Source of the DNA: Metellina segmentata
Lineage: Eukaryota; Arthropoda; Arachnida; Araneae; Tetragnathidae
Direction of reading: 5' to 3'
Length of the DNA stretch: 64,000 nt
Assembly (NCBI GenBank): GCA_947359465.1
Contig: CANAIC010000156.1
Location: forward strand, 62,001-126,000
Positions within the stretch are counted from its first letter, which is position 1; each line of letters opens with the position of its first letter. The notes beneath the pieces are model-generated. The model had not been told where the DNA came from and made no database searches. It saw only the letters and a program-made list of their open reading frames with translations. The translations under genes were made by a program, and so were the position numbers. Positions 1 through 64,000 of the stretch are shown here, piece after piece.

Positions 1-396
1 GACATAAAATCTTGCATTTATAAATTTTTAGAGGAAAAATGGCAGAACGATTGGGACGAACATACCGAGAACAAACTTCATGCTATTAAACCAAATATAT
101 CGGAATGGAAATCGCTACCTATAAGAAGACAAAATGTTATATTGACACGCCTCCGTATTGGACATACTCGTATAACCCACAGACACCTCCTCCTTGGAGA
201 AGATCATCCTATTTGTAATCATTGTATTTGTCCACTAACGGTAAAACATATTTTAATAGAATGTTCTCATTTTAATTATCAACGTCTTAAATATTTTAAT
301 TCTTATACCTTGGCTTTAGAAGACATGGTTGGGGAGAATCCTCATCCAAATATTTTTAGCTTTTTACATGACATTGGTTTTATCCATCACATATAA
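1..396 (+). CDS. LINE ORF2 C-terminus (partial; after the RNase H core)
   Basis: Frame 1 is open from the first base to the TAA at 394-396, giving 131 residues of what is clearly a longer protein. It matches the last part of the RNase H-containing frame of the right LINE, with many substitutions in its first 47 residues and few after that. It holds the post-RNase H segment, including a Cys-x2-Cys ... His-x4-Cys cluster (the codons around 215-270) that is also present in the right copy. The RNase H catalytic residues themselves lie off the window to the left. There is no frameshift or stop in the visible part. A shorter reading from the ATG at 142 is possible but has no reason to be a true start. 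Confidence 0.85.
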   Translation, partial: DIKSCIYKFLEEKWQNDWDEHTENKLHAIKPNISEWKSLPIRRQNVILTRLRIGHTRITHRHLLLGEDHPICNHCICPLTVKHILIECSHFNYQRLKYFNSYTLALEDMVGENPHPNIFSFLHDIGFIHHI

Positions 397-446
397 TTTT
401 ATGTAGCATTCATTCATTATGATTTGACTCATTTCACATTATTATT

Positions 447-467
447 ATATTATATATATATATATAT
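447..467. repeat. (TA)n microsatellite in LINE 3' UTR
   Basis: There is a run of about ten TA dinucleotides where the right LINE copy has only a short AT-rich stretch. This is a local expansion in this copy. Confidence 0.85.
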
Positions 468-476
468 TTTTTTATC

Positions 477-515
477 TTGAGTTTGGCATAATATGTCCCA
501 AGAGGACTCAATGCT
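477..515 (+). promoter_or_regulatory. Conserved LINE 3'-terminal fold (candidate RT recognition element)
   Basis: TTGAGT (477-482) can pair with ACTCAA (506-511). GGCAT upstream of the second arm can pair with ATGC at 511-514, the same interleaved arrangement as in the right copy at 63852-63890. GTCC and GGAC inside it could form an alternative five-base-loop hairpin. Identity between the two copies here contrasts with divergence upstream. A role in template recognition by the reverse transcriptase is inferred from other LINEs, not shown. Confidence 0.35.
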
Positions 516-873
516 GGATTGGTGCTGCTCGAGTAGGCGGACTTGGTCGTCATGCCCATTTCGAGATGGTAGGGAAAATAAGAGAACGCGTCCCCTACTC
601 CCTCTTCTGCTTTCGAAATGACGCCGATTTCCTTCGCTACATGGGGGCTGAGGCAGTGCATTAGAAGTTCCTTTGTACTAAGCCCAGCCGCTCTAGCAAC
701 TTGTCCTAGTGTGGTGATGACAGCAGCTCCCCGGAATCGAGAAGGGAGAGTTGCCATCCTCATCCCCGATCCCGGGAGCTTGACGAACTTGAAGAAGTAC
801 ATATCAATTGCACATATCATGGAGCGGTAGCCTTCAGTCAGTTTATCTTCTCCAATGTACCCATCGAAGTCTA
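516..873 (-). pseudogene. Partial first unit U0: N-like fragment fused to LINE 3' UTR
   Basis: Only the upstream (N-terminal) part of the viral fragment is present. The homology to the other units starts at 516, in the middle of the segment for the serine/tyrosine-rich motif region. The minus-strand frame stays open across the junction into the LINE 3' UTR and stops at 434. It therefore reads as a 128-residue chimeric frame (434-820), whose last roughly 25 residues are antisense LINE sequence and not viral. This is the left boundary of the array as seen here. Confidence 0.85.
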
Positions 874-1208
874 TCCAATGGTGTTGAGGCTCCCTTCACT
901 CCGGTTGAGTTGTACAGCTCTAGCACCTCTTCGATGTAACCCGTTTGGTCAAGTGAGACCGAACCGTCTGCTAGTCTGGTTATCTTCATTGAAAGGATCT
1001 CACTTGCTTCTCCTAGGTCCTTGGCCTTGAACCTTTCCATTACTTCACGCTTGAAGGCATTAATAGACTGCTGTTCACCGACAATCAGCATGTCGTCAAC
1101 ATATAACCCAAGGAAAAGCTTTCTCCCCTGGTGATAGTAGACACATGGGTCATATTTGGAACGCAGCAGTCCATAGTCCTTCAAAAAAGAATCAAAACAC
1201 TTGTTCCA
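874..1208 (-). pseudogene. copia/Ty1-type reverse transcriptase fragment (unit U1; repeated in every unit)
   Basis: Minus-strand codons from the Trp-Asn-Lys at 1200-1208 give an unbroken copia RT segment of about 110 residues. In order it carries the conserved approach to the catalytic site (K-Y-D-P-C-V-Y-Y), the active-site block L-Y-V-D-D-M, the L-G-E-A segment and the terminal S-T-P-L-D. After that the frame runs out of phase into viral sequence and stops at 843. A TTG at 1182-1184 allows a 113-residue reading, but nothing suggests it is used. It has no gag, integrase, RNase H or LTR, so it is a dead internal fragment of a Ty1/copia polyprotein, which is normally over 1000 residues. Variants elsewhere change conserved-looking positions (D to V at 3310, 5470, 8710), consistent with no constraint. 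Confidence 0.92.
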
Positions 1209-1953
1209 TTATTATCGTTTAAATGCTCCACCATCTCTTCTAATTTAATATCCAATGGTGTTATCTTGTCTCCTGGTCCGATGACTTGTGGAGTGGCGTC
1301 TGCAACTGGTGCTTCTTCTTCTGTTTCTTCATCGCTCTCATCGCTGTCGGGCTGTGCGTCTGCCATCCGCTCTAGCTCTTTGAGCTGCTTTCTTTGTTCT
1401 TTGATTCGGGTCGCGGCAACCTTTGTGTTGACAAATTGGCGCTTGAATCCGGCACCCCCTCCTAAGCTCAGCCCAACCATAGCGGCCGAATTGGCTGTTC
1501 CAGCGACGTCAACCGCTCCATTCGCCACTATGGCGCCATACGATCTACTGAGCCCCAGCGTGATTCCAATGAAATGGAGCCACATGTATAAAGTCGGATT
1601 GGTGCTGCTCGAGTAGGCGGACTTGATCGTCATGCCCATTTCGAGATGGTAGGGAAAATAAGAGAACGCGTCCCCTACTCCCTCTTCTGCTTTCGAAATG
1701 ACGCCGATTTCCTTCGCTACATGGGGGCTGAGGCAGTGCATTAGAAGTTCCTTTGTACTAAGCCCAGCCGCTCTAGCAACTTGTCCTAGTGTGGTGATGA
1801 CAGCAGCTCCCCGGAATCGAGAAGGGAGAGTTGCCATCCTCATCCCCGATCCCGGGAGCTTGACGAACTTGAAGAAGTACATATCAATTGCACATATCAT
1901 GGAGCGGTAGCCTTCAGTCAGTTTATCTTCTCCAATGTACCCATCGAAGTCTA
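1209..1953 (-). pseudogene. Rhabdovirus-like nucleoprotein fragment (endogenous viral element; unit U1, repeated in every unit)
   Basis: The frame from the ATG at 1898-1900 to the stop at 1181 gives 239 residues and stays open 25 codons further upstream, so the Met is internal and the native N-terminus is missing. Residues 7-39 (D-M-Y-F-F, then R-F-R-G-A-A), 79-89 (F-S-Y-F-P-Y, M-G) and 93-107 (K-S-A-Y-S-S, N-P, a Trp at 107) form the pattern of the central, RNA-binding part of rhabdovirus N proteins, where a Ser-Pro-Tyr-Ser signature is usual; here it is S-A-Y-S at 94-97. Residues 165-197 are charged, with a strongly acidic run at about 183-197. The last few residues and the stop come from copia DNA. 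In the family, N coats genomic RNA and is roughly 400-450 residues, so a little over half is present. Assignment is by pattern recognition; another mononegavirus nucleoprotein is the main alternative. Confidence 0.75.
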
Positions 1954-4900
1954 TCCAATGGTGTTGAGGCTCCCTTCACTCCGGTTGAGTTGTACAGCTC
2001 TAGCACCTCTTCGATGTAACCCGTTTGGTCAAGTGAGACCGAATCGTCTGCTAGTCTGGTTATCTTCATTGAAAGGATCTCACTTGCTTCTCCTAGGTCC
2101 TTGGCCTTGAACCTTTCCATTACTTCACGCTTGAAGGCATTAATAGACTGCTGTTCACCGACAATCAGCATGTCGTCAACATATAACCCAAGGAAAAGCT
2201 TTCTCCCCTGGTGATAGTAGACACATGGGTCATATTTGGAACGCAGCAGTCCATAGTCCTTCAAAAAAGAATCAAAACACTTGTTCCATTATTATCGTTT
2301 AAATGCTCCACCATCTCTTCTAATTTAATATCCAATGGTGTTATCTTGTCTCCTGGTCCGATGACTTGTGGAGTGGCGTCTGCAACTGGTGCTTCTTCTT
2401 CTGTTTCTTCATCGCTCTCATCGCTGTCGGGCTGTGCGTCTGCCATCCGCTCTAGCTCTTTGAGCTGCTTTCTTTGTTCTTTGATTCGGGTCGCGGCAAC
2501 CTTTGTGTTGACAAATTGGCGCTTGAATCCGGCACCCCCTCCTAAGCTCAGCCCAACCATAGCGGCCGAATTGGCTGTTCCAGCGACGTCAACCGCTCCA
2601 TTCGCCACTATGGCGCCATACGATCTACTGAGCCCCAGCGTGATTCCAATGAAATGGAGCCACATGTATAAAGTCGGATTGGTGCTGCTCGAGTAGGCGG
2701 ACTTGGTCGTCATGCCCATTTCGAGATGGTAGGGAAAATAAGAGAACGCGTCCCCTACTCCCTCTTCTGCTTTCGAAATGACGCCGATTTCCTTCGCTAC
2801 ATGGGGGCTGAGGCAGTGCATTAGAAGTTCCTTTGTACTAAGCCCAGCCGCTCTAGCAACTTGTCCTAGTGTGGTGATGACAGCAGCTCCCCGGAATCGA
2901 GAAGGGAGAGTTGCCATCCTCATCCCCGATCCCGGGAGCTTGACGAACTTGAAGAAGTACATATCAATTGCACATATCATGGAGCGGTAGCCTTCAGTCA
3001 GTTTATCTTCTCCAATGTACCCATCGAAGTCTATCGAATGGTGTTGAGGCTCCCTTCACTCCGGTTGAGTTGTACAGCTCTAGCACCTCTTCGATGTAAC
3101 CCGTTTGGTCAAGTGAGACCGAACCGTCTGCTAGTCTGGTTATCTTCATTGAAAGGATCTCACTTGCTTCTCCTAGGTCCTTGGCCTTGAACCTTTCCAT
3201 TACTTCACGCTTGAAGGCATTAATAGACTGCTGTTCACCGACAATCAGCATGTCGTCAACATATAACCCAAGGAAAAGCTTTCTCCCCTGGTGATAGTAG
3301 ACACATGGGACATATTTGGAACGCAGCAGTCCATAGTCCTTCAAAAAAGAATCAAAACACTTGTTCCATTATTATCGTTTAAATGCTCCACCATCTCTTC
3401 TAATTTAATATCCAATGGTGTTATCTTGTCTCCTGGTCCGATGACTTGTGGAGTGGCGTCTGCAACTGGTGCTTCTTCTTCTGTTTCTTCATCGCTCTCA
3501 TCGCTGTCGGGCTGTGCGTCTGCCATCCGCTCTAGCTCTTTGAGCTGCTTTCTTTGTTCTTTGATTCGGGTCGCGGCAACCTTTGTGTTGACAAATTGGC
3601 GCTTGAATCCGGCACCCCCTCCTAAGCTCAGCCCAACCATAGCGGCCGAATTGGCTGTTCCAGCGACGTCAACCGCTCCATTCGCCACTATGGCGCCATA
3701 CGATCTACTGAGCCCCAGCGTGATTCCAATGAAATGGAGCCACATGTATAAAGTCGGATTGGTGCTGCTCGAGTAGGCGGACTTGATCGTCATGCCCATT
3801 TCGAGATGGTAGGGAAAATAAGAGAACGCGTCCCCTACTCCCTCTTCTGCTTTCGAAATGACGCCGATTTCCTTCGCTACATGGGGGCTGAGGCAGTGCA
3901 TTAGAAGTTCCTTTGTACTAAGCCCAGCCGCTCTAGCAACTTGTCCTAGTGTGGTGATGACAGCAGCTCCCCGGAATCGAGAAGGGAGAGTTGCCATCCT
4001 CATCCCCGATCCCGGGAGCTTGACGAACTTGAAGAAGTACATATCAATTGCACATATCATGGAGCGGTAGCCTTCAGTCAGTTTATCTTCTCCAATGTAC
4101 CCATCGAAGTCTATCCAATGGTGTTGAGGCTCCCTTCACTCCGGTTGAGTTGTACAGCTCTAGCACCTCTTCGATGTAACCCGTTTGGTCAAGTGAGACC
4201 GAATCGTCTGCTAGTCTGGTTATCTTCATTGAAAGGATCTCACTTGCTTCTCCTAGGTCCTTGGCCTTGAACCTTTCCATTACTTCACGCTTGAAGGCAT
4301 TAATAGACTGCTGTTCACCGACAATCAGCATGTCGTCAACATATAACCCAAGGAAAAGCTTTCTCCCCTGGTGATAGTAGACACATGGGTCATATTTGGA
4401 ACGCAGCAGTCCATAGTCCTTCAAAAAAGAATCAAAACACTTGTTCCATTATTATCGTTTAAATGCTCCACCATCTCTTCTAATTTAATATCCAATGGTG
4501 TTATCTTGTCTCCTGGTCCGATGACTTGTGGAGTGGCGTCTGCAACTGGTGCTTCTTCTTCTGTTTCTTCATCGCTCTCATCGCTGTCGGGCTGTGCGTC
4601 TGCCATCCGCTCTAGCTCTTTGAGCTGCTTTCTTTGTTCTTTGATTCGGGTCGCGGCAACCTTTGTGTTGACAAATTGGCGCTTGAATCCGGCACCCCCT
4701 CCTAAGCTCAGCCCAACCATAGCGGCCGAATTGGCTGTTCCAGCGACGTCAACCGCTCCATTCGCCACTATGGCGCCATACGATCTACTGAGCCCCAGCG
4801 TGATTCCAATGAAATGGAGCCACATGTATAAAGTCGGATTGGTGCTGCTCGAGTAGGCGGACTTGGTCGTCATGCCCATTTCGAGATGGTAGGGAAAATA

Positions 4901-7900
4901 AGAGAACGCGTCCCCTACTCCCTCTTCTGCTTTCGAAATGACGCCGATTTCCTTCGCTACATGGGGGCTGAGGCAGTGCATTAGAAGTTCCTTTGTACTA
5001 AGCCCAGCCGCTCTAGCAACTTGTCCTAGTGTGGTGATGACAGCAGCTCCCCGGAATCGAGAAGGGAGAGTTGCCATCCTCATCCCCGATCCCGGGAGCT
5101 TGACGAACTTGAAGAAGTACATATCAATTGCACATATCATGGAGCGGTAGCCTTCAGTCAGTTTATCTTCTCCAATGTACCCATCGAAGTCTATCGAATG
5201 GTGTTGAGGCTCCCTTCACTCCGGTTGAGTTGTACAGCTCTAGCACCTCTTCGATGTAACCCGTTTGGTCAAGTGAGACCGAACCGTCTGCTAGTCTGGT
5301 TATCTTCATTGAAAGGATCTCACTTGCTTCTCCTAGGTCCTTGGCCTTGAACCTTTCCATTACTTCACGCTTGAAGGCATTAATAGACTGCTGTTCACCG
5401 ACAATCAGCATGTCGTCAACATATAACCCAAGGAAAAGCTTTCTCCCCTGGTGATAGTAGACACATGGGACATATTTGGAACGCAGCAGTCCATAGTCCT
5501 TCAAAAAAGAATCAAAACACTTGTTCCATTATTATCGTTTAAATGCTCCACCATCTCTTCTAATTTAATATCCAATGGTGTTATCTTGTCTCCTGGTCCG
5601 ATGACTTGTGGAGTGGCGTCTGCAACTGGTGCTTCTTCTTCTGTTTCTTCATCGCTCTCATCGCTGTCGGGCTGTGCGTCTGCCATCCGCTCTAGCTCTT
5701 TGAGCTGCTTTCTTTGTTCTTTGATTCGGGTCGCGGCAACCTTTGTGTTGACAAATTGGCGCTTGAATCCGGCACCCCCTCCTAAGCTCAGCCCAACCAT
5801 AGCGGCCGAATTGGCTGTTCCAGCGACGTCAACCGCTCCATTCGCCACTATGGCGCCATACGATCTACTGAGCCCCAGCGTGATTCCAATGAAATGGAGC
5901 CACATGTATAAAGTCGGATTGGTGCTGCTCGAGTAGGCGGACTTGGTCGTCATGCCCATTTCGAGATGGTAGGGAAAATAAGAGAACGCGTCCCCTACTC
6001 CCTCTTCTGCTTTCGAAATGACGCCGATTTCCTTCGCTACATGGGGGCTGAGGCAGTGCATTAGAAGTTCCTTTGTACTAAGCCCAGCCGCTCTAGCAAC
6101 TTGTCCTAGTGTGGTGATGACAGCAGCTCCCCGGAATCGAGAAGGGAGAGTTGCCATCCTCATCCCCGATCCCGGGAGCTTGACGAACTTGAAGAAGTAC
6201 ATATCAATTGCACATATCATGGAGCGGTAGCCTTCAGTCAGTTTATCTTCTCCAATGTACCCATCGAAGTCTATCCAATGGTGTTGAGGCTCCCTTCACT
6301 CCGGTTGAGTTGTACAGCTCTAGCACCTCTTCGATGTAACCCGTTTGGTCAAGTGAGACCGAACCGTCTGCTAGTCTGGTTATCTTCATTGAAAGGATCT
6401 CACTTGCTTCTCCTAGGTCCTTGGCCTTGAACCTTTCCATTACTTCACGCTTGAAGGCATTAATAGACTGCTGTTCACCGACAATCAGCATGTCGTCAAC
6501 ATATAACCCAAGGAAAAGCTTTCTCCCCTGGTGATAGTAGACACATGGGTCATATTTGGAACGCAGCAGTCCATAGTCCTTCAAAAAAGAATCAAAACAC
6601 TTGTTCCATTATTATCGTTTAAATGCTCCACCATCTCTTCTAATTTAATATCCAATGGTGTTATCTTGTCTCCTGGTCCGATGACTTGTGGAGTGGCGTC
6701 TGCAACTGGTGCTTCTTCTTCTGTTTCTTCATCGCTCTCATCGCTGTCGGGCTGTGCGTCTGCCATCCGCTCTAGCTCTTTGAGCTGCTTTCTTTGTTCT
6801 TTGATTCGGGTCGCGGCAACCTTTGTGTTGACAAATTGGCGCTTGAATCCGGCACCCCCTCCTAAGCTCAGCCCAACCATAGCGGCCGAATTGGCTGTTC
6901 CAGCGACGTCAACCGCTCCATTCGCCACTATGGCGCCATACGATCTACTGAGCCCCAGCGTGATTCCAATGAAATGGAGCCACATGTATAAAGTCGGATT
7001 GGTGCTGCTCGAGTAGGCGGACTTGGTCGTCATGCCCATTTCGAGATGGTAGGGAAAATAAGAGAACGCGTCCCCTACTCCCTCTTCTGCTTTCGAAATG
7101 ACGCCGATTTCCTTCGCTACATGGGGGCTGAGGCAGTGCATTAGAAGTTCCTTTGTACTAAGCCCAGCCGCTCTAGCAACTTGTCCTAGTGTGGTGATGA
7201 CAGCAGCTCCCCGGAATCGAGAAGGGAGAGTTGCCATCCTCATCCCCGATCCCGGGAGCTTGACGAACTTGAAGAAGTACATATCAATTGCACATATCAT
7301 GGAGCGGTAGCCTTCAGTCAGTTTATCTTCTCCAATGTACCCATCGAAGTCTATCCAATGGTGTTGAGGCTCCCTTCACTCCGGTTGAGTTGTACAGCTC
7401 TAGCACCTCTTCGATGTAACCCGTTTGGTCAAGTGAGACCGAACCGTCTTCTAGTCTGGTTATCTTCATTGAAAGGATCTCACTTGCTTCTCCTAGGTCC
7501 TTGGCCTTGAACCTTTCCATTACTTCACGCTTGAAGGCATTAATAGACTGCTGTTCACCGACAATCAGCATGTCGTCAACATATAACCCAAGGAAAAGCT
7601 TTCTCCCCTGGTGATAGTAGACACATGGGTCATATTTGGAACGCAGCAGTCCATAGTCCTTCAAAAAAGAATCAAAACACTTGTTCCATTATTATCGTTT
7701 AAATGCTCCACCATCTCTTCTAATTTAATATCCAATGGTGTTATCTTGTCTCCTGGTCCGATGACTTGTGGAGTGGCGTCTGCAACTGGTGCTCCTTCTT
7801 CTGTTTCTTCATCGCTCTCATCGCTGTTGGGCTGTGCGTCTGCCATCCGCTCTAGCTCTTTGAGCTGCTTTCTTTGTTCTTTGATTCGGGTCGCGGCAAC

Positions 7901-10900
7901 CTTTGTGTTGACAAATTGGCGCTTGAATCCGGCACCCCCTCCTAAGCTCAGCCCAACCATAGCGGCCGAATTGGCTGTTCCAGCGACGTCAACCGCTCCA
8001 TTCGCCACTATGGCGCCATACGATCTACTGAGCCCCAGCGTGATTCCAATGAAATGGAGCCACATGTATAAAGTCGGATTGGTGCTGCTCGAGTAGGCGG
8101 ACTTGGTCGTCATGCCCATTTCGAGATGGTAGGGAAAATAAGAGAACGCGTCCCCTACTCCCTCTTCTGCTTTCGAAATGACGCCGATTTCCTTCGCTAC
8201 ATGGGGGCTGAGGCAGTGCATTAGAAGTTCCTTTGTACTAAGCCCAGCCGCTCTAGCAACTTGTCCTAGTGTGGTGATGACAGCAGCTCCCCGGAATCGA
8301 GAAGGGAGAGTTGCCATCCTCATCCCCGATCCCGGGAGCTTGACGAACTTGAAGAAGTACATATCAATTGCACATATCATGGAGCGGTAGCCTTCAGTCA
8401 GTTTATCTTCTCCAATGTACCCATCGAAGTCTATCGAATGGTGTTGAGGCTCCCTTCACTCCGGTTGAGTTGTACAGCTCTAGCACCTCTTCGATGTAAC
8501 CCGTTTGGTCAAGTGAGACCGAACCGTCTGCTAGTCTGGTTATCTTCATTGAAAGGATCTCACTTGCTTCTCCTAGGTCCTTGGCCTTGAACCTTTCCAT
8601 TACTTCACGCTTGAAGGCATTAATAGACTGCTGTTCACCGACAATCAGCATGTCGTCAACATATAACCCAAGGAAAAGCTTTCTCCCCTGGTGATAGTAG
8701 ACACATGGGACATATTTGGAACGCAGCAGTCCATAGTCCTTCAAAAAAGAATCAAAACACTTGTTCCATTATTATCGTTTAAATGCTCCACCATCTCTTC
8801 TAATTTAATATCCAATGGTGTTATCTTGTCTCCTGGTCCGATGACTTGTGGAGTGGCGTCTGCAACTGGTGCTTCTTCTTCTGTTTCTTCATCGCTCTCA
8901 TCGCTGTCGGGCTGTGCGTCTGCCATCCGCTCTAGCTCTTTGAGCTGCTTTCTTTGTTCTTTGATTCGGGTCGCGGCAACCTTTGTGTTGACAAATTGGC
9001 GCTTGAATCCGGCACCCCCTCCTAAGCTCAGCCCAACCATAGCGGCCGAATTGGCTGTTCCAGCGACGTCAACCGCTCCATTCGCCACTATGGCGCCATA
9101 CGATCTACTGAGCCCCAGCGTGATTCCAATGAAATGGAGCCACATGTATAAAGTCGGATTGGTGCTGCTCGAGTAGGCGGACTTGGTCGTCATGCCCATT
9201 TCGAGATGGTAGGGAAAATAAGAGAACGCGTCCCCTACTCCCTCTTCTGCTTTCGAAATGACGCCGATTTCCTTCGCTACATGGGGGCTGAGGCAGTGCA
9301 TTAGAAGTTCCTTTGTACTAAGCCCAGCCGCTCTAGCAACTTGTCCTAGTGTGGTGATGACAGCAGCTCCCCGGAATCGAGAAGGGAGAGTTGCCATCCT
9401 CATCCCCGATCCCGGGAGCTTGACGAACTTGAAGAAGTACATATCAATTGCACATATCATGGAGCGGTAGCCTTCAGTCAGTTTATCTTCTCCAATGTAC
9501 CCATCGAAGTCTATCCAATGGTGTTGAGGCTCCCTTCACTCCGGTTGAGTTGTACAGCTCTAGCACCTCTTCGATGTAACCCGTTTGGTCAAGTGAGACC
9601 GAACCGTCTGCTAGTCTGGTTATCTTCATTGAAAGGATCTCACTTGCTTCTCCTAGGTCCTTGGCCTTGAACCTTTCCATTACTTCACGCTTGAAGGCAT
9701 TAATAGACTGCTGTTCACCGACAATCAGCATGTCGTCAACATATAACCCAAGGAAAAGCTTTCTCCCCTGGTGATAGTAGACACATGGGTCATATTTGGA
9801 ACGCAGCAGTCCATAGTCCTTCAAAAAAGAATCAAAACACTTGTTCCATTATTATCGTTTAAATGCTCCACCATCTCTTCTAATTTAATATCCAATGGTG
9901 TTATCTTGTCTCCTGGTCCGATGACTTGTGGAGTGGCGTCTGCAACTGGTGCTTCTTCTTCTGTTTCTTCATCGCTCTCATCGCTGTCGGGCTGTGCGTC
10001 TGCCATCCGCTCTAGCTCTTTGAGCTGCTTTCTTTGTTCTTTGATTCGGGTCGCGGCAACCTTTGTGTTGACAAATTGGCGCTTGAATCCGGCACCCCCT
10101 CCTAAGCTCAGCCCAACCATAGCGGCCGAATTGGCTGTTCCAGCGACGTCAACCGCTCCATTCGCCACTATGGCGCCATACGATCTACTGAGCCCCAGCG
10201 TGATTCCAATGAAATGGAGCCACATGTATAAAGTCGGATTGGTGCTGCTCGAGTAGGCGGACTTGGTCGTCATGCCCATTTCGAGATGGTAGGGAAAATA
10301 AGAGAACGCGTCCCCTACTCCCTCTTCTGCTTTCGAAATGACGCCGATTTCCTTCGCTACATGGGGGCTGAGGCAGTGCATTAGAAGTTCCTTTGTACTA
10401 AGCCCAGCCGCTCTAGCAACTTGTCCTAGTGTGGTGATGACAGCAGCTCCCCGGAATCGAGAAGGGAGAGTTGCCATCCTCATCCCCGATCCCGGGAGCT
10501 TGACGAACTTGAAGAAGTACATATCAATTGCACATATCATGGAGCGGTAGCCTTCAGTCAGTTTATCTTCTCCAATGTACCCATCGAAGTCTATCGAATG
10601 GTGTTGAGGCTCCCTTCACTCCGGTTGAGTTGTACAGCTCTAGCACCTCTTCGATGTAACCCGTTTGGTCAAGTGAGACCGAACCGTCTTCTAGTCTGGT
10701 TATCTTCATTGAAAGGATCTCACTTGCTTCTCCTAGGTCCTTGGCCTTGAACCTTTCCATTACTTCACGCTTGAAGGCATTAATAGACTGCTGTTCACCG
10801 ACAATCAGCATGTCGTCAACATATAACCCAAGGAAAAGCTTTCTCCCCTGGTGATAGTAGACACATGGGTCATATTTGGAACGCAGCAGTCCATAGTCCT

Positions 10901-13060
10901 TCAAAAAAGAATCAAAACACTTGTTCCATTATTATCGTTTAAATGCTCCACCATCTCTTCTAATTTAATATCCAATGGTGTTATCTTGTCTCCTGGTCCG
11001 ATGACTTGTGGAGTGGCGTCTGCAACTGGTGCTTCTTCTTCTGTTTCTTCATCGCTCTCATCGCTGTTGGGCTGTGCGTCTGCCATCCGCTCTAGCTCTT
11101 TGAGCTGCTTTCTTTGTTCTTTGATTCGGGTCGCGGCAACCTTTGTGTTGACAAATTGGCGCTTGAATCCGGCACCCCCTCCTAAGCTCAGCCCAACCAT
11201 AGCGGCCGAATTGGCTGTTCCAGCGACGTCAACCGCTCCATTCGCCACTATGGCGCCATACGATCTACTGAGCCCCAGCGTGATTCCAATGAAATGGAGC
11301 CACATGTATAAAGTCGGATTGGTGCTGCTCGAGTAGGCGGACTTGGTCGTCATGCCCATTTCGAGATGGTAGGGAAAATAAGAGAACGCGTCCCCTACTC
11401 CCTCTTCTGCTTTCGAAATGACGCCGATTTCCTTCGCTACATGGGGGCTGAGGCAGTGCATTAGAAGTTCCTTTGTACTAAGCCCAGCCGCTCTAGCAAC
11501 TTGTCCTAGTGTGGTGATGACAGCAGCTCCCCGGAATCGAGAAGGGAGAGTTGCCATCCTCATCCCCGATCCCGGGAGCTTGACGAACTTGAAGAAGTAC
11601 ATATCAATTGCACATATCATGGAGCGGTAGCCTTCAGTCAGTTTATCTTCTCCAATGTACCCATCGAAGTCTATCGAATGGTGTTGAGGCTCCCTTCACT
11701 CCGGTTGAGTTGTACAGCTCTAGCACCTCTTCGATGTAACCCGTTTGGTCAAGTGAGACCGAACCGTCTGCTAGTCTGGTTATCTTCATTGAAAGGATCT
11801 CACTTGCTTCTCCTAGGTCCTTGGCCTTGAACCTTTCCATTACTTCACGCTTGAAGGCATTAATAGACTGCTGTTCACCGACAATCAGCATGTCGTCAAC
11901 ATATAACCCAAGGAAAAGCTTTCTCCCCTGGTGATAGTAGACACATGGGTCATATTTGGAACGCAGCAGTCCATAGTCCTTCAAAAAAGAATCAAAACAC
12001 TTGTTCCATTATTATCGTTTAAATGCTCCACCATCTCTTCTAATTTAATATCCAATGGTGTTATCTTGTCTCCTGGTCCGATGACTTGTGGAGTGGCGTC
12101 TGCAACTGGTGCTTCTTCTTCTGTTTCTTCATCGCTCTCATCGCTGTCGGGCTGTGCGTCTGCCATCCGCTCTAGCTCTTTGAGCTGCTTTCTTTGTTCT
12201 TTGATTCGGGTCGCGGCAACCTTTGTGTTGACAAATTGGCGCTTGAATCCGGCACCCCCTCCTAAGCTCAGCCCAACCATAGCGGCCGAATTGGCTGTTC
12301 CAGCGACGTCAACCGCTCCATTCGCCACTATGGCGCCATACGATCTACTGAGCCCCAGCGTGATTCCAATGAAATGGAGCCACATGTATAAAGTCGGATT
12401 GGTGCTGCTCGAGTAGGCGGACTTGGTCGTCATGCCCATTTCGAGATGGTAGGGAAAATAAGAGAACGCGTCCCCTACTCCCTCTTCTGCTTTCGAAATG
12501 ACGCCGATTTCCTTCGCTACATGGGGGCTGAGGCAGTGCATTAGAAGTTCCTTTGTACTAAGCCCAGCCGCTCTAGCAACTTGTCCTAGTGTGGTGATGA
12601 CAGCAGCTCCCCGGAATCGAGAAGGGAGAGTTGCCATCCTCATCCCCGATCCCGGGAGCTTGACGAACTTGAAGAAGTACATATCAATTGCACATATCAT
12701 GGAGCGGTAGCCTTCAGTCAGTTTATCTTCTCCAATGTACCCATCGAAGTCTATCCAATGGTGTTGAGGCTCCCTTCACTCCGGTTGAGTTGTACAGCTC
12801 TAGCACCTCTTCGATGTAACCCGTTTGGTCAAGTGAGACCGAACCGTCTGCTAGTCTGGTTATCTTCATTGAAAGGATCTCACTTGCTTCTCCTAGGTCC
12901 TTGGCCTTGAACCTTTCCATTACTTCACGCTTGAAGGCATTAATAGACTGCTGTTCACCGACAATCAGCATGTCGTCAACATATAACCCAAGGAAAAGCT
13001 TTCTCCCCTGGTGATAGTAGACACATGGGTCATATTTGGAACGCAGCAGTCCATAGTCCT

Positions 13061-13777
13061 TCAAAAAAGAATCAAAACACTTGTTCCATTATTATCGTTT
13101 AAATGCTCCACCATCTCTTCTAATTTAATATCCAATGGTGTTATCTTGTCTCCTGGTCCGATGACTTGTGGAGTGGCGTCTGCAACTGGTGCTTCTTCTG
13201 TTTCTTCATCGCTCTCATCGCTGTCGGGCTGTGCGTCTGCCATCCGCTCTAGCTCTTTGAGCTGCTTTCTTTGTTCTTTGATTCGGGTCGCGGCAACCTT
13301 TGTGTTGACAAATTGGCGCTTGAATCCGGCACCCCCTCCTAAGCTCAGCCCAACCATAGCGGCCGAATTGGCTGTTCCAGCGACGTCAACCGCTCCATTC
13401 GCCACTATGGCGCCATACGATCTACTGAGCCCCAGCGTGATTCCAATGAAATGGAGCCACATGTATAAAGTCGGATTGGTGCTGCTCGAGTAGGCGGACT
13501 TGGTCGTCATGCCCATTTCGAGATGGTAGGGAAAATAAGAGAACGCGTCCCCTACTCCCTCTTCTGCTTTCGAAATGACGCCGATTTCCTTCGCTACATG
13601 GGGGCTGAGGCAGTGCATTAGAAGTTCCTTTGTACTAAGCCCAGCCGCTCTAGCAACTTGTCCTAGTGTGGTGATGACAGCAGCTCCCCGGAATCGAGAA
13701 GGGAGAGTTGCCATCCTCATCCCCGATCCCGGGAGCTTGACGAACTTGAAGAAGTACATATCAATTGCACATATCAT
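13061..13777 (-). pseudogene. N-like fragment, unit U12, with in-frame 3-bp deletion
   Basis: One CTT is missing from the short trinucleotide tract around 13192-13199, removing one Glu from the acidic run and giving a 238-residue frame. Everything else follows the consensus. The same deletion recurs in U24 (tract near 26149-26156) and U36 (near 39104-39112). Confidence 0.85.
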
Positions 13778-14910
13778 GGAGCGGTAGCCTTCAGTCAGTT
13801 TATCTTCTCCAATGTACCCATCGAAGTCTATCCAATGGTGTTGAGGCTCCCTTCACTCCGGTTGAGTTGTACAGCTCTAGCACCTCTTCGATGTAACCCG
13901 TTTGGTCAAGTGAGACCGAACCGTCTGCTAGTCTGGTTATCTTCATTGAAAGGATCTCACTTGCTTCTCCTAGGTCCTTGGCCTTGAACCTTTCCATTAC
14001 TTCACGCTTGAAGGCATTAATAGACTGCTGTTCACCGACAATCAGCATGTCGTCAACATATAACCCAAGGAAAAGCTTTCTCCCCTGGTGATAGTAGACA
14101 CATGGGTCATATTTGGAACGCAGCAGTCCATAGTCCTTCAAAAAAGAATCAAAACACTTGTTCCATTATTATCGTTTAAATGCTCCACCATCTCTTCTAA
14201 TTTAATATCCAATGGTGTTATCTTGTCTCCTGGTCCGATGACTTGTGGAGTGGCGTCTGCAACTGGTGCTTCTTCTTCTGTTTCTTCATCGCTCTCATCG
14301 CTGTTGGGCTGTGCGTCTGCCATCCGCTCTAGCTCTTTGAGCTGCTTTCTTTGTTCTTTGATTCGGGTCGCGGCAACCTTTGTGTTGACAAATTGGCGCT
14401 TGAATCCGGCACCCCCTCCTAAGCTCAGCCCAACCATAGCGGCCGAATTGGCTGTTCCAGCGACGTCAACCGCTCCATTCGCCACTATGGCGCCATACGA
14501 TCTACTGAGCCCCAGCGTGATTCCAATGAAATGGAGCCACATGTATAAAGTCGGATTGGTGCTGCTCGAGTAGGCGGACTTGGTCGTCATGCCCATTTCG
14601 AGATGGTAGGGAAAATAAGAGAACGCGTCCCCTACTCCCTCTTCTGCTTTCGAAATGACGCCGATTTCCTTCGCTACATGGGGGCTGAGGCAGTGCATTA
14701 GAAGTTCCTTTGTACTAAGCCCAGCCGCTCTAGCAACTTGTCCTAGTGTGGTGATGACAGCAGCTCCCCGGAATCGAGAAGGGAGAGTTGCCATCCTCAT
14801 CCCCGATCCCGGGAGCTTGACGAACTTGAAGAAGTACATATCAATTGCACATATCATGGAGCGGTAGCCTTCAGTCAGTTTATCTTCTCCAATGTACCCA
14901 TCGAAGTCTA

Positions 14911-17900
14911 TCCAATGGTGTTGAGGCTCCCTTCACTCCGGTTGAGTTGTACAGCTCTAGCACCTCTTCGATGTAACCCGTTTGGTCAAGTGAGACCGAA
15001 CCGTCTGCTAGTCTGGTTATCTTCATTGAAAGGATCTCACTTGCTTCTCCTAGGTCCTTGGCCTTGAACCTTTCCATTACTTCACGCTTGAAGGCATTAA
15101 TAGACTGCTGTTCACCGACAATCAGCATGTCGTCAACATATAACCCAAGGAAAAGCTTTCTCCCCTGGTGATAGTAGACACATGGGTCATATTTGGAACG
15201 CAGCAGTCCATAGTCCTTCAAAAAAGAATCAAAACACTTGTTCCATTATTATCGTTTAAATGCTCCACCATCTCTTCTAATTTAATATCCAATGGTGTTA
15301 TCTTGTCTCCTGGTCCGATGACTTGTGGAGTGGCGTCTGCAACTGGTGCTTCTTCTTCTGTTTCTTCATCGCTCTCATCGCTGTCGGGCTGTGCGTCTGC
15401 CATCCGCTCTAGCTCTTTGAGCTGCTTTCTTTGTTCTTTGATTCGGGTCGCGGCAACCTTTGTGTTGACAAATTGGCGCTTGAATCCGGCACCCCCTCCT
15501 AAGCTCAGCCCAACCATAGCGGCCGAATTGGCTGTTCCAGCGACGTCAACCGCTCCATTCGCCACTATGGCGCCATACGATCTACTGAGCCCCAGCGTGA
15601 TTCCAATGAAATGGAGCCACATGTATAAAGTCGGATTGGTGCTGCTCGAGTAGGCGGACTTGGTCGTCATGCCCATTTCGAGATGGTAGGGAAAATAAGA
15701 GAACGCGTCCCCTACTCCCTCTTCTGCTTTCGAAATGACGCCGATTTCCTTCGCTACATGGGGGCTGAGGCAGTGCATTAGAAGTTCCTTTGTACTAAGC
15801 CCAGCCGCTCTAGCAACTTGTCCTAGTGTGGTGATGACAGCAGCTCCCCGGAATCGAGAAGGGAGAGTTGCCATCCTCATCCCCGATCCCGGGAGCTTGA
15901 CGAACTTGAAGAAGTACATATCAATTGCACATATCATGGAGCGGTAGCCTTCAGTCAGTTTATCTTCTCCAATGTACCCATCGAAGTCTATCCAATGGTG
16001 TTGAGGCTCCCTTCACTCCGGTTGAGTTGTACAGCTCTAGCACCTCTTCGATGTAACCCGTTTGGTCAAGTGAGACCGAACCGTCTGCTAGTCTGGTTAT
16101 CTTCATTGAAAGGATCTCACTTGCTTCTCCTAGGTCCTTGGCCTTGAACCTTTCCATTACTTCACGCTTGAAGGCATTAATAGACTGCTGTTCACCGACA
16201 ATCAGCATGTCGTCAACATATAACCCAAGGAAAAGCTTTCTCCCCTGGTGATAGTAGACACATGGGTCATATTTGGAACGCAGCAGTCCATAGTCCTTCA
16301 AAAAAGAATCAAAACACTTGTTCCTTTATTATCGTTTAAATGCTCCACCATCTCTTCTAATTTAATATCCAATGGTGTTATCTTGTCTCCTGGTCCGATG
16401 ACTTGTGGAGTGGCGTCTGCAACTGGTGCTTCTTCTTCTGTTTCTTCATCGCTCTCATCGCTGTCGGGCTGTGCGTCTGCCATCCGCTCTAGCTCTTTGA
16501 GCTGCTTTCTTTGTTCTTTGATTCGGGTCGCGGCAACCTTTGTGTTGACAAATTGGCGCTTGAATCCGGCACCCCCTCCTAAGCTCAGCCCAACCATAGC
16601 GGCCGAATTGGCTGTTCCAGCGACGTCAACCGCTCCATTCGCCACTATGGCGCCATACGATCTACTGAGCCCCAGCGTGATTCCAATGAAATGGAGCCAC
16701 ATGTATAAAGTCGGATTGGTGCTGCTCGAGTAGGCGGACTTGGTCGTCATGCCCATTTCGAGATGGTAGGGAAAATAAGAGAACGCGTCCCCTACTCCCT
16801 CTTCTTCTTTCGAAATGACGCCGATTTCCTTCGCTACATGGGGGCTGAGGCAGTGCATTAGAAGTTCCTTTGTACTAAGCCCAGCCGCTCTAGCAACTTG
16901 TCCTAGTGTGGTGATGACAGCAGCTCCCCGGAATCGAGAAGGGAGAGTTGCCATCCTCATCCCCGATCCCGGGAGCTTGACGAACTTGAAGAAGTACATA
17001 TCAATTGCACATATCATGGAGCGGTAGCCTTCAGTCAGTTTATCTTCTCCAATGTACCCATCGAAGTCTATCCAATGGTGTTGAGGCTCCCTTCACTCCG
17101 GTTGAGTTGTACAGCTCTAGCACCTCTTCGATGTAACCCGTTTGGTCAAGTGAGACCGAACCGTCTGCTAGTCTGGTTATCTTCATTGAAAGGATCTCAC
17201 TTGCTTCTCCTAGGTCCTTGGCCTTGAACCTTTCCATTACTTCACGCTTGAAGGCATTAATAGACTGCTGTTCACCGACAATCAGCATGTCGTCAACATA
17301 TAACCCAAGGAAAAGCTTTCTCCCCTGGTGATAGTAGACACATGGGTCATATTTGGAACGCAGCAGTCCATAGTCCTTCAAAAAAGAATCAAAACACTTG
17401 TTCCATTATTATCGTTTAAATGCTCCACCATCTCTTCTAATTTAATATCCAATGGTGTTATCTTGTCTCCTGGTCCGATGACTTGTGGAGTGGCGTCTGC
17501 AACTGGTGCTTCTTCTTCTGTTTCTTCATCGCTCTCATCGCTGTCGGGCTGTGCGTCTGCCATCCGCTCTAGCTCTTTGAGCTGCTTTCTTTGTTCTTTG
17601 ATTCGGGTCGCGGCAACCTTTGTGTTGACAAATTGGCGCTTGAATCCGGCACCCCCTCCTAAGCTCAGCCCAACCATAGCGGCCGAATTGGCTGTTCCAG
17701 CGACGTCAACCGCTCCATTCGCCACTATGGCGCCATACGATCTACTGAGCCCCAGCGTGATTCCAATGAAATGGAGCCACATGTATAAAGTCGGATTGGT
17801 GCTGCTCGAGTAGGCGGACTTGGTCGTCATGCCCATTTCGAGATGGTAGGGAAAATAAGAGAACGCGTCCCCTACTCCCTCTTCTGCTTTCGAAATGACG

Positions 17901-20900
17901 CCGATTTCCTTCGCTACATGGGGGCTGAGGCAGTGCATTAGAAGTTCCTTTGTACTAAGCCCAGCCGCTCTAGCAACTTGTCCTAGTGTGGTGATGACAG
18001 CAGCTCCCCGGAATCGAGAAGGGAGAGTTGCCATCCTCATCCCCGATCCCGGGAGCTTGACGAACTTGAAGAAGTACATATCAATTGCACATATCATGGA
18101 GCGGTAGCCTTCAGTCAGTTTATCTTCTCCAATGTACCCATCGAAGTCTATCCAATGGTGTTGAGGCTCCCTTCACTCCGGTTGAGTTGTACAGCTCTAG
18201 CACCTCTTCGATGTAACCCGTTTGGTCAAGTGAGACCGAACCGTCTGCTAGTCTGGTTATCTTCATTGAAAGGATCTCACTTGCTTCTCCTAGGTCCTTG
18301 GCCTTGAACCTTTCCATTACTTCACGCTTGAAGGCATTAATAGACTGCTGTTCACCGACAATCAGCATGTCGTCAACATATAACCCAAGGAAAAGCTTTC
18401 TCCCCTGGTGATAGTAGACACATGGGTCATATTTGGAACGCAGCAGTCCATAGTCCTTCAAAAAAGAATCAAAACACTTGTTCCATTATTATCGTTTAAA
18501 TGCTCCACCATCTCTTCTAATTTAATATCCAATGGTGTTATCTTGTCTCCTGGTCCGATGACTTGTGGAGTGGCGTCTGCAACTGGTGCTTCTTCTTCTG
18601 TTTCTTCATCGCTCTCATCGCTGTCGGGCTGTGCGTCTGCCATCCGCTCTAGCTCTTTGAGCTGCTTTCTTTGTTCTTTGATTCGGGTCGCGGCAACCTT
18701 TGTGTTGACAAATTGGCGCTTGAATCCGGCACCCCCTCCTAAGCTCAGCCCAACCATAGCGGCCGAATTGGCTGTTCCAGCGACGTCAACCGCTCCATTC
18801 GCCACTATGGCGCCATACGATCTACTGAGCCCCAGCGTGATTCCAATGAAATGGAGCCACATGTATAAAGTCGGATTGGTGCTGCTCGAGTAGGCGGACT
18901 TGGTCGTCATGCCCATTTCGAGATGGTAGGGAAAATAAGAGAACGCGTCCCCTACTCCCTCTTCTGCTTTCGAAATGACGCCGATTTCCTTCGCTACATG
19001 GGGGCTGAGGCAGTGCATTAGAAGTTCCTTTGTACTAAGCCCAGCCGCTCTAGCAACTTGTCCTAGTGTGGTGATGACAGCAGCTCCCCGGAATCGAGAA
19101 GGGAGAGTTGCCATCCTCATCCCCGATCCCGGGAGCTTGACGAACTTGAAGAAGTACATATCAATTGCACATATCATGGAGCGGTAGCCTTCAGTCAGTT
19201 TATCTTCTCCAATGTACCCATCGAAGTCTATCCAATGGTGTTGAGGCTCCCTTCACTCCGGTTGAGTTGTACAGCTCTAGCACCTCTTCGATGTAACCCG
19301 TTTGGTCAAGTGAGACCGAACCGTCTGCTAGTCTGGTTATCTTCATTGAAAGGATCTCACTTGCTTCTCCTAGGTCCTTGGCCTTGAACCTTTCCATTAC
19401 TTCACACTTGAAGGCATTAATAGACTGCTGTTCACCGACAATCAGCATGTCGTCAACATATAACCCAAGGAAAAGCTTTCTCCCCTGGTGATAGTAGACA
19501 CATGGGTCATATTTGGAACGCAGCAGTCCATAGTCCTTCAAAAAAGAATCAAAACACTTGTTCCATTATTATCGTTTAAATGCTCCACCATCTCTTCTAA
19601 TTTAATATCCAATGGTGTTATCTTGTCTCCTGGTCCGATGACTTGTGGAGTGGCGTCTGCAACTGGTGCTTCTTCTTCTGTTTCTTCATCGCTCTCATCG
19701 CTGTCGGGCTGTGCGTCTGCCATCCGCTCTAGCTCTTTGAGCTGCTTTCTTTGTTCTTTGATTCGGGTCGCGGCAACCTTTGTGTTGACAAATTGGCGCT
19801 TGAATCCGGCACCCCCTCCTAAGCTCAGCCCAACCATAGCGGCCGAATTGGCTGTTCCAGCGACGTCAACCGCTCCATTCGCCACTATTGCGCCATACGA
19901 TCTACTGAGCCCCAGCGTGATTCCAATGAAATGGAGCCACATGTATAAAGTCGGATTGGTGCTGCTCGAGTAGGCGGACTTGGTCGTCATGCCCATTTCG
20001 AGATGGTAGGGAAAATAAGAGAACGCGTCCCCTACTCCCTCTTCTGCTTTCGAAATGACGCCGATTTCCTTCGCTACATGGGGGCTGAGGCAGTGCATTA
20101 GAAGTTCCTTTGTACTAAGCCCAGCCGCTCTAGCAACTTGTCCTAGTGTGGTGATGACAGCAGCTCCCCGGAATCGAGAAGGGAGAGTTGCCATCCTCAT
20201 CCCCGATCCCGGGAGCTTGACGAACTTGAAGAAGTACATATCAATTGCACATATCATGGAGCGGTAGCCTTCAGTCAGTTTATCTTCTCCAATGTACCCA
20301 TCGAAGTCTATCCAATGGTGTTGAGGCTCCCTTCACTCCGGTTGAGTTGTACAGCTCTAGCACCTCTTCGATGTAACCCGTTTGGTCAAGTGAGACCGAA
20401 CCGTCTGCTAGTCTGGTTATCTTCATTGAAAGGATCTCACTTGCTTCTCCTAGGTCCTTGGCCTTGAACCTTTCCATTACTTCACGCTTGAAGGCATTAA
20501 TAGACTGCTGTTCACCGACAATCAGCATGTCGTCAACATATAACCCAAGGAAAAGCTTTCTCCCCTGGTGATAGTAGACACATGGGTCATATTTGGAACG
20601 CAGCAGTCCATAGTCCTTCAAAAAAGAATCAAAACACTTATTCCATTATTATCGTTTAAATGCTCCACCATCTCTTCTAATTTAATATCCAATGGTGTTA
20701 TCTTGTCTCCTGGTCCGATGACTTGTGGAGTGGCGTCTGCAACTGGTGCTTCTTCTTCTGTTTCTTCATCGCTCTCATCGCTGTCGGGCTGTGCGTCTGC
20801 CATCCGCTCTAGCTCTTTGAGCTGCTTTCTTTGTTCTTTGATTCGGGTCGCGGCAACCTTTGTGTTGACAAATTGGCGCTTGAATCCGGCACCCCCTCCT

Positions 20901-23900
20901 AAGCTCAGCCCAACCATAGCGGCCGAATTGGCTGTTCCAGCGACGTCAACCGCTCCATTCGCCACTATGGCGCCATACGATCTACTGAGCCCCAGCGTGA
21001 TTCCAATGAAATGGAGCCACATGTATAAAGTCGGATTGGTGCTGCTCGAGTAGGCGGACTTGGTCGTCATGCCCATTTCGAGATGGTAGGGAAAATAAGA
21101 GAACGCGTCCCCTACTCCCTCTTCTGCTTTCGAAATGACGCCGATTTCCTTCGCTACATGGGGGCTGAGGCAGTGCATTAGAAGTTCCTTTGTACTAAGC
21201 CCAGCCGCTCTAGCAACTTGTCCTAGTGTGGTGATGACAGCAGCTCCCCGGAATCGAGAAGGGAGAGTTGCCATCCTCATCCCCGATCCCGGGAGCTTGA
21301 CGAACTTGAAGAAGTACATATCAATTGCACATATCATGGAGCGGTAGCCTTCAGTCAGTTTATCTTCTCCAATGTACCCATCGAAGTCTATCCAATGGTG
21401 TTGAGGCTCCCTTCACTCCGGTTGAGTTGTACAGCTCTAGCACCTCTTCGATGTAACCCGTTTGGTCAAGTGAGACCGAACCGTCTGCTAGTCTGGTTAT
21501 CTTCATTGAAAGGATCTCACTTGCTTCTCCTAGGTCCTTGGCCTTGAACCTTTCCATTACTTCACGCTTGAAGGCATTAATAGACTGCTGTTCACCGACA
21601 ATCAGCATGTCGTCAACATATAACCCAAGGAAAAGCTTTCTCCCCTGGTGATAGTAGACACATGGGTCATATTTGGAACGCAGCAGTCCATAGTCCTTCA
21701 AAAAAGAATCAAAACACTTGTTCCATTATTATCGTTTAAATGCTCCACCATCTCTTCTAATTTAATATCCAATGGTGTTATCTTGTCTCCTGGTCCGATG
21801 ACTTGTGGAGTGGCGTCTGCAACTGGTGCTTCTTCTTCTGTTTCTTCATCGCTCTCATCGCTGTCGGGCTGTGCGTCTGCCATCCGCTCTAGCTCTTTGA
21901 GCTGCTTTCTTTGTTCTTTGATTCGGGTCGCGGCAACCTTTGTGTTGACAAATTGGCGCTTGAATCCGGCACCCCCTCCTAAGCTCAGCCCAACCATAGC
22001 GGCCGAATTGGCTGTTCCAGCGACGTCAACCGCTCCATTCGCCACTATGGCGCCATACGATCTACTGAGCCCCAGCGTGATTCCAATGAAATGGAGCCAC
22101 ATGTATAAAGTCGGATTGGTGCTGCTCGAGTAGGCGGACTTGGTCGTCATGCCCATTTCGAGATGGTAGGGAAAATAAGAGAACGCGTCCCCTACTCCCT
22201 CTTCTGCTTTCGAAATGACGCCGATTTCCTTCGCTACATGGGGGCTGAGGCAGTGCATTAGAAGTTCCTTTGTACTAAGCCCAGCCGCTCTAGCAACTTG
22301 TCCTAGTGTGGTGATGACAGCAGCTCCCCGGAATCGAGAAGGGAGAGTTGCCATCCTCATCCCCGATCCCGGGAGCTTGACGAACTTGAAGAAGTACATA
22401 TCAATTGCACATATCATGGAGCGGTAGCCTTCAGTCAGTTTATCTTCTCCAATGTACCCATCGAAGTCTATCCAATGGTGTTGAGGCTCCCTTCACTCCG
22501 GTTGAGTTGTACAGCTCTAGCACCTCTTCGATGTAACCCGTTTGGTCAAGTGAGACCGAACCGTCTGCTAGTCTGGTTATCTTCATTGAAAGGATCTCAC
22601 TTGCTTCTCCTAGGTCCTTGGCCTTGAACCTTTCCATTACTTCACGCTTGAAGGCATTAATAGACTGCTGTTCACCGACAATCAGCATGTCGTCAACATA
22701 TAACCCAAGGAAAAGCTTTCTCCCCTGGTGATAGTAGACACATGGGTCATATTTGGAACGCAGCAGTCCATAGTCCTTCAAAAAAGAATCAAAACACTTG
22801 TTCCATTATTATCGTTTAAATGCTCCACCATCTCTTCTAATTTAATATCCAATGGTGTTATCTTGTCTCCTGGTCCGATGACTTGTGGAGTGGCGTCTGC
22901 AACTGGTGCTTCTTCTTCTGTTTCTTCATCGCTCTCATCGCTGTCGGGCTGTGCGTCTGCCATCCGCTCTAGCTCTTTGAGCTGCTTTCTTTGTTCTTTG
23001 ATTCGGGTCGCGGCAACCTTTGTGTTGACAAATTGGCGCTTGAATCCGGTACCCCCTCCTAAGCTCAGCCCAACCATAGCGGCCGAATTGGCTGTTCCAG
23101 CGACGTCAACCGCTCCATTCGCCACTATGGCGCCATACGATCTACTGAGCCCCAGCGTGATTCCAATGAAATGGAGCCACATGTATAAAGTCGGATTGGT
23201 GCTGCTCGAGTAGGCGGACTTGGTCGTCATGCCCATTTCGAGATGGTAGGGAAAATAAGAGAACGCGTCCCCTACTCCCTCTTCTGCTTTCGAAATGACG
23301 CCGATTTCCTTCGCTACATGGGGGCTGAGGCAGTGCATTAGAAGTTCCTTTGTACTAAGCCCAGCCGCTCTAGCAACTTGTCCTAGTGTGGTGATGACAG
23401 CAGCTCCCCGGAATCGAGAAGGGAGAGTTGCCATCCTCATCCCCGATCCCGGGAGCTTGACGAACTTGAAGAAGTACATATCAATTGCACATATCATGGA
23501 GCGGTAGCCTTCAGTCAGTTTATCTTCTCCAATGTACCCATCGAAGTCTATCCAATGGTGTTGAGGCTCCCTTCACTCCGGTTGAGTTGTACAGCTCTAG
23601 CACCTCTTCGATGTAACCCGTTTGGTCAAGTGAGACCGAACCGTCTGCTAGTCTGGTTATCTTCATTGAAAGGATCTCACTTGCTTCTCCTAGGTCCTTG
23701 GCCTTGAACCTTTCCATTACTTCACGCTTGAAGGCATTAATAGACTGCTGTTCACCGACAATCAGCATGTCGTCAACATATAACCCAAGGAAAAGCTTTC
23801 TCCCCTGGTGATAGTAGACACATGGGTCATATTTGGAACGCAGCAGTCCATAGTCCTTCAAAAAAGAATCAAAACACTTGTTCCATTATTATCGTTTAAA

Positions 23901-26900
23901 TGCTCCACCATCTCTTCTAATTTAATATCCAATGGTGTTATCTTGTCTCCTGGTCCGATGACTTGTGGAGTGGCGTCTGCAACTGGTGCTTCTTCTTCTG
24001 TTTCTTCATCGCTCTCATCGCTGTCGGGCTGTGCGTCTGCCATCCGCTCTAGCTCTTTGAGCTGCTTTCTTTGTTCTTTGATTCGGGTCGCGGCAACCTT
24101 TGTGTTGACAAATTGGCGCTTGAATCCGGCACCCCCTCCTAAGCTCAGCCCAACCATAGCGGCCGAATTGGCTGTTCCAGCGACGTCAACCGCTCCATTC
24201 GCCACTATGGCGCCATACGATCTACTGAGCCCCAGCGTGATTCCAATGAAATGGAGCCACATGTATAAAGTCGGATTGGTGCTGCTCGAGTAGGCGGACT
24301 TGGTCGTCATGCCCATTTCGAGATGGTAGGGAAAATAAGAGAACGCGTCCCCTACTCCCTCTTCTGCTTTCGAAATGACGCCGATTTCCTTCGCTACATG
24401 GGGGCTGAGGCAGTGCATTAGAAGTTCCTTTGTACTAAGCCCAGCCGCTCTAGCAACTTGTCCTAGTGTGGTGATGACAGCAGCTCCCCGGAATCGAGAA
24501 GGGAGAGTTGCCATCCTCATCCCCGATCCCGGGAGCTTGACGAACTTGAAGAAGTACATATCAATTGCACATATCATGGAGCGGTAGCCTTCAGTCAGTT
24601 TATCTTCTCCAATGTACCCATCGAAGTCTATCCAATGGTGTTGAGGCTCCCTTCACTCCGGTTGAGTTGTACAGCTCTAGCACCTCTTCGATGTAACCCG
24701 TTTGGTCAAGTGAGACCGAACCGTCTGCTAGTCTGGTTATCTTCATTGAAAGGATCTCACTTGCTTCTCCTAGGTCCTTGGCCTTGAACCTTTCCATTAC
24801 TTCACGCTTGAAGGCATTAATAGACTGCTGTTCACCGACAATCAGCATGTCGTCAACATATAACCCAAGGAAAAGCTTTCTCCCCTGGTGATAGTAGACA
24901 CATGGGTCATATTTGGAACGCAGCAGTCCATAGTCCTTCAAAAAAGAATCAAAACACTTGTTCCATTATTATCGTTTAAATGCTCCACCATCTCTTCTAA
25001 TTTAATATCCAATGGTGTTATCTTGTCTCCTGGTCCGATGACTTGTGGAGTGGCGTCTGCAACTGGTGCTTCTTCTTCTGTTTCTTCATCGCTCTCATCG
25101 CTGTCGGGCTGTGCGTCTGCCATCCGCTCTAGCTCTTTGAGCTGCTTTCTTTGTTCTTTGATTCGGGTCGCGGCAACCTTTGTGTTGACAAATTGGCGCT
25201 TGAATCCGGCACCCCCTCCTAAGCTCAGCCCAACCATAGCGGCCGAATTGGCTGTTCCAGCGACGTCAACCGCTCCATTCGCCACTATTGCGCCATACGA
25301 TCTACTGAGCCCCAGCGTGATTCCAATGAAATGGAGCCACATGTATAAAGTCGGATTGGTGCTGCTCGAGTAGGCGGACTTGGTCGTCATGCCCATTTCG
25401 AGATGGTAGGGAAAATAAGAGAACGCGTCCCCTACTCCCTCTTCTGCTTTCGAAATGACGCCGATTTCCTTCGCTACATGGGGGCTGAGGCAGTGCATTA
25501 GAAGTTCCTTTGTACTAAGCCCAGCCGCTCTAGCAACTTGTCCTAGTGTGGTGATGACAGCAGCTCCCCGGAATCGAGAAGGGAGAGTTGCCATCCTCAT
25601 CCCCGATCCCGGGAGCTTGACGAACTTGAAGAAGTACATATCAATTGCACATATCATGGAGCGGTAGCCTTCAGTCAGTTTATCTTCTCCAATGTACCCA
25701 TCGAAGTCTATCCAATGGTGTTGAGGCTCCCTTCACTCCGGTTGAGTTGTACAGCTCTAGCACCTCTTCGATGTAACCCGTTTGGTCAAGTGAGACCGAA
25801 CCGTCTGCTAGTCTGGTTATCTTCATTGAAAGGATCTCACTTGCTTCTCCTAGGTCCTTGGCCTTGAACCTTTCCATTACTTCACGCTTGAAGGCATTAA
25901 TAGACTGCTGTTCACCGACAATCAGCATGTCGTCAACATATAACCCAAGGAAAAGCTTTCTCCCCTGGTGATAGTAGACACATGGGTCATATTTGGAACG
26001 CAGCAGTCCATAGTCCTTCAAAAAAGAATCAAAACACTTGTTCCATTATTATCGTTTAAATGCTCCACCATCTCTTCTAATTTAATATCCAATGGTGTTA
26101 TCTTGTCTCCTGGTCCGATGACTTGTGGAGTGGCGTCTGCAACTGGTGCTTCTTCTGTTTCTTCATCGCTCTCATCGCTGTCGGGCTGTGCGTCTGCCAT
26201 CCGCTCTAGCTCTTTGAGCTGCTTTCTTTGTTCTTTGATTCGGGTCGCGGCAACCTTTGTGTTGACAAATTGGCGCTTGAATCCGGCACCCCCTCCTAAG
26301 CTCAGCCCAACCATAGCGGCCGAATTGGCTGTTCCAGCGACGTCAACCGCTCCATTCGCCACTATGGCGCCATACGATCTACTGAGCCCCAGCGTGATTC
26401 CAATGAAATGGAGCCACATGTATAAAGTCGGATTGGTGCTGCTCGAGTAGGCGGACTTGGTCGTCATGCCCATTTCGAGATGGTAGGGAAAATAAGAGAA
26501 CGCGTCCCCTACTCCCTCTTCTGCTTTCGAAATGACGCCGATTTCCTTCGCTACATGGGGGCTGAGGCAGTGCATTAGAAGTTCCTTTGTACTAAGCCCA
26601 GCCGCTCTAGCAACTTGTCCTAGTGTGGTGATGACAGCAGCTCCCCGGAATCGAGAAGGGAGAGTTGCCATCCTCATCCCCGATCCCGGGAGCTTGACGA
26701 ACTTGAAGAAGTACATATCAATTGCACATATCATGGAGCGGTAGCCTTCAGTCAGTTTATCTTCTCCAATGTACCCATCGAAGTCTATCCAATGGTGTTG
26801 AGGCTCCCTTCACTCCGGTTGAGTTGTACAGCTCTAGCACCTCTTCGATGTAACCCGTTTGGTCAAGTGAGACCGAACCGTCTGCTAGTCTGGTTATCTT

Positions 26901-29900
26901 CATTGAAAGGATCTCACTTGCTTCTCCTAGGTCCTTGGCCTTGAACCTTTCCATTACTTCACGCTTGAAGGCATTAATAGACTGCTGTTCACCGACAATC
27001 AGCATGTCGTCAACATATAACCCAAGGAAAAGCTTTCTCCCCTGGTGATAGTAGACACATGGGTCATATTTGGAACGCAGCAGTCCATAGTCCTTCAAAA
27101 AAGAATCAAAACACTTGTTCCATTATTATCGTTTAAATGCTCCACCATCTCTTCTAATTTAATATCCAATGGTGTTATCTTGTCTCCTGGTCCGATGACT
27201 TGTGGAGTGGCGTCTGCAACTGGTGCTTCTTCTTCTGTTTCTTCATCGCTCTCATCGCTGTCGGGCTGTGCGTCTGCCATCCGCTCTAGCTCTTTGAGCT
27301 GCTTTCTTTGTTCTTTGATTCGGGTCGCGGCAACCTTTGTGTTGACAAATTGGCGCTTGAATCCGGCACCCCCTCCTAAGCTCAGCCCAACCATAGCGGC
27401 CGAATTGGCTGTTCCAGCGACGTCAACCGCTCCATTCGCCACTATGGCGCCATACGATCTACTGAGCCCCAGCGTGATTCCAATGAAATGGAGCCACATG
27501 TATAAAGTCGGATTGGTGCTGCTCGAGTAGGCGGACTTGGTCGTCATGCCCATTTCGAGATGGTAGGGAAAATAAGAGAACGCGTCCCCTACTCCCTCTT
27601 CTGCTTTCGAAATGACGCCGATTTCCTTCGCTACATGGGGGCTGAGGCAGTGCATTAGAAGTTCCTTTGTACTAAGCCCAGCCGCTCTAGCAACTTGTCC
27701 TAGTGTGGTGATGACAGCAGCTCCCCGGAATCGAGAAGGGAGAGTTGCCATCCTCATCCCCGATCCCGGGAGCTTGACGAACTTGAAGAAGTACATATCA
27801 ATTGCACATATCATGGAGCGGTAGCCTTCAGTCAGTTTATCTTCTCCAATGTACCCATCGAAGTCTATCCAATGGTGTTGAGGCTCCCTTCACTCCGGTT
27901 GAGTTGTACAGCTCTAGCACCTCTTCGATGTAACCCGTTTGGTCAAGTGAGACCGAACCGTCTGCTAGTCTGGTTATCTTCATTGAAAGGATCTCACTTG
28001 CTTCTCCTAGGTCCTTGGCCTTGAACCTTTCCATTACTTCACGCTTGAAGGCATTAATAGACTGCTGTTCACCGACAATCAGCATGTCGTCAACATATAA
28101 CCCAAGGAAAAGCTTTCTCCCCTGGTGATAGTAGACACATGGGTCATATTTGGAACGCAGCAGTCCATAGTCCTTCAAAAAAGAATCAAAACACTTGTTC
28201 CATTATTATCGTTTAAATGCTCCACCATCTCTTCTAATTTAATATCCAATGGTGTTATCTTGTCTCCTGGTCCGATGACTTGTGGAGTGGCGTCTGCAAC
28301 TGGTGCTTCTTCTTCTGTTTCTTCATCGCTCTCATCGCTGTCGGGCTGTGCGTCTGCCATCCGCTCTAGCTCTTTGAGCTGCTTTCTTTGTTCTTTGATT
28401 CGGGTCGCGGCAACCTTTGTGTTGACAAATTGGCGCTTGAATCCGGCACCCCCTCCTAAGCTCAGCCCAACCATAGCGGCCGAATTGGCTGTTCCAGCGA
28501 CGTCAACCGCTCCATTCGCCACTATGGCGCCATACGATCTACTGAGCCCCAGCGTGATTCCAATGAAATGGAGCCACATGTATAAAGTCGGATTGGTGCT
28601 GCTCGAGTAGGCGGACTTGGTCGTCATGCCCATTTCGAGATGGTAGGGAAAATAAGAGAACGCGTCCCCTACTCCCTCTTCTGCTTTCGAAATGACGCCG
28701 ATTTCCTTCGCTACATGGGGGCTGAGGCAGTGCATTAGAAGTTCCTTTGTACTAAGCCCAGCCGCTCTAGCAACTTGTCCTAGTGTGGTGATGACAGCAG
28801 CTCCCCGGAATCGAGAAGGGAGAGTTGCCATCCTCATCCCCGATCCCGGGAGCTTGACGAACTTGAAGAAGTACATATCAATTGCACATATCATGGAGCG
28901 GTAGCCTTCAGTCAGTTTATCTTCTCCAATGTACCCATCGAAGTCTATCCAATGGTGTTGAGGCTCCCTTCACTCCGGTTGAGTTGTACAGCTCTAGCAC
29001 CTCTTCGATGTAACCCGTTTGGTCAAGTGAGACCGAACCGTCTGCTAGTCTGGTTATCTTCATTGAAAGGATCTCACTTGCTTCTCCTAGGTCCTTGGCC
29101 TTGAACCTTTCCATTACTTCACGCTTGAAGACATTAATAGACTGCTGTTCACCGACAATCAGCATGTCGTCAACATATAACCCAAGGAAAAGCTTTCTCC
29201 CCTGGTGATAGTAGACACATGGGTCATATTTGGAACGCAGCAGTCCATAGTCCTTCAAAAAAGAATCAAAACACTTGTTCCATTATTATCGTTTAAATGC
29301 TCCACCATCTCTTCTAATTTAATATCCAATGGTGTTATCTTGTCTCCTGGTCCGATGACTTGTGGAGTGGCGTCTGCAACTGGTGCTTCTTCTTCTGTTT
29401 CTTCATCGCTCTCATCGCTGTCGGGCTGTGCGTCTGCCATCCGCTCTAGCTCTTTGAGCTGCTTTCTTTGTTCTTTGATTCGGGTCGCGGCAACCTTTGT
29501 GTTGACAAATTGGCGCTTGAATCCGGTACCCCCTCCTAAGCTCAGCCCAACCATAGCGGCCGAATTGGCTGTTCCAGCGACGTCAACCGCTCCATTCGCC
29601 ACTATGGCGCCATACGATCTACTGAGCCCCAGCGTGATTCCAATGAAATGGAGCCACATGTATAAAGTCGGATTGGTGCTGCTCGAGTAGGCGGACTTGG
29701 TCGTCATGCCCATTTCGAGATGGTAGGGAAAATAAGAGAACGCGTCCCCTACTCCCTCTTCTGCTTTCGAAATGACGCCGATTTCCTTCGCTACATGGGG
29801 GCTGAGGCAGTGCATTAGAAGTTCCTTTGTACTAAGCCCAGCCGCTCTAGCAACTTGTCCTAGTGTGGTGATGACAGCAGCTCCCCGGAATCGAGAAGGG

Positions 29901-32187
29901 AGAGTTGCCATCCTCATCCCCGATCCCGGGAGCTTGACGAACTTGAAGAAGTACATATCAATTGCACATATCATGGAGCGGTAGCCTTCAGTCAGTTTAT
30001 CTTCTCCAATGTACCCATCGAAGTCTATCCAATGGTGTTGAGGCTCCCTTCACTCCGGTTGAGTTGTACAGCTCTAGCACCTCTTCGATGTAACCCGTTT
30101 GGTCAAGTGAGACCGAACCGTCTGCTAGTCTGGTTATCTTCATTGAAAGGATCTCACTTGCTTCTCCTAGGTCCTTGGCCTTGAACCTTTCCATTACTTC
30201 ACGCTTGAAGGCATTAATAGACTGCTGTTCACCGACAATCAGCATGTCGTCAACATATAACCCAAGGAAAAGCTTTCTCCCCTGGTGATAGTAGACACAT
30301 GGGTCATATTTGGAACGCAGCAGTCCATAGTCCTTCAAAAAAGAATCAAAACACTTGTTCCATTATTATCGTTTAAATGCTCCACCATCTCTTCTAATTT
30401 AATATCCAATGGTGTTATCTTGTCTCCTGGTCCGATGACTTGTGGAGTGGCGTCTGCAACTGGTGCTTCTTCTTCTGTTTCTTCATCGCTCTCATCGCTG
30501 TCGGGCTGTGCGTCTGCCATCCGCTCTAGCTCTTTGAGCTGCTTTCTTTGTTCTTTGATTCGGGTCGCGGCAACCTTTGTGTTGACAAATTGGCGCTTGA
30601 ATCCGGCACCCCCTCCTAAGCTCAGCCCAACCATAGCGGCCGAATTGGCTGTTCCAGCGACGTCAACCGCTCCATTCGCCACTATGGCGCCATACGATCT
30701 ACTGAGCCCCAGCGTGATTCCAATGAAATGGAGCCACATGTATAAAGTCGGATTGGTGCTGCTCGAGTAGGCGGACTTGGTCGTCATGCCCATTTCGAGA
30801 TGGTAGGGAAAATAAGAGAACGCGTCCCCTACTCCCTCTTCTGCTTTCGAAATGACGCCGATTTCCTTCGCTACATGGGGGCTGAGGCAGTGCATTAGAA
30901 GTTCCTTTGTACTAAGCCCAGCCGCTCTAGCAACTTGTCCTAGTGTGGTGATGACAGCAGCTCCCCGGAATCGAGAAGGGAGAGTTGCCATCCTCATCCC
31001 CGATCCCGGGAGCTTGACGAACTTGAAGAAGTACATATCAATTGCACATATCATGGAGCGGTAGCCTTCAGTCAGTTTATCTTCTCCAATGTACCCATCG
31101 AAGTCTATCCAATGGTGTTGAGGCTCCCTTCACTCCGGTTGAGTTGTACAGCTCTAGCACCTCTTCGATGTAACCCGTTTGGTCAAGTGAGACCGAACCG
31201 TCTGCTAGTCTGGTTATCTTCATTGAAAGGATCTCACTTGCTTCTCCTAGGTCCTTGGCCTTGAACCTTTCCATTACTTCACGCTTGAAGGCATTAATAG
31301 ACTGCTGTTCACCGACAATCAGCATGTCGTCAACATATAACCCAAGGAAAAGCTTTCTCCCCTGGTGATAGTAGACACATGGGTCATATTTGGAACGCAG
31401 CAGTCCATAGTCCTTCAAAAAAGAATCAAAACACTTGTTCCATTATTATCGTTTAAATGCTCCACCATCTCTTCTAATTTAATATCCAATGGTGTTATCT
31501 TGTCTCCTGGTCCGATGACTTGTGGAGTGGCGTCTGCAACTGGTGCTTCTTCTTCTGTTTCTTCATCGCTCTCATCGCTGTCGGGCTGTGCGTCTGCCAT
31601 CCGCTCTAGCTCTTTGAGCTGCTTTCTTTGTTCTTTGATTCGGGTCGCGGCAACCTTTGTGTTGACAAATTGGCGCTTGAATCCGGCACCCCCTCCTAAG
31701 CTCAGCCCAACCATAGCGGCCGAATTGGCTGTTCCAGCGACGTCAACCGCTCCATTCGCCACTATGGCGCCATACGATCTACTGAGCCCCAGCGTGATTC
31801 CAATGAAATGGAGCCACATGTATAAAGTCGGATTGGTGCTGCTCGAGTAGGCGGACTTGGTCGTCATGCCCATTTCGAGATGGTAGGGAAAATAAGAGAA
31901 CGCGTCCCCTACTCCCTCTTCTGCTTTCGAAATGACGCCGATTTCCTTCGCTACATGGGGGCTGAGGCAGTGCATTAGAAGTTCCTTTGTACTAAGCCCA
32001 GCCGCTCTAGCAACTTGTCCTAGTGTGGTGATGACAGCAGCTCCCCGGAATCGAGAAGGGAGAGTTGCCATCCTCATCCCCGATCCCGGGAGCTTGACGA
32101 ACTTGAAGAAGTACATATCAATTGCACATATCATGGAGCGGTAGCCTTCAGTCAGTTTATCTTCTCCAATGTACCCATCGAAGTCTA
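14911..32187. repeat. Array block U14-U29: low divergence with scattered shared singletons
   Basis: Most units equal the consensus in both translated fragments. Exceptions are U15 (16325 and 16806: Asn-to-Lys and Ala-to-Glu in N), U18 (19406 Arg-to-Cys in copia; 19889 silent in N), U19 (20640 Thr-to-Ile), U21 (23050 Ala-to-Thr), U23 (25289, same silent change as U18), U24 (3-bp deletion) and U27 (29131 Ala-to-Val in copia; 29527, same Ala-to-Thr as U21). Shared changes are thus five or six units apart. Confidence 0.85.
26018..26734 (-). pseudogene. N-like fragment, unit U24, with in-frame 3-bp deletion
   Basis: It carries the same loss of one CTT in the glutamate tract (26149-26156) as U12 and U36, and is otherwise consensus. 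The neighbouring units do not share variants with those around U12, so this does not look like part of a copied multi-unit block. Confidence 0.85.
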
Positions 32188-32494
32188 TCCAATGGTGTTG
32201 AGGCTCCCTTCACTCCGGTTGAGTTGTACAGCTCTAGCACCTCTTCGATGTAACCCGTTTGGTCAAGTGAGACCGAACCGTCTGCTAGTCTGGTTATCTT
32301 CATTGAAAGGATCTCACTTGCTTCTCCTAGGTCCTTGGCCTTGAACCTTTCCATTACTTCACGCTTGAAGGCATTAATAGACTGCTGTTCACCGACAATC
32401 AGCATGTCGTCAACATATAACCCAAGGAAAAGCTTTCTCCCCTGGTGATAGTAGACACATGGGTCATATTTGGAACGCAGCAGTCCATAGTCCT

Positions 32495-33214
32495 TCAAAA
32501 AAGAATCAAAACACTTGTTCCATTATTATCGTTTAAATGCTCCACCATCTCTTCTAATTTAATATCCAATGGTGTTATCTTGTCTCCTGGTCCGATGACT
32601 TGTGGAGTGGCGTCTGCAACTGGTGCTTCTTCTTCTGTTTCTTCATCGCTCTCATCGCTGTCGGGCTGTGCGTCTGCCATCCGCTCTAGCTCTTTGAGCT
32701 GCTTTCTTTGTTCTTTGATTCGGGTCGCGGCAACCTTTGTGTTGACAAATTGGCGCTTGAATCCGGCACCCCCTCCTAAGCTCAGCCCAACCATAGCGGC
32801 CGAATCGGCTGTTCCAGCGACGTCAACCGCTCCATTCGCCACTATGGCGCCATACGATCTACTGAGCCCCAGCGTGATTCCAATGAAATGGAGCCACATG
32901 TATAAAGTCGGATTGGTGCTGCTCGAGTAGGCGGACTTGGTCGTCATGCCCATTTCGAGATGGTAGGGAAAATAAGAGAACGCGTCCCCTACTCCCTCTT
33001 CTGCTTTCGAAATGACGCCGATTTCCTTCGCTACATGGGGGCTGAGGCAGTGCATTAGAAGTTCCTTTGTACTAAGCCCAGCCGCTCTAGCAACTTGTCC
33101 TAGTGTGGTGATGACAGCAGCTCCCGGAATCGAGAAGGGAGAGTTGCCATCCTCATCCCCGATCCCGGGAGCTTGACGAACTTGAAGAAGTACATATCAA
33201 TTGCACATATCATG
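32495..33214 (-). pseudogene. N-like fragment, unit U30, broken by a 1-bp deletion
   Basis: The CCCC run found in other units is CCC at about 33123-33125. This shifts the viral frame, so only the downstream 186 residues (32495-33055) read from an internal Met. It is the only unit in which the N frame is interrupted. The deletion lies in a short homopolymer, so a sequencing or assembly error is a realistic alternative to a real mutation. Confidence 0.85.
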
Positions 33215-36200
33215 GAGCGGTAGCCTTCAGTCAGTTTATCTTCTCCAATGTACCCATCGAAGTCTATCCAATGGTGTTGAGGCTCCCTTCACTCCGGTTG
33301 AGTTGTACAGCTCTAGCACCTCTTCGATGTAACCCGTTTGGTCAAGTGAGACCGAACCGTCTGCTAGTCTGGTTATCTTCATTGAAAGGATCTCACTTGC
33401 TTCTCCTAGGTCCTTGGCCTTGAACCTTTCCATTACTTCACGCTTGAAGGCATTAATAGACTGCTGTTCACCGACAATCAGCATGTCGTCAACATATAAC
33501 CCAAGGAAAAGCTTTCTCCCCTGGTGATAGTAGACACATGGGTCATATTTGGAACGCAGCAGTCCATAGTCCTTCAAAAAAGAATCAAAACACTTGTTCC
33601 ATTATTATCGTTTAAATGCTCCACCATCTCTTCTAATTTAATATCCAATGGTGTTATCTTGTCTCCTGGTCCGATGACTTGTGGAGTGGCGTCTGCAACT
33701 GGTGCTTCTTCTTCTGTTTCTTCATCGCTCTCATCGCTGTCGGGCTGTGCGTCTGCCATCCGCTCTAGCTCTTTGAGCTGCTTTCTTTGTTCTTTGATTC
33801 GGGTCGCGGCAACCTTTGTGTTGACAAATTGGCGCTTGAATCCGGCACCCCCTCCTACGCTCAGCCCAACCATAGCGACCGAATTGGCTGTTCCAGCGAC
33901 GTCAACCGCTCCATTCGCCACTATGGCGCCATACGATCTACTGAGCCCCAGCGTGATTCCAATGAAATGGAGCCACATGTATAAAGTCGGATTGGTGCTG
34001 CTCGAGTAGGCGGAATTGGTCGTCATGCCCATTTCGAGATGGTAGGGAAAATAAGAGAACGCGTCCCCTACTCCCTCTTCTGCTTTCGAAATGACGCCGA
34101 TTTCCTTCGCTACATGGGGGCTGAGGCAGTGCATTAGAAGTTCCTTTGTACTAAGCCCAGCCGCTCTAGCAACTTGTCCTAGTGTGGTGATGACAGCAGC
34201 TCCCCGGAATCGAGAAGGGAGAGTTGCCATCCTCATCCCCGATCCCGGGAGCTTGACGAACTTGAAGAAGTACATATCAATTGCACATATCATGGAGCGG
34301 TAGCCTTCAGTCAGTTTATCTTCTCCAATGTACCCATCGAAGTCTATCCAATGGTGTTGAGGCTCCCTTCACTCCGGTTGAGTTGTACAGCTCTAGCACC
34401 TCTTCGATGTAACCCGTTTGGTCAAGTGAGACCGAACCGTCTGCTAGTCTGGTTATCTTCATTGAAAGGATCTCACTTGCTTCTCCTAGGTCCTTGGCCT
34501 TGAACCTTTCCATTACTTCACGCTTGAAGGCATTAATAGACTGCTGTTCACCGACAATCAGCATGTCGTCAACATATAACCCAAGGAAAAGCTTTCTCCC
34601 CTGGTGATAGTAGACACATGGGTCATATTTGGAACGCAGCAGTCCATAGTCCTTCAAAAAAGAATCAAAACACTTGTTCCATTATTATCGTTTAAATGCT
34701 CCACCATCTCTTCTAATTTAATATCCAATGGTGTTATCTTGTCTCCTGGTCCGATGACTTGTGGAGTGGCGTCTGCAACTGGTGCTTCTTCTTCTGTTTC
34801 TTCATCGCTCTCATCGCTGTCGGGCTGTGCGTCTGCCATCCGCTCTAGCTCTTTGAGCTGCTTTCTTTGTTCTTTGATTCGGGTCGCGGCAACCTTTGTG
34901 TTGACAAATTGGCGCTTGAATCCGGCACCCCCTCCTAAGCTCAGCCCAACCATAGCGGCCGAATCGGCTGTTCCAGCGACGTCAACCGCTCCATTCGCCA
35001 CTATGGCGCCATACGATCTACTGAGCCCCAGCGTGATTCCAATGAAATGGAGCCACATGTATAAAGTCGGATTGGTGCTGCTCGAGTAGGCGGACTTGGT
35101 CGTCATGCCCATTTCGAGATGGTAGGGAAAATAAGAGAACGCGTCCCCTACTCCCTCTTCTGCTTTCGAAATGACGCCGATTTCCTTCGCTACATGGGGG
35201 CTGAGGCAGTGCATTAGAAGTTCCTTTGTACTAAGCCCAGCCGCTCTAGCAACTTGTCCTAGTGTGGTGATGACAGCAGCTCCCCGGAATCGAGAAGGGA
35301 GAGTTGCCATCCTCATCCCCGATCCCGGGAGCTTGACGAACTTGAAGAAGTACATATCAATTGCACATATCATGGAGCGGTAGCCTTCAGTCAGTTTATC
35401 TTCTCCAATGTACCCATCGAAGTCTATCCAATGGTGTTGAGGCTCCCTTCACTCCGGTTGAGTTGTACAGCTCTAGCACCTCTTCGATGTAACCCGTTTG
35501 GTCAAGTGAGACCGAACCGTCTGCTAGTCTGGTTATCTTCATTGAAAGGATCTCACTTGCTTCTCCTAGGTCCTTGGCCTTGAACCTTTCCATTACTTCA
35601 CGCTTGAAGGCATTAATAGACTGCTGTTCACCGACAATCAGCATGTCGTCAACATATAACCCAAGGAAAAGCTTTCTCCCCTGGTGATAGTAGACACATG
35701 GGTCATATTTGGAACGCAGCAGTCCATAGTCCTTCAAAAAAGAATCAAAACACTTGTTCCATTATTATCGTTTAAATGCTCCACCATCTCTTCTAATTTA
35801 ATATCCAATGGTGTTATCTTGTCTCCTGGTCCGATGACTTGTGGAGTGGCGTCTGCAACTGGTGCTTCTTCTTCTGTTTCTTCATCGCTCTCATCGCTGT
35901 CGGGCTGTGCGTCTGCCATCCGCTCTAGCTCTTTGAGCTGCTTTCTTTGTTCTTTGATTCGGGTCGCGGCAACCTTTGTGTTGACAAATTGGCGCTTGAA
36001 TCCGGCACCCCCTCCTAAGCTCAGCCCAACCATAGCGGCCGAATTGGCTGTTCCAGCGACGTCAACCGCTCCATTCGCCACTATGGCGCCATACGATCTA
36101 CTGAGCCCCAGCGTGATTCCAATGAAATGGAGCCACATGTATAAAGTCGGATTGGTGCTGCTCGAGTAGGCGGACTTGGTCGTCATGCCCATTTCGAGAT

Positions 36201-38973
36201 GGTAGGGAAAATAAGAGAACGCGTCCCCTACTCCCTCTTCTGCTTTCGAAATGACGCCGATTTCCTTCGCTACATGGGGGCTGAGGCAGTGCATTAGAAG
36301 TTCCTTTGTACTAAGCCCAGCCGCTCTAGCAACTTGTCCTAGTGTGGTGATGACAGCAGCTCCCCGGAATCGAGAAGGGAGAGTTGCCATCCTCATCCCC
36401 GATCCCGGGAGCTTGACGAACTTGAAGAAGTACATATCAATTGCACATATCATGGAGCGGTAGCCTTCAGTCAGTTTATCTTCTCCAATGTACCCATCGA
36501 AGTCTATCCAATGGTGTTGAGGCTCCCTTCACTCCGGTTGAGTTGTACAGCTCTAGCACCTCTTCGATGTAACCCGTTTGGTCAAGTGAGACCGAACCGT
36601 CTGCTAGTCTGGTTATCTTCATTGAAAGGATCTCACTTGCTTCTCCTAGGTCCTTGGCCTTGAACCTTTCCATTACTTCACGCTTGAAGGCATTAATAGA
36701 CTGCTGTTCACCGACAATCAGCATGTCGTCAACATATAACCCAAGGAAAAGCTTTCTCCCCTGGTGATAGTAGACACATGGGTCATATTTGGAACGCAGC
36801 AGTCCATAGTCCTTCAAAAAAGAATCAAAACACTTGTTCCATTATTATCGTTTAAATGCTCCACCATCTCTTCTAATTTAATATCCAATGGTGTTATCTT
36901 GTCTCCTGGTCCGATGACTTGTGGAGTGGCGTCTGCAACTGGTGCTTCTTCTTCTGTTTCTTCATCGCTCTCATCGCTGTCGGGCTGTGCGTCTGCCATC
37001 CGCTCTAGCTCTTTGAGCTGCTTTCTTTGTTCTTTGATTCGGGTCGCGGCAACCTTTGTGTTGACAAATTGGCGCTTGAATCCGGCACCCCCTCCTAAGC
37101 TCAGCCCAACCATAGCGGCCGAATCGGCTGTTCCAGCGACGTCAACCGCTCCATTCGCCACTATGGCGCCATACGATCTACTGAGCCCCAGCGTGATTCC
37201 AATGAAATGGAGCCACATGTATAAAGTCGGATTGGTGCTGCTCGAGTAGGCGGACTTGGTCGTCATGCCCATTTCGAGATGGTAGGGAAAATAAGAGAAC
37301 GCGTCCCCTACTCCCTCTTCTGCTTTCGAAATGACGCCGATTTCCTTCGCTACATGGGGGCTGAGGCAGTGCATTAGAAGTTCCTTTGTACTAAGCCCAG
37401 CCGCTCTAGCAACTTGTCCTAGTGTGGTGATGACAGCAGCTCCCCGGAATCGAGAAGGGAGAGTTGCCATCCTCATCCCCGATCCCGGGAGCTTGACGAA
37501 CTTGAAGAAGTACATATCAATTGCACATATCATGGAGCGGTAGCCTTCAGTCAGTTTATCTTCTCCAATGTACCCATCGAAGTCTATCCAATGGTGTTGA
37601 GGCTCCCTTCACTCCGGTTGAGTTGTACAGCTCTAGCACCTCTTCGATGTAACCCGTTTGGTCAAGTGAGACCGAACCGTCTGCTAGTCTGGTTATCTTC
37701 ATTGAAAGGATCTCACTTGCTTCTCCTAGGTCCTTGGCCTTGAACCTTTCCATTACTTCACGCTTGAAGGCATTAATAGACTGCTGTTCACCGACAATCA
37801 GCATGTCGTCAACATATAACCCAAGGAAAAGCTTTCTCCCCTGGTGATAGTAGACACATGGATCATATTTGGAACGCAGCAGTCCATAGTCCTTCAAAAA
37901 AGAATCAAAACACTTGTTCCATTATTATCGTTTAAATGCTCCACCATCTCTTCTAATTTAATATCCAATGGTGTTATCTTGTCTCCTGGTCCGATGACTT
38001 GTGGAGTGGCGTCTGCAACTGGTGCTTCTTCTTCTGTTTCTTCATCGCTCTCATCGCTGTCGGGCTGTGCGTCTGCCATCCGCTCTAGCTCTTTGAGCTG
38101 CTTTCTTTGTTCTTTGATTCGGGTCGCGGCAACCTTTGTGTTGACAAATTGGCGCTTGAATCCGGCACCCCCTCCTACGCTCAGCCCAACCATAGCGACC
38201 GAATTGGCTGTTCCAGCGACGTCAACCGCTCCATTCGCCACTATGGCGCCATACGATCTACTGAGCCCCAGCGTGATTCCAATGAAATGGAGCCACATGT
38301 ATAAAGTCGGATTGGTGCTGCTCGAGTAGGCGGAATTGGTCGTCATGCCCATTTCGAGATGGTAGGGAAAATAAGAGAACGCGTCCCCTACTCCCTCTTC
38401 TGCTTTCGAAATGACGCCGATTTCCTTCGCTACATGGGGGCTGAGACAGTGCATTAGAAGTTCCTTTGTACTAAGCCCAGCCGCTCTAGCAACTTGTCCT
38501 AGTGTGGTGATGACAGCAGCTCCCCGGAATCGAGAAGGGAGAGTTGCCATCCTCATCCCCGATCCCGGGAGCTTGACGAACTTGAAGAAGTACATATCAA
38601 TTGCACATATCATGGAGCGGTAGCCTTCAGTCAGTTTATCTTCTCCAATGTACCCATCGAAGTCTATCCAATGGTGTTGAGGCTCCCTTCACTCCGGTTG
38701 AGTTGTACAGCTCTAGCACCTCTTCGATGTAACCCGTTTGGTCAAGTGAGACCGAACCGTCTGCTAGTCTGGTTATCTTCATTGAAAGGATCTCACTTGC
38801 TTCTCCTAGGTCCTTGGCCTTGAACCTTTCCATTACTTCACGCTTGAAGGCATTAATAGACTGCTGTTCACCGACAATCAGCATGTCGTCAACATATAAC
38901 CCAAGGAAAAGCTTTCTCCCCTGGTGATAGTAGACACATGGGTCATATTTGGAACGCAGCAGTCCATAGTCCT

Positions 38974-39690
38974 TCAAAAAAGAATCAAAACACTTGTTCC
39001 ATTATTATCGTTTAAATGCTCCACCATCTCTTCTAATTTAATATCCAATGGTGTTATCTTGTCTCCTGGTCCGATGACTTGTGGAGTGGCGTCTGCAACT
39101 GGTGCTTCTTCTGTTTCTTCATCGCTCTCATCGCTGTCGGGCTGTGCGTCTGCCATCCGCTCTAGCTCTTTGAGCTGCTTTCTTTGTTCTTTGATTCGGG
39201 TCGCGGCAACCTTTGTGTTGACAAATTGGCGCTTGAATCCGGCACCCCCTCCTAAGCTCAGCCCAACCATAGCGGCCGAATCGGCTGTTCCAGCGACGTC
39301 AACCGCTCCATTCGCCACTAAGGCGCCATACGATCTACTGAGCCCCAGCGTGATTCCAATGAAATGGAGCCACATGTATAAAGTCGGATTGGTGCTGCTC
39401 GAGTAGGCGGACTTGGTCGTCATGCCCATTTCGAGATGGTAGGGAAAATAAGAGAACGCGTCCCCTACTCCCTCTTCTGCTTTCGAAATGACGCCGATTT
39501 CCTTCGCTACATGGGGGCTGAGGCAGTGCATTAGAAGTTCCTTTGTACTAAGCCCAGCCGCTCTAGCAACTTGTCCTAGTGTGGTGATGACAGCAGCTCC
39601 CCGGAATCGAGAAGGGAGAGTTGCCATCCTCATCCCCGATCCCGGGAGCTTGACGAACTTGAAGAAGTACATATCAATTGCACATATCAT
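38974..39690 (-). pseudogene. N-like fragment, unit U36, most altered copy of its block
   Basis: It combines the Asn-to-Asp change shared with U30, U32 and U34 (39282), a private Ile-to-Leu (39321) and the 3-bp glutamate-tract deletion also seen in U12 and U24. The frame remains open at 238 residues. Confidence 0.85.
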
Positions 39691-41867
39691 GGAGCGGTAG
39701 CCTTCAGTCAGTTTATCTTCTCCAATGTACCCATCGAAGTCTATCCAATGGTGTTGAGGCTCCCTTCACTCCGGTTGAGTTGTACAGCTCTAGCACCTCT
39801 TCGATGTAACCCGTTTGGTCAAGTGAGACCGAACCGTCTGCTAGTCTGGTTATCTTCATTGAAAGGATCTCACTTGCTTCTCCTAGGTCCTTGGCCTTGA
39901 ACCTTTCCATTACTTCACGCTTGAAGGCATTAATAGACTGCTGTTCACCGACAATCAGCATGTCGTCAACATATAACCCAAGGAAAAGCTTTCTCCCCTG
40001 GTGATAGTAGACACATGGGTCATATTTGGAACGCAGCAGTCCATAGTCCTTCAAAAAAGAATCAAAACACTTGTTCCATTATTATCGTTTAAATGCTCCA
40101 CCATCTCTTCTAATTTAATATCCAATGGTGTTATCTTGTCTCCTGGTCCGATGACTTGTGGAGTGGCGTCTGCAACTGGTGCTTCTTCTTCTGTTTCTTC
40201 ATCGCTCTCATCGCTGTCGGGCTGTGCGTCTGCCATCCGCTCTAGCTCTTTGAGCTGCTTTCTTTGTTCTTTGATTCGGGTCGCGGCAACCTTTGTGTTG
40301 ACAAATTGGCGCTTGAATCCGGCACCCCCTCCTAAGCTCAGCCCAACCATAGCGGCCGAATTGGCTGTTCCAGCGACGTCAACCGCTCCATTCGCCACTA
40401 TGGCGCCATACGATCTACTGAGCCCCAGCGTGATTCCAATGAAATGGAGCCACATGTATAAAGTCGGATTGGTGCTGCTCGAGTAGGCGGAATTGGTCGT
40501 CATGCCCATTTCGAGATGGTAGGGAAAATAAGAGAACGCGTCCCCTACTCCCTCTTCTGCTTTCGAAATGACGCCGATTTCCTTCGCTACATGGGGGCTG
40601 AGGCAGTGCATTAGAAGTTCCTTTGTACTAAGCCCAGCCGCTCTAGCAACTTGTCCTAGTGTGGTGATGACAGCAGCTCCCCGGAATCGAGAAGGGAGAG
40701 TTGCCATCCTCATCCCCGATCCCGGGAGCTTGACGAACTTGAAGAAGTACATATCAATTGCACATATCATGGAGCGGTAGCCTTCAGTCAGTTTATCTTC
40801 TCCAATGTACCCATCGAAGTCTATCCAATGGTGTTGAGGCTCCCTTCACTCCGGTTGAGTTGTACAGCTCTAGCACCTCTTCGATGTAACCCGTTTGGTC
40901 AAGTGAGACCGAACCGTCTGCTAGTCTGGTTATCTTCATTGAAAGGATCTCACTTGCTTCTCCTAGGTCCTTGGCCTTGAACCTTTCCATTACTTCACGC
41001 TTGAAGGCATTAATAGACTGCTGTTCACCGACAATCAGCATGTCGTCAACATATAACCCAAGGAAAAGCTTTCTCCCCTGGTGATAGTAGACACATGGGT
41101 CATATTTGGAACGCAGCAGTCCATAGTCCTTCAAAAAAGAATCAAAACACTTGTTCCATTATTATCGTTTAAATGCTCCACCATCTCTTCTAATTTAATA
41201 TCCAATGGTGTTATCTTGTCTCCTGGTCCGATGACTTGTGGAGTGGCGTCTGCAACTGGTGCTTCTTCTTCTGTTTCTTCATCGCTCTCATCGCTGTCGG
41301 GCTGTGCGTCTGCCATCCGCTCTAGCTCTTTGAGCTGCTTTCTTTGTTCTTTGATTCGGGTCGCGGCAACCTTTGTGTTGACAAATTGGCGCTTGAATCC
41401 GGCACCCCCTCCTAAGCTCAGCCCAACCATAGCGGCCGAATTGGCTGTTCCAGCGACGTCAACCGCTCCATTCGCCACTATGGCGCCATACGATCTACTG
41501 AGCCCCAGCGTGATTCCAATGAAATGGAGCCACATGTATAAAGTCGGATTGGTGCTGCTCGAGTAGGCGGACTTGGTCGTCATGCCCATTTCGAGATGGT
41601 AGGGAAAATAAGAGAACGCGTCCCCTACTCCCTCTTCTGCTTTCGAAATGACGCCGATTTCCTTCGCTACATGGGGGCTGAGGCAGTGCATTAGAAGTTC
41701 CTTTGTACTAAACCCAGCCGCTCTAGCAACTTGTCCTAGTGTGGTGATGACAGCAGCTCCCCGGAATCGAGAAGGGAGAGTTGCCATCCTCATCCCCGAT
41801 CCCGGGAGCTTGACGAACTTGAAGAAGTACATATCAATTGCACATATCATGGAGCGGTAGCCTTCAG

Positions 41868-42238
41868 TCAGTTTATCTTCTCCAATGTACCCATCGGTCT
41901 ATCCAATGGTGTTGAGGCTCCCTTCACTCCGGTTGAGTTGTACAGCTCTAGCACCTCTTCGATGTAACCCGTTTGGTCAAGTGAGACCGAACCGTCTGCT
42001 AGTCTGGTTATCTTCATTGAAAGGATCTCACTTGCTTCTCCTAGGTCCTTGGCCTTGAACCTTTCCATTACTTCACGCTTGAAGGCATTAATAGACTGCT
42101 GTTCACCGACAATCAGCATGTCGTCAACATATAACCCAAGGAAAAGCTTTCTCCCCTGGTGATAGTAGACACATGGGTCATATTTGGAACGCAGCAGTCC
42201 ATAGTCCTTCAAAAAAGAATCAAAACACTTGTTCCATT
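41868..42238 (-). pseudogene. copia RT fragment, unit U39, with 2-bp deletion at the junction
   Basis: Two bases are missing near 41895-41897, just past the copia/N join. The out-of-phase tail after the S-T-P-L-D stretch therefore changes, and the frame ends one codon later (114 residues from the TTG). The deletion also shifts the upstream, non-Met part of the viral frame that runs into U38, while the stretch from the internal Met onward is unaffected. Confidence 0.85.
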
Positions 42239-45200
42239 ATTATCGTTTAAATGCTCCACCATCTCTTCTAATTTAATATCCAATGGTGTTATCTTGTCTC
42301 CTGGTCCGATGACTTGTGGAGTGGCGTCTGCAACTGGTGCTTCTTCTTCTGTTTCTTCATCGCTCTCATCGCTGTCGGGCTGTGCGTCTGCCATCCGCTC
42401 TAGCTCTTTGAGCTGCTTTCTTTGTTCTTTGATTCGGGTCGCGGCAACCTTTGTGTTGACAAATTGGCGCTTGAATCCGGCACCCCCTCCTAAGCTCAGC
42501 CCAACCATAGCGGCCGAATTGGCTGTTCCAGCGACGTCAACCGCTCCATTCGCCACTATGGCGCCATACGATCTACTGAGCCCCAGCGTGATTCCAATGA
42601 AATGGAGCCACATGTATAAAGTCGGATTGGTGCTGCTCGAGTAGGCGGACTTGGTCGTCATGCCCATTTCGAGATGGTAGGGAAAATAAGAGAACGCGTC
42701 CCCTACTCCCTCTTCTGCTTTCGAAATGACGCCGATTTCCTTCGCTACATGGGGGCTGAGGCAGTGCATTAGAAGTTCCTTTGTACTAAGCCCAGCCGCT
42801 CTAGCAACTTGTCCTAGTGTGGTGATGACAGCAGCTCCCCGGAATCGAGAAGGGAGAGTTGCCATCCTCATCCCCGATCCCGGGAGCTTGACGAACTTGA
42901 AGAAGTACATATCAATTGCACATATCATGGAGCGGTAGCCTTCAGTCAGTTTATCTTCTCCAATGTACCCATCGAAGTCTATCCAATGGTGTTGAGGCTC
43001 CCTTCACTCCGGTTGAGTTGTACAGCTCTAGCACCTCTTCGATGTAACCCGTTTGGTCAAGTGAGACCGAACCGTCTGCTAGTCTGGTTATCTTCATTGA
43101 AAGGATCTCACTTGCTTCTCCTAGGTCCTTGGCCTTGAACCTTTCCATTACTTCACGCTTGAAGGCATTAATAGACTGCTGTTCACCGACAATCAGCATG
43201 TCGTCAACATATAACCCAAGGAAAAGCTTTCTCCCCTGGTGATAGTAGACACATGGGTCATATTTGGAACGCAGCAGTCCATAGTCCTTCAAAAAAGAAT
43301 CAAAACACTTGTTCCATTATTATCGTTTAAATGCTCCACCATCTCTTCTAATTTAATATCCAATGGTGTTATCTTGTCTCCTGGTCCGATGACTTGTGGA
43401 GTGGCGTCTGCAACTGGTGCTTCTTCTTCTGTTTCTTCATCGCTCTCATCGCTGTCGGGCTGTGCGTCTGCCATCCGCTCTAGCTCTTTGAGCTGCTTTC
43501 TTTGTTCTTTGATTCGGGTCGCGGCAACCTTTGTGTTGACAAATTGGCGCTTGAATCCGGCACCCCCTCCTAAGCTCAGCCCAACCATAGCGGCCGAATT
43601 GGCTGTTCCAGCGACGTCAACCGCTCCATTCGCCACTATGGCGCCATACGATCTACTGAGCCCCAGCGTGATTCCAATGAAATGGAGCCACATGTATAAA
43701 GTCGGATTGGTGCTGCTCGAGTAGGCGGACTTGGTCGTCATGCCCATTTCGAGATGGTAGGGAAAATAAGAGAACGCGTCCCCTACTCCCTCTTCTGCTT
43801 TCGAAATGACGCCGATTTCCTTCGCTACATGGGGGCTGAGGCAGTGCATTAGAAGTTCCTTTGTACTAAGCCCAGCCGCTCTAGCAACTTGTCCTAGTGT
43901 GGTGATGACAGCAGCTCCCCGGAATCGAGAAGGGAGAGTTGCCATCCTCATCCCCGATCCCGGGAGCTTGACGAACTTGAAGAAGTACATATCAATTGCA
44001 CATATCATGGAGCGGTAGCCTTCAGTCAGTTTATCTTCTCCAATGTACCCATCGAAGTCTATCCAATGGTGTTGAGGCTCCCTTCACTCCGGTTGAGTTG
44101 TACAGCTCTAGCACCTCTTCGATGTAACCCGTTTGGTCAAGTGAGACCGAACCGTCTGCTAGTCTGGTTATCTTCATTGAAAGGATCTCACTTGCTTCTC
44201 CTAGGTCCTTGGCCTTGAACCTTTCCATTACTTCACGCTTGAAGGCATTAATAGACTGCTGTTCACCGACAATCAGCATGTCGTCAACATATAACCCAAG
44301 GAAAAGCTTTCTCCCCTGGTGATAGTAGACACATGGGTCATATTTGGAACGCAGCAGTCCATAGTCCTTCAAAAAAGAATCAAAACACTTGTTCCATTAT
44401 TATCGTTTAAATGCTCCACCATCTCTTCTAATTTAATATCCAATGGTGTTATCTTGTCTCCTGGTCCGATGACTTGTGGAGTGGCGTCTGCAACTGGTGC
44501 TTCTTCTTCTGTTTCTTCATCGCTCTCATCGCTGTCGGGCTGTGCGTCTGCCATCCGCTCTAGCTCTTTGAGCTGCTTTCTTTGTTCTTTGATTCGGGTC
44601 GCGGCAACCTTTGTGTTGACAAATTGGCGCTTGAATCCGGCACCCCGTCCTAAGCTCAGCCCAACCATAGCGGCCGAATTGGCTGTTCCAGCGACGTCAA
44701 CCGCTCCATTCGCCACTATGGCGCCATACGATCTACTGAGCCCCAGCGTGATTCCAATGAAATGGAGCCACATGTATAAAGTCGGATTGGTGCTGCTCGA
44801 GTAGGCGGACTTGGTCGTCATGCCCATTTCGAGATGGTAGGGAAAATAAGAGAACGCGTCCCCTACTCCCTCTTCTGCTTTCGAAATGACGCCGATTTCC
44901 TTCGCTACATGGGGGCTGAGGCAGTGCATTAGAAGTTCCTTTGTACTAAGCCCAGCCGCTCTAGCAACTTGTCCTAGTGTGGTGATGACAGCAGCTCCCC
45001 GGAATCGAGAAGGGAGAGTTGCCATCCTCATCCCCGATCCCGGGAGCTTGACGAACTTGAAGAAGTACATATCAATTGCACATATCATGGAGCGGTAGCC
45101 TTCAGTCAGTTTATCTTCTCCAATGTACCCATCGAAGTCTATCCAATGGTGTTGAGGCTCCCTTCACTCCGGTTGAGTTGTACAGCTCTAGCACCTCTTC

Positions 45201-48200
45201 GATGTAACCCGTTTGGTCAAGTGAGACCGAACCGTCTGCTAGTCTGGTTATCTTCATTGAAAGGATCTCACTTGCTTCTCCTAGGTCCTTGGCCTTGAAC
45301 CTTTCCATTACTTCACGCTTGAAGGCATTAATAGACTGCTGTTCACCGACAATCAGCATGTCGTCAACATATAACCCAAGGAAAAGCTTTCTCCCCTGGT
45401 GATAGTAGACACATGGGTCATATTTGGAACGCAGCAGTCCATAGTCCTTCAAAAAAGAATCAAAACACTTGTTCCATTATTATCGTTTAAATGCTCCACC
45501 ATCTCTTCTAATTTAATATCCAATGGTGTTATCTTGTCTCCTGGTCCGATGACTTGTGGAGTGGCGTCTGCAACTGGTGCTTCTTCTTCTGTTTCTTCAT
45601 CGCTCTCATCGCTGTCGGGCTGTGCGTCTGCCATCCGCTCTAGCTCTTTGAGCTGCTTTCTTTGTTCTTTGATTCGGGTCGCGGCAACCTTTGTGTTGAC
45701 AAATTGGCGCTTGAATCCGGCACCCCCTCCTAAGCTCAGCCCAACCATAGCGGCCGAATTGGCTGTTCCAGCGACGTCAACCGCTCCATTCGCCACTATG
45801 GCGCCATACGATCTACTGAGCCCCAGCGTGATTCCAATGAAATGGAGCCACATGTATAAAGTCGGATTGGTGCTGCTCGAGTAGGCGGACTTGGTCGTCA
45901 TGCCCATTTCGAGATGGTAGGGAAAATAAGAGAACGCGTCCCCTACTCCCTCTTCTGCTTTCGAAATGACGCCGATTTCCTTCGCTACATGGGGGCTGAG
46001 GCAGTGCATTAGAAGTTCCTTTGTACTAAGCCCAGCCGCTCTAGCAACTTGTCCTAGTGTGGTGATGACAGCAGCTCCCCGGAATCGAGAAGGGAGAGTT
46101 GCCATCCTCATCCCCGATCCCGGGAGCTTGACGAACTTGAAGAAGTACATATCAATTGCACATATCATGGAGCGGTAGCCTTCAGTCAGTTTATCTTCTC
46201 CAATGTACCCATCGAAGTCTATCCAATGGTGTTGAGGCTCCCTTCACTCCGGTTGAGTTGTACAGCTCTAGCACCTCTTCGATGTAACCCGTTTGGTCAA
46301 GTGAGACCGAACCGTCTGCTAGTCTGGTTATCTTCATTGAAAGGATCTCACTTGCTTCTCCTAGGTCCTTGGCCTTGAACCTTTCCATTACTTCACGCTT
46401 GAAGGCATTAATAGACTGCTGTTCACCGACAATCAGCATGTCGTCAACATATAACCCAAGGAAAAGCTTTCTCCCCTGGTGATAGTAGACACATGGGTCA
46501 TATTTGGAACGCAGCAGTCCATAGTCCTTCAAAAAAGAATCAAAACACTTGTTCCATTATTATCGTTTAAATGCTCCACCATCTCTTCTAATTTAATATC
46601 CAATGGTGTTATCTTGTCTCCTGGTCCGATGACTTGTGGAGTGGCGTCTGCAACTGGTGCTTCTTCTTCTGTTTCTTCATCGCTCTCATCGCTGTCGGGC
46701 TGTGCGTCTGCCATCCGCTCTAGCTCTTTGAGCTGCTTTCTTTGTTCTTTGATTCGGGTCGCGGCAACCTTTGTGTTGACAAATTGGCGCTTGAATCCGG
46801 CACCCCCTCCTAAGCTCAGCCCAACCATAGCGGCCGAATTGGCTGTTCCAGCGACGTCAACCGCTCCATTCGCCACTATGGCGCCATACGATCTACTGAG
46901 CCCCAGCGTGATTCCAATGAAATGGAGCCACATGTATAAAGTCGGATTGGTGCTGCTCGAGTAGGCGGACTTGGTCGTCATGCCCATTTCGAGATGGTAG
47001 GGAAAATAAGAGAACGCGTCCCCTACTCCCTCTTCTGCTTTCGAAATGACGCCGATTTCCTTCGCTACATGGGGGCTGAGGCAGTGCATTAGAAGTTCCT
47101 TTGTACTAAGCCCAGCCGCTCTAGCAACTTGTCCTAGTGTGGTGATGACAGCAGCTCCCCGGAATCGAGAAGGGAGAGTTGCCATCCTCATCCCCGATCC
47201 CGGGAGCTTGACGAACTTGAAGAAGTACATATCAATTGCACATATCATGGAGCGGTAGCCTTCAGTCAGTTTATCTTCTCCAATGTACCCATCGAAGTCT
47301 ATCCAATGGTGTTGAGGCTCCCTTCACTCCGGTTGAGTTGTACAGCTCTAGCACCTCTTCGATGTAACCCGTTTGGTCAAGTGAGACCGAACCGTCTGCT
47401 AGTCTGGTTATCTTCATTGAAAGGATCTCACTTGCTTCTCCTAGGTCCTTGGCCTTGAACCTTTCCATTACTTCACGCTTGAAGGCATTAATAGACTGCT
47501 GTTCACCGACAATCAGCATGTCGTCAACATATAACCCAAGGAAAAGCTTTCTCCCCTGGTGATAGTAGACACATGGGTCATATTTGGAACGCAGCAGTCC
47601 ATAGTCCTTCAAAAAAGAATCAAAACACTTGTTCCATTATTATCGTTTAAATGCTCCACCATCTCTTCTAATTTAATATCCAATGGTGTTATCTTGTCTC
47701 CTGGTCCGATGACTTGTGGAGTGGCGTCTGCAACTGGTGCTTCTTCTTCTGTTTCTTCATCGCTCTCATCGCTGTCGGGCTGTGCGTCTGCCATCCGCTC
47801 TAGCTCTTTGAGCTGCTTTCTTTGTTCTTTGATTCGGGTCGCGGCAACCTTTGTGTTGACAAATTGGCGCTTGAATCCGGCACCCCCTCCTAAGCTCAGC
47901 CCAACCATAGCGGCCGAATTGGCTGTTCCAGCGACGTCAACCGCTCCATTCGCCACTATGGCGCCATACGATCTACTGAGCCCCAGCGTGATTCCAATGA
48001 AATGGAGCCACATGTATAAAGTCGGATTGGTGCTGCTCGAGTAGGCGGACTTGGTCGTCATGCCCATTTCGAGATGGTAGGGAAAATAAGAGAACGCGTC
48101 CCCTACTCCCTCTTCTGCTTTCGAAATGACGCCGATTTCCTTCGCTACATGGGGGCTGAGGCAGTGCATTAGAAGTTCCTTTGTACTAAGCCCAGCCGCT

Positions 48201-50510
48201 CTAGCAACTTGTCCTAGTGTGGTGATGACAGCAGCTCCCCGGAATCGAGAAGGGAGAGTTGCCATCCTCATCCCCGATCCCGGGAGCTTGACGAACTTGA
48301 AGAAGTACATATCAATTGCACATATCATGGAGCGGTAGCCTTCAGTCAGTTTATCTTCTCCAATGTACCCATCGAAGTCTATCCAATGGTGTTGAGGCTC
48401 CCTTCACTCCGGTTGAGTTGTACAGCTCTAGCACCTCTTCGATGTAACCCGTTTGGTCAAGTGAGACCGAACCGTCTGCTAGTCTGGTTATCTTCATTGA
48501 AAGGATCTCACTTGCTTCTCCTAGGTCCTTGGCCTTGAACCTTTCCATTACTTCACGCTTGAAGGCATTAATAGACTGCTGTTCACCGACAATCAGCATG
48601 TCGTCAACATATAACCCAAGGAAAAGCTTTCTCCCCTGGTGATAGTAGACACATGGGTCATATTTGGAACGCAGCAGTCCATAGTCCTTCAAAAAAGAAT
48701 CAAAACACTTGTTCCATTATTATCGTTTAAATGCTCCACCATCTCTTCTAATTTAATATCCAATGGTGTTATCTTGTCTCCTGGTCCGATGACTTGTGGA
48801 GTGGCGTCTGCAACTGGTGCTTCTTCTTCTGTTTCTTCATCGCTCTCATCGCTGTCGGGCTGTGCGTCTGCCATCCGCTCTAGCTCTTTGAGCTGCTTTC
48901 TTTGTTCTTTGATTCGGGTCGCGGCAACCTTTGTGTTGACAAATTGGCGCTTGAATCCGGCACCCCCTCCTAAGCTCAGCCCAACCATAGCGGCCGAATT
49001 GGCTGTTCCAGCGACGTCAACCGCTCCATTCGCCACTATGGCGCCATACGATCTACTGAGCCCCAGCGTGATTCCAATGAAATGGAGCCACATGTATAAA
49101 GTCGGATTGGTGCTGCTCGAGTAGGCGGACTTGGTCGTCATGCCCATTTCGAGATGGTAGGGAAAATAAGAGAACGCGTCCCCTACTCCCTCTTCTGCTT
49201 TCGAAATGACGCCGATTTCCTTCGCTACATGGGGGCTGAGGCAGTGCATTAGAAGTTCCTTTGTACTAAGCCCAGCCGCTCTAGCAACTTGTCCTAGTGT
49301 GGTGATGACAGCAGCTCCCCGGAATCGAGAAGGGAGAGTTGCCATCCTCATCCCCGATCCCGGGAGCTTGACGAACTTGAAGAAGTACATATCAATTGCA
49401 CATATCATGGAGCGGTAGCCTTCAGTCAGTTTATCTTCTCCAATGTACCCATCGAAGTCTATCCAATGGTGTTGAGGCTCCCTTCACTCCGGTTGAGTTG
49501 TACAGCTCTAGCACCTCTTCGATGTAACCCGTTTGGTCAAGTGAGACCGAACCGTCTGCTAGTCTGGTTATCTTCATTGAAAGGATCTCACTTGCTTCTC
49601 CTAGGTCCTTGGCCTTGAACCTTTCCATTACTTCACGCTTGAAGGCATTAATAGACTGCTGTTCACCGACAATCAGCATGTCGTCAACATATAACCCAAG
49701 GAAAAGCTTTCTCCCCTGGTGATAGTAGACACATGGGTCATATTTGGAACGCAGCAGTCCATAGTCCTTCAAAAAAGAATCAAAACACTTGTTCCATTAT
49801 TATCGTTTAAATGCTCCACCATCTCTTCTAATTTAATATCCAATGGTGTTATCTTGTCTCCTGGTCCGATGACTTGTGGAGTGGCGTCTGCAACTGGTGC
49901 TTCTTCTTCTGTTTCTTCATCGCTCTCATCGCTGTCGGGCTGTGCGTCTGCCATCCGCTCTAGCTCTTTGAGCTGCTTTCTTTGTTCTTTGATTCGGGTC
50001 GCGGCAACCTTTGTGTTGACAAATTGGCGCTTGAATCCGGCACCCCCTCCTAAGCTCAGCCCAACCATAGCGGCCGAATTGGCTGTTCCAGCGACGTCAA
50101 CCGCTCCATTCGCCACTATGGCGCCATACGATCTACTGAGCCCCAGCGTGATTCCAATGAAATGGAGCCACATGTATAAAGTCGGATTGGTGCTGCTCGA
50201 GTAGGCGGACTTGGTCGTCATGCCCATTTCGAGATGGTAGGGAAAATAAGAGAACGCGTCCCCTACTCCCTCTTCTGCTTTCGAAATGACGCCGATTTCC
50301 TTCGCTACATGGGGGCTGAGGCAGTGCATTAGAAGTTCCTTTGTACTAAGCCCAGCCGCTCTAGCAACTTGTCCTAGTGTGGTGATGACAGCAGCTCCCC
50401 GGAATCGAGAAGGGAGAGTTGCCATCCTCATCCCCGATCCCGGGAGCTTGACGAACTTGAAGAAGTACATATCAATTGCACATATCATGGAGCGGTAGCC
50501 TTCAGTCAGT

Positions 50511-50876
50511 TTATCTTCTCCAATGTACCCATCGAAGTCTATCCAATGGTGTTGAGGCTCCCTTCACTCCGGTTGAGTTGTACAGCTCTAGCACCTCTTC
50601 GATGTAACCCGTTTGGTCAAGTGAGACCGAACCGTCTGCTAGTCTGGTTATCTTCATTGAAAGGATCTCACTTGCTTCTCCTAGGTCCTTGGCCTTGAAC
50701 CTTTCCATTACTTCACGCTTGAAGGCATTAATAGACTGCTGTTCACCGACAATCAGCATGTCGTCAACATATAACCCAAGGAAAAGCTTTCTCCCCTGGT
50801 GATAGTAGACACATGGGTCATATTTGGAACGCAGCAGTCCATAGTCCTTCAAAAAAGAATCAAACACTTGTTCCAT
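50511..50876 (-). pseudogene. copia RT fragment, unit U47, frame extended by a 1-bp deletion
   Basis: The AAAA run near 50862 is AAA in this unit. On the minus strand this puts an ATG from the end of the viral fragment in frame with copia, giving a 121-residue reading through F-D-S-F-L-K into the RT segment. In the same stroke the N-like frame (50860-51567, 235 residues) ends four residues early. It is the only unit where a Met-initiated frame crosses from viral-side into copia sequence. A homopolymer error is possible. Confidence 0.8.
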
Positions 50877-53800
50877 TATTATCGTTTAAATGCTCCACCA
50901 TCTCTTCTAATTTAATATCCAATGGTGTTATCTTGTCTCCTGGTCCGATGACTTGTGGAGTGGCGTCTGCAACTGGTGCTTCTTCTTCTGTTTCTTCATC
51001 GCTCTCATCGCTGTCGGGCTGTGCGTCTGCCATCCGCTCTAGCTCTTTGAGCTGCTTTCTTTGTTCTTTGATTCGGGTCGCGGCAACCTTTGTGTTGACA
51101 AATTGGCGCTTGAATCCGGCACCCCCTCCTAAGCTCAGCCCAACCATAGCGGCCGAATTGGCTGTTCCAGCGACGTCAACCGCTCCATTCGCCACTATGG
51201 CGCCATACGATCTACTGAGCCCCAGCGTGATTCCAATGAAATGGAGCCACATGTATAAAGTCGGATTGGTGCTGCTCGAGTAGGCGGACTTGGTCGTCAT
51301 GCCCATTTCGAGATGGTAGGGAAAATAAGAGAACGCGTCCCCTACTCCCTCTTCTGCTTTCGAAATGACGCCGATTTCCTTCGCTACATGGGGGCTGAGG
51401 CAGTGCATTAGAAGTTCCTTTGTACTAAGCCCAGCCGCTCTAGCAACTTGTCCTAGTGTGGTGATGACAGCAGCTCCCCGGAATCGAGAAGGGAGAGTTG
51501 CCATCCTCATCCCCGATCCCGGGAGCTTGACGAACTTGAAGAAGTACATATCAATTGCACATATCATGGAGCGGTAGCCTTCAGTCAGTTTATCTTCTCC
51601 AATGTACCCATCGAAGTCTATCCAATGGTGTTGAGGCTCCCTTCACTCCGGTTGAGTTGTACAGCTCTAGCACCTCTTCGATGTAACCCGTTTGGTCAAG
51701 TGAGACCGAACCGTCTGCTAGTCTGGTTATCTTCATTGAAAGGATCTCACTTGCTTCTCCTAGGTCCTTGGCCTTGAACCTTTCCATTACTTCACGCTTG
51801 AAGGCATTAATAGACTGCTGTTCACCGACAATCAGCATGTCGTCAACATATAACCCAAGGAAAAGCTTTCTCCCCTGGTGATAGTAGACACATGGGTCAT
51901 ATTTGGAACGCAGCAGTCCATAGTCCTTCAAAAAAGAATCAAAACACTTGTTCCATTATTATCGTTTAAATGCTCCACCATCTCTTCTAATTTAATATCC
52001 AATGGTGTTATCTTGTCTCCTGGTCCGATGACTTGTGGAGTGGCGTCTGCAACTGGTGCTTCTTCTTCTGTTTCTTCATCGCTCTCATCGCTGTCGGGCT
52101 GTGCGTCTGCCATCCGCTCTAGCTCTTTGAGCTGCTTTCTTTGTTCTTTGATTCGGGTCGCGGCAACCTTTGTGTTGACAAATTGGCGCTTGAATACGGC
52201 ACCCCCTCCTAAGCTCAGCCCAACCATAGCGGCCGAATTGGCTGTTCCAGCGACGTCAACCGCTCCATTCGCCACTATGGCGCCATACGATCTACTGAGC
52301 CCCAGCGTGATTCCAATGAAATGGAGCCACATGTATAAAGTCGGATTGGTGCTGCTCGAGTAGGCGGACTTGGTCGTCATGCCCATTTCGAGATGGTAGG
52401 GAAAATAAGAGAACGCGTCCCCTACTCCCTCTTCTGCTTTCGAAATGACGCCGATTTCCTTCGCTACATGGGGGCTGAGGCAGTGCATTAGAAGTTCCTT
52501 TGTACTAAGCCCAGCCGCTCTAGCAACTTGTCCTAGTGTGGTGATGACAGCAGCTCCCCGGAATCGAGAAGGGAGAGTTGCCATCCTCATCCCCGATCCC
52601 GGGAGCTTGACGAACTTGAAGAAGTACATATCAATTGCACATATCATGGAGCGGTAGCCTTCAGTCAGTTTATCTTCTCCAATGTACCCATCGAAGTCTA
52701 TCCAATGGTGTTGAGGCTCCCTTCACTCCGGTTGAGTTGTACAGCTCTAGCACCTCTTCGATGTAACCCGTTTGGTCAAGTGAGACCGAACCGTCTGCTA
52801 GTCTGGTTATCTTCATTGAAAGGATCTCACTTGCTTCTCCTAGGTCCTTGGCCTTGAACCTTTCCATTACTTCACGCTTGAAGGCATTAATAGACTGCTG
52901 TTCACCGACAATCAGCATGTCGTCAACATATAACCCAAGGAAAAGCTTTCTCCCCTGGTGATAGTAGACACATGGGTCATATTTGGAACGCAGCAGTCCA
53001 TAGTCCTTCAAAAAAGAATCAAAACACTTGTTCCATTATTATCGTTTAAATGCTCCACCATCTCTTCTAATTTAATATCCAATGGTGTTATCTTGTCTCC
53101 TGGTCCGATGACTTGTGGAGTGGCGTCTGCAACTGGTGCTTCTTCTTCTGTTTCTTCATCGCTCTCATCGCTGTCGGGCTGTGCGTCTGCCATCCGCTCT
53201 AGCTCTTTGAGCTGCTTTCTTTGTTCTTTGATTCGGGTCGCGGCAACCTTTGTGTTGACAAATTGGCGCTTGAATACGGCACCCCCTCCTAAGCTCAGCC
53301 CAACCATAGCGGCCGAATTGGCTGTTCCAGCGACGTCAACCGCTCCATTCGCCACTATGGCGCCATACGATCTACTGAGCCCCAGCGTGATTCCAATGAA
53401 ATGGAGCCACATGTATAAAGTCGGATTGGTGCTGCTCGAGTAGGCGGACTTGGTCGTCATGCCCATTTCGAGATGGTAGGGAAAATAAGAGAACGCGTCC
53501 CCTACTCCCTCTTCTGCTTTCGAAATGACGCCGATTTCCTTCGCTACATGGGGGCTGAGGCAGTGCATTAGAAGTTCCTTTGTACTAAGCCCAGCCGCTC
53601 TAGCAACTTGTCCTAGTGTGGTGATGACAGCAGCTCCCCGGAATCGAGAAGGGAGAGTTGCCATCCTCATCCCCGATCCCGGGAGCTTGACGAACTTGAA
53701 GAAGTACATATCAATTGCACATATCATGGAGCGGTAGCCTTCAGTCAGTTTATCTTCTCCAATGTACCCATCGAAGTCTATCCAATGGTGTTGAGGCTCC

Positions 53801-56800
53801 CTTCACTCCGGTTGAGTTGTACAGCTCTAGCACCTCTTCGATGTAACCCGTTTGGTCAAGTGAGACCGAACCGTCTGCTAGTCTGGTTATCTTCATTGAA
53901 AGGATCTCACTTGCTTCTCCTAGGTCCTTGGCCTTGAACCTTTCCATTACTTCACGCTTGAAGGCATTAATAGACTGCTGTTCACCGACAATCAGCATGT
54001 CGTCAACATATAACCCAAGGAAAAGCTTTCTCCCCTGGTGATAGTAGACACATGGGTCATATTTGGAACGCAGCAGTCCATAGTCCTTCAAAAAAGAATC
54101 AAAACACTTGTTCCATTATTATCGTTTAAATGCTCCACCATCTCTTCTAATTTAATATCCAATGGTGTTATCTTGTCTCCTGGTCCGATGACTTGTGGAG
54201 TGGCGTCTGCAACTGGTGCTTCTTCTTCTGTTTCTTCATCGCTCTCATCGCTGTCGGGCTGTGCGTCTGCCATCCGCTCTAGCTCTTTGAGCTGCTTTCT
54301 TTGTTCTTTGATTCGGGTCGCGGCAACCTTTGTGTTGACAAATTGGCGCTTGAATCCGGCACCCCCTCCTAAGCTCAGCCCAACCATAGCGGCCGAATTG
54401 GCTGTTCCAGCGACGTCAACCGCTCCATTCGCCACTATGGCGCCATACGATCTACTGAGCCCCAGCGTGATTCCAATGAAATGGAGCCACATGTATAAAG
54501 TCGGATTGGTGCTGCTCGAGTAGGCGGACTTGGTCGTCATGCCCATTTCGAGATGGTAGGGAAAATAAGAGAACGCGTCCCCTACTCCCTCTTCTGCTTT
54601 CGAAATGACGCCGATTTCCTTCGCTACATGGGGGCTGAGGCAGTGCATTAGAAGTTCCTTTGTACTAAGCCCAGCCGCTCTAGCAACTTGTCCTAGTGTG
54701 GTGATGACAGCAGCTCCCCGGAATCGAGAAGGGAGAGTTGCCATCCTCATCCCCGATCCCGGGAGCTTGACGAACTTGAAGAAGTACATATCAATTGCAC
54801 ATATCATGGAGCGGTAGCCTTCAGTCAGTTTATCTTCTCCAATGTACCCATCGAAGTCTATCCAATGGTGTTGAGGCTCCCTTCACTCCGGTTGAGTTGT
54901 ACAGCTCTAGCACCTCTTCGATGTAACCCGTTTGGTCAAGTGAGACCGAACCGTCTGCTAGTCTGGTTATCTTCATTGAAAGGATCTCACTTGCTTCTCC
55001 TAGGTCCTTGGCCTTGAACCTTTCCATTACTTCACGCTTGAAGGCATTAATAGACTGCTGTTCACCGACAATCAGCATGTCGTCAACATATAACCCAAGG
55101 AAAAGCTTTCTCCCCTGGTGATAGTAGACACATGGGTCATATTTGGAACGCAGCAGTCCATAGTCCTTCAAAAAAGAATCAAAACACTTGTTCCATTATT
55201 ATCGTTTAAATGCTCCACCATCTCTTCTAATTTAATATCCAATGGTGTTATCTTGTCTCCTGGTCCGATGACTTGTGGAGTGGCGTCTGCAACTGGTGCT
55301 TCTTCTTCTGTTTCTTCATCGCTCTCATCGCTGTCGGGCTGTGCGTCTGCCATCCGCTCTAGCTCTTTGAGCTGCTTTCTTTGTTCTTTGATTCGGGTCG
55401 CGGCAACCTTTGTGTTGACAAATTGGCGCTTGAATCCGGCACCCCCTCCTAAGCTCAGCCCAACCATAGCGGCCGAATTGGCTGTTCCAGCGACGTCAAC
55501 CGCTCCATTCGCCACTATGGCGCCATACGATCTACTGAGCCCCAGCGTGATTCCAATGAAATGGAGCCACATGTATAAAGTCGGATTGGTGCTGCTCGAG
55601 TAGGCGGACTTGGTCGTCATGCCCATTTCGAGATGGTAGGGAAAATAAGAGAACGCGTCCCCTACTCCCTCTTCTGCTTTCGAAATGACGCCGATTTCCT
55701 TCGCTACATGGGGGCTGAGGCAGTGCATTAGAAGTTCCTTTGTACTAAGCCCAGCCGCTCTAGCAACTTGTCCTAGTGTGGTGATGACAGCAGCTCCCCG
55801 GAATCGAGAAGGGAGAGTTGCCATCCTCATCCCCGATCCCGGGAGCTTGACGAACTTGAAGAAGTACATATCAATTGCACATATCATGGAGCGGTAGCCT
55901 TCAGTCAGTTTATCTTCTCCAATGTACCCATCGAAGTCTATCCAATGGTGTTGAGGCTCCCTTCACTCCGGTTGAGTTGTACAGCTCTAGCACCTCTTCG
56001 ATGTAACCCGTTTGGTCAAGTGAGACCGAACCGTCTGCTAGTCTGGTTATCTTCATTGAAAGGATCTCACTTGCTTCTCCTAGGTCCTTGGCCTTGAACC
56101 TTTCCATTACTTCACGCTTGAAGGCATTAATAGACTGCTGTTCACCGACAATCAGCATGTCGTCAACATATAACCCAAGGAAAAGCTTTCTCCCCTGGTG
56201 ATAGTAGACACATGGGTCATATTTGGAACGCAGCAGTCCATAGTCCTTCAAAAAAGAATCAAAACACTTGTTCCATTATTATCGTTTAAATGCTCCACCA
56301 TCTCTTCTAATTTAATATCCAATGGTGTTATCTTGTCTCCTGGTCCGATGACTTGTGGAGTGGCGTCTGCAACTGGTGCTTCTTCTTCTGTTTCTTCATC
56401 GCTCTCATCGCTGTCGGGCTGTGCGTCTGCCATCCGCTCTAGCTCTTTGAGCTGCTTTCTTTGTTCTTTGATTCGGGTCGCGGCAACCTTTGTGTTGACA
56501 AATTGGCGCTTGAATCCGGCACCCCCTCCTAAGCTCAGCCCAACCATAGCGGCCGAATTGGCTGTTCCAGCGACGTCAACCGCTCCATTCGCCACTATGG
56601 CGCCATACGATCTACTGAGCCCCAGCGTGATTCCAATGAAATGGAGCCACATGTATAAAGTCGGATTGGTGCTGCTCGAGTAGGCGGACTTGGTCGTCAT
56701 GCCCATTTCGAGATGGTAGGGAAAATAAGAGAACGCGTCCCCTACTCCCTCTTCTGCTTTCGAAATGACGCCGATTTCCTTCGCTACATGGGGGCTGAGG

Positions 56801-57327
56801 CAGTGCATTAGAAGTTCCTTTGTACTAAGCCCAGCCGCTCTAGCAACTTGTCCTAGTGTGGTGATGACAGCAGCTCCCCGGAATCGAGAAGGGAGAGTTG
56901 CCATCCTCATCCCCGATCCCGGGAGCTTGACGAACTTGAAGAAGTACATATCAATTGCACATATCATGGAGCGGTAGCCTTCAGTCAGTTTATCTTCTCC
57001 AATGTACCCATCGAAGTCTATCCAATGGTGTTGAGGCTCCCTTCACTCCGGTTGAGTTGTACAGCTCTAGCACCTCTTCGATGTAACCCGTTTGGTCAAG
57101 TGAGACCGAACCGTCTGCTAGTCTGGTTATCTTCATTGAAAGGATCTCACTTGCTTCTCCTAGGTCCTTGGCCTTGAACCTTTCCATTACTTCACGCTTG
57201 AAGGCATTAATAGACTGCTGTTCACCGACAATCAGCATGTCGTCAACATATAACCCAAGGAAAAGCTTTCTCCCCTGGTGATAGTAGACACATGGGTCAT
57301 ATTTGGAACGCAGCAGTCCATAGTCCT

Positions 57328-58047
57328 TCAAAAAAGAATCAAAACACTTGTTCCATTATTATCGTTTAAATGCTCCACCATCTCTTCTAATTTAATATCC
57401 AATGGTGTTATCTTGTCTCCTGGTCCGATGACTTGTGGAGTGGCGTCTGCAACTGGTGCTTCTTCTTCTGTTTCTTCATCGCTCTCATCGCTGTCGGGCT
57501 GTGCGTCTGCCATCCGCTCTAGCTCTTTGAGCTGCTTTCTTTGTTCTTTGATTCGGGTCGCGGCAACCTTTGTGTTGACAAATTGGCGCTTGAATCCGGC
57601 ACCCCCTCCTAAGCTCAGCCCAACCATAGCGGCCGAATTGGCTGTTCCAGCGACGTCAAACGCTCCATTCGCCACTATGGCGCCATACGATCTACTGAGC
57701 CCCAGCGTGATTCCAATGAAATGGAGCCACATGTATAAAGTCGGATTGGTGCTGCTCGAGTAGGCGGACTTGGTCGTCATGCCCATTTCGAGATGGTAGG
57801 GAAAATAAGAGAACGCGTCCCCTACTCCCTCTTCTGCTTTCGAAATGACGCCGATTTCCTTCGCTACATGGGGGCTGAGGCAGTGCATTAGAAGTTCCTT
57901 TGTACTAAGCCCAGCCGCTCTAGCAACTTGTCCTAGTTTGGTGATGACAGCAGCTCCCCGGAATCGAGAAGGGAGAGTTGCCATCCTCATCCCCGATCCC
58001 GGGAGCTTGACGAACTTGAAGAAGTACATATCAATTGCACATATCAT
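57328..58047 (-). pseudogene. N-like fragment, unit U53 (last complete unit)
   Basis: This is a full 239-residue frame with two private substitutions, Val-to-Phe (57660) and Thr-to-Lys (57938). The following partial unit also has a private change. The last copies before the LINE are therefore slightly more diverged than the uniform block to their left, as is common near the edges or interruptions of a tandem array. Confidence 0.85.
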
Positions 58048-58100
58048 GGAGCGGTAGCCTTCAGTCAGTTTATCTTCTCCAATGTACCCATCGAAGTCTA

Positions 58101-58277
58101 TCCAATGGTGTTGAGGCTCCCTTCACTCCGGTTGAGTTGTACAGCTCTAGCACCTCTTCGATGTAACCCGTTTGGTCAAGTGAGACCGAACCGTCTGCTA
58201 GTCTGGTTATCTTCATTGAAAGGATCTCATTTGCTTCTCCTAGGTCCTTGGCCTTGAACCTTTCCATTACTTCACGC
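58101..58277 (-). pseudogene. copia RT fragment of unit U54, cut by LINE insertion
   Basis: The downstream half of the copia fragment lies here and ends at the LINE insertion point. The other part, including the Y-V-D-D codons, resumes at 63932-64000. One private change (58230, Ser-to-Asn) distinguishes it. A 73-residue frame starting inside the LINE (58291) is an accident of the junction. Confidence 0.9.
58263..58277. repeat. Target-site duplication, left copy
   Basis: TCCATTACTTCACGC here is repeated at 63917-63931 on the far side of the LINE. The first four bases are ambiguous because the LINE's AATCC tail ends in the same letters, so the duplication is 11 to 15 bp. Confidence 0.9.
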
Positions 58278-58813
58278 GCCCCCAGGGGCATTCCTTCTTT
58301 AGGTTTGTACGGGCTTCACAACCCCGGGGTACCTGAGTGATCTTCCCTCCCTTTCGTTCTTCTTCTCCTCTACCCTTAGCTTTTTGCTTTTTCTTCCTCC
58401 CTCGTTGTGGTTGCCTCTTCGGAGGTGAGGGCTCCCCTTGAGAAGCTTTTCGCCAGTCTGTGCTTTCAGCTCCTCTTGGGGATTATATCACCCACGTGTT
58501 TGCCGTGCGTGGAGACCTGTGTCTTCGGAAAGGGTGATCCAGGTGATTGAGGGACAACATAACGCCCCAATACATTGCTTCGGCTCCTGCTTCGAATAAA
58601 CAGGAGGTGTACTTTGGTCCCAGTACATTGATCGGCTGGTGGGTATATCCTGCTAGGACTAAGGACCTGCTCACCAACTAGCTCCTTAAGGCAGTCATAG
58701 AGGTGAGTTGGGTCCGTATAGTCTCTGGTTAGCACCGGTACAGGAACCTGTATCCCCTCGTTGGACTCCATGGTGGGTGGTGCCGCCGGGGACTGAAAAC
58801 ATCATTTTCAAAC
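58278..58813 (+). promoter_or_regulatory. LINE 5' UTR (presumed internal promoter region)
   Basis: These 536 bases lie between the insertion point and the ORF1 start, and are clearly richer in G and C than the coding part. Elements of this group carry an internal RNA polymerase II promoter here; I could not identify a specific promoter motif. A minus-strand frame (58466-58771, 101 codons) resembles nothing I recognise and is treated as chance. Confidence 0.65.
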
Positions 58814-60064
58814 ATGGAAAATCAAAAATCTACTTCTCCTTCAGTGGAGCACCTTTATAATAAAAATAGTGAACACAAATCGGAACAGAAATTTTTTTTA
58901 ATGAAAAGTAATGAGGGCAATCTTAAAAACATATCAGCAATATTACTTCATAAAACGATATTAGGAATGGTTGGAGAAACAAAAAATATTAAAAAAACCC
59001 TAGCAGGAGATGTTCTTATAGAAATAACAAATAAAACACAGGCTATAAACATCCAAAAAATAAAATCTGTCGGTCCAATAGCTGTAACTGTGACACCACA
59101 CAAAACATTAAATTCATCGCGGGGAGTAATTTCTGAATCCGACCTAGTTCATGACACCGAAGAAGACATCCTTGAAACCCTGTCCCAACAATACGTAACC
59201 AATGTCAAAAGAATAACAATATCAAGAAATGGCCAAAGAATACCCACCAAACACATAATACTAACATTCAATACACCAAGTCTACCAAAGCATGTTAAAA
59301 TAGCCTATATTAATTGCCCTGTTCGACCTTTCATTCCTAACCCAGTCCGTTGTTTTAAATGTCAGAGATTCGGCCACTCTTTTCTTGCTTGCCGTGGCAA
59401 AGAAACCTGTGCGAAATGCTGTAGTACAGAACATAAGACCGATGTCTGTACTACATCATCCCTTTGCTGTGTCAACTGCAAAGGTGAACATCCAGCTTTT
59501 GCCAGGTCTTGCCCTAAATTTCAAACAGAAAAGGAAATTCAAACAATAAAAGTCCAACAAAACATTTCATTTCCCGAAGCACGAAAAATTGTTAATGATC
59601 GCACCCCAAAACCTGGAATATCATACTCTTCAATAGTAAAAAAAACCTTCACAACTATTGGTACTCAAACCGATGTAACTATTTTTAAGCCATCTCCCCA
59701 ACATAAAACTGCAATGAACCAACCTATAACGCCTCTTTTTTCTAAAGCATCAGCTACAACCTCAACAAATACAAAACACATAAATCAACCAAATCGATCC
59801 TTAAATACTTCTTTAAAAAGAGCCATATCATCTGAACAAAACAATATTAAAATAGCTAAAAGTACTTCTCAAACCTCTCTTCAACCTGACGTTTCATCCA
59901 GAAATATATTAACTAATCCTTCTACGAGTGACCTCATTAATCTTTACAACACCGAAAGTGATATTTCCTCTGTAGAGAGTGATGGCTTGGAGACTTCGCC
60001 ACCCAAGTCCAAGAAGGATCTTCGGCAAGACAGATCTCGTCCTAGGACGAGAAAACACAAGTAG
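58814..60064 (+). CDS. LINE ORF1 protein (gag-like, three CCHC zinc knuckles)
   Basis: This intact 416-residue frame encodes the nucleic-acid-binding ORF1 protein, which in this class of elements packages the LINE RNA into a ribonucleoprotein. Residues 1-100 are lysine-rich with a probable RRM-like/PRE_C2HC region extending to about 175. Three knuckles follow: Cys180-Cys183-His188-Cys193, Cys199-Cys202-His207-Cys212 and Cys219-Cys222-His226-Cys233, the last with different spacing. The remainder (about 240-416) is low complexity, rich in Ser, Thr, Asn and Lys, ending in a basic Arg/Lys tail. The ATG at 58814 is the first in frame after the UTR. The stop is 29 pyrimidine-rich bases before ORF2, which lies in a different frame, so ORF2 would need reinitiation or a similar mechanism. 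Confidence 0.92.
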   Translation: MENQKSTSPSVEHLYNKNSEHKSEQKFFLMKSNEGNLKNISAILLHKTILGMVGETKNIKKTLAGDVLIEITNKTQAINIQKIKSVGPIAVTVTPHKTLNSSRGVISESDLVHDTEEDILETLSQQYVTNVKRITISRNGQRIPTKHIILTFNTPSLPKHVKIAYINCPVRPFIPNPVRCFKCQRFGHSFLACRGKETCAKCCSTEHKTDVCTTSSLCCVNCKGEHPAFARSCPKFQTEKEIQTIKVQQNISFPEARKIVNDRTPKPGISYSSIVKKTFTTIGTQTDVTIFKPSPQHKTAMNQPITPLFSKASATTSTNTKHINQPNRSLNTSLKRAISSEQNNIKIAKSTSQTSLQPDVSSRNILTNPSTSDLINLYNTESDISSVESDGLETSPPKSKKDLRQDRSRPRTRKHK

Positions 60065-60093
60065 TTTTTCTTTTCTTTTATCCTTTATTTTTT

Positions 60094-62871
60094 ATGGCTT
60101 CCTTTCTTTCCTGGAACTGCCGGGGTTTTCGTCAAAAAATTGATGACGTAAAAGACATCATAAACAACCATAAGCCAGCTGCAATTGCCCTCCAGGAGAC
60201 GTATCTAAAAAACGCCGATACCACCAACATTTGTCATTTCACTTTGTTTAGAAAAGATTACGACGATGGCCAAAGAGCATGTGGAGGTGTTGCATTGCTT
60301 ACCTCCCATGACTTTCCAGTCACCCAAATTAACCTTACAACAAATCTCCAAGCTGTTGCTGTAAGACTTCATATAAATATTCTAATCACAATATGTAATT
60401 TATACTTACCTCCTAACACCCATATCGCCACTTCTGACTTAAATAATTTAATAGATCAACTTCCGCAACCATTCATCATACTTGGTGACCTAAATGGCCA
60501 TCATATCGTCTGGGGCAGTTCAGACATTAATAGTAGAGGCAAACAGATCGAAAAATTAATAACAGACAATGATTTATGCATCATGAATAACGACCAACCT
60601 ACTTACTTTCACTCACCTTCACTTACTTACCATTCAATAGATCTGGCAATTTGCACTCCTCCAATTTTACCATTTTGGACTTTTTCTGTGGATCCTTACC
60701 TCTACAATAGCGACCATTATCCTATAAAACTAAAATATGCAGGCCAATACCAACCTCACACTGACAGCCAATCCAACTATATTTTTGAAACTGCCAACTG
60801 GCCACTTTTTACCAGCCTCGCAGATATTTCAAACGCAGTAGAAATTGGTGACATCGATGAAGTGACTTTAAAAATAACAGATATAATTATAGCAAGTGCT
60901 GACGCTTCCATTAAAAAAGTTATTAATAGGCCTAAAAAACAAAAGAAACCTTGGTGGAATGAGGATTGTAGCGATGCCTATCGGAAACAGAGGAAAGCCT
61001 GGAATATCTTCAATAGATACCCGACGAGTGAAAACTATATTTTTTATAAAAACACAAAAGCTTCCTTTCGAAAAATACAACGACGTAGTAAGAGGGATTC
61101 TTGGATGAATTATATCAATACTATTAATAGTAAAGTCACTAGTAAACAATTATGGAACCGAATTAAAAGAATTTCTGGTGTCTACCCAAAAAAACAGATT
61201 CCTATTCTTGAAAATAATAATGTAATACTATCGGCACCCAAAGACATAGCAAACACAATTGCTTCATGTCTTTCCGAAATATCCAGCTCCAACAACTACA
61301 CTGAAAGTTTTAAGAAAATTAAAATCGCATCTGAAAAGAATAAAGTTAATTTTACCTCAAACCGTATACTATCTTATAATTGTGATTTTACTTTTCCCGA
61401 ATTGACAAAGGCTTTATCCTTAGTTCACAAATCAACCCCTGGCCCAGATAATATTAGTTACATCATGCTCAAACATCTATCCAATAGTTCTTTAAATTAT
61501 CTCCTGAAATTTTATAACAGAATTTGGACCGAGCACACTTTTCCGCAGTCATGGCGATATGCTACTATAATACCCATACTGAAACCGAACAAAGACCCCA
61601 AGAATCCTTCGAACTACCGTCCAATAGCCTTGACAAGCTGCGTATGCAAAGTTCTTGAAAAGATGGTCAACGCAAGGCTAATGTATGTTTTAGAAATAGA
61701 TAAATGTCTCTCTCCACTTCAAAGTGGTTTCAGAAAAAGTAGATCGACTATTGACAACTTAGTAGCTCTCGAGACCGAAATACGTAACGCTTTTGTGCAA
61801 AATAAGCATATCGTCTCGATTTTTTTCGATATCGAAAAAGCCTACGATCGAACGTGGAGACATGGAATTTTAAAAGACATTTTTAAAAATGACATAAGAG
61901 GAAATCTGCCTATTTTTATCCAAAATTTCTTAGAGAAAAGGTATTTTAAAGTAAGGATTGGATCGATTTTATCCGATATTTTTATTCAAGAGGAGGGGGT
62001 GCCACAAGGCAGTGTTTTAAGTGTGACTCTATTTATTTTAAAGATTAATGATATTGTTTCTAATTTGCCTCCGTCTGTAAAAGGTCTTATTTATGTTGAC
62101 GATCTGCAAATTTCATGCGCAGCTAAAGACATTCGTTTAATAGAGAGACAACTTCAACAGGCAGTAAATAAAATCACACATTGGACTAATGAAAATGGTT
62201 TCAGTTTTTCACCTTCTAAAACCGCTTGTGTTCATTTTTGCAAAAAGCGTAATCTTCATCTTGACCCTGAAATATTTTTCAAAGATATTTTAATTAATGT
62301 TGTGGACAATTTAAAATTTTTAGGTATCATATTTGACAAGAAGTTGACTTTTCAACCGCATATTTTAAATCTACGCAAACGTTGCGAAAAGGCCCTCAAC
62401 ATATTAAAAGTTTTATCGAAATTATCATGGGGATCTGATCGTACTTGTCTTTTGAAAATATATAGAACTTTAATACGATCTAAATTGGACTACGGCTGCG
62501 TGGTGTATGGTTCAGCAAGAAAATCTGCTCTTCAAACTCTGAACACCATCCACCACACAGCTTTACGTTTATGTTCTGGGGCCTTTAGGACTTCACCTGT
62601 AAGAAGCTTGTATGTGGACACCTTTGAACCTTCTCTGGACTTAAGGCGACAGTTGTTGTCCTTAGAATATTATGTTAGAATTTCCTCAATACCTCATCAC
62701 CCATTGCATACCATTCATCACAGTCCATATTTAAAAAGCGCGCCTTTATCAAGCAAAAACATCCTTCATCCCTACATTCCATTTAAGAATGCTGGATTTG
62801 TTGAACGGATCCGAAATTTCTTCACTTGTCGTCACCCAGAAAAAACTGTATTATTTCTCTCCTTGGTTTAA
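60094..62871 (+). CDS. LINE ORF2: APE-type endonuclease and reverse transcriptase (truncated by frameshift)
   Basis: The 925-residue frame holds the enzymes for target-primed reverse transcription. Endonuclease, residues 1-215: Asn8 in S-W-N-C-R-G, Glu35 in L-Q-E-T, Asp132 and Asn134 in G-D-L-N-G, and Ser206-Asp207-His208 match the APE catalytic set. Reverse transcriptase, about 440-720: the T-P-G-P-D block, the N-Y-R-P-I-A-L-T block, motif A with Asp579 (F-F-D-I-E-K-A-Y-D), the G-V-P-Q-G-S block and the active site Y667-V-D-D670. All the catalytic residues I looked for are present. After about residue 916 the frame leaves the expected path and stops at 62871, while the RNase H domain continues in the next frame. 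An extra A in the A6 run at 62840-62845 would explain this. Relatives carry EN, RT and RNase H in one frame of about 1200 or more codons. Confidence 0.93.
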   Translation: MASFLSWNCRGFRQKIDDVKDIINNHKPAAIALQETYLKNADTTNICHFTLFRKDYDDGQRACGGVALLTSHDFPVTQINLTTNLQAVAVRLHINILITICNLYLPPNTHIATSDLNNLIDQLPQPFIILGDLNGHHIVWGSSDINSRGKQIEKLITDNDLCIMNNDQPTYFHSPSLTYHSIDLAICTPPILPFWTFSVDPYLYNSDHYPIKLKYAGQYQPHTDSQSNYIFETANWPLFTSLADISNAVEIGDIDEVTLKITDIIIASADASIKKVINRPKKQKKPWWNEDCSDAYRKQRKAWNIFNRYPTSENYIFYKNTKASFRKIQRRSKRDSWMNYINTINSKVTSKQLWNRIKRISGVYPKKQIPILENNNVILSAPKDIANTIASCLSEISSSNNYTESFKKIKIASEKNKVNFTSNRILSYNCDFTFPELTKALSLVHKSTPGPDNISYIMLKHLSNSSLNYLLKFYNRIWTEHTFPQSWRYATIIPILKPNKDPKNPSNYRPIALTSCVCKVLEKMVNARLMYVLEIDKCLSPLQSGFRKSRSTIDNLVALETEIRNAFVQNKHIVSIFFDIEKAYDRTWRHGILKDIFKNDIRGNLPIFIQNFLEKRYFKVRIGSILSDIFIQEEGVPQGSVLSVTLFILKINDIVSNLPPSVKGLIYVDDLQISCAAKDIRLIERQLQQAVNKITHWTNENGFSFSPSKTACVHFCKKRNLHLDPEIFFKDILINVVDNLKFLGIIFDKKLTFQPHILNLRKRCEKALNILKVLSKLSWGSDRTCLLKIYRTLIRSKLDYGCVVYGSARKSALQTLNTIHHTALRLCSGAFRTSPVRSLYVDTFEPSLDLRRQLLSLEYYVRISSIPHHPLHTIHHSPYLKSAPLSSKNILHPYIPFKNAGFVERIRNFFTCRHPEKTVLFLSLV

Positions 62872-63778
62872 TCATAATTTTGTATTTCAAAACCCCTTCA
62901 AAGATTTTTATAAGGCAGATACATCTGATATTATTTACAAACAACTCTTTCAAAACCATACAGAAAAATACTCTAATTTCATTTATATTTATACCGACGG
63001 ATCTAAAAGGGCAAACTATGTTGGAGCTGCGTTCACTATTAATCACTCTGTTCACAGTTTTAAACTTCATTCTTCCTGTTCTGTTTTTACCTCTGAAATC
63101 ATGGCCATATATAAAGCATTAGAATATATATCGGATCATTCTCATAAAAAATGTATTATTTTTACAGATTCATTAAGTGTTTTACAGTCATTGAAACATC
63201 CTGATCATTCCAGTCATCCCGTTGTTTTAGAGTCATTAAAAAGAATTTATCATCTTTCATCCAAAAATTTTAACTTGTTATTTTGTTGGATCCCATCTCA
63301 TGTTGGGATATCTGGAAATGAATTAGTTGACAAAGCCGCCAAATCGGCCGTAAATAATTTTAATCATACCATTCCTTATCGTGACCTAAAATCTATCATT
63401 TACACATTTTTACAAGACAAATGGCAAAACGAATGGAATAGAGAAACTGAAAACAAACTCCATGCTATAAAACCAAATATAACTCTATGGCAGTCACCAG
63501 CTTTAAGACGACAGCAGGTAATGCTAACTCGACTCCGTATTGGTCATACGCGTATAACTCATAGGCACCTCCTCCTCGGAGAAGATCATCCCATTTGTAA
63601 TTACTGCATTTGCCCACTAACTGTAAAACACATTTTAATAGAGTGTTCTCATTTTAATTATCAACGACTTAAATATTTTAATTCTTTTACCTTGACTTTA
63701 GAAGACATGGTTGGGGAGAATCCTCATCCAAATATTTTTAGCTTTTTACATGACATTGGTTTTATCCATCACATATAA
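62789..63778 (+). pseudogene. LINE ORF2 continuation: RNase H domain and C-terminal Cys/His motif (shifted frame)
   Basis: In the frame +1 relative to the RT part, this reads 329 residues from an ATG at 62789. True coding sequence probably begins at the shift near 62840-62845, and the ATG overlaps the RT frame by chance. RNase H type I residues are all present: Asp70 (Y-T-D-G-S-K), Glu103 (S-E-I-M-A), Asp127 (F-T-D-S-L), His171 and Asp181 (D-K-A-A-K). The enzyme removes the RNA strand of RNA-DNA hybrids during reverse transcription. A Cys270-Cys273-His281-Cys286 cluster near the end may bind zinc; it is also present in the left LINE copy. Without a repaired frame this domain would not be made as part of ORF2. 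A base-calling error in the A run cannot be excluded. Confidence 0.88.
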
Positions 63779-63899
63779 TTTCATATAGTATTTACTCATT
63801 ATGTTTTGACTCATCTCATTTCATTATTATATTATGTATCTGATTTTTATCTTGAGTTTGGCATAATATGTCCCAAGAGGACTCAATGCCACAAAACTA
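63779..63899 (+). other. LINE 3' UTR
   Basis: A short AT-rich trailer after the TAA at 63776-63778. Its segment 63851-63889 is identical to the end of the left LINE copy, followed by an A-rich stretch before the tail. Confidence 0.85.
63852..63890 (+). promoter_or_regulatory. Conserved LINE 3'-terminal fold (candidate RT recognition element)
   Basis: TTGAGT (63852-63857) is complementary to ACTCAA (63881-63886), and GGCAT (63860-63864) to ATGCC (63886-63890). The order stem 1, stem 2, stem 1', stem 2' is that of an H-type pseudoknot. GTCC (63870-63873) and GGAC (63879-63882) offer a competing hairpin. The block is unchanged in the left copy. Recognition of 3'-terminal RNA structure by the RT is established for several LINEs; it is inferred here. 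Confidence 0.4.
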
Positions 63900-63919
63900 A
63901 ATCCAATCCAATCCAATCC
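63900..63919 (+). repeat. (AATCC)4 LINE tail
   Basis: Four copies of AATCC follow the 3' UTR where many LINEs have poly(A). Short tandem tails are typical of I-group elements. The final bases merge with the target-site duplication. Confidence 0.9.
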
Positions 63920-63931
63920 ATTACTTCACGC
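63917..63931. repeat. Target-site duplication, right copy
   Basis: This matches 58263-58277 exactly. The unambiguous core is TTACTTCACGC (63921-63931). Confidence 0.9.
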
Positions 63932-64000
63932 TTGAAGGCATTAATAGACTGCTGTTCACCGACAATCAGCATGTCGTCAACATATAACCCAAGGAAAAGC
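63932..64000 (-). pseudogene. Array resumes: remainder of unit U54 copia RT fragment
   Basis: The sequence picks up exactly where the unit was cut at 58277 and follows the consensus to the window edge, through the codons for the Y-V-D-D block and into L-G-L. The tandem array therefore continues to the right of the window. Confidence 0.93.

What the first reader, a model, noticed from the sequence alone, without database searches (positions are those of the whole stretch)
516..58277. A satellite-scale tandem array made of endogenous viral nucleoprotein plus copia RT
Fifty-three complete and two partial 1080-bp units, over 57 kb, each fuse a rhabdovirus-like N fragment to a copia RT fragment. 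Single viral insertions next to retrotransposons are well known in arthropods; amplification of one such chimera into a long satellite is unusual. The repeat period, unit content and continuation past the LINE are directly visible. The viral assignment is by residue pattern.
Basis: partly seen in the sequence, partly recalled or inferred. Interest (0 to 1): 0.92.

Follow-up and report, generated by a model that had tools for sequence, protein, structure and literature searches.

The report
Satellite built from virus-retrotransposon chimera
In what is probably a spider genome, a piece of a rhabdovirus nucleoprotein gene joined to a piece of a copia retrotransposon is repeated end to end about 94 times at one place, and a second, separately formed virus-retrotransposon chimera in the same genome is also tandemly repeated.

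Summary
In detail: window 516-58277 has 53 complete head-to-tail units (47 of 53 exactly 1080 bp), and the array resumes in phase after a LINE. So does the viral reading: Pfam Rhabdo_ncap E 5e-29, solved viral nucleoproteins to E 2.3e-19; the partner is copia RT, E 1.6e-18. Outside the window, contig C164 (159 kb) holds 93.6 unit-equivalents. Its left end is native copia; its right end fits base for base a C4 sequence that runs on into the rest of N. A copia-N chimera (6-nt shared join, as template switching leaves) was thus probably duplicated in place and expanded by unequal exchange. New: a second array on C11 (29 N matches, about 5.3-kb period) has an N 89% identical in protein but 39% at third codon positions, spliced into a gypsy-like element, so two related viruses were captured by two LTR elements. 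SNPs within the first array look neutral for protein. A tandem gypsy-like trimer without N shows that tandem growth needs no viral part. Function is inferred only; antiviral piRNA use is untested.

The parts
516..58277 (.). tandem array: 53 complete units plus a 535-bp partial unit, all in one orientation
1596..2675 (.). example unit (1080 bp): unit 1-359 and about 690-1080 are N, unit 360 to about 695 is copia, both coded on the minus strand
2261..3055 (-). 264-aa frame across a unit boundary: middle and C-terminal part of a rhabdovirus nucleoprotein, profile positions 182-375 of 410; its first and last few residues are copia DNA out of frame
   Evidence: PF00945 E 5e-29; solved viral nucleoproteins E 2.3e-19
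3003..3368 (-). 121-aa copia reverse-transcriptase frame with a YVDD box (name recalled), profile positions 130-242 of 244
   Evidence: PF07727 RVT_2 E 1.6e-18
2285..2291 (.). junction 1 (unit about 690-696), N to copia: six nucleotides shared by copia and by the related N on C11; taken as the template-switch point
1954..1955 (.). junction 2 (unit 359/360), copia to N: tandem-duplication breakpoint, 2-nt shared sequence; native sequence replaces it at the left edge (copia) and right edge (N)
58278..63916 (+). jockey-like LINE inserted into the array: ORF1 (zinc knuckles read by eye, no Pfam match), endonuclease + RT, RNase H, (AATCC)n tail
   Evidence: relatives
58263..58277 (.). 15-bp target-site duplication of that LINE, left copy (right copy 63917-63931)
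63917..64000 (.). array resumes in phase
1..515 (+). 3' end of another copy of the same LINE family (439 of 509 aligned positions identical to the right LINE), joined to unit position 1; the same junction recurs at C164:19338

Best explanation
A young single-locus satellite made in four steps. (1) While copying copia RNA, copia reverse transcriptase jumped to a rhabdovirus N mRNA at a 6-nt shared stretch, and the chimeric cDNA entered a chromosome (chimera shown; template switch inferred from the join). (2) An internal 1,080-bp segment, from the middle of N to the middle of copia RT, was duplicated head to tail in place through a 2-nt shared stretch (breakpoint and native sequence at both ends shown; event inferred). 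(3) Unequal exchange expanded and homogenised it to about 94 unit-equivalents as assembled, and LINEs of one family landed in it (insertions with target duplications shown; exchange inferred from local sharing of variants). (4) It now drifts as non-coding tandem DNA (inferred). Use as a source of antiviral small RNAs is possible but nothing here tests it.
For: Left end: C164:1-869 and 7854-8064 are native copia, 99.2 and 99.5% identical to an LTR-bounded element in L025 whose two 214-bp LTRs are identical and which has a TTCTT target duplication, read by eye. Right end: C164 stops at unit 359 at base 159,000, and the C4 sequence behind a 200-N gap begins at unit 360; that last unit runs on into N sequence that the unit lacks, and further N pieces lie collinear along C4 between insertions (24,495,594-24,495,638, 15 residues, E 0.002; 24,477,827-24,478,096 and 24,463,848-24,464,108). 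Junction 1 shares 6 nt, junction 2 shares 2 nt. In the window, 12 sets of shared variants: carriers lie 4.7 units apart on average against 18.3 in permutations, 0 of 20,000 as low. 48 of 89 complete units are exact; several units in the right part carry 9- or 13-bp deletions. Four insertions of LINE-family DNA have 13-18-bp target duplications. Within-array SNPs in the N frame: 22 non-synonymous, 4 synonymous, 0 stop; neutral expectation 70:27:3 per cent.
Against: No reads, Hi-C or FISH: that C164 sits in the C4 gap rests on the fit of two ends. The left edge is not clean: copia runs to unit 677, then 11.3 kb of LINE sequence, then unit 1, so unit 678-1080 is missing there; a like jump (unit 329, LINEs, unit 1) occurs at C164:52,067-62,516. 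The unit number may be wrong either way. The N 3' end of this virus is known only from a relative, so junction 1's shared 6 nt is inferred, and such microhomology also fits end joining. The SNP test rests on 26 changes; 87 of 89 N frames read across contiguous units are still open, so weak constraint is not excluded. A second N array in the same genome suggests that chance may not be the whole story.
Confidence: 0.73

Rival explanations
1. Adaptive array: the locus is transcribed antisense to N and processed to piRNAs that act against related rhabdoviruses, and copy number was raised by selection.
For: Two different LTR elements captured N from two related viruses and both became tandem arrays in one genome; all units on C164 have one orientation; EVE-piRNA links are described for mosquitoes (PMC5497376, PMC7448346, passages seen).
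Against: No small-RNA data. The gypsy-like family forms a tandem trimer without N on C5, so tandem growth does not need a viral part. N pieces at C11:34.52 and 34.54 Mb, without stops in the matched stretches, lie outside both arrays.
Confidence: 0.16
2. Protein-level function: the truncated N is made and interferes with N of incoming virus.
For: 87 of 89 N frames read across contiguous units are open; a capsid-like protein encoded in a yeast genome acts in this way against a totivirus (PMC6166632, abstract seen).
Against: Within-array substitutions fit neutrality; the frame lacks N's first half (profile starts at 182 of 410); homogenisation alone keeps frames alike; 2 of the 89 frames are shifted, and two right-part units not in that count carry a 13-bp deletion in N.
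Confidence: 0.05
3. Rolling-circle origin: an extrachromosomal circle of the 1,080-bp segment was replicated and inserted as a ready-made array.
For: Uniform monomers, 48 of 89 exact; one breakpoint per unit.
Against: The ends are native copia on one side and native N on the other, as in-place duplication predicts; an inserted circle would have to have returned to its own source.
Confidence: 0.12
4. Assembly artefact: a short array inflated by the assembler.
For: Long runs of identical units; the contig is unplaced and ends inside the array.
Against: Units have distinct variants in structured patterns, four insertions with target duplications lie inside it, and native sequence is found at both ends.
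Confidence: 0.05

Closest known systems
Non-retroviral endogenous RNA virus elements (NIRVS/nrEVEs) beside LTR retrotransposons in Aedes (PMC5497376, PMC7448346; passages seen)
   Same: rhabdovirus N pieces, association with LTR elements, clusters of duplicated copies
   Different: the passages seen speak of rearranged or duplicated clusters; here one chimera is a head-to-tail array of about 94 near-identical unit-equivalents with native sequence at both ends, in a host that is probably a spider
Retrotransposon-derived satellites in Lathyrus (PMC7004042; abstract and discussion read)
   Same: parts of LTR retrotransposons expanded to satellite arrays
   Different: there the seeds are 3'UTR tandem repeats; here the monomer is a coding segment of copia plus part of a viral gene
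Tandem LTR-retrotransposon arrays sharing LTRs (PMC11899658; abstract seen)
   Same: may fit the C11 gypsy-N array and the C5 trimer (periods about 5.3 and 5.8 kb)
   Different: the window's unit contains no LTR, so it is not of this kind

Membership tests
Rhabdovirus nucleoprotein (PF00945) as source of the unit | match above the curated family cut-off | tested here: met
   101.9 bits against 26, E 5e-29; solved viral nucleoproteins at E 2.3e-19
Endogenous viral element | integrated in host chromosomal DNA, not a free virus | tested here: met
   continuous with copia on C164 and with C4 sequence, interrupted by LINEs with target duplications; C164 itself is unplaced
Ty1/copia element as second source | RVT_2 domain; LTRs and target duplication in the parent | tested here: met
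   L025 element, 214-bp identical LTRs and TTCTT duplication
Satellite DNA | long head-to-tail array of homogeneous monomers | tested here: met
   93.6 unit-equivalents, 89 complete units
Satellite DNA | heterochromatic or centromeric placement, genome-wide abundance | not testable with these tools
   no cytology; in the unit search every listed place spanning both N and copia lies on C164 or at its C4 edge (37 of 61 candidates scored)
Tandem LTR-retrotransposon array | each unit holds an LTR | tested here: not met
   window unit = copia internal segment plus N only; the C11 array may qualify (LTR-like stretch judged by eye)
piRNA-producing EVE locus | small RNAs of piRNA size from the locus | not testable with these tools
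   no RNA data

The most novel reading that the evidence does not exclude
This host lineage repeatedly records RNA-virus infections by letting LTR retrotransposons copy viral mRNAs, and recent records are then multiplied into tandem arrays that serve as high-dose antisense sources against the virus: a copy-number-tunable form of EVE immunity. Three mononegavirus-derived loci with mostly open frames (N on C164/C4, N on C11, L on C11) are tandem, and the frame-broken L pieces at C11:88 Mb are not.
Probability: 0.11. Interest if true: 0.92.

Novelty: new variant of a known kind. Interest (0 to 1): 0.68.

Why it matters
Satellites usually lose their origin; here native copia on one side and native N on the other survive, so most steps from RNA virus to satellite can be read at one locus. 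Two independent virus-LTR-element chimeras, both tandemly repeated, in one genome make a testable case for whether tandem growth of viral records is chance, a property of these retrotransposons, or selected.

Tried and rejected
Tandem Repeats Finder was useless at this period. Protein search with the unit's N frame over 5.8 billion proteins found nothing at E 0.001 among 2662 word-sharing candidates; viral contigs: 19 pattern matches, none confirmed. The C11 N found one distant N (485 aa, 35% identity; 7991 candidates scored), so no close relative of the virus was seen at that sensitivity. I first took the C4 copy for a separate single-copy progenitor (note); the 200-N gap, the fit to C164 and the N continuation made it the array's right edge. 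I first thought all N copies lay in two arrays (note); one search showed N pieces at C11:34.52 and 34.54 Mb, so that was dropped. A first count of open N frames, 83 of 84, silently skipped frame-shifted units; a recount gave 87 of 89, 2 shifted, 5 unit starts without a contiguous preceding N part left out. A species name was not reached: size and chromosome number resemble Argiope bruennichi, but the assembly in PMC7788392 has 2,231 scaffolds against 173 contigs here (abstract and assembly section read). Two checks did not complete because the machine was busy: rhabdovirus glycoprotein PF00974 and spidroin PF16763 (spider marker; both accessions recalled).

Full report
What is there. Window 516-58277 is a head-to-tail array of 54 unit starts with 53 complete units, 47 of them 1080 bp. 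Units are nearly identical: 22 of 53 have no difference from the commonest sequence. A LINE with endonuclease/RT and RNase H domains, and an ORF1 whose zinc knuckles I read by eye (no Pfam match), interrupts it at 58278 with a 15-bp target duplication; the array then resumes in phase.

What the unit is. On the minus strand each unit reads through the middle and C-terminal part of a rhabdovirus nucleoprotein (PF00945, E 5e-29, profile 182-375 of 410) and, out of frame with it, a copia reverse-transcriptase fragment (PF07727, E 1.6e-18). Of 19 PDB sequences listed at E up to 1, 12 are named as viral nucleoprotein or a fusion with it, best E 2.3e-19; 7 are weak and unrelated.

Where it is. The window is part of an unplaced 159,000-bp contig, C164, of a 1.665-Gb assembly with 173 contigs. 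Among the 120 listed relatives of the LINE's second ORF (252 found), those whose row names an organism are spiders (Araneus, Trichonephila, Stegodyphus, Nephila), so the host is probably a spider; the marker search that would settle this did not complete. Unit sequence on C164 totals 101,122 bp, 93.6 unit-equivalents, in six blocks from 19,339 to 159,000 separated by LINE-family sequence.

Edges and history. At the left end C164:1-869 plus 7854-8064 is native copia, 99.2 and 99.5% identical to an LTR-bounded element with identical 214-bp LTRs and a TTCTT duplication. This edge is not clean: copia runs to unit position 677, 11.3 kb of LINE sequence follows, and the array then starts at unit position 1. 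At the right end C164 stops at unit position 359, at base 159,000; on C4, behind a 200-N gap, sequence begins at unit position 360. A break at a round number is what a Hi-C scaffolder can leave (inference, recalled practice). The C4 unit runs on into N sequence absent from the unit; N pieces then follow collinearly on C4 between insertions, at 24,495,594-24,495,638 (15 residues, E 0.002), 24,477,827-24,478,096 and 24,463,848-24,464,108 (84 and 82% protein identity to the C11 N). The founder was therefore a copia element joined to a longer N copy, and the repeated unit is an internal slice of it. The N/copia join shares six nucleotides between copia and a related N; the copia/N join made by duplication shares two.

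How it grew. In the window, variants shared by several units sit close together: 12 variant sets, mean distance 4.7 units against 18.3 in 20,000 permutations, none as low. The leftmost block is the most alike (23 of 30 complete units exact) and several units in the right part (C164:125,917, 150,850, 158,308-159,000 and the C4 unit) carry 9- or 13-bp deletions. Four insertions of LINE-family DNA with 13-18-bp target duplications lie in it. Local sharing of variants is what unequal exchange gives (established theory, recalled). There are 41 distinct single-base changes in the array: in the N frame 22 non-synonymous, 4 synonymous, 0 stops, near the neutral expectation (0.70: 0.27: 0.03); in the copia frame 13 and 2, 0 stops. 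N is open across 87 of 89 contiguous unit pairs and frame-shifted in 2. So there is no sign of protein-level constraint since amplification, with low power.

A second, independent case. A genome-wide search with PF00945 gave 102 scored matches (127 candidates): 72 on C164, 1 on C4 (the array edge), 29 on C11 between 11,225,787 and 11,417,442, mostly about 5.3 kb apart with some larger gaps; 6 of the 29 have a stop inside. In the 20 kb of C11 compared, the repeats are 99.6-99.9% identical. There a 685-aa open frame joins an integrase (H2C2, rve) to N (E 1.3e-40, profile 47-372 of 410). Compared with a related gypsy-like element on C2, 2,157 bp are replaced by a 1,492-bp segment bearing N, as two template switches would do (inference). 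Over 254 codons the two N copies are 89.4% identical in protein, 74.1% in DNA and 38.6% at third positions; dN 0.062, dS not computable, i.e. saturated. That divergence must have arisen under strong purifying selection, most simply in two exogenous viruses, before two recent endogenisations. N pieces outside the arrays exist at C11:34.52 and 34.54 Mb (66-70% protein identity, no stops inside; 3 of 36 rows, where 31 rows are the C11 array and 2 are C4).

A third locus and the control. The polymerase family PF00946 gave 6 matches of 12 scored candidates: three at C11:33.70-33.72 Mb about 10.3 kb apart with open frames, and three with stops at C11:88.18-88.20 Mb. The 10.3-kb repeat is 99.9% identical over the 4.7 kb compared. 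Against reading this as special to viral inserts: of 40 scored places of the gypsy-like segment (390 candidates), 12 lie outside the N array, and three of these, on C5 at 67.67-67.68 Mb, form a tandem trimer without N.

Literature. Ten searches (open-licence PMC only, several with capped lists) showed no listed title or abstract start that describes a satellite made of an RNA-virus nucleoprotein segment; subscription journals are not covered. Related work seen: Aedes NIRVS and nrEVEs with LTR elements and duplicated clusters (PMC5497376, PMC7448346, passages), satellites from LTR elements in a legume (PMC7004042, abstract and discussion), tandem LTR elements (PMC11899658, abstract), an endogenous viral-protein defence in yeast (PMC6166632, abstract).

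Verdict. Observation confirmed and interpretation supported. The kinds (EVE, retrotransposon chimera, satellite) are known; the combination, the native sequence kept at both ends and the parallel second array are what is new as far as these searches show.

Noticed in passing
G000:C11:11,224,260-11,417,442 (L012, L013, L027, L029-L033): Second tandem array, about 5.3-kb period: gag/protease-like frame, then integrase joined in frame to a nearly full-length rhabdovirus N; no RT domain found in the two ORFs scanned. Left edge is joined to a truncated copy of the same LINE family.
   Followed up: partly
G000:C11:33,702,616-33,723,615 (L034, L035): Three tandem copies, about 10.3-kb period, carrying part of a mononegavirus polymerase with open frames beside a ~500-bp repeat that may be an LTR.
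   Followed up: partly
G000:C11:88,175,291-88,196,566: Three polymerase pieces with stops inside: probably an older viral insertion.
   Followed up: no
G000:C11:34,521,058-34,521,471 and 34,543,771-34,544,129: Further N pieces, 66-70% protein identity to the C11 N, outside both arrays, no stops in the matched stretches.
   Followed up: no
G000:C5:67,667,193 / 67,673,016 / 67,678,841: Tandem trimer (5.82-kb spacing) of the gypsy-like family without N.
   Followed up: no
window 1-515 and C164:19338, 62515: The same LINE-end/unit-1 junction occurs twice, 43 kb apart, with 98.8% identity over 839 bp: probably a larger duplication of LINE end plus array start.
   Followed up: partly
C164:120,278-158,307; C4:24,482,001-24,506,585: Many copies of one LINE family in and beside the array, in one orientation in the stretches compared, often head to tail or nested: possible target preference.
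   Followed up: no
window units 11, 23 and 35, counted from 0 (starts 12396, 25353, 38309): The same 3-bp deletion at exactly 12-unit spacing, a hint of a 12-unit exchange register.
   Followed up: no
C164:870-7853: About 7 kb inserted in the left-edge copia with a 6-bp overlap of the flanks; element not identified.
   Followed up: no
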